NCBI RefSeq assembly: GCF_026210795.1
Contig: NC_089436.1
Location: 2,914,001-2,978,000, forward strand
From: Rhizophagus irregularis
Taxonomy: Eukaryota; Glomeromycota; Glomeromycetes; Glomerales; Glomeraceae
Direction: 5' to 3'
DNA: 64,000 bases
The notes beneath the pieces are model-generated. The model ran no database searches. It was not told where the DNA came from and worked only from the letters and a program-made list of their open reading frames with translations. Of the stretch, positions 1-64,000 are shown piece after piece (position 1 is the stretch's first letter; every line of letters starts with the position of its first letter). Both the position numbers and the translations under genes were made by a program.

Positions 1-843
1 TATAAACGTGGAAAAGGAGTTAAAAAGGATGAAAATAAAGCATTTGAATATTACAAGAAATCAGCTGATCAAGGATATCTAAATGCTCAATTTAAGCTTG
101 GATATTGCTACAGCAAGGGAATTGGTACTGAAATTAATAAAACAAAGGCATTTGAGTTATATAAAATAGCAGTTGAGAAAGGATGTAAAACAGCATTATA
201 TAATTTAGGCGAATGTTATGAATTAGGAAATGGTGTGAATAAAGATCCGGTTAAAGCATTTGAATGTTTTAAGAAATCAGCTGGAAATGGAAATGTTTAT
301 TCGAAATTTCAGCTTGGATATTTTTATGTGAATGGTATTGGTACTGTAGTTAATAAAGAAAAGGGATTTGAATTATATAATGAAGCAGCCGGTAGTAATA
401 TTCAAGTTGATTTTATTGAAAATGTTGAAGAATTAGTGAATGATTTAGATAAAGTTAATTATTGGTACCATAAAGCTGCAGAAAATAATAATGGACTTGC
501 ATTATATAAGTTGGGCGAATTTCATGAATTAGGAATGGGTGTTTATGAAAATAAAGTTAGAGCATTTGAATTTTATAAAAAATCAGCTGATCAAGGATTT
601 ATTGATGCTCAATATAAACTTGGATATTTTTATGAAAAAGGAATTGGTACCGATATTGATATAGCGAGGGCATTTGAATTGTACAGAATAGCCGCAGAAG
701 GAGGAAATGTTGATGCACAAAAAAGTCTTGCATATTTATATGAACAAGACGAAGGGACTGATAAAAATATAGAAAATGCTGTTTATTGGTATAAGAAAGT
801 TGTAGAAGATGTTCAAGAGAAGTTAGATGCTCTTTTAAAGTAA
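1..843 (+). CDS. Sel1-like repeat protein, 3' part (5' end outside window)
   Basis: The frame is open from base 1 to the TAA at 841-843, so the start lies to the left; an internal ATG at 235 is not the real start. The protein is a run of about eight Sel1-like repeats of about 36 residues, with the usual pattern LGYCY..GIGT..NK.KAFELY..AA..G...AQ. Sel1 repeats form TPR-like helical solenoids that scaffold protein-protein contacts. The C-terminus (from [13 protein letters not shown] onward) is nearly the same as that of the genes at 7366-9666 and 51247-55044, including an off-register repeat with the segment GSNIQVDFIE. It is a paralog of both and lacks one repeat present in the 7.4-kb gene. 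Whether the missing 5' part encodes a kinase cannot be seen. Confidence 0.9.
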   Translation, partial: YKRGKGVKKDENKAFEYYKKSADQGYLNAQFKLGYCYSKGIGTEINKTKAFELYKIAVEKGCKTALYNLGECYELGNGVNKDPVKAFECFKKSAGNGNVYSKFQLGYFYVNGIGTVVNKEKGFELYNEAAGSNIQVDFIENVEELVNDLDKVNYWYHKAAENNNGLALYKLGEFHELGMGVYENKVRAFEFYKKSADQGFIDAQYKLGYFYEKGIGTDIDIARAFELYRIAAEGGNVDAQKSLAYLYEQDEGTDKNIENAVYWYKKVVEDVQEKLDALLK

Positions 844-1343
844 GACGGAATTCAAAATTGATCAAAATAATTTATTTTCTTTAAATTTTGAAATTTTCAT
901 TGTAAACTGTAATTTTTTCACTGTCGCTTTTTTATTATTTAAATCCATCATCATTTATAAATTTATGCTATCAAGAAATTAATAAATTAAAAATTTTTTT
1001 TTGATTTCTAATTAGAATATTCTAAATATGATTATAGATATAAACCATTTGACCTGTAAATATTATGTTGGCATATGTTAGTATCGTCCACCAAGATATC
1101 AGTTATAAATGGTCTACAAATTGAAGATCATGAAAATCATTCCTTTTTGGATAATTCCGGTGGAAAATCTGTTACTTTTTTTTTGGAATTATCGATAACT
1201 CAGGCCCTGAATTCAATAATGCGTAATAAATATGAATCATACATAGTACTACTTTAACCATACATAATCATACACATCAACACTATTGCGAATTTATTAA
1301 TTGTGCCACTTTTGTGACTGTGACTATAAAGTCAGGATTATTT

Positions 1344-1606
1344 ACATCAATGTGTCAGCCTAAGTCATGCTGCCTACAATAAAATATATTACATGTTCTT
1401 CATAAATTACTGACAAGTGCATGGTAATATTGACTCATATTAACAAAGAATATGTAATATAGTATTTAATTGTGCATTATTTAATTTGACTAATAATGTA
1501 CTTCTTATTCACATCAATGTGTCAGTTCAAGTCATGCTGCCTACAATAAAATATATTACATGTTCTTAATTAATTACTGACAAATGCATGGTAATATTGA
1601 CTCATA
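1344..1606. repeat. Two direct repeats of about 96 bp
   Basis: Bases 1344-1439 and 1511-1606 are near-identical copies about 167 bp apart, each running from CATCAATGTGTCAG to TATTGACTCATA. The rest of 844-1735 is AT-rich non-coding sequence; a short open frame at 1075-1257 has no recognisable content. Confidence 0.8.
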
Positions 1607-1735
1607 CAAAAAATACATATATATATAACTAAAATACCCATCAAATTCTTTATTTCTTTACCATTTTAAATATCTTTACCATTTTAAATAATTCATTATT
1701 TATCCTACTTTTTTAGTAATTTGAATCTAATCAAT

Positions 1736-3407
1736 ATGAGCAACTATCCTGGTCAAAATAGTAAGTCCAATGAAACGTACTTAATTTGTAATATTTACTT
1801 TCAAAGATACTTAGTTATTAACCAACTTCTATTTAGTTCTAATTGAATATTTAAAAGAACAAGGTAGTAAATCATCATATTGTGGATTTTTGAAATTTAG
1901 CAGTAAATTCATCACTGCTTTGATATCACCTACAGATACATGTGATAGGCTTGATACTATTTGGTTTTATCACTTTCTTTGGGAGGCAAAATCTCTGTTT
2001 AATCAGGAAACTTATGTTGTAATAAAAAATAAGGTGAGTCATTTTTTATTTTGCAAAGTTAGGGTAACTCCTAAGTTGGATGCGTTTTGACTTAGGAGAA
2101 TTACTGATTTTGACATCTTGGTAACCAATCCATAGACCTCATTTTTGGGCACCCTAATTTTGTAGTTGATACAAGTCTGCTAATTCTGGAGGAGGAATTG
2201 GCTATGTACCTTCTTTTATCACTAAATAAATATTGATGCACTGCTAATAATTTCTTTCTTATAATAGGTAAATGAAGAACACTTTCGTTGTATAAAGTTT
2301 TTGCAAAATTTTTGGCAAAGGATTATTAAGGAACATAAAAAAGAAAATTTAGTCCCTTCTGATAAAACATCTGATATAAAATCATCTGAAATTTCTCAAC
2401 TGAATAGGATTATTAGGACATATAAAAAAGAAAGTTTAGCTCCTAATGTTACATCTCAGTTAAATGAGACATCTAATATAAAATCATCTGAAATTTCTCA
2501 ACCGAAAAAATTACTCTTCAAGTTAAACAAAAGGGAAAAAGAGTAAGAGATGATAATATTGATACAGAAAGTTCATCTAATGGTAAGTTATAATATTTAG
2601 ATTATTTCTTTTTTGCATTATATATATATATAATATTTATATTATTAAATTATGTTTAATGATTATCCATTATTAGAACACTGGAAGAAACAAAGCCAAA
2701 TTCTAAAACAAAACAAGAATAATTTAGCATATGTCCAAGTTGTTGATAATACGCTTCTTGTTGCTTCAGCATATGAAAGTCTTATTACAAATAATATCAT
2801 ACCTTTTATTAAAATTCTAAAAACTTCTTTACTAACAAGATCACGAATGTCTCTATCATAAGCAAATGAACCTGTACTTCAAGCAATTGTAGAGAATCTT
2901 TTGCCATTAAAGTATTGTATTCCAGAACTTTCATTAGTAATCAATGGTAAAAAGCAAAAAGGCTCAGGTCGTTTTGGTTATTCAGATATTTTTATTTTAA
3001 GTAGTGAAGGAGATAATAATGTTATTTTAGAATTGAAATATATATCATTAGTTGGACTTATTAATAATTTAAATCAGAAAATTAAGTTTGGTGCAAATGA
3101 ACTTGAAGATCTAGATAAAATACTTGAAAAGGAAAATGAAGAATCTGTATTAAACAGATCATATACATATTGGTCAAAGGAAGAAAAAAAAACAAATTTG
3201 ACAACTATAGATGAAATATTAAATAAGGGGTCGAATCAATTAAATTTATATATGAAAACAATTTCAAAAGGAAAAGCTATAAATTATTCTAGCTCAGGAG
3301 TATTTGATGAGCGTGTTGAAATAACAAAATCTAAACCTAATAAGTTAACGGGATTTGTTATATTAGTAATTGGTTTTCGTTGCATTTTATGGCGGGAGAT
3401 CTACTAA
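1736..3407 (+). pseudogene. PD-(D/E)XK nuclease-like family gene, damaged
   Basis: Four exons fit: 1736-1760, 1837-2033, 2268-2582 and 2677-3407, with GT-AG introns of 76, 234 and 94 nt. The C-terminal half carries FGYSDIFIL followed by VILELKY. Asp plus Glu-x-Lys in consecutive strands is the catalytic signature of the PD-(D/E)XK nuclease fold, close to the PDDEXK_9/DUF1703-type proteins that are abundant in Rhizophagus. The middle has an internal duplication (KSSEISQ, twice, with Lys/Ser linkers). Two lesions are visible: exon 3 needs a one-base frame change at the A-run near 2508 to reach the donor at 2583, and an in-frame TAA lies at 2859-2861. It is therefore a recently decayed copy, or has unrecognised splicing. 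Nuclease activity is not shown by the sequence; many members of this fold are domesticated. Confidence 0.6.
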
Positions 3408-3980
3408 TGAAGTAACAACTAACTATATATTTAATAAGATTTAAAATATTAATAGTCTAAATTTATTAAGTTTTGAAAACATTAATCTAGATTATGTTAT
3501 ATTCTTTAAATTTAACAAATTTTAATTTTTTATTTTTTTTTTATTCTTTTCTTATTTTTACTTACTAATTGTTTATAGTTTATACTTTATTCCTTCTATT
3601 TTCTTTCTGTTGTTTATTAACAATTTACAGTATTAAATATCTTTTATTTTTTTATTATTTATTCTATTCTTTCTATTAAAAGTAGATTGATGCATCAAAA
3701 GATGGGGCAGGAATTTGAAGATTTAATTGAAAGTTGCAATTCTATGGAAGCGATTAAATGCCAATTGAAATGTTTCATTTGATCCAATATTCCTTGTTTT
3801 TATTTTTTACTATTCTATTCTTTTAATTCTTTTATTTTTTCTTAACAATTTATTAAAATTTTTTCTTTATTTACTACTTTCAATTTATTATTACTATATT
3901 TTAAATAATTTATTATTTAGTTATCATATTCATTAACAGTTTGAATCTAATCAATATGAGCAACTATATGGGCAAAATAG
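3408..3980. other. T-rich non-coding stretch ending in a paralog of the 1.7-kb first exon
   Basis: Mostly T-rich runs. A 31-codon coding-like frame at 3690-3782 is unrecognised. Bases 3943-3980 repeat the start of the preceding gene (ATG AGC AAC TAT, as at 1736), so this is a second, broken copy of that family's 5' end. Confidence 0.5.
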
Positions 3981-3982
3981 TA

Positions 3983-4509
3983 CACAGTGAAATTCGATAA
4001 ACCGGATCTTCAATAAACCGGATTTGGGCCTAAACCGGACTTTTTTGCTGGAACCAAATCACGTATATTAAAATACTAGGTTCAATATACCGGAGTTTAC
4101 TAGTAAAAGCTCGATATTCGCTATTACGGATCAATTTTCTAACCAGCTATAGTAAAAAATGATTCGATAAACTGGATCACGTGATCATTAACCAATAAAA
4201 TTTAAGTAACGTGATGCGTTAAATCTTAATTTTGGCCAGAATTATAAAAATCTTAATTCCGGCTGAAGTTTTGTATTACTTATATATTTAATTAAAATAT
4301 TTTATATTCATTTTCATGACCTCTATGACTTAAAACTAAGATGAAAAATTTAATTATAGTGTATATTAATTTTATTAGCATGAAAATTTTTTAAAAATTC
4401 TGTATAATAGATTTCCAATATATCGAAATTTTTTCGCTAAACCGGATATCCCGATAAACCAGATATTTTTAGTGGAACTGACAGATCCGGTTTATCGAAT
4501 TTCACTGTG
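3983..4509. mobile_element. Non-autonomous Tc1/mariner- or pogo-type MITE, 527 bp, TA target duplication
   Basis: The ends are perfect 27-bp inverted repeats starting CACAGTGAAATTCGATAAAC, flanked by TA at 3981-3982 and 4510-4511. The paralogous sequence at 1756-1775 is continuous across this point and acts as an empty-site comparison. The terminal motif ATAAACCGGA recurs several times inside. No open frame is present. TA duplication places it in the IS630-Tc1-mariner group; the exact family is inferred. A GATCACGTGATC palindrome lies at 4175-4186. Confidence 0.9.
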
Positions 4510-4532
4510 TACTAATCCAATGAAAATTACTT

Positions 4533-4965
4533 CTAAGAATTCTAAAAAGAAACCACAAGAGACAAAATCTGAGAAGCATAAAAAGCAGAAGAAAGATAAG
4601 TCCCATAAAACATCACGATCTAAGGTCTTAGCAGAAATTTTAGATGTTTTACATAAATTAATTTAGGATATACTAGATTTTTTTAGGGTTTAGAATTGTT
4701 TTATGTTATAGTTTTATTTTTTTTTTATAGAGAAATATCTTTGAGCTAGTCACCAAAGGATGTACAAATACCAGTAGGATGTTTTATGCATGTGAAAGTA
4801 TTTGGGCAGGCATGATGGTAGATAGTTCTTTTGAACACATATTCTTAAGTCACCAAGTTTTTTATTAGTTTTTATTCGATCTTGTATTTAAACTAGATTA
4901 GTTCAATTTTGTATATTTTTCTTTTATAATAAATTTTTCCTTTGTTAAAAAAAAAAAAAAAAAAA
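4533..4965 (+). mobile_element. Poly(A)-tailed retrocopy with 17-bp target-site duplication
   Basis: The insert is flanked by direct repeats TCCAATGAAAATTACTT at 4516-4532 and 4966-4982. It ends in a 19-nt A-run (4947-4965) preceded by AATAAA at 4929-4934. It starts inside a lysine-rich coding tail (KHKKQKKDKSHK) that stops at about 4666, followed by a 3'-UTR-like region. This is the signature of target-primed reverse transcription by a LINE machinery: either a 5'-truncated LINE or a processed copy of a host mRNA. The parent is not recognised. Confidence 0.8.
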
Positions 4966-4982
4966 TCCAATGAAAATTACTT

Positions 4983-7260
4983 TAACTTTTAATATTAATC
5001 TTTTAATCTATTACCTAGATACTTTACACACTGTAAAATTTTCTTTATTCCTTTTATTCTCTTTCTGTTATACTTATTAACAATTCACAGTATTAAATCC
5101 TTTCTAAACTTATATTTTTTTATTCTTTATTCTATTCTTTTTATTTCTTATTGTCTATTAACAAAATCTTTTTAACTTTTTTATGAAATTCCTTTTTTTT
5201 TATTTTTTACTATTCTATACTTTTTATTCTTTATTTTAATCAAATAAAAAAAAATCCATATTTTTTCAATTAATTTTTTTTAAAGAATATATTAATACAT
5301 GTGACCTTATACCAAAACTTTTCAAATTCCATCCTTTAAAATAAATACATAAGTCTTTGTTTATTAAAATTATCTTTTATATATACATTATTAATATATA
5401 AAATTATCATATGATTGAACTATAATATTATGTAATTTAAATTCATTTACTTCATCTTTTAAACAAAATAATTCGATTTCATCCCTAGTATAGCCATCTA
5501 TATCTAAAATAGCCATATGTAAAGTATATAAATATAAAATTTGAGGCTTTCTAGCCGGTACTTTTATAATGCATAAAAAAAAGTGGCGCAAATTCATTCA
5601 AAATATTGCCAAATTTTGACTAATTGACAATGCTTAGGAATTGTTTGTAAAATTTCAAGATTTATGTGGAGGAAACATAGATTTCACATGTAATTTTGAC
5701 TTGTTCAATTTATAAATGGATTTGAGTTTATAAGAATTACATTAAACATTTGGATAAAAAAAAATCAAATCTCAAAGTCCTTTCAATAAAAATTTGATTT
5801 GGTTAAAAATTGATCAACTTATCTATGGGGAAAACGCAGATTTCAAATTTACGACACGCAGTTCGAACAGTCATTAGAAATCTTCACAATTATTCAATAA
5901 GAAAAATAAAAGCCCAATATCAACTTTCATATACAAAGAATTCTGACTAAACATAATTAATTATCACTTATCACTTAGGAATATCTTTTGAGTCATCATT
6001 TATACATTAAACTAAAAATACTATAAGGTATAATGAAAATATTAACTCCTCACCAATTTTACACAGGCTATTTCCTTTAAGAGAAAATGTTTACAGTGAA
6101 AACATCATTGTTAGCTAACTAAATAATAATGGCATTATAATTAATACATCAATTAACTTTTTAATTTTAACCGGAAATAAAATCCATTAAATAATATCTT
6201 AAAAGTACCTTTTAAAACTATATTAGTAAAAGGTTTATTAAAAATTACGAAATTTACTATACCAAAAATGCTAATTTGACTTCATTGTCATCATATTTTT
6301 GTCATCATGTTTTTTTTTATTTACCTATAATTCTGTTCATATTCTTAATTAGTTTTATATGTACAGGCTTATTTATCATTAACTAATAAACAAAGTATTA
6401 CTTCGCCCTTAAATTATTGGTTACTGTAGAGACCATCCTGCATCCTTACGTGCATGATTTATTAAATCATTGCCACCAGTTGGTATGCATAAAGTAAGTT
6501 TTATTAGTCGTTAATGAAAATACGTTCACAAGTTCAAAAGATAAAAATTTGTTAAACAAACGTAAAATACTTTCAAAACCTATTTAAATGAAAATAAAAT
6601 TCTAAAGGAACCAATTAAATTCAAAATAAAATTTCCCTTTCTAAAATTAATTAAATATTAACTAAACCAATTAAAATAAAAACTTCCAAAAATATCAAAC
6701 TTAGATTTTCAACGCTCTCTGGATAAATCTACACAATAAATCATCTGATAATTCTACTTTGCCACAGATCACATTGGTTACTCAAATGATATTATTCCGG
6801 ATCACACTTAAAATGGTAGTTGAGGGTCAATTTCGGACCTCAGTGTGGTCAACTAAATGGTAGTTTAAGGTTAATTCCGGACCGTAGTAAATTTAAAACA
6901 TTTTACAATTTTATACACCTAAATTAAATTTAATACTGCGCCCAAAAATTAATAATATCACTAGAAAAAGTCGTCCTCCGGGTCAAATCGGTCCATAATG
7001 ATCGGCTATGTGAATTGATTCATGAACCGATAATTAATAAATTGATATAAATTATTTTTGATATTTCGCCTAAAAAGATCAAACGCAAACCGATTTACGT
7101 AATGATCTAAATAATTTTCATAGTGAATTAATAATTAAAAACAATGTTTAAGGAAATGATTTGCTCGAAAAAGGTAATTGTACTTGTGTGATACTATGAC
7201 TTAATATTTATATGCGCAATGCTTATTTACGTAATGCGGAGCAAGATGTAACGTAACTTA
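4983..7260. other. AT-rich intergenic region
   Basis: No convincing gene. An ORF on the minus strand at 5391-5597 is short and of unlikely composition. An imperfect direct repeat pair lies at 6811-6844 and 6855-6888 (both contain AATGGTAGTT and TTCGGACC or TTCCGGACC). Confidence 0.5.
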
Positions 7261-7290
7261 AATTGTGAAACGATCTACAGTTTCACAATT
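7261..7290 (+). promoter_or_regulatory. Inverted repeat in the promoter of the Sel1 gene
   Basis: A perfect 11-bp inverted repeat, AATTGTGAAAC / GTTTCACAATT, with an 8-bp centre, sits 75 bp upstream of the ATG at 7366. It could be a dimeric transcription-factor site or a 5'-UTR hairpin. Function is inferred from position only. Confidence 0.4.
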
Positions 7291-7365
7291 GCGTGCATGA
7301 AGTGCGTGAAATGGCAACTTTCTTTTCTTTCAGGCTATCTCTTCAAACTTTTCTAATAGTAAACA

Positions 7366-9666
7366 ATGTCTTTAAATAATAATATTATTATTATTTCGAA
7401 AGAGGATGAAAACTTTTTGAAAGAATTTTTAAAAGATTTTTATCGTCAAGTTATAAGAATAGAATATTATTCAAAATATGAACATATTTTAAAGGAATGG
7501 ATAAAAGATTATTTTAATGATAATGAAAAAAGTCCTGAAATAATTTTAAATTTAATGAAAAATCATGAAGAAAGTGAAAATTGGTTTTCAAGTTTAATAG
7601 GATTTTTTTATGAACATAAAAATAATTCTTTGAAATTATATTCGTTATCGATTAATAAAGACGGTATTAATTCTATGTATCATTTACTTAATATTATTAT
7701 TGCAAAATATTTATTATCATTTTATTATTATAAAGATATTATTATGGGTAAAAAAGGTTCGATTGCAAAGAAATTGGAAAATATGTCGTACGACCACTTT
7801 GAATATTTTAATGGATTAAAAATAAATTTACATAAAGATGAGATAGGTACTATAGAGAAGTATTTTGAATCACCAGATAATTTTAATCAAAATCAAATGG
7901 AAGATATCAGAAAGAAAAAATTAATTAAATTAAATAATTTAGGTTACTGTTTTCAATTTGGAATAGGAAAAAGCAAGGATGAGTTTAAAGCATTAGAATG
8001 TTATTTAAAATCGGCAGAAGGAGGAAATTCTAGTGCACAAAATAATTTAGGTTATTGTTATCAAAATGGGATAGGAATAACAAAAGATGAAAACAAGGCA
8101 TTTGAATTATATTTAAAAGCTGCTAATGAAGGCGATCTATATGCGCAGTATAATTTAGGTGATTGTTATCAAAATGGAATAGGAACGAACAAAGATGATA
8201 AGAAAGCTCTTGAATATTATATTAAATCTGCTAAAGGAGAATATTCGCTTGCACAGAATACGTTAGGTATTTATTATCAATATGGAATCGGAACGGAAAA
8301 AGATTTAGAACGATCTATTTATTGGTATAAAAAAGCAGCAGAAAATGGAAATAAAGTCGCACAATACAATATAGGCAAAATTTATGTGAATGGAGAGAAT
8401 GGTATAGAAAAAGATGAAAATAAAGCTTTTAAATATTATAAAAAATCATCTGATCAAGAATATTTGGATGCCCAATTTGAACTTGGATACTGTTATGATG
8501 TAGGAATTGGGACGAAGATTAATAAAATAAAATCAATTGAATTATATAAAATTGCTGCTAAAAAAGAACATAAAATTGCACAATATAATCTTGGAAATGT
8601 GTATAGAAACAGGTTTAACCAAAAGGAAGCAATTTACTGGTATACTAAAGCAGCAGAAAATGGACACAGTGGAGCAAAATATAACTTGGGAAGATGTTAT
8701 AAATTTGGAGAAGGAGTGGAAAAAGATGAAAACAAAGCATTTGAATATTTCAAAGAATCAGCTGATCAAGGATATCTAGATGCTCAATTTGAGCTTGGAT
8801 ATTGCTACGGCTGTGGAATTGGTAGTGAAATTAATAATACAAAAGCATTTGAGTTATATACAATAGCAGCTGATAAAGGACACGTGATTGCACAAAATAA
8901 CCTTGGACTTTTGTACCATACGGGTAAAGGTACGGAAAAGGATTTAGAAAAAGCTATTTATTGGTATATGAAAGCAGCAGAAAAAGAATATGAAGTAGCA
9001 TTATATAATTTAGGTGAATGTTATGAATTAGGAAATGGTGTGAATAAAGATCCGGTTAAAGCGTTTGAATATTTTAATAAATCGGCCAAAAAAGGATATA
9101 ATGATTCGAAATTTCTGCTAGGATATTTTTATGTAAATGGTATTGGAACTGAAGTTAATAAAGAAAAAGGATTTGAATTATATAATAAAGCAGCTGGAAG
9201 TAATATACAAGTTGATTTTATCGAAAGTGATGAAGAATTAAAGTATGATTTAGATAAAGTTAATTATTGGTACCATAAAGCTGCAGAAAATGACAATAAA
9301 TTCGCATTATATAAGTTGGGTAATTTTTATGAATTAGGCATAGGTATTTGTGATAATGAAGTCAGGTCGTTTGAATTTTATAAAAAATCAGCTGATCAAG
9401 GATTTAATGCTGCTCAATATAAACTTGGGTATTATTATGAAAAAGGAATTGGCACTGATGTTGATAAAGCGAAGGCGTTCGAGTTATATAAAATAGCAGC
9501 AGAAGGAGGAAACACTGATGCACAAATAAACCTTGCATCTTTTTATGAACAAGGTGAAGGGACTGATAAAAATATAGAAAATGCTATTTATTGGTATAAG
9601 AAAGTCGTAGAAAATGGATGTTTAGATGTTCAAGAGAAGTTCGATTCTCTTTTACAAAAAATTTAG
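7366..9666 (+). CDS. Sel1-like repeat protein, 766 aa, single exon
   Basis: The frame is intact from the ATG at 7366 (first Met; the upstream DNA is promoter-like) to TAG. Residues 1-185 are a helical, Lys/Glu/Asn-rich N-terminal region without a recognised domain and without kinase motifs. From about residue 189 there are about 16 Sel1-like repeats of about 36 residues (for example NLGYCYQNGIG..KDENKAFELY), running to the C-terminus. One repeat pair near residues 590-650 is off-register with the insert GSNIQVDFIE, shared with the two other Sel1 genes here. Sel1/TPR-like solenoids mediate protein-protein contacts, and in this fungal lineage they are often fused to kinases; this copy is kinase-less. 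No signal peptide or membrane segment is seen, so it is probably cytosolic. Confidence 0.93.
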   Translation: MSLNNNIIIISKEDENFLKEFLKDFYRQVIRIEYYSKYEHILKEWIKDYFNDNEKSPEIILNLMKNHEESENWFSSLIGFFYEHKNNSLKLYSLSINKDGINSMYHLLNIIIAKYLLSFYYYKDIIMGKKGSIAKKLENMSYDHFEYFNGLKINLHKDEIGTIEKYFESPDNFNQNQMEDIRKKKLIKLNNLGYCFQFGIGKSKDEFKALECYLKSAEGGNSSAQNNLGYCYQNGIGITKDENKAFELYLKAANEGDLYAQYNLGDCYQNGIGTNKDDKKALEYYIKSAKGEYSLAQNTLGIYYQYGIGTEKDLERSIYWYKKAAENGNKVAQYNIGKIYVNGENGIEKDENKAFKYYKKSSDQEYLDAQFELGYCYDVGIGTKINKIKSIELYKIAAKKEHKIAQYNLGNVYRNRFNQKEAIYWYTKAAENGHSGAKYNLGRCYKFGEGVEKDENKAFEYFKESADQGYLDAQFELGYCYGCGIGSEINNTKAFELYTIAADKGHVIAQNNLGLLYHTGKGTEKDLEKAIYWYMKAAEKEYEVALYNLGECYELGNGVNKDPVKAFEYFNKSAKKGYNDSKFLLGYFYVNGIGTEVNKEKGFELYNKAAGSNIQVDFIESDEELKYDLDKVNYWYHKAAENDNKFALYKLGNFYELGIGICDNEVRSFEFYKKSADQGFNAAQYKLGYYYEKGIGTDVDKAKAFELYKIAAEGGNTDAQINLASFYEQGEGTDKNIENAIYWYKKVVENGCLDVQEKFDSLLQKI

Positions 9667-11799
9667 CCTATTTGATATCTTCAGATATTTATTTTCTATG
9701 ATTATATGATTACTTAATTTATAAGTAAAAAGAATCGACTTATAATAAAATTTTAGATTGTCATTTTGTATTACACAGTAATAAATTATTTTTTTTTCAA
9801 TTAATTTAAATAATTTCCGTATTTTATGACAGTTTTATTTAATGAAATTATCAATTTTTATGATGGCTTTATTTATCAATTTCATCATCTTTATAAATCT
9901 TTACTATTCTGATCACTAATTGAGGTAGTAATAATCATTTTACTGTTATGATGTTAATCTTCGTTCATTATTAAACTAAGCAGTATTCAATAATAAAACA
10001 AGTGAACGGTTCCAATTGAGTCTGGAGCAGCAATTCTATAACTCAACAAACTAGCCTAAAAATAAAAAGAATTAAATCATCTTGTAGTGGCCATTAAGAC
10101 AGACGAATGATGGTATAGGGAGATCAACCAGCTCAGAATTAACGTTACGCTAGAGAACCATCAAATAATCACGTTTATATATAACTTTAAACTTTCTACT
10201 TTCATTGGCTTACTACTTTCGCAAAACAAACATGTATAGATTTCTTATTTTCCCATAGTGTAATCATTTTTTAGAAAATATTTTAACTATTTATTCTTTA
10301 ATTTAACAGAGTCAGTTATTTTTTGAACGTTCTGAATAATTGCCTTATATAATTTTATTTGTTTTAAATAAAAAGGTTGCTTTCTTTTAACACCATAGAA
10401 ATTTTAAATTCACAGCCATTTTTAATATGATCCCATCTAATCAAGGTTATATTTAGAAGATAAAAATTATAAACGCGTCCTTCATATCATTCGTTATTTA
10501 TAAAAAAAAAAATTAAATCAATTATGTGTGTGATTAACAAATTTTAAATTGAAATATTTTTCGTGGGAACATAATTTTTAAAAGTAAAAAAAAAAGGTTC
10601 ATGGATTATAAATTGTTTATTTTTTTAAACGTTCAAATTTCTTGTCTGATAATATAAATTTATTAAATTTTTTTCCTCTTTTTTATTGAGCTTCGCTTTT
10701 TATGTCTTTAAATAACGTAATTGATTTAAATCCCAATACTGACTTCCAATTTCCCAAAAAAATTGAATTTTCATCTTTGATTCCTTTATTAAACAAAAAA
10801 AAAAAAGAAAATTTGAGATTCTTATTTTTTTTTAAAAAAAAAATAATGGAAAGCGATCAAAAAACTTCGTGGGTCATTATACATGTACAGTCTCGGGTGA
10901 ATATTAATTATTTATGATAAACGTAATAAAAATAAACTATACGCGTCTTTTATTATATGTATTCGTTTGCAAAATTGACGCTCATTTAAAAATTTAAACT
11001 TAACCATAATGTTTTAATTTTTTTGTGAAAGCTAATCCTACTTCTTGAACTAGTAGCTCTATTGGAAAAAAAGATTTCGCCAAGAAATCAGTGAAGTATG
11101 ATAATTTCGTGATAAGACGTGATATTTACAAACTGCCATGTTTTACATGTATTTACAAGTAATGCATCGTGATATTACACGTGATACACTTTTTTGTATT
11201 ATATCAACTTTACCATGGCGACCGGGGTCGCAATTTGTCGCAAATTACATTTTGCCAAAATTTATCTTGTAAAAAATCTTCATTTATATACGAAGAACAA
11301 ATTCATTTAAATGAAATACGTCATATAAAGGGTTATTTTTGTGCAAGTTATAAAAATAACTTCATTAAACGATATATAAAATTAATTAGTGATATTCAAT
11401 TGACAAGAACTTTTTCTTATGTTAAAATCGGGTACCATGCTGAAAATTTGTTGTATTGTGAAATTCATTATATCAAAATTCGCTATAAAAATAGTTGATT
11501 ATTTACTTTTTTACTGTTTCCTGTATTTTTAAAACTTCCTTTATTTAATATACTTTAAATGATTTTCACATTTGATGAGTTAATAAATTATAATTTTGGA
11601 ACAGTTACACCAACTTAGCTTTTATTTTAATTAACTTAGATCGGTTTATAATATTTATTAATTTATACAAGGATAAAAAAAATATAAAAACTAGCTCCCA
11701 ACTTAGACTATATAGTAAATATAGTAAGTAGCGAATTCAACCCTTTTATGTTCTTTATAAATGTTTTTCAAAGAGTATGAATGATAGAGAAGTAAATTT
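9667..11799. other. Intergenic region, no supported gene
   Basis: AT-rich. Short open frames at 10702-10917 and 11169-11498 on the plus strand lack recognisable motifs and have homopolymer-driven composition. No repeat boundaries were found. Confidence 0.5.
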
Positions 11800-13307
11800 T
11801 CAATCACAACTAACTTGAAATACTTCACATTCCTTTATATCGAAATTACCTTCAGTTTTTCTAATCGATTTTTCATAAGAAGATTTTGAACAATAATTAT
11901 AATTATCATCATCATCAAATTCCCATGTAATAAGATCACTTCTACCAAATGATGGACCATAAAAAGAGCAATTACATATAGCATCTTTTTCATCCACTAC
12001 ACGGCTTAAAATATAATTTTCAATTCTATCATTGGTAAAAGAAAATATAAAACTATCTTTAGTAATTCCAAAGCTTTCATCAGATCTCCATTCGATTGGA
12101 TTATAACCCCCAAGAATTTCGTTACTATCTTCCACTTTAATAATTGTAACTGTACGAGATATATGATCACAAATTTCGTGAAATTTTTTTGATGAATGTC
12201 CATCACGGGATGCGCGAAATAATAATTTGAATTCATATGATGAAGTTAACTTATCTGTAATTTCTAATCTATTGATCCACTTTAGGATTAACTCAGCATG
12301 TTGAGATGTAATAATTTTTGAATCAACAGTTTTTAACCCAATTTCTTTAGTTATTTGAGATTTTGATTTGTCGATTGGCTTACTATCAGGATTTGAAAGG
12401 GTTAAAAAAGCTTTTAATAAATCCGTACATAATTCTTCAGGTAAAATTTCTTTATAAGGAAATACTTTGTCAACAAATTCTTTAGAAGTTAAATTGTAAA
12501 ATTTAATAAAAGGGATACATTGTTGTAAGGTATTCTTTAAAGTATTAAAATTATCTTTTGAAAAATTTGTGATATCAGAAGGAAGTTCAGGATTTTGAGC
12601 AAGTCCCCATTTAAGTACGTTTTCCCAAATTTGAATTTCGCTTATTTGAAGATTATCATTTTGAATAATTGAAATCAAAAGTTTTTCTGGAATTGAAGAG
12701 AAATTTAATGATTTAAATATCTTAATTGGCTCTTTAGATACTAAATTAATACAATATTTTTGAAGTTCCGAGAATGAATCATTTTCAAAACTTGTTTGAT
12801 AAACGAAATTAAAATTATTCTCCATCCAGTTTACTTTGTTTTCGATCAAAAAAAATTGTAAATATAAAACTAATTCCTGAATACTAAGTTCATTAGCGGC
12901 AACTAGGACCTTAATTATATCCGAATTATCATAATCATTTAAAGAAAGTTTTCCACCATAAATATACCTAAAATAAAAAAAATATACAGTATATATACAT
13001 TATTAATAAAATCAATAAAAAAAGAATAACCTAAATATCATTTGTTTTACCTTAAAATTATTTGAAAAATTTCAGGTGAAATATTTGATAATTTGATATG
13101 TGTCAAAGTTCCATCATTTTTCTTTTTATTAGTTGACAAAATTCTTCGCAAGTAAGGAGAACGATAATGTAAAATAACCATGTGAGCACGGAAGACCTTT
13201 ACGTAAGGGTCATTACCAACTTCAATAGTAATATCATAATATTCTTCATCATTTAATATTTCAAGTAAATTTCGTGATAATTTTGGTAAAAGTTTATTAT
13301 CCTCCAT
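11800..13307 (-). CDS. BTB-BACK-TLDc protein, 474 aa, two exons
   Basis: Exon 1 is 13307-13051 and exon 2 is 12967-11800, with an 83-nt GT-AG intron (13050-12968) that splits an Arg codon. Residues 1-105 are a BTB/POZ domain (DITIEVGNDPYVKVFRAHM; the intron lies before YIYGGKLSL), residues about 115-215 a BACK-like helical region, and residues about 250-465 a TLDc domain (FKLLFRASRDGHSS, ILGGYNPIEW, FIFSF, YGPSFG). BTB-BACK proteins commonly act as substrate adaptors for Cullin-3 ubiquitin ligases; TLDc domains are linked to oxidative-stress responses and V-ATPase binding. The specific role here is unknown. The gene is divergent from a close paralog at 16568-18083 with the same intron position. 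Confidence 0.93.
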
Positions 13308-13610
13308 GTTTTATAATTTCGGCGGCGGAAAGAAAAAGAATTATTCTAAATTTGTTAAATGTTCGGCCTTATATATTTGAACGACATTATTTTACGCCAC
13401 ATATACTATAATGATCTAGCATGTTAGTATTGATCGGCGTTGATCGACTTGATCGTAAACAATTATAACGTAATAGAGCATCTGGTATTTTGATAAGAAT
13501 AATTATATAATTTTCCTGTAAAATTATTAATTACCAATATTAGCTATCACGGTTTTAGTTTTTCTACAATTACAGTAATAACGAAACTTTAAGATATATT
13601 ATTTAGAGTA
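13308..13610. promoter_or_regulatory. Upstream region of the minus-strand BTB gene
   Basis: AT-rich region immediately upstream of the start codon at 13307, with no gene. A conserved core promoter shared with the divergent paralog at 16.5 kb is not obvious by eye. Confidence 0.3.
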
Positions 13611-13756
13611 AATTTATTCATCGCACGTGCGATGCATCGCCACTTTCCTTTTTTGTAAATTATTTAGGTTGATCAACCTGCTTATACATCGCCACCCCCC
13701 TTAAAATGGCAATGATAAACATAAAAATTTGCATCGCACGTGCGATAAATAAATTA
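13611..13756. mobile_element. Short inverted-repeat element (about 146 bp) with CACGTG palindromes
   Basis: Left end TTTATTCATCGCACGTGCGA and right end (reverse complement) TTTATTTATCGCACGTGCGA form inverted repeats of about 23 bp. Each contains the palindrome TCGCACGTGCGA. No target duplication was identified, so it may be a tiny MITE or a pair of regulatory sites. Confidence 0.5.
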
Positions 13757-14289
13757 TTTCTATTATTTATTATTCACGTAAAAATTTGAATAAAGGTATA
13801 AAAAATAAATCTAAAAAAGAAATTAGATAAGAATTCATAGAAATTCTTAAATCCAACATTAAAAAAAATCTTTAAAATAAAATCTTTAAAATATAATTTG
13901 TTGAATTAATTATTCGTCGTTTAACGGTCATTCTTGATTAAATTCAGTTATTAATACGAAACAACAAGGATTGGGATGAAAGATAAAAGGAAGAATAATT
14001 TTGAATTTGATTATTTATTTCTTGACGGATTTAATTAGAAAGTTGTAATAATAACTTTTTGGACCAATGAACAATTGAACAATTGGACGATTGAACTATT
14101 CATATATAACAATTTAGTTTGAAGATTTAGAAGAATCAAAAATAATCAATTTAAGCTTGAAATAAAATTGTTGGATTAATAATATTAATGAATTAACTCA
14201 AAAAGTACCGGGACTATAAGCATCTTGGAATAGACTATCTCCAATTAGTCCAAGTCCAATAGTCCAAATTTTTCAATTGGACTCTCATA

Positions 14290-14731
14290 TAGGGATTGGA
14301 ATCGATTCCCAGTATTAGAATCGATTCTAAAATCGATTAATCGCGATTAATCGTTTCGCAAATACCGATTTTTTTTTATACTATTTATAATAGGTGTGTT
14401 TAAACACATATCACGTGATTACAAAAAATTACAGTGATCGACGAACAAATTTCCTTTTTTGGAAATTTGTACAACCTTGTGCGATAGCAACCTGAATTTT
14501 ATTGGGAGATAAAATTTCCTTTTTAGGAAGTTTGTGTTCCGTCACGTGATTCGCGGGCGGAATTATGAATTTGGCCAAAATTAACTATTATGAACAAATA
14601 ATAATTTACGGTCAAATTAACGAAACTGCGCCACAATAAGTAGATTCGATTTTTATTCGAGATTCGATTTAAAATCGATTCTTATCGATTTTCGATAGTT
14701 TCGATTTTAATCGAATCTTTTCCGATCCCTA
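14290..14731. mobile_element. hAT-like MITE, 442 bp, 8-bp target duplication
   Basis: The ends are TAGGGATTGGAA and, on the other strand, TAGGGATCGGAA. They are flanked by the 8-bp duplication CTCTCATA at 14282-14289 and 14732-14739. The subterminal regions are full of ATCGATT-type motifs in both orientations. An 8-bp duplication with TAGGG termini is characteristic of the hAT superfamily. No coding capacity. TCACGTGA occurs twice inside (14411-14418 and 14542-14549). Confidence 0.85.
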
Positions 14732-15234
14732 CTCTCATAACTGGTTTAAAGTAAACTATTATGTGCCGTGTCATGGTAATTGGAATTGTAAAATTCTCGA
14801 CTTTAAAATAATTTTTAATTTAAACGTAACAAATGATAAAAGGACAGATAAATTATAATTTTGATCGTTTAAATAATTCAATATGTTGAGAAAAAAATAT
14901 CTTTTTTTTATAGACTATTTAAATTAACTACAATTATCTCGTGGACTTTTCATTATATCGGGCGTTCACTGTTGATAAAGATTAGATAAATAATATCATA
15001 TTATTTAAATTGTGATTATATGAATAGAAATGAGACAAAGAACACACATGCCTGATTAACCGCTAAAGGAATGTGGCTTTGATATTCAAATGAAAATCAT
15101 GACATAGGACTTTACGCCTTTAGCAGATCATTTTCGTTTTAAATAATCGTAATAATAATTGTACAAAATCTAATCTCATCATTTGAAAATAATATTTAAA
15201 GCGGCAGTATTCTCCTTCCTTCTACAAATCGTAG

Positions 15235-16123
15235 ATGTATATAATGTGTGAGTAAAATTGGTCGTTGAATCACTTGAGATTTTGATATGAGTTCTAACTT
15301 GCCTAATATTCTCCTATGCGTGCGTAGACTATAAACTAATTAAAATTTATTTATTATTATTTATTATTAGGCTGCTATTGCTGTGGAAGTACTGGCAAAA
15401 CGTATGGGATAGTTGTCGCTGTATCGCGAGATTTGGTGAAGGCGCCATAAGATATAAAGAAGCTTGTGAAAATTGCAGAAAATGTTACGCTCATTGCAAT
15501 TGTAGTAAGTAATAATTCTCAAATTTCTCAATTTTATAAGTTATTTTTATTATCATCAAAATCTCAAAGTGATTCAATGACCTGAATTATGGCACATTAA
15601 AAACTATTATAACGTATACGGTAACGTAATTTTATCGCTACTTTTGAATTTAAAATACTTTTTTTAAGGTTGAACTAATTTGTTGGTTTATAACGTTAAT
15701 GAATGAAATTATTGGAACTTGTCTACACAATGTCAAAAAATATACATTAATCCATTATAAATTTATAGTCAAAATATTGTAGAAGCGAATTTAAAAATTA
15801 ATATAATTAATAGTCCGGTCGTTCGGAATACTGCTACAATCAAAAGTAGTATACTAACTTGGTTATTAAAATCTTGAGTCACTTTTACTTACGCCAAAAT
15901 AAACATTGTCTGATTAAGTGATTTAAATATGAATTTTATAGATTTATAAATTATTATATTTTTTATAAATAAAAGGAACATCATAATACGTAAATTTAAT
16001 TATTACGGTTTTCAAATTAGTGGATACGAATAAATTTTATAATCTCGTGGAAATAAGAAAATTCTCTTGTATTTTTTTTTTCCTTTTTTAGACGGAGGAG
16101 GTACAATTACCACTATCACCTAA
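15235..16123 (+). CDS. Candidate small Cys-rich protein, three exons (tentative)
   Basis: The best-supported part is exon 2 (15371-15504), bounded by a TATTATTATTAG acceptor and a GTAAGT donor. It encodes a hydrophobic LLLLWKYW segment followed by seven cysteines in the order CRC, CENCRKC, CNC. It joins in frame to 16092-16123, ending GGGTITTIT and stop. An 11-nt first exon at 15235-15245 (ATG) would give a product of about 60 aa, but the start is weak and the second intron (587 nt) is long for this locus. It could be a small metal-binding or secreted peptide; the family is not recognised. Confidence 0.3.
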
Positions 16124-16567
16124 AAATCTAATTTTGGGATGAAAAACTCGTTTACTTTATTTAAAGAATATTCACGTTTACATAATATTTACGATATTTC
16201 AAAAAATTATGGATTATGAGCGAAGGATAATACCAAATTTTATGTCATGTTATTTCAATGTGTATTATTAGTAAATAGTAATATTAGTTATGAAAATCAT
16301 AAATATCTTGAACATGTGACAATTATCTTTTTTGTATTTTTTTATACCTTTTTTATGATTTCATTATTTAACGCAGTAAACCAATATTTATACGCAGCAA
16401 CGAGACACGATGCAGGAGGTTTTAACCAAATTTATTTTAGTCCATAATTTAGTATATAATGTTATGTTGCACAAAGTACAATGGCAATTATATAAGGTCT
16501 AACATTTACGCATTTGGATTAATACTTTACTTTTCTTTTCTCTTACGTCAAAAAATTTATAAAAAAA

Positions 16568-18083
16568 ATGGATGACAATAAACTTTTACCAAAATTATCA
16601 CAAAATTTACTTGAAATTTTAAATGATGAAGAATATTATGATATTACTATTGAAGTTGGTAATGACCCTTATGTAAAGGTCTTTCGTGCACACATGGTCA
16701 TTTTATATTATCGTTCCTCTTACTTGCGAAGAATTCTATCAACGAATAAAAAGAAAAGTGATGGAACTTTGTCTCATATTAAATTATCAAATATTTTACC
16801 AGAAATCTTTCAAATAATTTTAAGGTAATTAATTTTTAAAGAAGGAGCTTAAATAAATTTTTATTTTAATAATATTTAATTTAAGAATATTTCTTTATTT
16901 CAGGTATATATACGGTGGAAAACTTTCTTTGAATGAATATGATACTTTAGACTTAATTAAAGTTTTAGTTGCCGCTAGCGTACTTAATCTTCAAGAATTA
17001 ATCACATATTTACAATTTTATTTGATTGAAAATAAAACAAATTGGATGGAACAAAATTTTAATTTGATATATCAAACAAGTTTTGAGAATGATTCTTTCT
17101 TAGAACTTCAAAAATATTGTACTGATTTAATTTCTAAAGGACCAGATAAGATATTTAATTCTTTAAATTTTTCTTCAATCCCAGAAAAACTTTTAGTTAC
17201 AATTATTCAAAGTGATAATCGTCAAATGAGTGAAATTCAAATTTGGGAAAATGTTCTTAAATGGGGTCTTGCTCAAAATCCTGACCTTCCTTCTGACCTT
17301 ACAAACTTTTCAAAAGATGATTTCAAAAGTTTAAGGAATACCTTACAACAATGTATTCCTTTTATTAAATTTTATAATTTAACTTCTAAAGAATTTTTAG
17401 AAAATGTATTACCTTATGAAAAATTATTTCCCAAAAATTTATATAAAGATTTATTAAAAGCTTTTTTAAGTCTTTCAGATCCTAATAGCAAACCAGTTGA
17501 TAAATCGGAATATGATATAATTGATGAAAATAAGAGAACTATTGATTCAAAAATTATAACTTATCAACATATTGAATTAATCTCAAAATGGATCGATAGA
17601 TTAGAAATCACGGACAAGTTGGCTTCTTCGTATGAATTTAAATTATTATTTCGCGCATCTCGTGATGGACATTCACGAGATAAATTTCATGAAATTTGCG
17701 ATAATAAACCTCGCACAGTAACATGTGTTAAAGTGAAAGACAGTAACGAAATTCTTGGGGGGTATAATCCAAATGTATGGAAATCAGATAAATTAGATAA
17801 AAGTTACGACCGTAACGGCACTAATAAAGATAATTTTATATTTTCTTTTAGCAATGATAAAATTGGTAATTATATTTTAAGTCGTGTAACGAATGGGAAT
17901 TATGCTACAATAAATAATCCTCATTATGGTCCATCATTTGGTGGAGGTGATCTTACTATTTGGGGTTATAATACTTGGAATAAGGAGTATTGTTGTAGTA
18001 TAAAAACACATTATGAAACATCGATTAGAATTACTGAAGGCTTCTTTGATATAGAAGAATGTGAAGTGTTTCAAATTGTGTAG
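16568..18083 (+). CDS. BTB-BACK-TLDc protein, 478 aa, two exons
   Basis: Exon 1 is 16568-16824 and exon 2 is 16904-18083. The intron is 79 nt, at exactly the same codon as in the paralog at 11800-13307. Domain order is BTB (residues 1-105), BACK (about 115-215) and TLDc (about 250-470, with FKLLFRASRDGHSR, EILGGYNPNVW, FIFSFSND and YGPSFGGGDL). The two proteins are closely similar along their whole length, most so in the BTB exon. Relative to its partner this copy has a few extra residues in the TLDc loop near LDKSYDRNG. The likely role is a Cullin-3-type adaptor or stress-related TLDc protein, inferred from family only. Confidence 0.93.
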
Positions 18084-20779
18084 GAAAATTAATAGCGATG
18101 AGTTTTTTTGAATTACTACTACTCATTTTAATTAAAATATAATTATTAATAAAGCTTAGTATTGATATATTTGTTTAATTGATTATATATATTATATATA
18201 TATTTATTTAATAATCTTGTTAAATTAAGAAGAATAACTTTAGCAATACAGAAACAATAAAAAATAAACTTACCTTTTCCTATTTACCAAATAATCGTAT
18301 TTAGAATTTAAATAAAGTTGAAAAAAAAGTAAATAAAATATATTCGGGAAAATAAAATCGTCTGAAAAACTTATTCTTTTTTACGGTAAGCAAAATTTTC
18401 TCCTTCTATTTTCTTTTTAATTTGCACACCATAATATAAATTTTCGTGATTGAATATTTTCGAAAATTTATTTTGAATACTAAACAAACTAATGAATATC
18501 ATTTACCATAAAGGATAATCTTGAAATTTTTCTGTATGTCATTCTATTCAATTTTAATTACAGTAATATGAATCGGTTATGAAAGATTAAGTGAGTTTCA
18601 ATTCCGATGAATAAAATCTGGAAGCCCAAAACATCTTTTTTCTATAGGGTTACGCTGATTTATCAATTATCATTGATGGAGTATTAGAAGAGATCGTTCA
18701 AGCACGTCAGTCATATGGATCGTAACATAACCATCTCGTCCAAAAATTTGAAAATATGAAAAAAGAGATCGTTCCTCATATGCATCACCAGGATCCCGGA
18801 TAGAAATCTTCCAAATAAACTTCGGCTCATTTTCGCATTATTCTTGCCTAATTTATTGTTACACAGTTGGAGACTCCTCAATATTTGAAGGTTTGTGTAA
18901 TCCACAAGGAGAACATTTTGAATTATCGCTGGAGATCTTTCTTTTGCTTGTTGAATAGTTTTCTTTATTTATTACGACTCTTTGAAGGACAATATGATAA
19001 TTAAGTAAGCGAAGAGTGCTTGCTCAAACTATAATCGTGATCTTTATTTAAATTGATCGTAATGATTGAGTATCATTAGGCTATCACATTTAGGGAGACA
19101 CTTGAGAACTCCATTAGAAAAAGTATTTTATATCAAGAGTTAATACGAAATCTAAATACGTGCTACTCATGAGTCTTCCCATTAACTCATTAACTAATTT
19201 TACTTAATAAATTTTTTATTATTTAGCTTGAATGTAGAATTATTTGTAATTTAAAACTTTAGCTTAATTTGGAGCTGTTCTAATTGATGTAATTTACTTT
19301 CAAATTATAAGTTAACATTAGGTATTCTTATGTCGAACCAAATTTAACATAGCACAAATAGGGAAGTTAGAATTATAGTTTATACTGGCCGGAATTAACC
19401 TAATTTTAAATTAAATTGTGTTTAAGAACTTTCTTAAGACTTAAGCGGAATTCTGATGCGAAACTTTTATGTCATTGTTTGAACGAACAACATAATAAAT
19501 TGGAAACATGAAATTCAAATACTGTACAACCAACTTCCGTCAAATGTATAAGAAATTTTTCTATCTAACTTGTGTTCACTTTTTAATAATAATGTGAGTC
19601 TGTGATTCATTCATGTTTGTTTTGGATCCTATAACAAGTAGTATATAATGATGACCAGACCCAATCTAATGTTTAAAGATACGAATATTAAAAACTTTTA
19701 AGTATTTTTAATCAATAATTGAAATATTCATTATTTGAATTTACCAAGATAAAATATAAAAATATTTAATAGTCATGACATGGTACAAACAAATAAATAA
19801 GAATTGCTTAGCCAGTTAATTAATAGAGTAATTAATTTAAAAATAAGTAATTAATTAATATTGACCTAATAAGTAATAATAAATAATCTTTTTGTACTTT
19901 TTACGCTTCAAGAAAATTTTGAGATAATTTTAGTAAAAAATTTATTATTTTCGTATTAAACATTTAAACCCACACCACTATATGACACTCCCTTATTAGT
20001 ATGACTTGTAAATTAAAATGTTAAAACGAACGTTTTGATCCAAATAACATAAGTAATACTTTTTATTTTATCCCTATTGTCGTTATTCTCATCATCATAA
20101 TTATTAATTTCTCCTCCTTCAGCAAAAGTTGCTTCAATTGTTTGATAAATTAACATATAACATGTTAAAGTTGTTCAATAATAATATTAAAATTTGTTAC
20201 AGTAAATACAATATTTTTCGATTTCCAAATGCACCTACAAAAAGATTATTATTATAAAAAGGTTAAACTATAATGTGATTTAACCTTTGTTCAGGATTTT
20301 TTTTTTATTTTTTTTGTATGTAGGATAACAATGTTAAGAAAAAGCAATCCAAGAAAATAATCTTTATATATACGTGAACTTTGGATAAACCGATTATACG
20401 TCACTTCTTTATTCAATATTCTAAAATAATTTGACACATTTAGTTTTGGTTTACAAAAATTGCGGAATAGAGTATTCTTATATTTTTATTTTATCAACAA
20501 AATTTTAAGTATACAACAAAAAAATTTCCAAGTCCCCAGAATACATATAAAAAAAATGAAAAAGAGAGGGCGTGACACGGATCACAAAAGGGTAGAATAA
20601 ATTGTCATAAATAGTAAATATTGATATTCTACAAGAATTGCAAAAATAGGACTAAACTTCTAAAGTATTAATTTGTTGATTGGTATTATTTTAAAATCAT
20701 CCTCATGTGACAGTATGGCCTAATAAGAAAGACCTTAAATAAACAGACTATGATTTCGAGCAACAATACAAAAAGAAGT
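18084..20779. other. Intergenic region with a possible gene relic
   Basis: On the minus strand, two coding-like stretches in one frame flank three in-frame stops between about 19010 and 18650 (segments containing CSPCGLHKPSNIEESP and IRDPGDAYEERSLFSYFQ). No family is recognised, and it may be a decayed gene. The remainder is AT-rich without supported features. Confidence 0.3.
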
Positions 20780-20929
20780 TACAAGTACGTTTGCAGAAAT
20801 TTTTTAAGTATGTTTGAGACAAGTTTGAGTGGTACGGCACCCAAGAGGTGATTAAATGAAATTTAATCCAGATATCTCTATAAACAATTTTAAGACATTC
20901 TTTTTCATAAAGTGTCCGGCGGTATTTCA

Positions 20930-21217
20930 TGAAATATCGGAAAAATGATAAAATGTGCATATTGTCCGGAATTTTTTCACACGAGAAACACAAAAAAAAA
21001 ATTAGGACATATTTATGACATGGTATTCTGGACAAATAAAACCGGATAAATTCCAGACACAAAATTCTGGACTATACTGGACAAATAAAACGAACAACAT
21101 ATACTGGATAATAAAATCACACAAGAAAACTTCCTGATGAACACAGTGTCCTGAATCTTTCATGTTGTACGTATCAAATGACCGAGACAAATTCTGGACA
21201 CCATTTTTTTAGGGTAT
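20930..21217. repeat. Member of a CCGGA-rich repeat family (copy A, borders uncertain)
   Basis: The sequence is dense in TCCGGA, TCTGGAC and GGACAAATAAAAC motifs. The right end resembles the ends of the copies at 27579 and 50070 (CCCTA then an A-run then TGTCC on the opposite strand) and is followed by TA. This suggests a TA-targeting MITE family; the left border was not found. Confidence 0.45.
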
Positions 21218-21544
21218 ATGGTCGAAGTAAACTAACTTTTATTTTTGGAAATGTGTATGCTATATTCGTGGCAAATGGTTGCTTGTAGGGATAAAAAAAG
21301 TGACTTGTATAATTTAAAAGTAAATTTATTAGAAAACTTCAGTTTCTCCTGCTAATTATGAAGTAATTTTGAAAAAGTCAAAATTTACTTACTACTGGGG
21401 AGCCAGATTGAATAATAACTTTAATGTTATTAAATGGATAATGAAATAAAGTATTAATTTAAATACCAGCCAATAGATTAATCTTAAGAGAATTTATCAA
21501 ATAATATAATACAGCAGAATAATAAATCTAATGTAAAAATGATT

Positions 21545-21777
21545 ACTTTTTTTGATTTAAAAGAATATTTAAGTTCTCTTGATCCATTTTCTAAAACATT
21601 CTTATACCAATAAATAGCATATTCAATATTCTTGTCAATTCCTTCGCCTTTTTCATATATAAATATGCAAGATTTTTTTGTACATTGAGATTTCCCTATT
21701 GCAGCCGTTTAAATGCTTTTACTTTATTAATGTCAGTTCATAAAGATATCCAAGTTTATATTGAGTATCACAACTTT
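21545..21777 (-). pseudogene. Sel1-repeat gene relic (C-terminal end only)
   Basis: The reverse strand reads DTQYKLGYLYE, then NLAYLY, then NIEYAIYWYKNVLENGS, matching the last three Sel1 repeats of the intact genes (compare [12 protein letters not shown]). Stops and frame changes separate the pieces. No other part of the gene is visible nearby. Confidence 0.75.
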
Positions 21778-22706
21778 GCAAAAAATCCTAAATTTTGTAT
21801 TAGAATTTTAATATGAATATAATAATAGTCTATTAAAAGCATAATAAAAAAGCTATTATATAAAATTACAAATATAGGTTTAAAATAGGTCGTAATAAAG
21901 GTTTATAAATCGTCTAAAAATATTTTTCTAGATTTTGCAATATGTTTATGCAAATATTATATTACGTTTATATTACTAATGTATGGTTTTATAATTCTAC
22001 GTTTAGGCTTATGTCTAATATAGGAAAAATTAAGGCTTTTCAGACGAAATAAAGTACATTTATTATATCAAGCTTAATAATCAAAAAGCTCTTTATAACT
22101 TTATAAATAATTTTGAATTGTGTAACATGAAAACATGTGATATGTCTGCGCCTGATTTATTCCGTGTTTATTATCGTAGGATAGAAAACAAGTCCTCCAT
22201 TTTCCCTATTTTATTATTTGTACCTTGTAACGCAAAGGTTATTTAAGTAAATAAATTATTTTATTTTTATATAGGTACTCCGTGAAGTTCCCATCCAAAG
22301 ATCTTCAAAACACTTGCAATAAATACTCTTTTTTGGTCATGATCTACTCATACGTTTATTGGGTGAAATTTAAATAATCATTAATCATTAATCATTATTG
22401 AGTACCTTTGGGTCTTATTTATAGTTAATTAATATAATTTAAAAAAATTTGTAATGCAAAATGAAAATTTTTTTTAATGAATGAATTTATGACAAAAAAT
22501 CAATAATCCCCAACGACTAATTTAAAAAATTCACAGCCACAGTAAAATTGTTTATTGGGCCACGCAAATTCGATTTTTCGGTTCACGTCACCCGGCCGGG
22601 TCACTTTTTCAAATTTCAATAAAAAAAATTTTATATATAAAAATTTTATCACGTGACTACGATATGCAATTTTATTGATGCGTTAAGCTTTATTGAATTA
22701 TTACAA

Positions 22707-25700
22707 CTAATTAGTTTCAACATTTTTTTGTTTACTTGATTTTACAAATTTCTTTTCTTTTCTTTTTCTCTTTTTATTTTCGTCTGACATACTATCACAG
22801 TCTTCACAATATGGAAAATATTCACCATGATTAGTATTGTGTTCTTCACATTCTACACCACAATTAAAGCAAAGGACTTCTTTAAATAATCTACTTGAAT
22901 AATATGGAATTTCAATAGGACTATTACATGTTAAAGTGTTATTAACTTTAACAATAGAGAATAATTTCTTCATAGAATCATTTGTGTCATTAGAAGCTAT
23001 GTCATAAAAACTATCACCACATGTATATTGAATTTCGTCTAAAAATCTTGCCAGTTCTTCACTTTCTTGTAAAGCTAACTTTGATTTTGAATAAATTACA
23101 CGCCATTTATCACATTCCCCACATTGAATAAGAGTGCCTACATTTTTACAACATTGTGCACTAGGTTTAAACCCCATCTCATTATTTGAATTTTTTTTAT
23201 CTTTTAATGAGGGCCTATATTCTTCTGATGTTTCCTGACCATACAATTCTTCAAAGCTTTTATATTTTTTACCATCCAAAGATGGAATTGGATCAGGAAA
23301 GTTATGAACTTTGAGCCAAGTTTCAGAATCACATCTTACGGGTTTACATATATGGCAATCTAACGATCCACACTTTTTAATTTCAAAAAAATAATGTCGT
23401 GATCTATAACAATGGTTGTAAAATTCCAAAAATTTAATTTTATTTTGAATACTTCTTTTTGAATTATCTTCCATTGTTAAAAGATTATCAATTGAAAGAA
23501 GCGAATTCCATAATGTAGTCATTTCTTCATCAAAGGCTGCTTTAAAAGTACCAAATTGTTCTCCCTTCAATTCAAGTCTCTTAATTAAATTTTCCATTAA
23601 TTCAAGAGTAGGTTGTAAACTATTTAATAGTTGTTCTTTTAATTGTGGTTCTTCTTCAGCTTTATTTCGGATATCATCCATTGAATTACAATATTTCATA
23701 ATCTCTTCAAACTCTTCATCCATTTCTGCTCTCATTAATCCTATACACTGTAATCCTAGATTTAAAATAGACATTATACGTTCTACAGGATTTTTCCAGG
23801 AATGTCCTGGTGGTGTACGCACTGCTATCAATAAATCTAAATCTGGTGTAATAAATAAAGCAATTAAAGAAAGTTGGACTCTTAAATAATTAACACGATG
23901 ATCAGGGCCACCATCTGTGTAAATTAATAAAAATGGATTTTGCTGTTTATCATTTGCAAGTAAATTATACAATTCTGAATTATGTCGCATTGGACTAGAT
24001 GGTTGAAAAATTGGATCTTTTAACCCTGCATAAACTTTACCTTGATAGAAAGAATCTTCTATATTCATTGGTATATCACGAAACATTGTAACACTAGGAA
24101 TAATTCCACATTTCGTAAAATCATGATTACTAACAACAAAAGACTTATTGCATGAAACTATTACTTGTTTTCCTCTTTCAACGGCAGCAACTGGATAGCC
24201 AGGTTCTCCAACCTTACATCTGTGTTTGTCATCCATAAAAACCAACCATGAATAATCCTTAAAAGTAATAGCTAATTCTTTCAGATATAGAAATAATGCT
24301 GAAGCATAATGACTGTCAATATGATTACATCGTAATTGTCTACTTTGTACCATAAATTTAGCATCTAATTTCCCAGTATATTTCAAACTTGATAGGTAAG
24401 TTGGATTACGTGGCCAAAATTGTAATCTTACCCATTGTTCTGATGGTATCTCTGTATCTGGTGGACATAAATTTGTTACTTGTTGGCGCAAATCACGTAT
24501 TGAAATGGCTTGTGCTAAATGTTGAATTGTATCATGTCTTCTTTCATCCACCGCCAATATAGTTTCATTTACAGTATTTTCAAAATATTTTTGTGCATAA
24601 CTCCAAAAAGTGTCAAATTTATTTGTCAAACCTCCATTAAGATGCCTAAGATCTGAAATAAATTCTGGATCACCTAATTCAATCATTATATCAACCCTTT
24701 CATCTACTTTTTGAGAAGCTGAATTCTCAGATGCAGAAAAATCACCAAGTAGATCAGAAATAATATGACGAAGTCTTGATTTTTCGCATTTTCATACGTG
24801 TAGTTCAAAATTTTCAATTAATTCTTTTTTCATTGCTCAGGTATGAAATATTTTCAATTGGGCTTTTAATTTTGTTCGGATCTTATAGTTTTTGTTAACT
24901 ATTTCTGTCTCATTAGCATTTGGATTAATCTTCCATATATATACTGCATTTTGTGCCGAACCATGATGGTACTTATACAACCCAACTTTAAATAAAAAAG
25001 CCATATTCAATCCTTCAATAAACCTATGCCTTCTCATTCTTTCATTAGGACTAGGGATGCCAATGGTCGGTTCGGTTCGGTTTCGGTTTTAAAACCGCAG
25101 TTTTCAGCTGAAACCGAACTGACCGCAAAACTGACCGATAAAACCGAATTGCAAAACCGATCGCAAAATTACTGCAAAATTGAATGAACTAATGTTAGAA
25201 AGTGTTAATTATAATTTTATTTGATAATATTCCTTAAAATTATAATTTTTTTTACGATAATAATGTCAATTTTGCGATTTTTTCAGCGGAACGAAAAATC
25301 ACGTGATCGACGCATAAAAAATTTTCTTATTATTTCAAAAATAAGAATACTATATATATAAATAAACACCAAAATCATAATTTTTAATAGTATTCTCAAT
25401 ATAATAAACATTCTTTTCTTTTGGAATATATGATTAACTGATCGGTTTTTTTGTCGGTTTTTTTATATATAAAACCGACGGTTAACCGGTCGGTCTTGGA
25501 CTGAAACCGAACCGTTACCGAACCGATAAAAACTGGTTATAATCGGTTATAACCGAACTTTTGGCATCCCTAATTAGGACAAAACTCATTCACATTAACA
25601 GGCTCCCAAAATTCTACTTCTTCTAATTTATTAGTTAAAGAACAATATTTATTTATATTTGCTGGATTATGCCAAATATTGGCTGAATAAATTTCCATAG

Positions 25701-26529
25701 ACCCTGCTTCCATTTCGTCAACTATAGGAATTAATGAATTTTTTATTTCCTTACTTCGAATTTGTTGATGTTCTAAATATTCTGAATATTTAGCCAGGAT
25801 TTCACCAAACTTAGCTAAAGATTCTTTTAGCCAGTTAAACCTACTTTGTTGCATCCAATTTAATTCAACATAATTAAGTATTTTTTTGCTTTGTTGAGTT
25901 AATTCTTCATAACTAAATTTTGGTCTTGAGCTTTTATAGTTTTCTGGAAATGATCTTCCAAAAAATTCATAAAAAGTTACAGGAATCTTAAACTTTTGAT
26001 CCAATGTTTCTACAGAACGACTATCGACGTACCATAGCGCACTTGCCAAATCTGTTATGAATTTTTTTCCAATACTATCTGCAGCATCCTTTCCTTTCCA
26101 TCCGCCACCATTATTTTTAACCCAATTAGATAAATCTAATCGCAACTTTTCCAATGCATTCCTTGGAGAGTCGTTAAATTCTGGAACAAACAGATCATTT
26201 GAACTAGCTTTTAAAATATCAAAAGCACTAATAGGATTAGAAATCCTATGAGATATCATTTCCTGTGATATGAGATAAAAATGTGCATAAATTCCATATT
26301 GAAGTGAAGCTTCCCAAGCAATGCATTGTGCTGAAATTTTTTCTCCAACTGATGTTTTTGATGGACTAAACTTCACTTCAAACTCTGCATCCCACCAATC
26401 GGGTGATAAATATAAGATCGATATATCTCCAAAAAAATCTTTTATTTTTATTTCTTTTTCAACAGGTAATCCTTCCCAATCTTTCAAAATTACAGATTTG
26501 TAACTTACTCGCATATGTATAATAGGCAT
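22707..26529 (-). pseudogene. DDE-like transposase gene of the 4.2-kb element, interrupted
   Basis: Leaving out the MITE and one copy of its 8-bp duplication (529 bp), the frame from the ATG at 26529 to the TAA at 22707 is a single one of about 1,097 codons. It is broken by only two stops, at about 24837 and 24786. The N-terminal 320 residues (start MPIIHMRVSYKS) are unrecognised. The catalytic part has FMDDKH, then YTDGGPDHR about 105 residues on, then NPVERI 43 residues after that: a DD..E triad spacing. A Cys-rich C-terminus (CKNVGTLIQCGECDKW; CFNCGVECEEHN) suggests zinc binding. The basic end (KRKRKEKKF) could be a nuclear localisation signal. The copy is non-functional but recent. Confidence 0.75.
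25052..25572. mobile_element. hAT-like MITE (521 bp) inside the transposase gene
   Basis: Twelve-base perfect terminal inverted repeats TAGGGATGCCAA, flanked by the 8-bp duplication ATTAGGAC at 25044-25051 and 25573-25580. The subterminal zones are rich in CGGTT/AACCG motifs. It has no coding capacity. It interrupts an otherwise continuous frame, so it is younger than the transposon around it. TCACGTGA is at 25299-25306. Confidence 0.9.
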
Positions 26530-26743
26530 CTTGGCTTTAAAAAAAAACTTAAGAGTGAAAAAAAAAATTGATTATCTTTAAAGGGGCAATTAATTACGAT
26601 AATCACATTAAAATTGGCCAATCAGAAGTCATGGTTTTACATATAAAATTTTTTTAATAATAAAATATAAACCCCAGGTCCCCAGGTCGATTTTAAATTT
26701 CAATGTTACGTAAACCGAAAAATCGAATTTGTGTGGCCTTATT

Positions 26744-27170
26744 ATTATTTAGGAAATATGAACTACAGTTATTATTATGAAAAAATATACATTTAAGGAA
26801 TAATTTGGCAAAAATCCTAATTAATAATAACAAATAAAAATAAATAATTGTGTGAAAAAAAAACAAAAAAAATTTTTTTTTTACACATGAATTTTATTTA
26901 ATCGATAAACCTCCAGTGCAACGACATTATAATTTTATAATTTTTCATTACCTTATTAGGAAAATATTGAGGCTTAATGAGCTGCAGTTATAAGATCTAC
27001 TTGTAGTACGTTTAAGGAATAACTTCTAATTAACATAAGCCCCAGTGACTAATTAGCAATAACAATATAATTGTTCGTTACCTTCTTAGGAAATATTAAG
27101 GCTTAATCACCTTAGACCACAGTTATTACAATATCTTATTATACTCATTTATTCAAATGATGTAAATATG
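26744..27170. repeat. Diverged tandem repeats
   Basis: Motifs of the type TTAGGAAATATTAAGGCTTA, followed by a CAGTTAT segment, recur near 26750, 26955 and 27085. The flank left of the 4.2-kb transposon (about 22505-22552) belongs to the same repeat. Confidence 0.5.
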
Positions 27171-27411
27171 TGTGAGGTAAATTTTTTTTTCAAAACCCCA
27201 TGAAGTGAACAAGATAATATTTTTTTTGCAAGTTAAAAATTAAATATACATTATGGAGTTGAGCAGCACATTGGGTATTGAAGAATTTGGAAGTTGGCTG
27301 TGGAAATGTTTAAGATTTAAAATATATATACGTGTGGTATGAGTATGTTAGTGAGAAAAAAAAGAAAAATAAAAATTTTTACTCTTTAATTACTCTTAAA
27401 CAAAAAAGAAT

Positions 27412-27578
27412 ATGTCCGTGAAAATCTCTATGATGTGTTACATTCACAATTTCACTGAACAGCTTACCCAGAAGTTTACAGTGAAGGAAATGACGGCTGT
27501 TGCAAGATTGAATGATGATGATGTGACGAGAGTAAAGGCCTTCATTCTGGTAGATCCAAATATTCCAAAGATTTTACT
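27412..27578 (+). CDS. Short unrecognised ORF fragment cut by a repeat
   Basis: The ATG at 27412 opens a well-composed frame (start MSVKISMMCYIHNF; later VARLNDDDVTRVKAFI) that runs into the CCGGA-rich repeat at 27579, where the composition changes. It may be the 5' end of a gene truncated by the repeat. No family is recognised. Confidence 0.3.
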
Positions 27579-27868
27579 ACCCTATAAAAAAGAAATGTCC
27601 GGAAATTGTATCTGAAAATGTCCAGGTGCATCCAAAAATTGTCCGGAAATTGTCCAGATATTGCAGGATTTAGGACAAAAATCAATTTTCTGAATGTTTG
27701 ATTGTCCGGAATTTGCCTAGAGAAATGTCCAGAATTTTTGATCATCCGGAATTTGTCCTAAAAAATGTCTGAATATCCGGAATTCGCCCAGAAAAAATGT
27801 CCTGAATTTTTTGATGTCCAGAATTCACCCGAAAAAAATGTCCAGAATTTTTATTCCCCTAAAAACCA
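27579..27868. repeat. Member of the CCGGA-rich repeat family (copy B)
   Basis: It starts CCCTATAAAAAAGAAATGTC just after TA and contains many TGTCCGGAA and TGTCCAGAA motifs. The left end matches the outer ends of copy A and copy C. The right end is less clear. Confidence 0.5.
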
Positions 27869-28017
27869 ATCAGTACGCTGGCCAGATGTACTTATTTTGG
27901 CCTTTCTTTGATTCAAGCACTTTTCATTTATTATTAGTATTGAGTTTATTTAATTTTCATTTTGTGTTTGATCTAATTATATTTTAATATTATTTAATAT
28001 TTTATTGTGGGTTTATA

Positions 28018-28262
28018 TTTAAACACACCTGCGTTTGAACGCACCCCCATAGTATAAGTCAAAAATGAAGTTTTAAACTCTTTTACCAAAGGTAAGTAAA
28101 GTTGTAGGGGAGACAAAAATACACATATAACGTGAGTTTATTTATAAGTGTATAAGGTATAAATTGCGTTTATTCAAAAAAATCAGAAATTCTCCGTTAT
28201 CACGTGATAAAATGATCAGCATTTTTATTATATAAAAATTTCAAAACGCAGGCGCGTTCAAA
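28018..28262. mobile_element. Small MITE with inverted repeats of about 23 bp
   Basis: Left end TTTAAACACACCTGCGTTTG and right end (reverse complement) TTTGAACGCGCCTGCGTTTT form imperfect inverted repeats. A 14-bp palindrome TTATCACGTGATAA lies at 28197-28210. No target duplication was determined. Confidence 0.5.
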
Positions 28263-28337
28263 TTTTAATCCCTTTTATTTTATGTATTTATAAAAAATTG
28301 TATTTCAAAAAAAAATCTTTTTTTACAGTATTTTTTT

Positions 28338-31300
28338 TTATATTTCATTATTTTCAAATTCATTATTTAATTCTTCTTTATCTATAATATAATAAACCTG
28401 ATTAATTTTAATAAATCCTACACAGTGATCAATAGCACATACGTCAATAAACTCATGTGGCCCATATCCTGAAAATGATAAAAGTCCTATATTATCCACT
28501 TCAACCTCATTTGTCCAATGAATATATGCTAACATATGTGTTTCTTCTTCAAATTCATAAGCTAAATAATATTCTATGTTTCCAAAAAATGCTTTTGATA
28601 TAAATTCTGGCGTTCTTCTTGGAAAATTAGTCCATTTATCTACTTCCATTATTGCCTATTAATATTATTAAATAAATTTAATAAATAAAAAAATGCCAAT
28701 GTATTTGTCAAACTGTTTACGAACCATAACTGAATAGTTAATTCTAGCCCAGTCATGATTTCTCCTAATCCATTTTGAACCAATATAAAGATTATCTTTT
28801 GTTTGTAATCGTCCATATTTTATTCCTGATGGAGAAAAAGACTACATAATAAATTATTAGATTATTAATAATTTTAATAATAATATTTACAATTAAATAA
28901 TTTACCTTAAGTGTTTTGTTTGTGACATTATAAAAAACAGAGAAATGATCTTTTATTTTTTTCAATTCTGTTTGACTAAGAGTGTATTTCTTTAATGGAA
29001 AATAGAATTTTTCATCTGTATTTTGTTTAGAAAATACATGATGTGAATATTGATTAGGTAGTTGTGGTGGTGGAAAAATATTTGTATAAATTGTATGATA
29101 ATATTGTAAATGATTAAGTAATTCCCAAATATGAATATTATTAATTAAATTTCTATAAGGATGAAGTCTTGATCGCACTAATGGAAGGAGCATTCCACAA
29201 ATACGTTCAATTGGGAACTGCCATGTAGCCCAACATGGACCAGTATTTCTGATGCTTTCAGAAATGTGCAAAATATAATGAAAGCATAGTTTCATTGTAC
29301 TTAAACGTTCTTTTATACCACGGTAATATTCCCTATTAAAAAAGACTTAATGTTAGAGAATTAAACCCTTATTAAAATTTAAAATATAATATTTACATTT
29401 CATAATAATTATAAAATAATCGAAATAGTAACTGGATATTATTTAATTCTTCATCAGTTAAAGTTGACTTTTGACATAAACAAACAGCTTTAACAAAGTA
29501 AGCCCATCCTTCATAATGCTTTTTTGGCATTCTTCCTTTTAATAATGGTAAAGAATACATGGTTATCCAAGCTGCCCATTCTTCAGCTTTATAACCATTG
29601 TGATGATGAATTATATTGCGAGGTGATCTGCCAAGATATGTTGGAATCATTTTCTGAAAACTATTCATCTCATTGCCTATTTCATTCCATTGAGTTTGAC
29701 TAAGTATATAATCACCATTATTTTGGTTACCATTCTTTGGAAAAAAATTTCCTATCCAAAATTGAAACATATAACCTGCGATATTCTCAAATATCAAATG
29801 CATGATGTCAATTGGGAATGAGTCTGGAAAACATGTTGCTTGTAAATCAAACAATATACTGCGTCCTTTTATTCCTAATATATAATAAAAATTAACAAGT
29901 ATTTTGATATTAATTATTTGCAATATAATTAGTTAGATTTATAATTACCAAATTCTACTTCTAATTTATGTCGTTCTTTATTTGAATTTGCTCTAACCAA
30001 TTGCTGAATTCGCTCTTTAAACTGTTCATGATTTCGTATAGGTAAATTATCAGGATCATATTGATTATTGCTTTCTTCTCCTATAGGTGCCATTGTTGGA
30101 AAATATACATGATTCATATAAATACCACGAATATCACAATATCTACATCCCTTGTATGAATTATGTCCCGTGAGATTCATAAGTTTTGTTACCCCTGGAG
30201 TATCCCCAGACCAGGATATAACATGTGCACGTAATAAAAAGGTCTCATTTTTAAATCCATCATAACAACTAATACCATCTGCAAATTATAAAAATAAATA
30301 GTATTAATATTCTAATTTACTAAGAATAATAATAAACAAAAATAACATACCTTCTAAATCCTTTAGTTCATTAACTATTGGATACATAAATGAATTGAAA
30401 ATTTTAGGTTCTTTTGGGCCTGGAATTATTGATGTTATCATAAGATTTTCTTTTTTAACACGATTTTGTGGACATATATTTGCATTAATCATAAGAACAA
30501 CCCAACAATCGTCTGTTTTTTGACGAAAAATTTGGTATCCATCCACTGCTCCAATTAAAGCTACATCTCTTTCATCATCAAAAAATCCATGCAACAAAAG
30601 TTCTTGATATCTTTTACCATCAAATATATCCCCGATTTTAAAATCTTTATTATTATTGTAAGTATAATTTGCACGATATCTCAACTCCTTTGAACGTTCA
30701 GGATTTTGATATTGGATTATAAGGCTATCTTTTATTGAAAAATAGGCCATCTGGTATCGTGAAATGCGTTTTTTATTCTCTGATATATTCTGGAATCTCG
30801 GCTCTTTGCAATATTCACATTGAATATTATCTTTAAATTGTCCAGTATACGCACAGCATGAGTTAACACACATATCAATCCATATTGGCTTTAAGTTTAC
30901 AATAGATTTTAGAACTTTTTGAACTTGATACTGACTTATATTACCTCCATTAACTGCCAACATAGTTTGTTGAAAAGCTTCATCTGTCAAATTGCAACGT
31001 GACTTGACATTAAATAATCTCAAAGCACAAGCCATTTCATCTGATAATTGTACATCAACTATATTTAAAATAGTTAATAAATCTTGATTATAATAATTAA
31101 CTATTCAATTATTTGACATAATACTTACTATTTACGTTATTATCAGAAAATTCACTTGAATCAGAAATCTCATCTTCAGATTCAACAGATTCAAAAAATT
31201 CATTTACGCGTTCAACAGATTCATCTAAATCCAAAAATTCATTTGTATATTCAACAAATTCATTTGTATCTAAAAACTCATTTACGGATTCAGCAGGTTC

Positions 31301-31648
31301 ACTTGAGTTAAAATCAATACCAGGGTTCGTTAAAAAGTCTTCATTTGTATAAGACATTTCAGCCAGTTCACTCTCAGACCTTTAAACAATATACAGTTAA
31401 AATTAGACTGAAAAAATAGCCTTCTCAAAGCAAATAATTTACCTTTTTAAGCTGTTAGCAATAGGAATACCAGTAGTAGGTACTAGACCACTTGAACTTG
31501 ATGTATCTAAAAATATATCTGAGGAGGCTATATCTAAATTTTGCTCTTTTATTCTATGCCTCCATAAGGTAGTATGGTGAAGAAATTTTCCACCTGCTAC
31601 TGGACACTCATTTTTACAAGCAGAGCAACTACAAAGTTCCTTAGACAT
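28338..31648 (-). CDS. tnp2/CACTA-like transposase, 952 aa, eight exons
   Basis: Exons: 31648-31443, 31379-31129, 31082-30351, 30278-29949, 29874-29397, 29332-28906, 28841-28725 and 28655-28338. All seven introns are GT-AG and phases agree, so the whole reading frame is continuous. The start MSKELCSC is chosen because CSCSACKNECPVAGG..H..LWRH is a typical N-terminal Cys/His motif of this family. Later motifs are VDGYQIFRQ, a GCRYCDIRGIYMNHVYFP zinc-type motif, FPDSFPIDIMHLIFENI, and KYGRLQTKDNLYIGSKW near the end. These match fungal tnp2-type (CACTA/EnSpm-related) transposases. The product would cut and paste its own element in the nucleus. Residues 70-150 are acidic and rich in Glu/Ser/Asn-Glu-Phe repeats. 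No matching terminal repeats were found, so the element borders are unknown. Confidence 0.82.
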
Positions 31649-32531
31649 TAGAAATTGTAAAATTAAAACACAAGTACACAATGATAAGTTACATAACGCA
31701 TTACTTTTTATTATAAATTGATCATGCTGTAGCACCATAACAAACCTTAAATGATATGCATTATCCGATCAGCAGATCATCTTTTTTTATTTTATTTTCA
31801 CTCTCTAAAAATTTTATAATTTAAAAATATCTATCTATCTTAAAAAAAAAACCATTTACTTATTTAAAAAATGAAATAAAAAAAATTCTTTTTTATATTT
31901 AGAGACAACAGAGACAAGGAAACTAGAAATTTGGTAAAAGGCTTCCTTAAACTTTCACATTTCTTTATGAACCGTTGCTAACGTTTTGTTTTATTCTTTA
32001 GAATTCGGCTTCTTTGGATGTAGGGTATTGTTTTTATGTAGTTTCTATGAAACTAACTTTAAGAAACGTTTGCTAACGTTCCTTTCTTTTCTTTAGGTTT
32101 CTACAGACTATTCAAAACACGTAGCCATGGATTTTCTTTCATTGTTTCTTTGAAATTAGCTTTAAAAAACGTTTACTAACAGTTTTTTTCTTTTTTTGTA
32201 GATACCTAAGTAACACTTGCCAATCTAAATACCCAAACTATTAAACACCACAGCTATGTATATCTGACAATGGAACCAATAAAACAACATCAGATAATAA
32301 AAAGTAAAAGCAGAACAAGATATAGGAGAAATTAATTGCTATAATAAACGACAACCACAGCAAGGGAGCAACGACTACAGGTCCAGCTAAAGTAGGGATA
32401 TTATATAAAGTAAGTTTTTCAAAAGTTAAAGTAGAGAGACATCAGGTGATAATATGCATTGAGCGATCGTTAGTATATATATTCACTGGTCGAATGAAAG
32501 GATCAGGTAAACTTGGTTAATTTAGTATATA
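31649..32531 (+). other. Upstream of the tnp2 gene; short mini-intron array A
   Basis: From about 31915 the plus strand shows the mini-intron pattern: branch-like GTTGCTAACG then CTTTAG at about 32002, exon-like AATTCGGCTTC, branch-like TTTGCTAACG then CTTTAG at about 32096, and TTTACTAACAG then TTTTTTTGTAG at about 32203. The exon-like pieces share the GGCTTC core of the array at 33.6 kb. Confidence 0.45.
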
Positions 32532-33197
32532 CAGTGGCCTGCCAAAAGTGACCGACCACCTAAAAATTAATGACATCAGTTATTTTCATTAATAATTTTT
32601 ATATTTATTTTAAAATTAGAAATATAAAAACCTATTTTAAAGTATTTTTATACTTAATTAATAATAAAATTATGTATAAATATCTAATTTTAATGTAAAA
32701 AAAAAATTAACTTTTTAACCAGAGCAGCTAGAGCAAAATAGATAGCAAAAATCGATTTTTCAACTAAAAATTAGCTTATTTTCAAAAAATCAGAAAGTTT
32801 TAATCAGCAGTTCTTGGAAAAATCTGCTTTTAAATCATGAATTTTGGTGAAATTTTATAATTTTTATATGTAGATCATCAATTTTGCCGATTTTTAGGAG
32901 GGGATTTCTCAGCAATTACTAATCAAATTTTTCTGATTTTTTGAAAATAAGCTAATTTTTAGTTGAAAAATCGATTTTTGCTATCTATTTTGCTCTAGCT
33001 GCTCTGGTTAAAAAGTCAATTTTTTTTTTCACATTAAAATTAGATATTTATACACAATTTTATTATTAATTAAGTATAAAAATACTTTTTAAAATAGGTT
33101 TTTATATTTCTAATTTTAAAATAAATATAAAAATTATTAATGAAAATAACTGATTTTATTAATTTTTAGGTGGTCGGTTACTTTTGGCAGGCCACTG
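32532..33197. mobile_element. Fold-back MITE, 666 bp, arms of about 260 bp, TA target duplication
   Basis: The two arms (32532 to about 32795 and about 32935-33197) are nearly perfect inverted repeats starting CAGTGGCCTGCCAAAAGT, flanked by TA at 32530-32531 and 33198-33199. Only about 140 bp of unpaired centre remains. TA duplication and CAGT ends suggest a Tc1/mariner-type origin. No coding capacity. The high arm identity suggests recent insertion or ongoing arm conversion. Confidence 0.92.
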
Positions 33198-33570
33198 TAC
33201 AGTATATTAAGGACACTTTAAGCATCCCATTATATTTTAATATATTCCTGATGAATTTATTTTTATTGTGTATTTTTTATATAATTAAATAAATAATATT
33301 TTTTTAATGTACTTATGGCGCTATTTATTAATCAACTTTTATATTAATACAAAAACATAATTAAGTAAAGGCCACCCATCCAGCCTGCAGATGCGAGCAT
33401 TAATCAAATCAAATAAATAAGAGTAAGTAAAAATAAAAATAAAATAATAATAAACATAATATTTTAAAAACAATTTCTTACTTCTTCGGTCAGTCTTCTC
33501 CTTTGGAATTCGGCTTAAACGGCTTAGGACGTTCGTTTTTCTAGGAAACACCTTCCTGGAACTGGAATTT

Positions 33571-34345
33571 CGGCTTGAAGGTAAATTAGAGGAGGGATTT
33601 CATTCTTTTTGTTTTTTTTTTATTTAATTATTTTTCTAACGTTCCTCTTTATTCTTTTTTGTAGATTTCGGCTTCCGGATATTGGGTAAGTGTGTGGGAG
33701 CGCGTTCTTTACGAATTTACTTTGAAGAAACGTACTAACGTTTCTTTTTTAATTCTTTTTTGTAGATTTCGGCTTCCCGGGTTCTTTGGGATATTGGGTA
33801 AGTGTGTGGGAGCGCGTTCTTTACGAATTTACTTTGAAGAAACGTACTAACGTTTCTTTTTTTTTATTCTTTTTTGTAGATTTTGGCTTCCCGGTTCTTT
33901 GGGATATTGGGTAAGTGTGTGGGAGCGTGTTTTTTTGGAATTTATTTTGAAGAAACGTACTAACGTTTCTTTTTTTATTCTTTTTTGTAGATTTCGGCTT
34001 CCCGGGTTCTGGATATTGGGTAAGTGTTGGGTGTGCATTATTTACGAATTTACTTTGAAGAAACGTACTAACGTTTCTTTTTTTATTCTTTTTTGTAGAT
34101 TTCGGCTTCCCGGGTTCTTTGGGATATTGGGTAAGTGTGTGGGAGCTCGTTCTTTTGGGATTTACTTTGAAGAAACGTACTAACGTTTCTTTTTTTATTC
34201 TTTTTTGTAGATTTCGGCTTCCCGGGTTCTTTGGGATATTGGGTAAGTGTGTAGGGTGGTTTATTTACGAATTTACTTTGAAGAAACGTACTAACGTTTC
34301 TTTTTTTATTCTTTTTTGTAGATTTTGGCTTTCCGGGTTCTTTTG
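33571..34345 (+). repeat. Tandem mini-intron/microexon array B1
   Basis: Six consecutive units of about 105-115 bp each contain a complete set of splicing signals. Introns fit at 33686-33765, 33798-33879, 33911-33990, 34020-34098, 34131-34210 and 34243-34321 (79-82 nt; GTAAGTG donor, CGTACTAACG branch site, T-rich tract, TTTTTTGTAG). Between them lie microexons of 21, 32, 31, 29, 32 and 32 nt (33665-33685, 33766-33797, 33880-33910, 33991-34019, 34099-34130, 34211-34242) built on ATTTCGGCTTCCCGGG..GATATTGG. Lengths not divisible by three mean no reading frame is kept. The branch site lies in the hairpin GAAACGT-ACTA-ACGTTTC. Confidence 0.8.
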
Positions 34346-35270
34346 GATTCTTTTTTTACAGGTATCGGTAAATTGAGCTTCCTGTATCCTGAGACGATAG
34401 GATCAGTAAGTTTCGAAATAGTTTATTTTGAAACTTTTTTTTTATTTTGAAGATGCTAACCATTTCTCCTTTTGTCTATTTGTAGGTCTCTTCGATTTTT
34501 GGGTCAACTTCTTTCATTTTATTCAGTTCATCCAACATGCAATACAATTAGGGGTAAGTTTCGAAGCTCAACTGAACCTTGAAACTCAAATTTTTTTTAT
34601 TTCTCTTTTAGAAATGTTAATCAACATTTCTTGTTGCTTTTTTTTTTGTAGGATCCAGAATTGGTTATATGGGGTTTCGAAGGTATATACAGTACCTTCG
34701 AATTTTTTATTTTTTTTTTTAATGAAACATTTTTACTAATGGTTTCATTTTTTTCTTTTGTAGGTCCAAGACGCGACTGGATTCCTATTTCGAAGGTATA
34801 TATATACCTTCGAATTTTACTTTTTTTTTTATTTTTAACGAAAAGTTTTTACTAACATTATCATTTTTTTCTTTTGTAGGTCCAAGATGCCCATTTAGAA
34901 ACTTTGACTTTAACTTCAGGACTCAGAATCTGGATTCAGAATTTTTTCTTGTGGATTTATTTAACTATGGCTGATTTTATTCTTGTAAGTTTTTAAAGAT
35001 GGATTTGGGCTTTATTTTCTTTTTTCTTTAGGTGTAGCGAATTTAGCGCTGACTGGAATTTTTTTATTTTAGACTTAACATGGATTTTCTTTGGGTGCGA
35101 CGAATTTGGAACAATTGGACTTGTTTTTTGGAACAGACTTGAACTTAGTTTCGAATGACCATTCTTCGGCAAGTATGAATTTGGGATAATTTCTTATTTA
35201 ACATTTCATTAATTTTTTTTTTCTTGATGACATTTTTCAGGTTCCGGCAAGATTTCTTCTTTTTGAAATA
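34346..35270 (+). other. Continuation of the mini-intron array (B2), longer exons, hairpin donors
   Basis: Further introns with GTAAGTTT or GTATAT donors and TTTTGTAG acceptors end near 34485, 34652, 34764 and 34880. Exon-like segments are 30-110 nt (for example those starting GTCCAAGACGCGACTGG and GTCCAAGATGCCC). Four donors lie in hairpins: 34406-34436, 34554-34588, 34676-34702 and 34790-34815, the last a perfect 26-nt palindrome. Open frames across here are short and inconsistent, so a non-coding or decayed multi-exon transcript is most likely. Confidence 0.55.
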
Positions 35271-35289
35271 TGGGAAGTATGATTGTTAT

Positions 35290-35530
35290 GGTTTATGATT
35301 GTTATGGTTAATTAGTAGCTTAGAATAGGAACTTTACTATTACTTAATGACTTATTTACGACTCGAAAATAAAATTTTACTATAACTTTAATACAATTAT
35401 ACTATTTAATTACTATCTACATAATATGACTTTAATATGCATTTAATACAATTTGACTATAACTTAAATATACATTTAATATAACTTGACTATAACTTTA
35501 ACATAACTTTACGATTTCTACAATTTTTGT
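35290..35530. repeat. Degenerate short tandem repeats
   Basis: TGATTGTTATGG twice near 35280-35310, then repeated ATTTAATACAATTTGACTATA-like units to about 35510. No gene. Confidence 0.5.
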
Positions 35531-35604
35531 ATGACCAGGTGATGATCTCCTTAATATACATCAACTTTATACATACGATCAACTTAAGCTTATCGTGATG
35601 ATGT

Positions 35605-35676
35605 GAAACCATATCGTGGCCAAATCTTGGATATAAGGTCTACAATAAATTTTCGACTTAGTCACGATATGGTTTC
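35605..35676. other. Strong hairpin, 14-bp perfect stem
   Basis: GAAACCATATCGTG at 35605-35618 is inverted at 35663-35676 with a 44-nt loop. It lies between the end of the plus-strand array and the convergent minus-strand gene, so it could act at the RNA 3' ends or be a MITE core. Confidence 0.55.
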
Positions 35677-35730
35677 GATTATAAAAATTTCTGCAATGTA
35701 TTTCTTAAGAATAAAAACATATATATTGGT

Positions 35731-36640
35731 TTATACTCTATCTGGGTTGTCTCGACTCCCCTGATTTTTCACAACACGCTTTTTGTTTTCATTCAAATCT
35801 TCGTCCTCTATATCCACAACTTTATCATCTTTCGCGATTGCACTTGATGCCATTGCTGATTCTTCGATTTCATTAATTCTATTACTAAAATTTGTATTCA
35901 AGCTGTTGTATTCTTCATTTTCTTCTTTACTTCTTGGTATTGTCAAAATCAAAGGTATTTTGGGACTTGTTAGTGCGCCTTCAAATTGTTCGTCCTTTGA
36001 TAAAGAATGTGCACTATCATCGTGTTGTCTTTGTATTTCGCAATTTTGTTAGATTTCCGTTCTTACCTATAATCTCATCTTGACTTTTCATCTCTAATTC
36101 TTGTCCATCTCTTCTTCCATCATTGATTTGTATATTGCTCTCATTAGGTTTTGTTCGTTGGTAAAATACATCAAGATATATTTCAATTTGTTAACTTTGA
36201 TGATTTTGGTGAAATGACCTCTGAATTTTTTGATATAAGATTTAATAATCGTATACTCTGTTTTTCCAATTTCATTCTTGTTTAATTTCTTTATCGCTTG
36301 CCAAACTCGAAGCTGATACCCAAAAAAGAAATAAAAAAAAAATAAAAAGATTATATTTTTTAATAAAAAAAGTTTCGAAAAAATGAAACTTTCGAAACTT
36401 ACCGATCCAGCATTAAGGGTCAATACCTAAAAAAAGAAATAAAAAAAAATCAGAATAATTTTTTAAAAAACTAAATAAAGTTTTGAAACTTTCAAACTTA
36501 CCAATCCAAAAAGCTGATATCTACAAAAAAACTTTTTTTAAACTTCTGTTAAGAGTTAAAAAAAGATTATCATTCAGCACACAAACCATAATTGACTAGT
36601 CCGATCAGCCAATTCTTCGTTTTGACTAGTTGATTTTACC
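35731..36640 (-). CDS. Unrecognised gene led by mini-introns (RRM-like segment, acidic tail)
   Basis: Reading leftward from about 36640: a conserved leader (see 36561-36615), then microexons with donors in hairpins at 36478-36502 and 36371-36402. A coding segment follows at about 36315-36094 (VWQAIKKLNKNEIGKTEY, then HFTKIIKVNKLKYILMYFTN), whose strand-helix pattern resembles an RRM-like fold. After a stop there, a second frame at about 36042-35731 encodes an acidic Ser/Asn/Glu-rich stretch ending KKRVVKNQGSRDNPDRV. The two frames may be joined by an intron I cannot fix, or the gene may be broken. Function unknown; nucleic-acid binding is a guess from the fold pattern. Confidence 0.4.
36561..36615 (-). 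promoter_or_regulatory. Conserved 55-bp leader of mini-intron genes (minus copy)
   Basis: It is almost identical (about two differences in 55) to 41990-42045 on the plus strand, with core GACTAGTCAATTATGGTTTG. In both copies it lies just upstream of the first microexon (ATATCGGCTTTTTGG type). It is a likely promoter or 5' leader. Confidence 0.6.
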
Positions 36641-39065
36641 AATTGGTCAAAAATATGCCGATTCATATGACCAATATTAAATTATTTTTTTTGAATTAAT
36701 ATTCTTCAACTAATATTTAAGAATATTTCTGGTTTATATCCGATTTGTAATGACTACCGGTAGCTCCTTATTTTACACAAATTTACTCTAATTGGCAATC
36801 ATGCCAGTTGAACAATGTTTTACCTGTGATAAAAATCTCATGGATGATGTTTGATGAACATTTTTCCCGTTGAGGTTTCAGAAGTTTGGTTAGTTTACTG
36901 TTTTTTCATTTGTAACTTTACAAACATCTGTTCCTTTTCTTTTTAGGTTTCAGGTGATGATTTTTTGTTAGTTTTCATTTCGTTTTGACTTTTTTTTTCT
37001 TTTTGTCTTCTTTTGCTAACTTTCATCTTTCTTAATATACAAATATTGGAATTGCAATATTAATACATTATATTGTGTTTTATTAATAAATTAATTAAAT
37101 TAAATTACATTTAAGAATCATAAATAAAATATAAAAATCAGAATTTTAAATAAATAAAGGCATTAATTTGCCGATTTCAATTGATTGATTTGTCAGCCAA
37201 TTTAAAATTTGGACGAAATGGATTGACTATTCAAAAAATTTTATCTGGAAATTGATAAACATTTTTGAGCAATTGCCATGTTATACAAGCAGATTTGTTT
37301 ACATTTTGCAAATTTTATGGTAAAAATCAGCAGCATAGCCACTGGTCACATCAGGAATGTGAAACTCCAAATCACGTTATTTTTGCAATGAACTATTAAT
37401 GCATTGCAATACAGCGTGTGTTTAATCAATTAAAAATATATTTTTTATTTTGAAAAGTTACTTTGCTAATTTAACCGAAATAAGTTGTTAAAAATAATAT
37501 TTTTGAAGACTAAAAATAAATGAAACCCACTAATATGAAATTGAAACAAAGAAACTAAAAAAAAACCTACTCTCTGGAGTTCCAAGAATTTTCATTAAAA
37601 CCAGTATAAAAAAACCCATCTTTTAAAATTCGAATTCTATACTAAAAAATACCTCATATAATTATTATTAATATATCTTAAATAGTTAAAAAGAGTCAGA
37701 TGGTATGACAATTCCTTGAATGTAACCTGTCTTTTTAAACCCAGGTATAAAAAAATATGTGTTCTTTAGATTTTCTGATCAAATTAGTATACCATCAAAT
37801 GAGAAGTATATAATATAAAAAGTATAGTCTAATACATTTAATGTTTGAATGAACAGTGCGCAGCTCAGCGTGTGACACTGAATTTTATGGTGTGTACAAA
37901 TAATATTTTGGTAACATAACAAAAATATTAAATTTATTTGATATTAAAAATGATTGAAAATTATCATTACTGATTAAGAAATGCTCACGTTACATAATTC
38001 AATTAATTTATACAGATAAATCTTTTATAAATAAAATAGTTTTTTTTAAATAATTTTACATTATATAAATTTGTCTACCAAAAATTAAGTGGGTTTTTTA
38101 TTATGTGGTTTACTGCTCTGGATTTTACAGTAGAAGGATATTTAGAAAATCAAATTAATAATAAATTGTTTTTATTCTGGCTGATGAAATTTTACAAGTT
38201 TACAGTATAGTTGATCACATGTGATATATTCGCTAGGAAGCAATATGACTAATCCATTAAGTTAATATCTTCAGTTTAACAAGTTTTTTAATTACAAAAA
38301 ATATTGAATAAACCTGATGATTATGGTTAATCTAAATCTCCCAAATTTTTTTTTTTTTTTTAATAAATCGCCACATATTTTATTTATTAGTCTTGTTATA
38401 AAGCGAGTTTTATGTTGCAAAAATATGCTTATCAGTTATCATTTCTTTAAGTAGAAATTAGCCACTTTTAATATTGCACTAAAAAGGTAAAGCCAAATAT
38501 TTTTTTTATAAGCCTAAAAATATACGTTACAAAAAAGCAGATTATCAATTGTCATTTCTTTAAGCCATTTTTAATATTGCATTAAAAAGGTAAAGCCAAA
38601 TATTTTTTTATAAGCCAGAAATAGGCTTATTACTAAAAAAGGCTTATATCACTGGTTTAACTAAAGGGAATAGCTTAAAAAGTATAAGATTAAAATTAAT
38701 GACAAAGCTTAGTTTGAAAAATAGAAACGTTTTTGTTTACTGTATTTTTATTATAAAAATGATGTATTTTTTCCCTAAACAAAAATTTGAAAAAAATTGC
38801 ATGAATTTTTCAAGTAATTTTACCATATTTTGTTATAAAAATGATGTATTTTTTCCTAAATAAAAAAACTGTACGAAATCAATCTGAAATAACTTTACCG
38901 TATTCTATCATAAAAAAAAAAAAAAAAAATAATAATATAAGTAAATCAAAAAAATATGGATGTATTTACAATTCTTTCGCGATGTCAGGAAGTGATATTC
39001 ACGAGAAAGGTATTTGAAATATATGTTCTGTTATAAAATATGTAATTTTTCTTAAATAAAAAATT
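36641..39065. other. AT-rich region with local repeats
   Basis: No gene supported. A direct repeat of about 80 bp (38430-38512 and 38539-38618; core AAAAAGGTAAAGCCAAATAT) and several copies of ATAAAAATGATGTATTTTTT between 38750 and 39060 are visible. A solitary CTTTTTAG acceptor-like site near 36944 resembles the arrays. Confidence 0.45.
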
Positions 39066-39609
39066 ATGAATTTTCCTATACCAGACAAAAAAATATTGCG
39101 TGATATTCATGAAATTAGTATAAAGGCTATTAAGGAAGTACATACAACAACCGTAAGAACTTGTGAAAAATTACTTTCCTCTTCGTCCTCCTCCTCCTCA
39201 TCTACTATGTAAATATTTTTTAATTATTATTTAATTTTTATATTTCAAATGCTAATTTTTTTCAATAATTACTAGTTTATCTCAAACTAAATCAATAAAT
39301 ACAGTATTAAAATGCTCTACTTCTAAATTAATTTCAAGTAAAATTTCACATTATTTAATCCATTTATTAAATATTTATTTAAATTTAAATTAAATTATTA
39401 ATAAACTTTATATAGAAACGTCAGAAGTAGAAGATCCAAAAAGCGATAAATGTACGTATTGCTTTAAAAGAGGTCATTGGCTGAAGGATTGCCAAGAAAT
39501 TCCTGATAGATACAAAAGTTGCTGTTTCAAGTGTTGGAGGTCAGATTCGCACAAAATCACCGAATGCCCATCAATTACTAATAAACAACCTCTGTGGTTA
39601 AAGAAATAA
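39066..39609 (+). CDS. Small zinc-knuckle protein
   Basis: The part at about 39417-39609 encodes two CCHC zinc knuckles, CTYCFKRGHWLKDC (Cx2Cx4Hx4C) and CFKCWRSDSHKITEC (Cx2Cx5Hx4C), then stops after QPLWLKK. An upstream segment from ATG 39066 to about 39208 encodes MNFPIPDKKILRDIHE and a poly-Ser run, followed by an intron-like stretch. CCHC knuckles bind single-stranded nucleic acid. It may be a host RNA-binding protein or derive from a mobile element; the exon join is uncertain. Confidence 0.5.
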
Positions 39610-39859
39610 GGTAAATTTTAGAATAATTAGTAATTGGATATTTTAACAGTTAACAAATATTAATTCTTAATTTTTTTTTTATTTCGAATTCACAATTTTT
39701 TTCAATCTCAGGTTTCTCTCTATTTCTCTCTATTTCTCTCTATCTCTCTAAAACACTCCATCTCAATTTTTTTCCGATTTTTATTTTTTTTGAACTTCGT
39801 CCTCCGAACGACAATTTTTTTTTTGTAATTTTTTTTTGATTTATAATCAATTTTTTTTT

Positions 39860-40103
39860 CATTTTTATCAGTAGGATGCTGATAATATATAATTTTGGCG
39901 GTGTCCAAAATTTTTTTTCATTTATATCAGTAGGATGCTGATAATATATAATTTTGGCGGTGTCCAAAATTTTTTTTTTTCATTTATATCAGTAGGATGC
40001 TGATAATATATAATTTTGGCGGTGTCCAAAATTATTTTTTTCATTTATATCAGTAGGATGCTGATAATATATAATTTTGGCGGTGTCCAAAATTTTTTTT
40101 TTA
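39860..40103. repeat. Four tandem copies of a unit of about 60 bp with a hairpin
   Basis: Each unit contains TATCAGTAGGATGCTGATA (stem TATCAG/CTGATA), then ATATATAATTTTGGCGGTGT and a T-run. Copies are near-identical, suggesting recent expansion. There are no variable spacers, so it is not CRISPR-like. Confidence 0.85.
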
Positions 40104-40379
40104 CAATTTCTAATAAATAAAATATTTTTCAAATAAATAAATTTTACACAAATAAGTTTTCCGATTGATAAACTAAGACGTGATCGTTAAGAAAATTCAT
40201 ATAATGATCTGATTAGGGATAATTGAAAATATGGCAGGTTTTTATATTACATAAATTAAAAATTTTGAATAGTTGTTTGTTGGAATCGAACCAACTGGAA
40301 CAAACATTCCAAACCATTAACAACAAGTATTATAAGGAATGAATACCGAAAGCAAACATTAATAAAACATCTCTAAAAA

Positions 40380-41592
40380 AAAATAAAATTTCAAAATGAT
40401 TCATTCTGCTATCCAGAAAATTGAAGACCAGATCTACAAAAAAATAAGAAAACATTAGAAAACGTTTTCTAAAGAAAGAAAAAGTTTCAAAATGATCAGA
40501 ATTTAACGCTTATCGCCCAATAAATGAAAACCAGAACCTATAAAAAGAAAAAGGATACGTTAATAAAATGATTTCCTAAAAAAGAAATTAAAGGAACGAT
40601 AATTAAGTTTCATTTTAAAACTTACCATCAACTGTTACCCAATAATCAAAACTCTGAAATCTACAAAAAATAAAAAGAAATATCAGTATGTTTCTTAAAA
40701 CTAATGGTGAACTCCATTCCCCCCTAAAAAAAATTTACCATTAGCGGATTAAATTCAACCTTTTGGTGAAACCAATACACCTGCAAAAATAATAAAAGAA
40801 ATGTTAATACGTTTTTCTAAGTAATATTAAAAAACTCTTTCTCAACGGACATTTTCAAGGCCAGAGTTCATTCCTATAAAATAAATAAAAAAGGACGTTA
40901 TAAACCGTTTCTAATAACAAAAAAAGCAAAAAAAAAATAAGTTTTGCAACAAAATGTTGCGAAACTTACCGAATCCAAATTCAAGTTTGACAACGGGACT
41001 ACAAAAAATAAGAAAAAGAAATATTAGAATGTTTCTAAATCAAAAGTGTTCAAATGTGAAGCTGAAAGACCCACAAAAGAAAGAATAAGAAATGTTAGTA
41101 ATGTTTCTTAAAAATAAAAGGCAAAAGTTCTAAAGCAAAAGACTTCGAAACTTACCATTTCCAAACCATTCAAACGTGAAGCCAAAAGACCTACAAAAGA
41201 GAAAATAAAGAACGTTAGTAACATTTCTTAAAAAACAAAAGTTTTGAAGCAAAAGGTTTTGAAATCTATCATTTCTGAATCGTCCAAATGCGAAACTGAA
41301 ATCTACAAAAGAGAAAACAAGAAACGTTAGTAAAGTTCACTAATGTTCCTTAAATCCCCATTTTTTTAATTTTTACCTTCCATTGAATCTGATCCGTTCT
41401 CTATTTATTATCCAAGACGTCCAGATAGGTACCTACAAATAAAAAAAAGGAACGTTAATAAATTTCCTAACATTCAGCTTCTCGCGCCTAATTCTCACCT
41501 AATTCATGAGATTCTGGCTCCAAAAGTGGTGTTTCCATTCGTCCCTAGTCCGGTAGCACCTATAACTTTCTTGGTATTTGTTTTATTAACCG
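40380..41592 (-). other. Mini-intron/microexon array D
   Basis: Reading leftward: a first exon at about 41560-41499 with a GTGAG donor, a second at about 41436-41380, then microexons such as GTCTTTTGGCTTCACGTTTG. Acceptors of the CTTTTGTAG type and branch sites of the TTACTAAC type precede them. Donors lie in hairpins at 41125-41155, 40938-40969 and 40604-40625. The first two exons are paralogous to the first two of array F (45.86 kb). No continuous reading frame is present. A coding-like tail (FNKVLEEIKAKELQYRKKAL) lies just upstream at about 41806-41722. Confidence 0.55.
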
Positions 41593-41989
41593 AAATAAAT
41601 AATATATAAAACAAAGAAAAAAAAATATATATATATATATATAAATAAATTCAGTTTAAGATAACCAAAATGCAAAATCCAAAGTAAAACTAACTATTTC
41701 TTTTTTTTTAATTCTTCTTGTTACTGTTGTAAAGCTTTTTTTCTATATTGTAACTCTTTTGCTTTTATTTCCTCCAGTACCTTATTAAAGGTCTTTCCAG
41801 CTAGGTTCAGAAAAAAAATTTTTTATGAAAAATAAAAAATGCGGATAGGGGTATATAAGAAATTTGTGTCATACAGGCGGTACTGCCCATTTCTGAGTTT
41901 TAACCTTACCATTTTAAGATGTAGCTTTTGTTTCTTTATTTATATTGTATATAATCAATCACAAAAAAAAAAAAAAAATTCGGTCACGA

Positions 41990-42045
41990 AGAATCGGCTG
42001 ATCGGACTAGTCAATTATGGTTTGTGTGCCGAATGATAATCTTTT
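41990..42045 (+). promoter_or_regulatory. Conserved 55-bp leader of mini-intron genes (plus copy)
   Basis: Nearly identical to the inverted copy at 36561-36615. It is followed by a T-rich tract and a TTTTTTGTAG acceptor, then the microexon ATATCGGCTTTTTGG at about 42092. Confidence 0.6.
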
Positions 42046-43771
42046 AGAAGCTTTAAAAAGTTTAAACTTTTTTTTTTCTTCTTTTTTGTAGATATCGGCT
42101 TTTTGGATCAGAAACTTTTTTTTAATTTTTTATTTAAAAAAAATTTGATTTTTTTTCTTTTTTTAGATGTCAGCCTTTTCTTTGGGCTTTTCGAGGCAGG
42201 GGTGTATTTTTTTTCTTCCTTTGGATTTGGATCGGTAAATTTTGAATCAAAACTTACCCTTTTTTTTTAAAAAAAAAATATTACTCTTTTTGGTATCGGT
42301 TCCTTATGATGCAGGTTATGATGTTAGTGATTCTAACGCTTTTGCCGTGTATGATCAATATGGAATGCATCCACAATATTCCCAATTCTGTCCTGATTAT
42401 GGTGCTGGTTATCCTGGATCACTCCTCTCCAAGGTCAAGCTTCACCGTCTCTACCTCCACAGCCTTTGAGTCCTTATTTTGCTGCTACGGTGCGATTTAA
42501 CAATACAATGGGAAGTTTCGAAGGGAATCGATCGCAATGCTAAACGTTCGATAAATGAATCAAATAAGAGATCTTTGATAGTCATTGAAGATACAACGTC
42601 TACTTCCGATAATGTAGAGATATACAATGATCCACCAAGGGACACACAAACTTCACGATATCATATCCCTACACAAGAGAGCGGTTTTGATTTGCCCTTA
42701 CCAGAATGAAAGATCAAGCGCTTCTTTTTGCAAAAAAATACTTCTTGTATCTTTGAGCATACAATCTTTAGAGAGCATTAAGTTGTATTTTAGGATGAGC
42801 GGGTAGAATTAAGTTGTGAAGGGGCAGCTTTAGATCTTGGATTTGGTGAGTTTTGATTAGAAACTTACATTTTTATTTGTATTTTTTTTTTTTAAATTCT
42901 TCTCTTTTTTACAAGGTAATTCATACGAGTTACTTCCAAGACGTGGCTAAATATAATTATACTTTCAAGTATGGAAAACTGGTGCGTTTTGGAAAAAAGT
43001 TGGTATATTTCAAAGACAAAACTCAACTGGACGCAGCAATCACTTTGGATGGAGAAGGATAAAGACCACGGCTGGACTATTCATGGAAAGGGTCTTAACG
43101 GTGCAAATTTGGAACTCTCGGAAGGGGGAACTGGAAGTGCTCTCGTAAGCTCTCGTCCATCGAGCAAACACAGAAGTAGATCTTCAACTCAAAAGTTGAA
43201 AGAGAATGTAACGCTAGGGACTGTAGACGTGAAAGACACGAAAAAGGTAGTAGATACGATAAATAAGTTTAGACAAAATGTGTTGGATGAAAGTTTTCCA
43301 CAATTCGTATCGAACCCAATAAAAGAGTACGCTTTCCCGGAACAAGTGGTAGAGATAGTTAAAAACTTCAGAGATGGATAAAGAAAAAAGCCCAGAAAAC
43401 CAACCGATGGTCCACAACACGACACCAAAATTGGATTTTACGGTAGAGGATAAAGAAATGAAAGAATGGATGGACTTTTTCGAGTTTAATGAACTAAAAG
43501 TTATGAATAAATCGGAGGAAAAGAAAAGTATAAAGCAAGTCACTCCAGTAGAAATACACGAATATAATACCGTTAACGCTTCATGCTTGACAAGGAAGAT
43601 TGTGTAAAAGAAGGTAAGAAGCGAATTATCGGTAAGCAAGGGGATAGAAGTAAAGTGGAGGATGAAGAAGGCAGGGAAGAGCGGAAAACATTTAGAAGTA
43701 GAGGTAAATCGAAGTCGAGAAATCTTAGAGGTAGAAGAGCTAGAGGTAGAGGTAGAGGAAGAAGATATTAG
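42046..43771 (+). pseudogene. Unrecognised mini-intron gene with Tyr/Pro-rich start and RG-rich end
   Basis: Microexons with hairpin donors (42235-42257, 42846-42868) lead into coding-like segments in several frames. These are a Tyr-rich stretch near 42305-42420 (DAGYDVSDSNAFAVYDQYG), a Ser/Thr/Asp-rich stretch to 42708, an RRM-like stretch from about 42910 (VRFGKKLVYFKDKTQLDAA) to 43381, an acidic stretch to 43607, and a basic tail ending RGRRARGRGRGRRY at 43771. Frames change between segments, so the gene is either decayed or spliced in a way I cannot fix. Low-complexity Tyr plus an RG-rich tail suggests RNA binding; the family is not recognised. Confidence 0.4.
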
Positions 43772-44560
43772 TCGCAGGTATAATTATGAGAGTTTTTTTT
43801 TTTTCATATAGTAAATAGCACTTTGGTTACGTTAGTCGTTACTTCGCTTGAAATGTGAAGTTTTGGTATGGAGAGATTTAGTATAGAAATTGTTTTTTTG
43901 TACTAAATTTCAATGTATTTTTAGTTTTTTTTAACAAGTATTATGGTGATCTACATTTTACGAATAAAATAAAAATGTGTTTACAAAAAAAAAAATAAAT
44001 AAATAAATTCTTCTCTTTTTTTTTGTAGGTATCAGTTTCTTCAGCTTTGGAATTTGGATTGCCGGTATAATAAGTTTTGATTTAAAACTTCAAAACTTAC
44101 ATATTTTCTTTAATTTTTTTATTAGTTTTTACTTTTTTTGTAGGTATCAGTTTCTTTCTTTTTTTTTGTAGGTATTCAGATTTTTTGGCGTTAGACTACT
44201 TATTTCTCGACGTTGAACGGCACTTTGGACTTTTTTCTTTTGTAGGTCAGCGTCTTGGAGTAGTCTCTCTTGGAATGGTAAGTGTCTTTTTGGTGGGTAT
44301 GGTGATGTTAATGGCATTATGAAATTATACTAACGCCATTTTTCTTATTTAAAAAAATTTTTTATTATAGGACCTTCAGAACACTTCGGAACCAAAGAAA
44401 CTCCCTGAAAGGTATTTATTAAAAGTAGGAGGGGAGTTTTTTTTAAATTGAACACTAGTAAGCTTTATTAACATTCTGCTTTCTTTTTTTTTTATTGTAG
44501 GACCTATAAAACGGCCAGAAAAGAAGTGGAGATGGTTTAAATTGGAAATAATATTAGTAA
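43772..44560 (+). other. Mini-intron/microexon array E
   Basis: Introns end with TTTTGTAG or TTATAG at about 44028, 44144, 44172, 44245, 44371 and 44501. Exons are short (for example GGACCTTCAGAACACTTCGG). A donor hairpin with stem TAAGTTTTGA/TCAAAACTTA lies at 44071-44099. No open frame is kept. Confidence 0.5.
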
Positions 44561-45239
44561 ATAATACTAATGTATTTCTTTCTTTTGTATGTTTCAGTAG
44601 GTTTTATTGGATAGATAGTATATACATATGGGTAATTTTAGGATTTATCAAATTAGTAAATTAGTTTATTGATAAATTGTATTTTAAATTATTGATAATA
44701 AATATAATATTTGTAATCAATTCAAATAATCGGTACATTTCTATTAAACAATTAATTACAATTGGAAGGTTCTATAATATATAAACTAAAAAATTAATAG
44801 CAATCGGAGATACTGATAATCAATTTGACAAATCAGTTATTTATTTTTTAATATTATAATTGGTTATGTTCTGATTTGACCATCAATATTCTCCCAACCG
44901 GCATCCGATCAGCGCCAAATAAGGATGACTATTGGCATCCGATTGGATGTTGATTTGCCAACATTTGACCTGTGTAATACTATTAAACTATATTGCTGAT
45001 ATATCATATCATTTGATCTGTGAAATTTATTAATAATAATTAAATTTAACATTTTGCGCATGTATAAAATCAATAATAAGATAATAAGAATTTTAAAAAT
45101 TTAGCAATGCGCACATTTTTTTAATATGCGACCTTGTATTATATTAAAAAAACTGCAAAACATTTCGCAGTTTTTGCAAGTTTCACAATTTTCATTTTTT
45201 TTTAGTTTTTGAGAAACGTTTCAATTAGTTTCTCATATG
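44561..45239. other. Intergenic, no feature seen
   Basis: AT-rich sequence without repeats or coding signals that I can support. Confidence 0.4.
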
Positions 45240-45930
45240 TCAGCTGGCTAAACCTCTAGGTTTCGCCCAGCAACCTTACTTGCCAGTTCAAAATGACATA
45301 GTCCAAAACAACCAATATTGCCATGATATCTCCTGACCCGATATTCCATCATTCGACCGGTGCATATTGGTTCTCTACAAAAAGAAAAATGAAATGTTAA
45401 AATGTTTCTTTAAGTAAAATCCCAATCAAATCTTCTATAGCAACATACCCAAGTTCTCCAAGCAATGTTGCTCTAACCTGTACCTTTCAAAGTGTTCAGG
45501 TAGGAGGTATCTACGGTTAAAAAAATGAAAGAAACGTTAGTAAAGGTCCTACTAACATCCCCTAACTCCCAATTCCCAGTGCCTACCTTTCATTCAGAAT
45601 CCAAAGACAATATCTTTGTTCAGACGTTCAAGTAGGTACATACAAAAGAAAAAAAGACAGAAGAAATGCTAATAAAGTTTATTAACATTCCCTAAATCAC
45701 TCCCTGGTTCCCACCTTCCATTGAAACCGATCTCAAGTTCTGAAGTCAAATATCCAAGGCGTCTGGTAAGTTACCTACAAAATAAAAAGAAATCAAAAGG
45801 AACATTAGTAAAATTATACTAATGTTCCTTAAATTCTGCTCTCAACGCTCAACTCCCACCTAATTGAGATTTTGGCTTCAAAGTGGTATTCTTATTCCAA
45901 TTATATTTGTCCATATTCTGGTAGTATTTA
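45240..45930 (-). other. Mini-intron/microexon array F, paralog of array D
   Basis: Reading leftward: first exon about 45925-45860 (donor GTGGGAG), second about 45775-45727, then exons near 45635-45590, 45510-45480 and 45370-45330. Acceptors are TTTTGTAG or CCGTAG, and branch-like TTACTAACG or TTTTAACA lie upstream of them. The first two exons align with those of array D (shared CACTTT.GAGCCA.AATCTCA and TTCAATGGAAG ends), showing duplication of a whole transcription unit. Confidence 0.5.
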
Positions 45931-46681
45931 AAACTTTTCTTTAAAAAATTATTTTTTTTCGCCTTTTCTTTTCCACCGGCTTAAAAAAAATGAAAAAAGA
46001 AAAAAATGTTTTTTTTTAAAAAAAGATCGAAAGATTTATCAATCTCAAATGGGGATAAGTTTTTATATCCACTGTTAAAAAGTCCAAAATATGAAACTGG
46101 TATTTTATTAAATCAAAGATTGATCTTTACCAAATCAGAAAAGATATGTATCATATTACGTCATACTGTAATTATATTAAAGAACAATCGCGTATCGCAT
46201 AACTGAAATTTTTTGTTTATGAATTATGAAATACTACTGCTAATAGTTTCCTGAATCCTGACAAGGAGCCTAACAAGCTGATAAGTACTGATAGCATAAA
46301 AATTTACATTTGATATTTTTCTTTGTGCTTTATTTAGTAAATCATGATACGTGTCATGATATATGATATGATTTGTGATCAACAATTTATTTGTTTGTAA
46401 TACCATTCTCAATCTCCGATTATAAATAATGAATAATTTATTTACTTGTCTGTTACATGATTTTTTTTCTCATCAGATAATTTATTTTTTACGTTTTTGA
46501 CACATAACGTGCATAACATGCAGTAACATGACTTTGTTTTTATAAATCTATAAGTCTCGCGTTATATTGTTTCTCTCAGGCTTTACTTTTACCTGTTTAG
46601 CTGTTTATTTTAATGCTCAAAACAATGAAAAAACGAAGTGGAAATATTAAAGGAAAAGCTGAACAACCTTTAGTCAGGTAA

Positions 46682-48973
46682 ATGCGAACCGAAGAAGAGC
46701 CTAGACAATTAGCCATTACAAAATTACCAATAATACCAATTGCAGAAACTTTTAGTCAGGGTAGATATTTTCTTATTTGTAACTATAAGAGTTATCTAAC
46801 TGTTATCTAACTGTTATCTAACTATGAATTGTAAATAGTTTTCTATTAATAGAGGTGCAGACATCTATAGCTTCAAGAATATTAGACTTACAAAATGAGC
46901 TGCAATTATTGCAAAAGAATTTGCATGAACAAAATGTATGATATTTGCATTTGAAAAATAATTTTAAATATCACAATAATTTTCACTAATTTTATTATTA
47001 TAAAGGACTTGACAAACACAATGAATCCTTTATCTAGAAGAACTTCATTAATCTCGTTGGATTCAATGTCTCAATTAGAAAGTGTAATTATATTTAGATA
47101 TTACCAAATACTTAATTTTTTTATTTAACTTTTAATAATAATTTTAAATATCAATGGCAGGCTCCTTTATCTAGATCCTCATTATCTTCACACACTCACT
47201 CAAAATCTCAACCCCAAATATCTCCACAAAGACCAGCATCGCAAACATATTCTCAACCTCAATTGCCGTCATTACAAGATCATTTGACTCATAATTTAAA
47301 TGATTTAGAATCATTAAAAATTTCTCAGTCAGCTAAAATTGATAATACTGTTATAATGAAACCGCCAAAAAATCAGTCAAAAAAAGTTTGTGGAGCATTA
47401 AATTTACCAACACCAGTATATAAAGCATATCGGGTTAGTGAAAATTGTTGATCTTTATATTAACCTATTTCATACCATATTACTTATATTAATAATCCTA
47501 TTATCTAGGGAAATCTCCGTGATCTTATTAAAGCTGGATTATTAGATCTAAATTCTACTTGGAAAAAGCAGGATACAAAACAAGTTCTGCGATTAATCAA
47601 TAAGGTGATAAACAGAATTCAAGTTGGAGTGTGTTAAGGTTTATTTATTTATAATAATCAATTATTAGTTCAAAGCAAAAAACCCTTCCTTTCCAAAAAC
47701 TGCAAACAATTGGGCTATTAAAGAAATGGCACGTGGAATTATCAATAATAGACGTAAGTAAATGTTCCACAAAAAAAGAATATATATTTTTTTGAATTTT
47801 TTAGCTTGACTTGATAATCAAAAACATATTTTGTTGTTTCAGGAGAATATCATAGTTCAGCAAAAAAGAAAAGACGAGAAAATCGGCAGTTTGAACGTAC
47901 TCAACAAAAAGCATCCAATAAAGTTAGTTAATTCAATCTTTTAATTTGTTTGGTCATTATTCAACAATTTGTTTTATTATTTTAATAGGTTTTTGCTAAA
48001 GACTTGCCTGAAAATAAAAGGCCAGAAAAAGAATCAAATAAAGAAAATGACGACGAAATATTAACACAATCTGAATATGCTCAACAAAAAATGTCCAGCA
48101 ATAAGGTAATAAAAAAAATAAAAAAAGATTTTTTTTAATTAACCAATGTCTTTTCATTAAAAAAAAAAATAATAAAGTTTTTTTTTAATTAAAAACGTCG
48201 AACCCGACGTCTTTTCATTAAAAAAAAAAAATAATAAAGTTTTTTTTAATTAAAAACGTCGAACCCGACGTCTTTTCATTAAAAAAAAAAAAGTTTTAAT
48301 ATTACACAATCTTTAATTTCATTTGGTTTATTATTTAAACCATTTGGTTTATTATTTTAATATATAGAATTCTGTTAAAGACTTGCTTAAAGACAAAAGG
48401 ACAGAAAAAAAATTAAAAGAAAATGAAGGTGAAATATTTAAACAGTCTGAATATGTTCAAAAAATAGTCAACAATAAGGTAATGTTTAACATAGCCTTTA
48501 ATTTCATTCAGTTCATTATTGTAACTATTTTGTTTATTGCTTTTAATAGGTTTCTGCTGAAGATTTTATGCCTAGAGACTCTGATTCTGATTCTGATTTT
48601 TATGAACAACAATTTAAATATGGCCCAGAAGGTGGAGAGGTAATTTAATTGAATTCATTATAAGTATTATTAATATATATGTTTAAATCTATTGATTTTT
48701 TACTAGTCTAGTACACGTGCACAATATTTAAAACCACTAAGTCATAATCCAATTGAAGAGGAATCTTATAATTCATATCAGGAATCAGAAGTCTCGGAAT
48801 CAGAAGTCTCAGAAGTCTTGGAATCGGGAGTTGAGTTTGAGTCATCAGCCAACTTGTATAATCCAATAAAAAGACCTGCGAAAAAACCCCTGAAACAGCC
48901 TGAACAACCTGTGAAAAGATCTGTGGAAAAATGTGTGAAGAAATCAATAGAAAAACCCCAGAACAATTTGTAA
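46682..48973 (+). CDS. Unrecognised 452-aa protein, eleven exons
   Basis: Exons: 46682-46760, 46853-46935, 47006-47083, 47161-47433, 47509-47604, 47669-47753, 47843-47922, 47989-48105, 48368-48478, 48550-48639 and 48707-48973. All introns are GT-AG with matching phases. An ATG at 46613 is in the same frame but is separated by a TAA just before 46682, so it is either an upstream ORF or a lost longer N-terminus. The protein has a predicted coiled coil (ILDLQNELQLLQKNLHEQN), a Ser/Gln/Pro-rich stretch, a compact conserved-looking part (GNLRDLIKAGLLDLNSTW..AKNPSFPKTANNWAIKEMARG), then basic and acidic low-complexity regions. Exons 8 and 9 are tandem duplicates (KDLPENKRPEKE and KDLLKDKRTEKK). Perhaps nuclear; the family is not recognised. 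Confidence 0.7.
48180..48290. repeat. Duplicated hairpin unit inside intron 8
   Basis: Two copies of a unit of about 55 bp containing ACGTCGAACCCGACGT (stem ACGTCG/CGACGT), each followed by an A/T-run. They lie wholly within the 262-nt intron between exons 8 and 9. Confidence 0.7.
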
Positions 48974-49690
48974 GAAAATCTGCAAAAAAGCCAACGAAAC
49001 GACCCCTGGAACAACCTGAACAACCTGTGAAAAAATCTGCAAAAAAGCCAACGAAATGACCCCTGGAACAACCTGAACAACCCAAACAACCTGTGAAAAA
49101 GCCCATGAAATAACTCCCGGGACAACTTGAAAAACACGTGAAAAAATTGGTGGAGAAACCTGTGGAACAACTTGCGAAAAAACCTGTGAAACAATCCGCA
49201 AAACAACCCTCAGAACAGCCCCCATTAAAAAACAAAAAAAGATTCAGATTCACTGAATCTGAACAGCAATCATCAAAGTATTTTTGTGAGCCTGATGGTA
49301 ATCATCCAAAAAGAAAATCTGCTAGGTTAGCCGCCAAAGAACAAGCCGGTAAGTAAAATTTTACAAAATGTTTATTATTATAATAGCATAATATTCGATT
49401 AATATATATATTTTTTTATTTATTATATTCAGCAGTATATTGCAATAAATAATTATTAAAAAACAAAAAAAGATTCAGATTCACTGAATCTGAACAGCAA
49501 TCATCAAAGAATTTTTGTGAGCCTGATGGTAATCATCCAAAAAGAAAATCTGCTAGGTTAGCCGCCAAAGAACAAGCCGGTAAGTAAAATTTTACAAAAT
49601 GTTTATTATTATAATAGCATAATATTCGATTAATATATATATTTTTTTATTTATTATATACAGCAGTGAAATGGCAGTATTAGATAACTA
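48974..49690 (+). pseudogene. Decayed Lys/Pro/Gln-rich 3' extension with a duplicated final exon
   Basis: After the stop at 48971-48973, a shifted frame continues the same repeat (EQPVKKSAKKPTK type), with in-frame stops near 49058 and 49110. It then enters KKRFRFTESEQQSS and KRKSARLAAKEQAG with a GTAAGT donor. That last block plus its intron (about 49226-49442) is duplicated at about 49458-49665. The likely history is a longer ancestral gene shortened by a frame change near 48960. Confidence 0.6.
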
Positions 49691-49779
49691 ATTTCACTAG
49701 TTCTCATTTATAATCCTATAAATAAAGTTAGATATTGTCTTATAAATTCTACATAGTCTGATTTTTTTTTAATAAATAA

Positions 49780-49880
49780 TATTGATAAAAGTAAGACCAT
49801 ACGATACATAAAAATAAGACCGTATAATACAAATAATATTGATAAAAGTAAGACCGTACGATACAAATAATATTGATAAA
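49780..49880. repeat. Short tandem repeats
   Basis: AATAATATTGATAAAAGTAA, followed by GACCGTACGATACA, occurs in two full copies and one partial copy just left of a CCGGA-rich repeat. Confidence 0.7.
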
Positions 49881-50070
49881 AACCGGACGAAATCCGTTTG
49901 TCAAAATTGGGCAAATGATGGACATATCCGTGACAGAAACCGGACGAATTCCTTATTTATGAACGTCCGGAATATTGCAATATTCTGGACGTTTGTAGAT
50001 CCTGTTTTTGTCCGGAAAATGTAGACAGACAATTTCTAATCAAAAACCGGACATTTTTTTTTTATAGGGC
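49866..50070. repeat. Member of the CCGGA-rich repeat family (copy C) with a 30-nt palindrome
   Basis: It is rich in CCGGAC. The right end, read on the minus strand, starts CCCTATAAAAAAAAAATGTC and is followed by TA. At 49963-49992 a palindrome centred on ATTGCAAT has no loop and one mismatch. Confidence 0.55.
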
Positions 50071-50334
50071 TAATGGCCATGTGATTTTCTTAAAAGAAAA
50101 GTTCATTGCTTGTACCAGTTGGTATAGTGTATGTATCATTTTGCGTGTGTCCTTCATTTCACGGTCAATAAAAATTGTTGATTGATTAATGTTTTTTTTT
50201 CTTATAAATTATAAACATCAAAGGTTAATGCAATGCCCATCAAGTTGATTGATAATATGGGGTTTGATGATATGCCCATGATTGGTTTAAATGTCATAAT
50301 TATGGGACTAACTACCAAGATAGTCAGAAATGTT

Positions 50335-50790
50335 GATAACTAATTGTCATGCATGCATCCGAACAACTCGCTTATGGCTCAAGGCATATGCAATGGGATG
50401 ATTGGTGTGATCACAGATGTGGACCCTCAAAATGAATGTACATAAGTTACTTTCTCTGTGGAAGGATCCATAGTTGATGTGGACATATACAAGCACACCC
50501 ACTATTTTGAAGCTCAATGGATTTAATTGCCGTCATACTCAGTTCCCTTCAGTTTGCAAAACTGCTTTGCCCTCACTGTACACAAATACAAGGATTGATC
50601 TTGCCAAGGGTCTGCCTAACTTTGGATGGAAATATAAAGCACCTGGACAAGTGTATGTCACCCTTAGTAGTAGGTGTACGATGTGGAATAATATTGATAT
50701 ATCCCACCTTGATGCTTTAGCGTATATGACTGATTGGAATGTCATTTGAAGTATCAGAGGTTGACCAACATCTCTATCTCAAATCCTTAC
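50335..50790 (+). pseudogene. PIF1-type helicase C-terminal relic
   Basis: In shifting frames the strand shows QGICNGMIGVITDVD, then VTFSVEGS, then LPSYSVPFSLQNCFALTVHK, then GLILPRVCLTLDGNI, then APGQVYVTLSSRCTMWNNI. These are, in order, the C-terminal motifs of PIF1/RRM3-like 5'-3' DNA helicases (the HKSQG and GQ.YVALSR motifs). Several stops and frame changes make it a pseudogene. It may come from a host PIF1-like gene or a Helitron, since Helitrons carry this domain; no Helitron end was recognised. Confidence 0.7.
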
Positions 50791-51246
50791 CTTTTTACTG
50801 ATTGTGCTGATTTTGACATATACACACATATTTCATATAATTTTGATTTCAATTATTACATTATTTATTTTTTTAATCATATTTATTTAAAATGTGCAAT
50901 ATTTGTTAGCCATGTAAAATAAGACATATAATAAATATATTTATAGGATCAAATTATAATCAATATTCAATAGTTTATTAATTTAATAAAAAAAAAAACT
51001 CTATTGCATCTTTTCCAGAGAATTTAAATTACAACAAAATCAATTCCTTAAAATTAATTTTTAATTCATTTGTCGATAATATAAAATAATATATAATATT
51101 ATGATATCTAAAAATGTTAAATCTATCATAAAACAAACTCCTTGACACGTATATGTATGAGTTTAAAATAGTTAAAATTGGTGGCAACAAAGTTTACCTG
51201 GTATTTAATATGTTGGGACTAATTCAAGTCAAATAGATAAATAGGA
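50791..51246. other. Intergenic, nothing recognised
   Basis: AT-rich sequence at the 3' side of the kinase-Sel1 gene. Confidence 0.4.
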
Positions 51247-54200
51247 TTAATTTTTAATTTCTTGTTGATTTAAAAGAACATCTAAATTCTCTTGAACATC
51301 TAAACATCCTGATTCTACAACCTTTTTATACCAATAAATAGCGATTTCTACATTTTGTTCAGTCCCTTCACCTTGTTCATATAAGTATGCAAGACTTATT
51401 TGCGCATCAATGTTTCCTCCTTCTGCTGCTATTTTATATATCTCAAATGCCTTTACTTTATCAATATCAGTTCCAATTCCTTTTTCATAAGACTGTCCAA
51501 GTTTATATTGAGCGTCAATAAATCCTTGATCAGCTGATTTTCTATAAAACTCAAATGCTCTAACTTTATTTTCCAAAACACCTTTACCCAATTCATATAG
51601 TTCGCCTAATTTATATAATGTAAGTTTATTGTCATCTTCTGCAGCTTTGTGATACCAATAATTAACCTTATCTAAATCATTTGCCATTTCTTCAAAATTA
51701 TCTTTGAAGTTACTGCCAGCTGCCTTATTATATAATTCAAACCCTTTTTCTCTATCAACTTCAGTTCCAATACCATTTATATAGCAATATCCAAGGTAAA
51801 ATTTAGATTCCTCATCTCCATCTTCGGCTGATTTCTTAAAATATTCAAATGCTTTAATTAGATCTTTATTCACACCATTTCCTAATTCATAACATTCACC
51901 TAAATTATATAATGCTGTTTTACATCCACCCTCTGCTGCTTTGTTATACCAATCAATAGCTTTTTCTAAATCTTTCTCAATTCCTTTACCACATTCATAT
52001 AAATAACCAAGGTTAGTTTGTGCAAGAACATACTCTTTTTCAGCTGCTATTTTATATAATTCAAATGCTTTTGTTTTGTTGATTTCTGTTCCAATACCTT
52101 CATCATAACAATATCCAAGTTGATATTGAGCATCTACATCTCCTTTTTCTGCTGCTATTTTATAATATTCAAATGCCTTCTTTTCATTTTTTTCCACTCC
52201 TATTCCTTCTTTATAATTAATACCTAAATTATATTGTGCTTCCATACTTCCATTTTCTGCTGCCTTATTATACCAGTAAATAGCAATTTCTAAATTCATT
52301 TCTGTACCTTCATCACGCTCATATGATACTCCTAAATTATTTTGTGCTGCCATATTTCCATTTTCTGCTGCCTTATTATACCAGTAAATAGCAATTTCTA
52401 AATTTATTTCTGTACCTTCCCCACACATATATAATACTCCTAAATTATTTTGTGCTAAATTATTTCCTTTTTCTGCTGCTATTTTATAATATTCAAATGC
52501 TTTTGTTTTGTTGATTTCTGTTCCAATACCTTCGTCATAACAATATCCAAGTTGATATTGAGCATTTACATCTCCTTTTTCTGCTGCTATTTTATAATAT
52601 TCAAATGCCTTCTTTTCATTTTTTTCCACTCCTATTCCATCTATATAACAATTGCCCAAATTATATTGTGCTATTTTGCTTCCATTTTCTGCTGCTTTTT
52701 GGAAGTAATAGAATGACCTTTCATAATTTGATTTTAATAATAACTTTCCAACATAATAAAAACCAAGTTGACTTAAACTTTTGTGAAATAATATTTTATA
52801 AAATTTAGTTTTTTTAGAACTGTCTATTTTAATTTCTACTTTTTTATTGTAATAGTTCTTGAGATTTTTTTTTGCTATTATACTTCCATTTTTTGTTGCT
52901 TTTTCATACCAACATTTTGCTTGTATCTTATCTATCTTTGTTCCAATTCCTTTATAAAAACAATTGCCAACATATAATTGAGCATCAGCAATTTCATGCT
53001 TAGCTAAGCTTTCATAATTTTTAAATGCTATAGTCTCATTTTTTTCAACTCCTATTCCTAATCTATAACAATGTGCAAGATAAAGTTTTGCAGTGGTATT
53101 TCCATTTTTGGTTGCTGAATTATACCAGTAAAATGATTCTTTTACATTTTGAGTAATTCCAATACCATATTCATAACAATTGCCTAAATAAAATTTCCCA
53201 ATAATACTTCCATTTTCCACAGATTTTCGATACCAATGAAATGCCAACTTTTTATCTTTTTCAGTCCCATATCCATCATAATAGCATTTAGCAAGATATA
53301 CTTGTGCAATTGGATAATTAGCATTTGCTGCTTTTGAAAACAATTCAAATGCTTTAATGACATTTTCTCCTACACCAATATTATAATAATAAAATAATCC
53401 AAGAAACCAAATATATTGTGTTTTATCCCGATTATTTAATAACCATTTTATAAGTTGATCCGTAGCTTGATTTATTTGTAACATATGTTTAATTATTAAT
53501 TGTTTAGCTTGATCAAATGTAGTACCTCTATCATGTTTTTTAATTATATAACTAATTAACTTATCGGCAAACACTCCATGTATTGACTCAATTAGATTAA
53601 CTGATGATAGGGAAGATTGATCTGATGAAATTGATGAGCTATGTAATTGATTTTGTGAATTTGTCCTACTTTCACATGTATTAATATTTAATGATGCAAT
53701 ATATGACATAGTATTTAGATTTGATATAGTATTTAATATTAAACTATTATCAATATTTAGATCTTTGTTTATATCCATGATTACCTTGCTTGATTCTGAA
53801 TTTGATTTATATTTTTCCAATGAAAAAGAATTTTTTTTGTATTCATTGAAGTTACAAATAATTATTTCGGAAGAAACAGTTGCTTTAAGTGTTAAAAAAA
53901 TTTCTCGCATATTTGGGCGCTCATTTGGTTCATGTTTCCAACATTCTAATGAATCAGTAAATAAAATTAATATTCACGATATATTGACATACTAGTACTA
54001 AATTATATTATATAATTATTACCTGTATATAAGTTACAATATTCAACGGGAGTTCCATTAATAATCTCTTCTCTTTTACCATTTAATATAGACAACATTA
54101 AACTTGGGCCATAATTAACTTCACGAAAAGGTTTATGTCCACTTGAAATTTGCCATAATAAAACTCCGATACTATATACATCAGATTTTTTATTTAATTT

Positions 54201-55044
54201 ATATTTTTCTTTATCGTCGAAACTTTTTGGGTCCACATAAGGTATTACGCCAAGTACTTTTGATGCTGACGACGCTTCAACAATTTTTTTTGATAAACCG
54301 AAGTCTGCTACTTTAATATTTTTCTGATGTATGAGTATATTGTTTCCATGCTTTAATTACATAAAAAAAAAATTAAAGTCTATGTCATAGTAAACAAGTT
54401 TAAATAAGAAAAAAATTATTACCAAGTCACGATGAATAATATCTTCTTCATGTAAAAATTCTATAGCACTAGCCAGCTGCGACGCTAAGTGATATTTGTC
54501 ATTCCAATCAAGTTCACTAAAATACTCGTTTAAATAAGTATTTAATGTGCCGCTATCAGCGTATTCCAAAACGAAAGAATACTTTTGGTTTACGTCTAAA
54601 TAAAAAAAAAAATTTTAATAGAAGGAAACGGTTTATTACGTAATATATAATATATTTAATACCTACCGAATTCCATCTTTGTGATTCCATATAACCGTAT
54701 AATATTTTCATGATAATCAATATTTCGGTGTAATTTTAACTATATAAAATTGATCTTAGTTATTATCCAATAAAAGTTTTTTAAAAATATTTATTGTATA
54801 CAACATATACCTCTTTTAAAACTTCTTTAAGAGTTTGTTTGTCATTAACAAAAGATTTTAAAGCGAAATAACGATTGGAGTTTTTCCAATTAACACGAGA
54901 AACATTTCCGTAGGAACCATTTCCTATCTGTTGAATATTTTTGAAGTCTGAATATTCATATAATTTGATGTTTTCATCGGCAATTGATCTCTCTAACCAG
55001 TTAATATAGTAATTTAAATCTTTTGTTTTGAAATCTTTTGACAT
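51247..55044 (-). CDS. Protein kinase-Sel1 repeat fusion, 1,168 aa, five exons
   Basis: Exons: 55044-54811, 54739-54667, 54595-54423, 54350-54023 and 53945-51247. Introns are 71-77 nt and GT-AG, and all phases agree. The kinase domain spans about residues 38-290: glycine loop [12 protein letters not shown], lysine in FALKSF, catalytic HRDL with HGNN across an intron, [22 protein letters not shown] and [12 protein letters not shown]. The key residues are present, so an active Ser/Thr or tyrosine-kinase-like enzyme is expected. A Ser/Asn-rich linker of about 150 residues follows. From about residue 449 to the end there are about 19 Sel1-like repeats. This kinase-Sel1 architecture is strongly expanded in Rhizophagus. 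The last five repeats match the genes at 1-843 and 7366-9666. A four-repeat block is duplicated almost exactly (52059-52206 and 52491-52638). Confidence 0.95.
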
Positions 55045-55527
55045 TTTCTTTTTTTTTTCTTTATCAAAGTTCGGTATTTAAATGATTTGCGTCTTGTAAA
55101 TCATTTCTTATTTTGTGTATTTTTTTTCTTTTGATTGTAACAAAAATATTCACATGATCATCTGCACAACAACAGTGTAACATTTTCTTACCATATAACT
55201 GTAACTTTCGCATAAACCATAAATGATTCATGCACGCTTTTTGAAATTATTGAAACAAGATTAAAAAAATTGGTGATTGCATAATAGAACATCTTTACCA
55301 TATTTTTTTTTTTTTTTTTTTTTTTTTTAAATAGTAACGCGTTTATTAATTATTTGAATTTATAAAATAAATTACATAATTAAAATTAAACACCTAGAGC
55401 TTGAAAAATTCAAACCCTATAACTAAGTATTTATCGAACTATAACTAAATCTATCGTAAAAATTAAAAATTTCACACTATATCTAAATATCACTAAACTA
55501 TATCTAAACTAGATCGTTCGTTAATTT
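55045..55527. promoter_or_regulatory. Upstream region of the kinase-Sel1 gene with a long poly(T) tract
   Basis: T/A-rich; a T-run of about 26 nt lies at about 55303-55328. No core promoter element can be identified with confidence. Confidence 0.3.
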
Positions 55528-55900
55528 GATTGTTGTACTTTGCTAACAACCTAAAATTTTATAAATGTATTGTAAAATTATTGTCACAATAAATTGTGTA
55601 CAAACCATGATAAGATACTTGTTATTGGGTTTGTAGGGACATTGTACAATATGCTTCTATTACAAATTTTGATATTAATTTATTGATATGTAGTAAGATT
55701 GATTACAAAAATATATAGTGGAAAAGCGTTGTAAAATTAATTATAAAATGGAAATTGTAAATAGATCGTAAGATAAATATTAAAAATTTATTATAAAACG
55801 ATTTGTTATACATGTAATGTAAATTTAAATAATAAAAATAAATTGTGTAATTAATTATAAAATATATATATATGTGTGTAATGAATAGGAATAAGGCAAT
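55528..55900 (+). mobile_element. Old LINE 3'-end fragment
   Basis: TACTTTGCTAACAAC and AAAATTTTA.AAATGTATTGTA, in this orientation, match the last codons and 3' end of the LINE ORF at 60185-61804 (there on the minus strand). The match then decays into A/T-rich sequence with TGTACAA motifs. It is a diverged, 5'-truncated copy. Confidence 0.5.
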
Positions 55901-56094
55901 TTAAGAATCATAAACTCTCGTAGCCACGCTCAATTAAGGAAATGTATTACTAGACCTATGCTAAAGATGACTTTAGCAAGGCTTTCTTTGTGAATTAAAG
56001 AAATTTCATACACCTTGCCAGCTGGTGGGAAAGCCTATGATTTTAACCCAAATCTCCAAATCCCAAATCCCCAAACATCTAGAGACCTGAATCA

Positions 56095-57285
56095 TCTAAA
56101 AAAAAGAGGAAATTGAAATGTTGTAAAATATTTCATTGAAATGCATAATTAGAACAGAGTCTCACACTCTCACCAAATTTTCCATGTGTTCAAGCCAACC
56201 AACTGAAAAGAAAAGATGATGAATGTTAGTGACTATTCGCTAAAAGAAAAAATTTGAAGAAAAAAGTTAAATAACTTACAAAGTTCGCGTCTAAAGAAGC
56301 CAATTGTCTAAAAAAAAGAAAAAAGAAAGTTAGTATTTGTTTGTTAAAGTAAATAACTTAGTAAAAAAAAAATATATCTTACCAAAATTCTGCATCTAAA
56401 CATTCAAAGAACTAAAGATCTATCTCATTTATAGGTTAGCATTTCATTAAAATTAAACACACTGTAATCTGCATCTCTAAAGATATCCAAAGAAGAAGCC
56501 ATCTAAAAAAAGAGAAAAAACAAAATGTTAGCAAATGTTTTGTTAAAAAAATAATTAAAAAATAACCATTTCTACCAAATTCCCACACGTCCAAGAATTA
56601 AGCCATCTAAAAAAAGGAAATCGAAATGTCAGTATTATGTTTCAATAAAAATAATTCAGTACTAAAAAAAATGGATTATTTTTTTTTATAACTTCAATAA
56701 AAATACATACAATACCGTAAAATAATATCTTGTTATCAATATTTTTAACATACTCTAAATTTTTAAACACATGTTTAATTGCTGAACCTTTGTTAAGAAA
56801 GAAAAAGCTTGTAGGGAAATATCAAGTCCTAAAGAAATCCACCTAAAAAAAGTAAAAATCAAAATGTTAGTAAATGTTTCGTTAAAAGAATAATTTAAAA
56901 GAAAAATAAAATTCCTACCAAAATCTTATGAATTAGCCTAAAGACCAAAGACTGCATACCTAGTTGTCTAAAAAAAAAAGAAAAAAAGAACTAAGAAACT
57001 ATTCAATAAAAACAATTGAAGAAAAAAAAAATATGAACTTACTGAAATGTAGTGTCAGGAAGATTGAGAGAACCACTTAAATATAAAGAATATTTAAATG
57101 GAAAGTACAGGAAAAAAGGACAGGAAGAGGGAAAGAAAGGACAAAGGAAAGGTTAAGAGAAAAGGAAATGAAATAGGATAAAATGATAAAGGATTTGAAA
57201 TTAAAGGTACAGTGGTAAAAGTTAAAAAAAAAGTTGTTCATCATATTTATTAATTTTAATCACATGATACATGTGAAATATGGCC
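56095..57285 (-). other. Mini-intron/microexon array G1
   Basis: The minus strand carries at least eight units: donors GTAAG/GTAGG, branch sites of the CTAACATTT or CTAACTTTC type, acceptors of TTTTTTTAG type, and microexons of about 30-45 nt such as ACAATTGGCTTCTTTAGACG. It begins downstream of a long pyrimidine-rich tract (minus strand, about 57190-57080). A 20-nt motif CACATGTATCATGTGATTAA (minus, 57275-57256) lies above that tract. No reading frame is kept. Confidence 0.5.
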
Positions 57286-58560
57286 GATATTAACTAAAAA
57301 AAAAGCAACCTGTCAGTAAACATTTCATTATTTGATTTAAAGTAAGAAAAAAAATCCCCTCAGTTCTCCTTACCGAATTCTCACGCGTTCAGATACCAGA
57401 AGACTGGCCGTCCACAAAAAGAAGGAAAAAGTAAAACGTTAGAATTATTTCGTTTGAAAGAGTTATTTATATCAATTCCCTTACTGACTTTTCCACATAT
57501 CCGAGTATTCCAAGGAACCAATCATCTGCAAAACAAAATAAATGAAATATTATTGATCGTTTTGTTAAAAAAATAAAAATAAAAATCTCCACAGAATTTT
57601 TCATGCATCCAAGTACCTTAAAGAATTGATTATCTACAAAAATGAAAAAATTGAAATGTCAGAAACATTTCGTTAAAAGAATTATTTACTTAAAGAATAG
57701 AACTCTTCATATCAAATTTTCCACATGTTCAAATAACTTAAGAACCGGCCTCTACAAAATGAAAAAAATTGAAATGTTAGAAATGTCTCATTTAAAGAAA
57801 TAAATTTAAAATAAATAATTCTTGTAATCTCCTACCAAATGCTACGTGTCTAAAAAAAGCATAAAATCAAAATGTTAAAAAAGAATATTTTCTGATTTTA
57901 CTACTATGCGTCCCAAAGACCTCAACTAAAAAAAATTTTAAGTCCTCCTACTAAAATTTCATGCGTTCAAAGGCCTGGCCATCTAGAAAAAAATAAAAAT
58001 AGATAGAAGCATTTTGTATTGTAAAATAAATAATTATGAAAAAAATCTTCCCACCATATTCCTATATGTTTAAATATCCATAGAACCAAACCATCTAAAA
58101 AAATTAAGAAACAAGCCATTAAAAATCGTTCATTAAAATAAAACAAAAAAATAAATCTTGACAAACTTACCAAAATGTCACATCCAGGAACTGTAAAAAA
58201 AAATCGAAACATAGAAACATTTCATTATCTTGCATGATGTGATTTTCAACCTTTTTTTAAATCAAGTACAAAATAGGAAATAATAAGGAAATAGAGAAAT
58301 GGAAATAGGAGAAATGGAAAAAAAGAAAAGGGAAAATTTTTGCTGAAAAAATAAAATATAACCAATTAATAGATAAGCTTCGTTAAAATGAATAAAAAGA
58401 AGTTAAAAAAGCTTAAAAAAAAGATCTGCAAACTGAAAAAAAAAAATAGAAAATAGTGTAGAAATAATTAATTATTTTTTTTTTTTACTTTTTTTTACGA
58501 ATATGTAATGATATAATATATGAAATAAATAAATACAAATTAAAGTAACTAGTATCAGTT
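57286..58560 (-). other. Mini-intron/microexon array G2
   Basis: About nine units on the minus strand. Microexons follow a loose consensus GGTTCTTTGG.TACTTGAAC.CGTGGAAAATT with G|GTAAG or TG donors (for example near 57395, 57500, 57610, 57730, 57965, 58075 and 58180). The branch hairpin GAAATG..CATTTC is at 57653-57671. It starts downstream of a pyrimidine-rich tract (minus, about 58330-58260). It is a tandem duplicate of array G1. Confidence 0.5.
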
Positions 58561-58810
58561 GGCATCATCTTACATAAAATATATCATGCAGGTCACGTCA
58601 CACAGATCTTGTTAATTATATTTATTAACAATTATATATATTATTAATAACAATTGGTTGTTAATAAAGTGACTGCGGTATAAAAATAGTCTAAATTAGT
58701 TTAATAATTTTATTTATAAAGTCTATTAAAATTCGCCTTGTTAAAAAATTATTTTATTTTATTTTTTTTTTTACTCCCTATTTTTACAACTTTGCATTTG
58801 TTTTCTAACA

Positions 58811-59618
58811 ATGGTAAGAATAACTCATTCAAAATCATACAACAGTAATAAAACAAACAATACTACGAGTAAAAATAAAACTATGCATAAACGTCAAAGA
58901 ATATCAAACAGTACTATTGAGGAATCCAGTAAGATATTAATTTATTAATTTCTTTTCCATGATTTTATATGATGATCTAACTTTAATAACCTGAGCAGGA
59001 AAAAAAAAGGAAATTCGTCCAACCTGTCTGGTGAAAGTTTTGATGATGCAGATAATGCACGCAATGATCTACTTGATGATCCACCTCTTGATGAATTTAT
59101 TATGGATATTAATACTCCTCATAACAGTACCTCTTTTAATAATGAATCTCTTGAGGAATCGGACAAATCACCTATCAAAAAGTCAAATTCAAATGTAACT
59201 GATAAATCAGAAAATGCCTTTTGTATTACAAACCTAATATTAACTTAAGAGATGAATTATCTGAATCACAATCTCGCAGTACTTCATTTAACAATATCAT
59301 TTCTACTGGTGATTCTGCATCACATAATAAAAATTCAGAATACTATACGTATAAAAGAACTGTATGACCAACATTTTAAAATGTGTAGATGAACCACTTC
59401 TTACAAATGCTTCAGCTTTAAATGAGGTCAAGACACTTGATTATATCACACATGATCTCATACTTCCTCACTATAATCAAACCAATTTCACAAATGAAAT
59501 AAATTTTAATGCACTGGAAGCTTCTACAAGCTATAGAAATGGACGTGGACATGAACACGAACGTGAATGTGGATATATTTATGGATATGGACGTGGAGGA
59601 TTTGGCAGAAGACATTGA
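58811..59618 (+). pseudogene. Unrecognised Ser/Asn-rich gene with RG-rich C-terminus, probably decayed
   Basis: The ATG at 58811 opens MVRITHSKSYNSNKTNNTTS. After an intron-like stretch (about 58930-58998) the frame continues with SGESFDDADNARNDLLDDPP, then, with one-base frame changes near 59235 and a stop near 59366, into a final open part (59364-59618). That part ends in an Arg/Gly/His-rich tail (GYGRGGFGRRH). The RG-rich end recalls the gene ending at 43771. Function unknown. Confidence 0.4.
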
Positions 59619-60184
59619 AGTAACTCATATTCAGTTTTCTATGTACTTCATGATGTAATTCACGATGTAATATAATTTAATACTTGAAAAATCACAGGTA
59701 TTTAATGCTACTACTGCATGTTGTGCATAAAAATTTGTATTTAATTATGAATCAAACATTATATTAAAAAATTTTATACTATAGGTGTGAAAGTAAGAAA
59801 GAGTGTGTGAAAAGTTATTAGTAAGGAATATTTTAGTCTGACCGCCAGCGGATAAGTGAATGAAACACTAACATTATGTTAGGAACCTCCTTAATGAGCC
59901 AAATTAAGGAGAAGTAATTCATCATCTTAAAGTGCGTGGTTAATCAGGTTAAAATACTTACTATTAGCTGTCAATGAAAAATAACAATATAGTAGTTATA
60001 TGGTTATATGTATGACAACCCATTGTAATATATATTGTGTAATGTATAAGTAAAAAAAAATTGTTTAAAATCGTAAGATGATTTATTTAAATATAATTGT
60101 GGCTATATAAATTACAAGTGCTTGTGTATTAATATATACTTGACAATTTATAATCCAAAACTATTGTACAATTCATTATAGAAT

Positions 60185-61768
60185 TTAAATATATTGTACA
60201 ATACTTGTACAAGTATCGTACAATACATTACGTAAAATTTTAGTTGTTAGCAAAGTATTCCAAGATTTAGCTATATTAATACCTTCTGTGATTAATCCTT
60301 TCATCTTGTCTAACGTTACTAAGCTAATCCGTCTATTTATATTTGTATTTTTTTCTTTTTTAACTAAATTTTCTTTTGTTTTTTGTTTTTTTTTAGTTTT
60401 TCCTGGTATTATATCCGTTTCAGTATCATCTTCTACTGTATTATCGTTTACATCTCTTTTTCTTCTAAGATCTATTTTTTTAATTTGTTCTCTTTCTTCT
60501 AATCTTTTAATTTCTTCGCATCGTGGAATCCATATTCGTTTCTTGATCTCGTCGTACGTGAACATCCAAAGCTTTTTGATTAGATCTTTAACTTTTTTCT
60601 CTTTAGATAGATCATTGAATTTATTATTATAAATCCCTCTTAATAATTCCCATTTTCTGCTTTTCCTTAACAAAATATTTGAAGGACTTTCTATTATATT
60701 AATAAATTCACAGTTGTAGTTTTTTAAAATTTCTAATTCTTCATTTTGATTAGAGTTAGCCAAAACTTTTTTGAAATTATATGGTGATTCTCGTATGATT
60801 TCGTCAATTGATATATCGTTATCTTCACATATCCATATGTGTTCCCAATCTTCCTGGAAGATTTTCCCACATCTTATACATTTATCTGTATCTATTTTAT
60901 TCGTGTTTCTTTTGAATAAAGTGTTATATGTGGGCAGTTCTTTAAGTAAATTTTTGATTCTGTATGAGCGTTCTATCGTATCTCTATCACCACATTGTCT
61001 TTGCGAAAATTTAACTCTATTACTAATAAATTCAAGACTTGTGATCCAGTCAAATTCGTTTCTATAGTTGTATATAAATAGATCTTCTAACCTCTCGCTG
61101 TTTAAAATTTCATTTTTCCAAATTGCTAATGTAACTGCTTTCCTCCAAACTCGGAACCCTCCTGTTATTAATTTGTTATTCCAAATTAAATTATATTCAT
61201 TCGTAATTAAACCTTCATCTATCAATTCAAAATTATATTTTATCTTATCTATCTTATTATTCTTTAACATTTCCTGCATCTCTTCTCTTTTTTCTTTTAT
61301 AATTCTCTGTATTTTCTCTTTACCTTCGATTAATTCGATGTTATTTGTTTCTAAAAAATTTTCTAAGAATAAAAGCTCTAAATAATAGTCACTATCTATC
61401 TTTTTCCTGTTGCTAAAATTGTTAATAAATTCAATTATTAGTCTATTGACTTTCTCGTTTATTCCCAAAATTAATTCGCTATTCTCACTAATTGTCATAA
61501 TTCCTAGAATTATACATTTAAGAATAATTTTAAATTCATTTTCGTTATAACATTCATAGCTCGCTAGTAATATCAATTCCTCGCTCTCATTTTCTTCGTA
61601 ATTCAGTTCAAATATTTTCCATATTACGTTATATCGATAAACTCTTTTACCTTTATTGTTAATTTCCCATTTCTTTTTGTTTGTATCAATTAGTAGACAA
61701 AATCTTCGTTTTGTTATTGAAGTCAAATTATCTTCTTCTTCGAAAATACTATTTTTGATTATAGTCAT
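60185..61768 (-). pseudogene. LINE ORF2 C-terminal fragment (5' truncated)
   Basis: An open frame ends at 60185. The first in-frame Met is at 61768 (MTIIKNSIFEEEDN); a stop lies upstream near 61820. The region holds RVKFSQRQCGDRDTIERSYR, then CIRCGKIFQEDWEHIWICE, a Cys/His motif typical of the C-terminal end of LINE ORF2 proteins in this lineage, downstream of the reverse transcriptase. A Lys/Asp-rich linker and LLTTKILRNVLYDTC follow. No reverse-transcriptase motifs (such as FADD) are present, so only the 3' third survives. The coding frame is intact within the fragment. Confidence 0.7.
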
Positions 61769-61789
61769 CGGGCTGGATGTGGGTCTCGC

Positions 61790-62130
61790 TACCGCTCCAC
61801 CCACCTCGGCCTCACGGCCTCACAGTACCTATATGGCCCCTACGGGGCTCAGGAATCCCCATATATCCGCCACAATATGGGACAACATCTGGAACAAATA
61901 TATATACCAAATAACTAGAAAACAATAGAAAAGGAAGCAAAAACGGATATAATGAGAGGGTTGTCCCAGATGTGGCAGATGTGGCAGATGTTTCAGAAAA
62001 AATATGAGAGGACATCCCCCCAGAAAAAGTTTTATTTTTACCCCCCAGATCTGCCACATCCGGAACATCTGGAACAAGTCAGGATTCCGTCTATTCATCT
62101 GTTGGAAGCAGTAAGACAGCAAACCAGGTA
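61790..62130. other. GC-richer segment with CATCTGG/TGCCACAT motifs
   Basis: It stands out from the AT-rich background (for example GAGGCCGTGAGGCCGAGG on the minus strand). AACATCTGGAACAA occurs twice and TGTGGCAGATGT twice, in both orientations. It could be the end of another insertion; no element border could be fixed. Confidence 0.4.
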
Positions 62131-62177
62131 CTTTACAGAAACCTTCAATTTTCATAAATATGATAAACATATAATTG

Positions 62178-62575
62178 TTAGATAGCAGTCATATTTTCGA
62201 TATATAAAAAAAATATTTTAGTACATGTTATATAATTATGAGATGATCAACAGATGTATAAAACATGTTCGTAATTTCCTCGATTTACGCTATTAGATAA
62301 TAGTCATATTGTTGATATATAATAAAATTATTTTAATACGTGTTATATAATTATGAGATAATCAACAGATGTATAAAATATGTTCGTAATTAACCTGATT
62401 ATGCTATTAGATAACAGTCATATTTTCAATATGTAATAAAAATATTTTAATACACGTTATATAATTATGAGATGATCAACAGATGTATAAAACATGTTCG
62501 TAATTTCCTTGATTTATGCTGTTAGATAATAGTCATATTTTTGATATATAATAAAAAAATATTTTAATATTCTTT
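62178..62575. repeat. Tandem repeat, about 3.4 copies of 115 bp
   Basis: Units start TTAGATA.CAGTCATAT at 62178, 62293, 62407 and 62522 and contain GATGATCAACAGATGTATAA. Degenerate TTTTACAATATTTTGAAATA-type repeats follow to about 62900. Confidence 0.9.
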
Positions 62576-63249
62576 GCAGAAAACTCTAGTTTTCGTAAAA
62601 TATGTTAGACATAAAAAATGACGAGAATTAATGATATTGGTGAATATTTTTGTAATATGAACAAAACAATTTTACAATATTTTCAAAATATGTTAAAGAT
62701 GAACTTGAATTAACAAATATTTTCGTAATATGAATACAATATTTTGAAATGCATTAAAATATGATTGATATTAGCGAAACAGTTATTACAATATTTTGAA
62801 ATATATTAAATATAAAATATAAACTTAAATTAATGATATTAGTGAATTCTAAGAATGAATAAAATATAGCTACTATTTCGATTCCCTATATCAAAATTCA
62901 TAAAATCTTTGAAATATAATTAACACATGAATAAAATATAGCTACAATATCAATTACATATGGCAAAATTCATATAATCTCTGTAATATAATTTAACATA
63001 TCTTTCTCCTATTTTAACCTGATTAACCACGCACTTTAAGATGATGAATTACTTCTCCTTAATTTGGTTCATTAAGGAGGTTCCTAACATAATGTTAGTG
63101 TTTCATTCACTTATCCGCTGGCGGTCAGACTAAAATATTCCTTACTAACTTTTCATTCTTTCTTACTTTTTACACCAATAATAATATAAAAAATTTTTAA
63201 TACTGAAAAAAATATCGGCAAAAGCCCTATATTTATATTAATTTAGAAT

Positions 63250-64000
63250 CACGTGTATCATGTGATTAACCTGATTAAAGCAATACTAATAATAAATCCG
63301 CAGTTTGGTCTTTTTTTTTAAAACTTTTTTTAACTCTTTTTTTTAACAAAGTTTATTTTATTTTATTTTCTTATTTAAACTTTTAACTATTCTTTTAATT
63401 TTTTCTAACACTTTATCAATGTTATAATATATTTCAATACCATATGGTCACCACTTTGTTATTTTTTACTCTCTATTTCCTATTTTCCTTCTTTCAATCA
63501 TTCCCTCCTCTCTCTTATACATAGTTTTAAAAAAAAAGTGAAAAGTACCCACAAGAGAAAATCAAAAATTCTTTAACATTTTACATTTTGATTTTAGCTT
63601 CCATATTGAATTTCATTCATTTAAATTCACTTTGGTACAATAAATAGTAGGAGGTTGTTTAGTATTAGGCGTAAGTATATTTTGTTGTGTAAAAAATGAT
63701 AAGGAAAAGGAGATAAGAGCAGTTTCTTCGCAGATTCATATTTTTCAAATCTCCAGATATATAATTAATGCAGAGTATCAACAGAAATGATTGGAAGATA
63801 TTCCAATAGTAGCGTAACATATTGTTAAATACCCTTCAAATGCTGAAACTGGAAGCTTTTTTTAGGTAATTCTTTCAGCTCCTCCAGTAGAATTTGTCAA
63901 TTTTGTTTTCTTTAATTGTTTTGTTTTTTATCAAATAATTTTTAATGGTTGTTTTCTTAATTCTTAGATGGCTTAGTTCTACGGTATTTAGAATGTGAGT
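63250..64000 (+). other. Start of another mini-intron transcription unit (runs off the window)
   Basis: CACGTGTATCATGTGATTAA at 63250-63269 matches the motif above array G1 at 19 of 20 bases. A pyrimidine-rich tract (63460-63525) follows, as in arrays G1 and G2. Then come intron-like pieces, with an acceptor TTTTTTTAG at about 63865 and a final microexon ATGGCTTAGTTCTACGG (about 63969-63995) followed by GTGAGT at the edge. Confidence 0.5.

Follow-up and report, generated by a model that had tools for sequence, protein, structure and literature searches.

Is a locus built from head-to-tail units, each joining a small intron to a very short exon, a set of genes that can be spliced, and what do the hairpins at its splice signals mean? 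The question was addressed in a window of 64,000 nucleotides, the whole stretch of DNA analyzed. A first-pass annotation had described the units as running throughout positions 31915–58560, with 5' splice sites placed in hairpins. The tandem, gene-like arrays of introns and microexons are real and form an unusual locus. Their hairpins may regulate splicing.

Splice-site scan and extent of the arrays

A strict 3' splice site was defined as a branch heptamer followed by a T-rich tract and YAG; both strands were scanned for such sites, and 30 dinucleotide shuffles per stretch gave the expected counts. Three stretches held 10- to 20-fold more sites than the shuffles, mostly on one strand: 31801–35400 (14 plus, 0 minus; 0.7 expected), 40301–46100 (3 plus, 11 minus; 1.0 expected; blocks of both orientations lie inside), and 55901–58600 (0 plus, 14 minus; 1.4 expected). 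Counts were at chance level in 1–31800 (5 vs 4.5 ± 1.7 expected), and 46101–55900 had 3 sites vs 1.4 expected. No enrichment was seen in 35401–40300 (2 vs 1.1), which includes block B, or in 58601–64000 (1 vs 0.7), which includes block G; these two blocks rest on similarity to the others. Based on the scan, the main arrays are real, oriented, and set in separate blocks. The locus-wide extent first proposed was thus replaced by a discontinuous one, as the 46.1–55.9 kb stretch has these 3 sites and carries Sel1-repeat and kinase open frames. The proposed end at 58560 was also abandoned: the arrays extend beyond it, and another begins near 63.9 kb.

Donor-acceptor pairs were listed by hand (44 pairs, in some of which the donor or acceptor is displaced by one to a few bases), and the acceptor list held 42 entries, with five near-identical array A units omitted. 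The unit of approximately 110 nt consists of an intron of roughly 75–85 nt (median 79 nt in the 44 listed) and a short exon, often 30–40 nt, repeated head to tail. Donor, branch site, T-tract, and YAG follow each other as in spliceosomal introns, but not in every unit: some listed ones are decayed, with the donor lost or TAG turned into TGG. The order of signals given in the annotation, ending in a short exon, was borne out by the 44 pairs and by the site enrichment in the three stretches, and its repeated unit on both strands with donor hairpins was supported. The shortness of the exons stood as well; their proposed range of 20–45 nt did not, since 33 exons measured 19–68 nt and others were listed at 14–106 nt.

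Description of the blocks

Array A occupies 31.9–35.2 kb on the plus strand. Its older 5' part (31903..32207, plus) has three diverged intron/microexon units with acceptors at 32001, 32096, and 32201. The young core (33581..34348, plus) is composed of about six 112-bp intron + microexon units with 91% matches, exons of 21–32 nt, introns of 79–84 nt, and the branch site within the palindrome GAAACG-TACTAA-CGTTTC. Diverged units follow in the 3' part (34349..35240, plus), with donor hairpins at 34406–34436, 34554–34588, 34676–34702, and 34790–34815.

Array B (36309..36570, minus) has two units, with donor hairpins at 36371–36402 and 36478–36502, and is paralogous, in inverted orientation, to the beginning of array D (36427–36620 vs 41986–42166, 73%). 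Array C (40400..41560, minus) contains about nine diverged units, some of them decayed, and donor hairpins at 40604–40625, 40938–40969, and 41125–41155.

Array D (42.0–44.6 kb, plus) surrounds a frame-broken, coding-like stretch. The units ahead of it (42040..42314, plus) include the donor hairpin 42235–42257, and no GT donor follows the first exon. Inside the coding-like stretch lies a candidate intron (42846..42915, plus; donor hairpin 42846–42868), and the units past it (44029..44600, plus) include the donor hairpin 44071–44099. Array E (45330..45937, minus) is a set of diverged units akin to array C (66%); in three of them the branch-site stem has 12 pairs if GU is included.

Array F1 (57290..58220, minus) is made of old, diverged units in which the fold signal is not significant. 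The second array, F2 (56060..57095, minus), is about 60% like F1 and has a leader that is pyrimidine-rich as judged by eye. Array G (63856..64000, plus) is represented by the first unit of a further array, with 70% likeness to that of F1; the window end cuts off the rest. An element of 195 bp lies upstream of F1 (59762..59956, minus), and a second copy, 90.5% identical, lies upstream of G (63010..63202, plus); the two copies are oriented alike with respect to their arrays. From its placement, this element may be either a shared leader or a mobile element.

Relationships among blocks and surrounding sequence

Eight blocks were compared pairwise with a low-complexity filter and E below 1e-5. Sense matches numbered 66, against 2 antisense matches and 2 with one sequence reversed; both antisense matches sit where the C stretch overlaps D and carries the D copy of the B/D repeat. 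Each block matched at least one other, with G matching F1 only. The longer between-block matches were 58–73% identical, compared with 91% for the array A units. F1 and G have a common leader in addition to the 195-bp upstream element, and F2 has 31 bp of the G leader. Since site enrichment is mostly one-stranded and the blocks resemble each other in the sense direction, the locus looks like one family of units that would have been amplified in tandem and then duplicated as paralogous arrays.

The window is AT-rich, with a GC content of 23–35% per 2 kb. Ten of the 49 listed open frames were searched against Pfam: two Sel1-repeat proteins, one TLDc + BACK protein, one kinase fragment, and one tnp2-type transposase were recognized, one frame had a zf-CW match below the cut-off, and four had no match. 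Such a set of proteins would suit a member of the Glomeromycotina such as Rhizophagus. Transposon remains near the arrays are the tnp2 transposase (30304–31104) and a palindromic element (32530–33199). Exact patterns from the unit and the 195-bp element had no match in viral and genome contig collections, neither of them of fungal genomes. Rfam gave no family at gathering score over the window, which agrees with the earlier remark that the arrays resemble no known repeat or gene class. In the literature on microexons, introners, and tandem exons in R. irregularis and arbuscular mycorrhizal fungi, no tandem intron + microexon arrays were described in the titles and abstract openings of the matches listed.

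Hairpins at donors and branch sites

All 12 donor hairpins of the annotation folded, with minimum free energies from −13.7 to −1.9 kcal/mol; the weakest were 42235–42257 (−1.9 kcal/mol) and 36478–36502 (−2.4 kcal/mol). In these hairpins the donor pairs with sequence inside the intron; the two intron ends are not paired with each other. A stem score of 20 was reached by 5 of 14 donors (the 12 listed and two more) and by 0 of 71 donor-like sites in 1–31800 (mean 12.6), a contrast biased by the selection of the 14 for hairpins. Among 31 unchosen donor candidates, which include some false ones, 8 had p of 0.05 or less, and the mean stem was 14.7 vs 11.8 shuffled. Palindromes were also found at the branch sites: over 41 sites the best stem averaged 13.6, vs 8.9 ± 0.4 with the flanks shuffled, and 17 of the 41 had p of 0.05 or less, six of the 17 being near-identical A units.

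Whole introns of A–E folded better than dinucleotide shuffles (n = 26, mean z −1.08, p 0.006) after five near-identical A units were dropped. Mean z was −1.52 in A, −1.49 in B, −1.25 in C, 0.01 in D (5 introns), and −0.94 in E, and the array A signal is driven in good part by two tandem copies, with z of −6.0 and −4.2. The F introns had no fold signal over dinucleotide shuffles (n = 13, mean z −0.36, p 0.19), and the difference between A–E and F was not significant (p 0.18). In these tests, 6 of 39 acceptors (36312, 42311, 42920, 45642, 45514, and 57405) were a few bases misplaced or decayed.

Paired changes in the stems

The annotation had argued that the stems differ in sequence yet stay paired, and that such paired changes suggest selection for structure. 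When arms were exchanged between units and the pairing register was left free, matched branch arms scored 14.97 vs 12.82 ± 0.44 for swapped arms (n = 36, p 0.00005; within blocks p 0.0001), and the folding energy likewise favored the matched arms (p 0.0002; within blocks 0.006). For donor stems (n = 14), the arm swap gave p 0.0085 (0.011 minus one duplicate) and the folding energy p 0.00015.

With the register fixed, no compensation was detected. The branch stem was 75.8% paired vs 74.1% (p 0.13; within blocks 0.28; 31 of 32 units kept), the five long C/E stems had 57 of 60 positions paired (p 20/120), and the donor core at 11 of the 14 sites had 70 of 77 (p 0.66). At the two inner pairs of the branch stem, the commonest state was CA opposite CA (6 of 31), which breaks both pairs; if CG opposite CG was ancestral, most changes would have led to CA or TG. 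The sets available for covariation are small and mutually related.

The selection argument therefore stood in part: matched arms beat swapped ones, but position-by-position covariation was not confirmed (p 0.13–0.66 at fixed register). Palindromes that arise through template switching would have a similar look. Since no position-by-position compensation was significant, inherited or template-switch palindromes may explain much of the pairing; selection for pairing at splice signals is possible. We conclude that in many units the splice signals lie in palindromes, part of which have stayed long while others have decayed.

Coding potential

The 33 exons of 19–68 nt left length remainders of 0, 1, and 2 in 10, 8, and 15 cases. 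They are thus neither mostly divisible by three, as in the micro-exon genes (MEG) of schistosomes, nor of one phase, as the internal exons of bicycle genes are. Even near-identical A exons differ in length by 1, 3, and 11 nt. Open frames in the 33 exons showed no excess over dinucleotide shuffles (58 vs 55.8 ± 3.6), and stop triplets numbered 49 vs 57.6 ± 4.9. In a different set of 38 exons, open frames exceeded mononucleotide shuffles (65 vs 51.8 ± 4.1), which was taken as a composition effect.

Spliced open frames were searched with unspliced read-through allowed and 60 shuffles; the D 5' part gave no candidate intron and so fell outside the test. Among the six testable stretches, the longest open path beat the shuffles in array A alone, at a borderline level (p 0.049), and the best spliced frame was no better than shuffles in C, the D 3' part, E, F1, and F2. 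The array A exons, once joined, kept one frame open over 108 codons and a second one over 83. The array D pieces were open for 68 codons and ran into the coding-like stretch, with no GT donor at the first junction; one D open frame given to Pfam had no match. A coding ancestor of the arrays is possible, given the A open frames with their p value, the D read-through, and the excess over mononucleotide shuffles. The evidence does not amount to a functional microexon gene that encodes protein. With no firm coding signal found, a non-coding RNA composed of microexons, as the annotation had suggested, is possible.

The exact GGCTTC/GGTTCTT core ascribed to the exons stood at the start of 7 of 42 exons, against 0.4 expected, and the looser GGCTT/GGTTC at the start of 13 of 42, against 2.6 expected. 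The core is thus genuine but confined to a minority of units, where it is a mark of common descent.

Interpretation

On the sequence evidence, we lean, somewhat above even confidence, towards the arrays being splicing-competent tandem microexon genes that are probably non-coding or no longer coding. Each array would be one transcription unit, the precursor RNA of which would at present contain about 2 to 14 mini-introns. The spliceosome could excise these and join the microexons into a short RNA that would be non-coding or no longer coding. Units may have multiplied by unequal crossing-over or slippage, either of which is workable because intron and exon are copied together and each new copy stays spliceable. 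In what is the weakest step, hairpins at donors and branch sites, inherited with the unit, might lower or tune splice-site use and so make units skippable. This reading draws on the mostly one-stranded site enrichment in three stretches, which the left half of the window does not show, and on the sense links between blocks. It also draws on the young 112-bp array beside older arrays of 58–73% identity, the common leader of F1 and G, the off-frame exon lengths, open frames at shuffle level, and the null result for spliced frames in five of six stretches. The donor and branch palindromes above shuffles and the folding of A–E introns were counted in its favor too. Counted against it were the lack of strict-scan enrichment in B and G and the link of G to F1 alone; the absent fold signal in D and F and the absent fixed-register covariation; and the A open frames, the D read-through, and the mononucleotide open-frame excess. 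As several units lack a donor or acceptor, some arrays may be dead.

The same coding-like observations are what a protein-coding micro-exon gene family would have in its favor. Such a family, partly decayed, would perhaps encode secreted, fast-evolving proteins, with each microexon supplying a short F/G/W-rich peptide and hairpins setting exon inclusion. The 108 and 83 open codons of A, its borderline best frame, and the 68 codons of D fit it, and the stop-triplet count leans the same way. We nevertheless consider it rather unlikely: exon lengths are not multiples of three and shift even between near-identical A exons, open frames stay at dinucleotide-shuffle level, five stretches have spliced frames no better than shuffles, the one D open frame given to Pfam has no match, and the first D junction has no GT donor. 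A long non-coding RNA gene family that consists almost wholly of tandem mini-introns and microexons, with donor and branch hairpins that select the microexons kept and so yield many isoforms per amplified unit, appears improbable. We give similarly low credence to a satellite-like or transposon-derived repeat with incidental, never-used splice-like signals. Tandem layout, both orientations, decayed copies, and the nearby tnp2 transposase and palindromic element would suit such a repeat. However, branch site, T-tract, YAG, and often the donor keep their order and similar spacing although blocks are about 60% alike (conservation of the acceptor itself is circular, as units were selected by it), and the left half of the window has no site excess.

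Spread of introner-like elements, mobile introns multiplying into new sites, was another suggestion of the annotation and is very improbable. Many similar introns with predicted hairpins do recall fungal introner-like elements, as far as the excerpted account describes them (PMC9024468), and the unit-like intron at 42846 sits in the D coding-like stretch. The exon, however, is copied head to tail along with the intron, strict sites are at chance in the genes of 1–31800, and the hairpins join the donor to the intron interior rather than both intron ends; in this window, only array copies were seen. The joint tandem copying and the chance-level scan leave this mode of spread unsupported. If the favored tandem microexon genes are spliced, the arrays would show a whole intron + exon unit multiplying while spliceable, a route to many-exon genes unlike that of introners. 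The near-identical six-unit array beside its diverged relatives is an age series within a single locus of what may be an early-diverging fungal lineage.

Comparison with known systems

The arrays are filed under none of the MEG, bicycle, and introner-like/stwintron classes. Tandem snoRNA host genes are also made of tandem intron + exon units and give spliced RNA without coding value. Unlike them, the window has no Rfam family at gathering score, a search that unknown snoRNAs would escape.

Schistosome MEG have exons that are mostly multiples of three (6–81 bp) and introns between 100 and nearly 5000 bp long, according to the excerpted text (PMC10526429). Many tiny exons per gene are common to both, whereas here 10 of 33 exons are divisible by three and the median of the 44 listed introns is 79 nt. 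Aphid bicycle genes, as summarized in part of the source, have unusually many small internal exons, nearly all of one phase, and change fast in sequence while the architecture is kept (PMC9168663). The small exons and the retained architecture of diverged sequence are shared; all three length remainders occur here, and no common frame was found. The SP7-like effectors of arbuscular mycorrhizal fungi, possibly a related group, are likewise a repeat-built gene family, with protein repeats and apparently an intron ahead of the first repeat in all members (PMC11333574). Their repeats, in the portion of that source cited, are protein repeats without one intron per microexon.

Fungal introner-like elements and sister stwintrons are similar introns with predicted stem-loops, a branch site and a donor being among the parts placed in stems, and the predicted structures are not conserved across species, according to the sections cited (PMC9024468); the same caution applies to the present hairpins. 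The likeness lies in sequence-similar fungal introns with predicted stem-loops. The difference, on that partial account, is that theirs are single introns at separate host-gene positions, whereas here intron and exon are repeated together in tandem.

Array starts, units and possible insertions

The beginnings of arrays B and D, which are tandem runs of introns and microexons on the minus and plus strands, respectively, were spanned together with approximately 50 bp of upstream sequence by an inverted pair (36427-36620 and 41986-42166). The two copies were 73% similar, which suggests a duplicated gene start. Within array D, a coding-like stretch of higher GC and broken frames was located at 42306-43780; its end was rich in arginine and glycine, as judged by eye, and a Pfam search with one of its open frames (42920-43381) gave no match. 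In three array units (36313-36325, 41058-41080, and 42283-42300), the expected TAG acceptor was replaced by TGG. The next AG was found 7-9 nt inside the exon in the first two of these, and the acceptor may have shifted to this position.

The plus-strand array A contained a 670-bp palindrome (32530-33199), 89% identical to its own inverse and having both ends similar to terminal inverted repeats. The palindrome probably represents a mobile element interrupting the array. A 195-bp element was present in two copies with 90.5% identity, upstream of arrays F1 (minus strand; copy at 59762-59956) and G (plus strand; copy at 63010-63202), and short hairpins were observed in it by eye. The element may be either a promoter-like leader or a mobile element.

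Other repeated sequences

Outside the arrays, 11812-13379 and 16485-18077 formed an inverted pair with 80% identity, and BACK and TLDc domains were assigned by Pfam in the former copy, the only one searched. The stretches 1-840, 7363-9666, and 51231-53973 shared DNA identity of up to 88%; the latter two, to which the Pfam search was confined, were Sel1-repeat open frames. Near array C (minus strand), approximately four tandem 61-bp copies, 95% alike, were found at 39851-40102, each carrying a T-run and TATCAG. Approximately two tandem copies of 231 bp (49224-49667) were 99% alike, and both contained a GTAAGT donor-like site and a CAG acceptor-like site.
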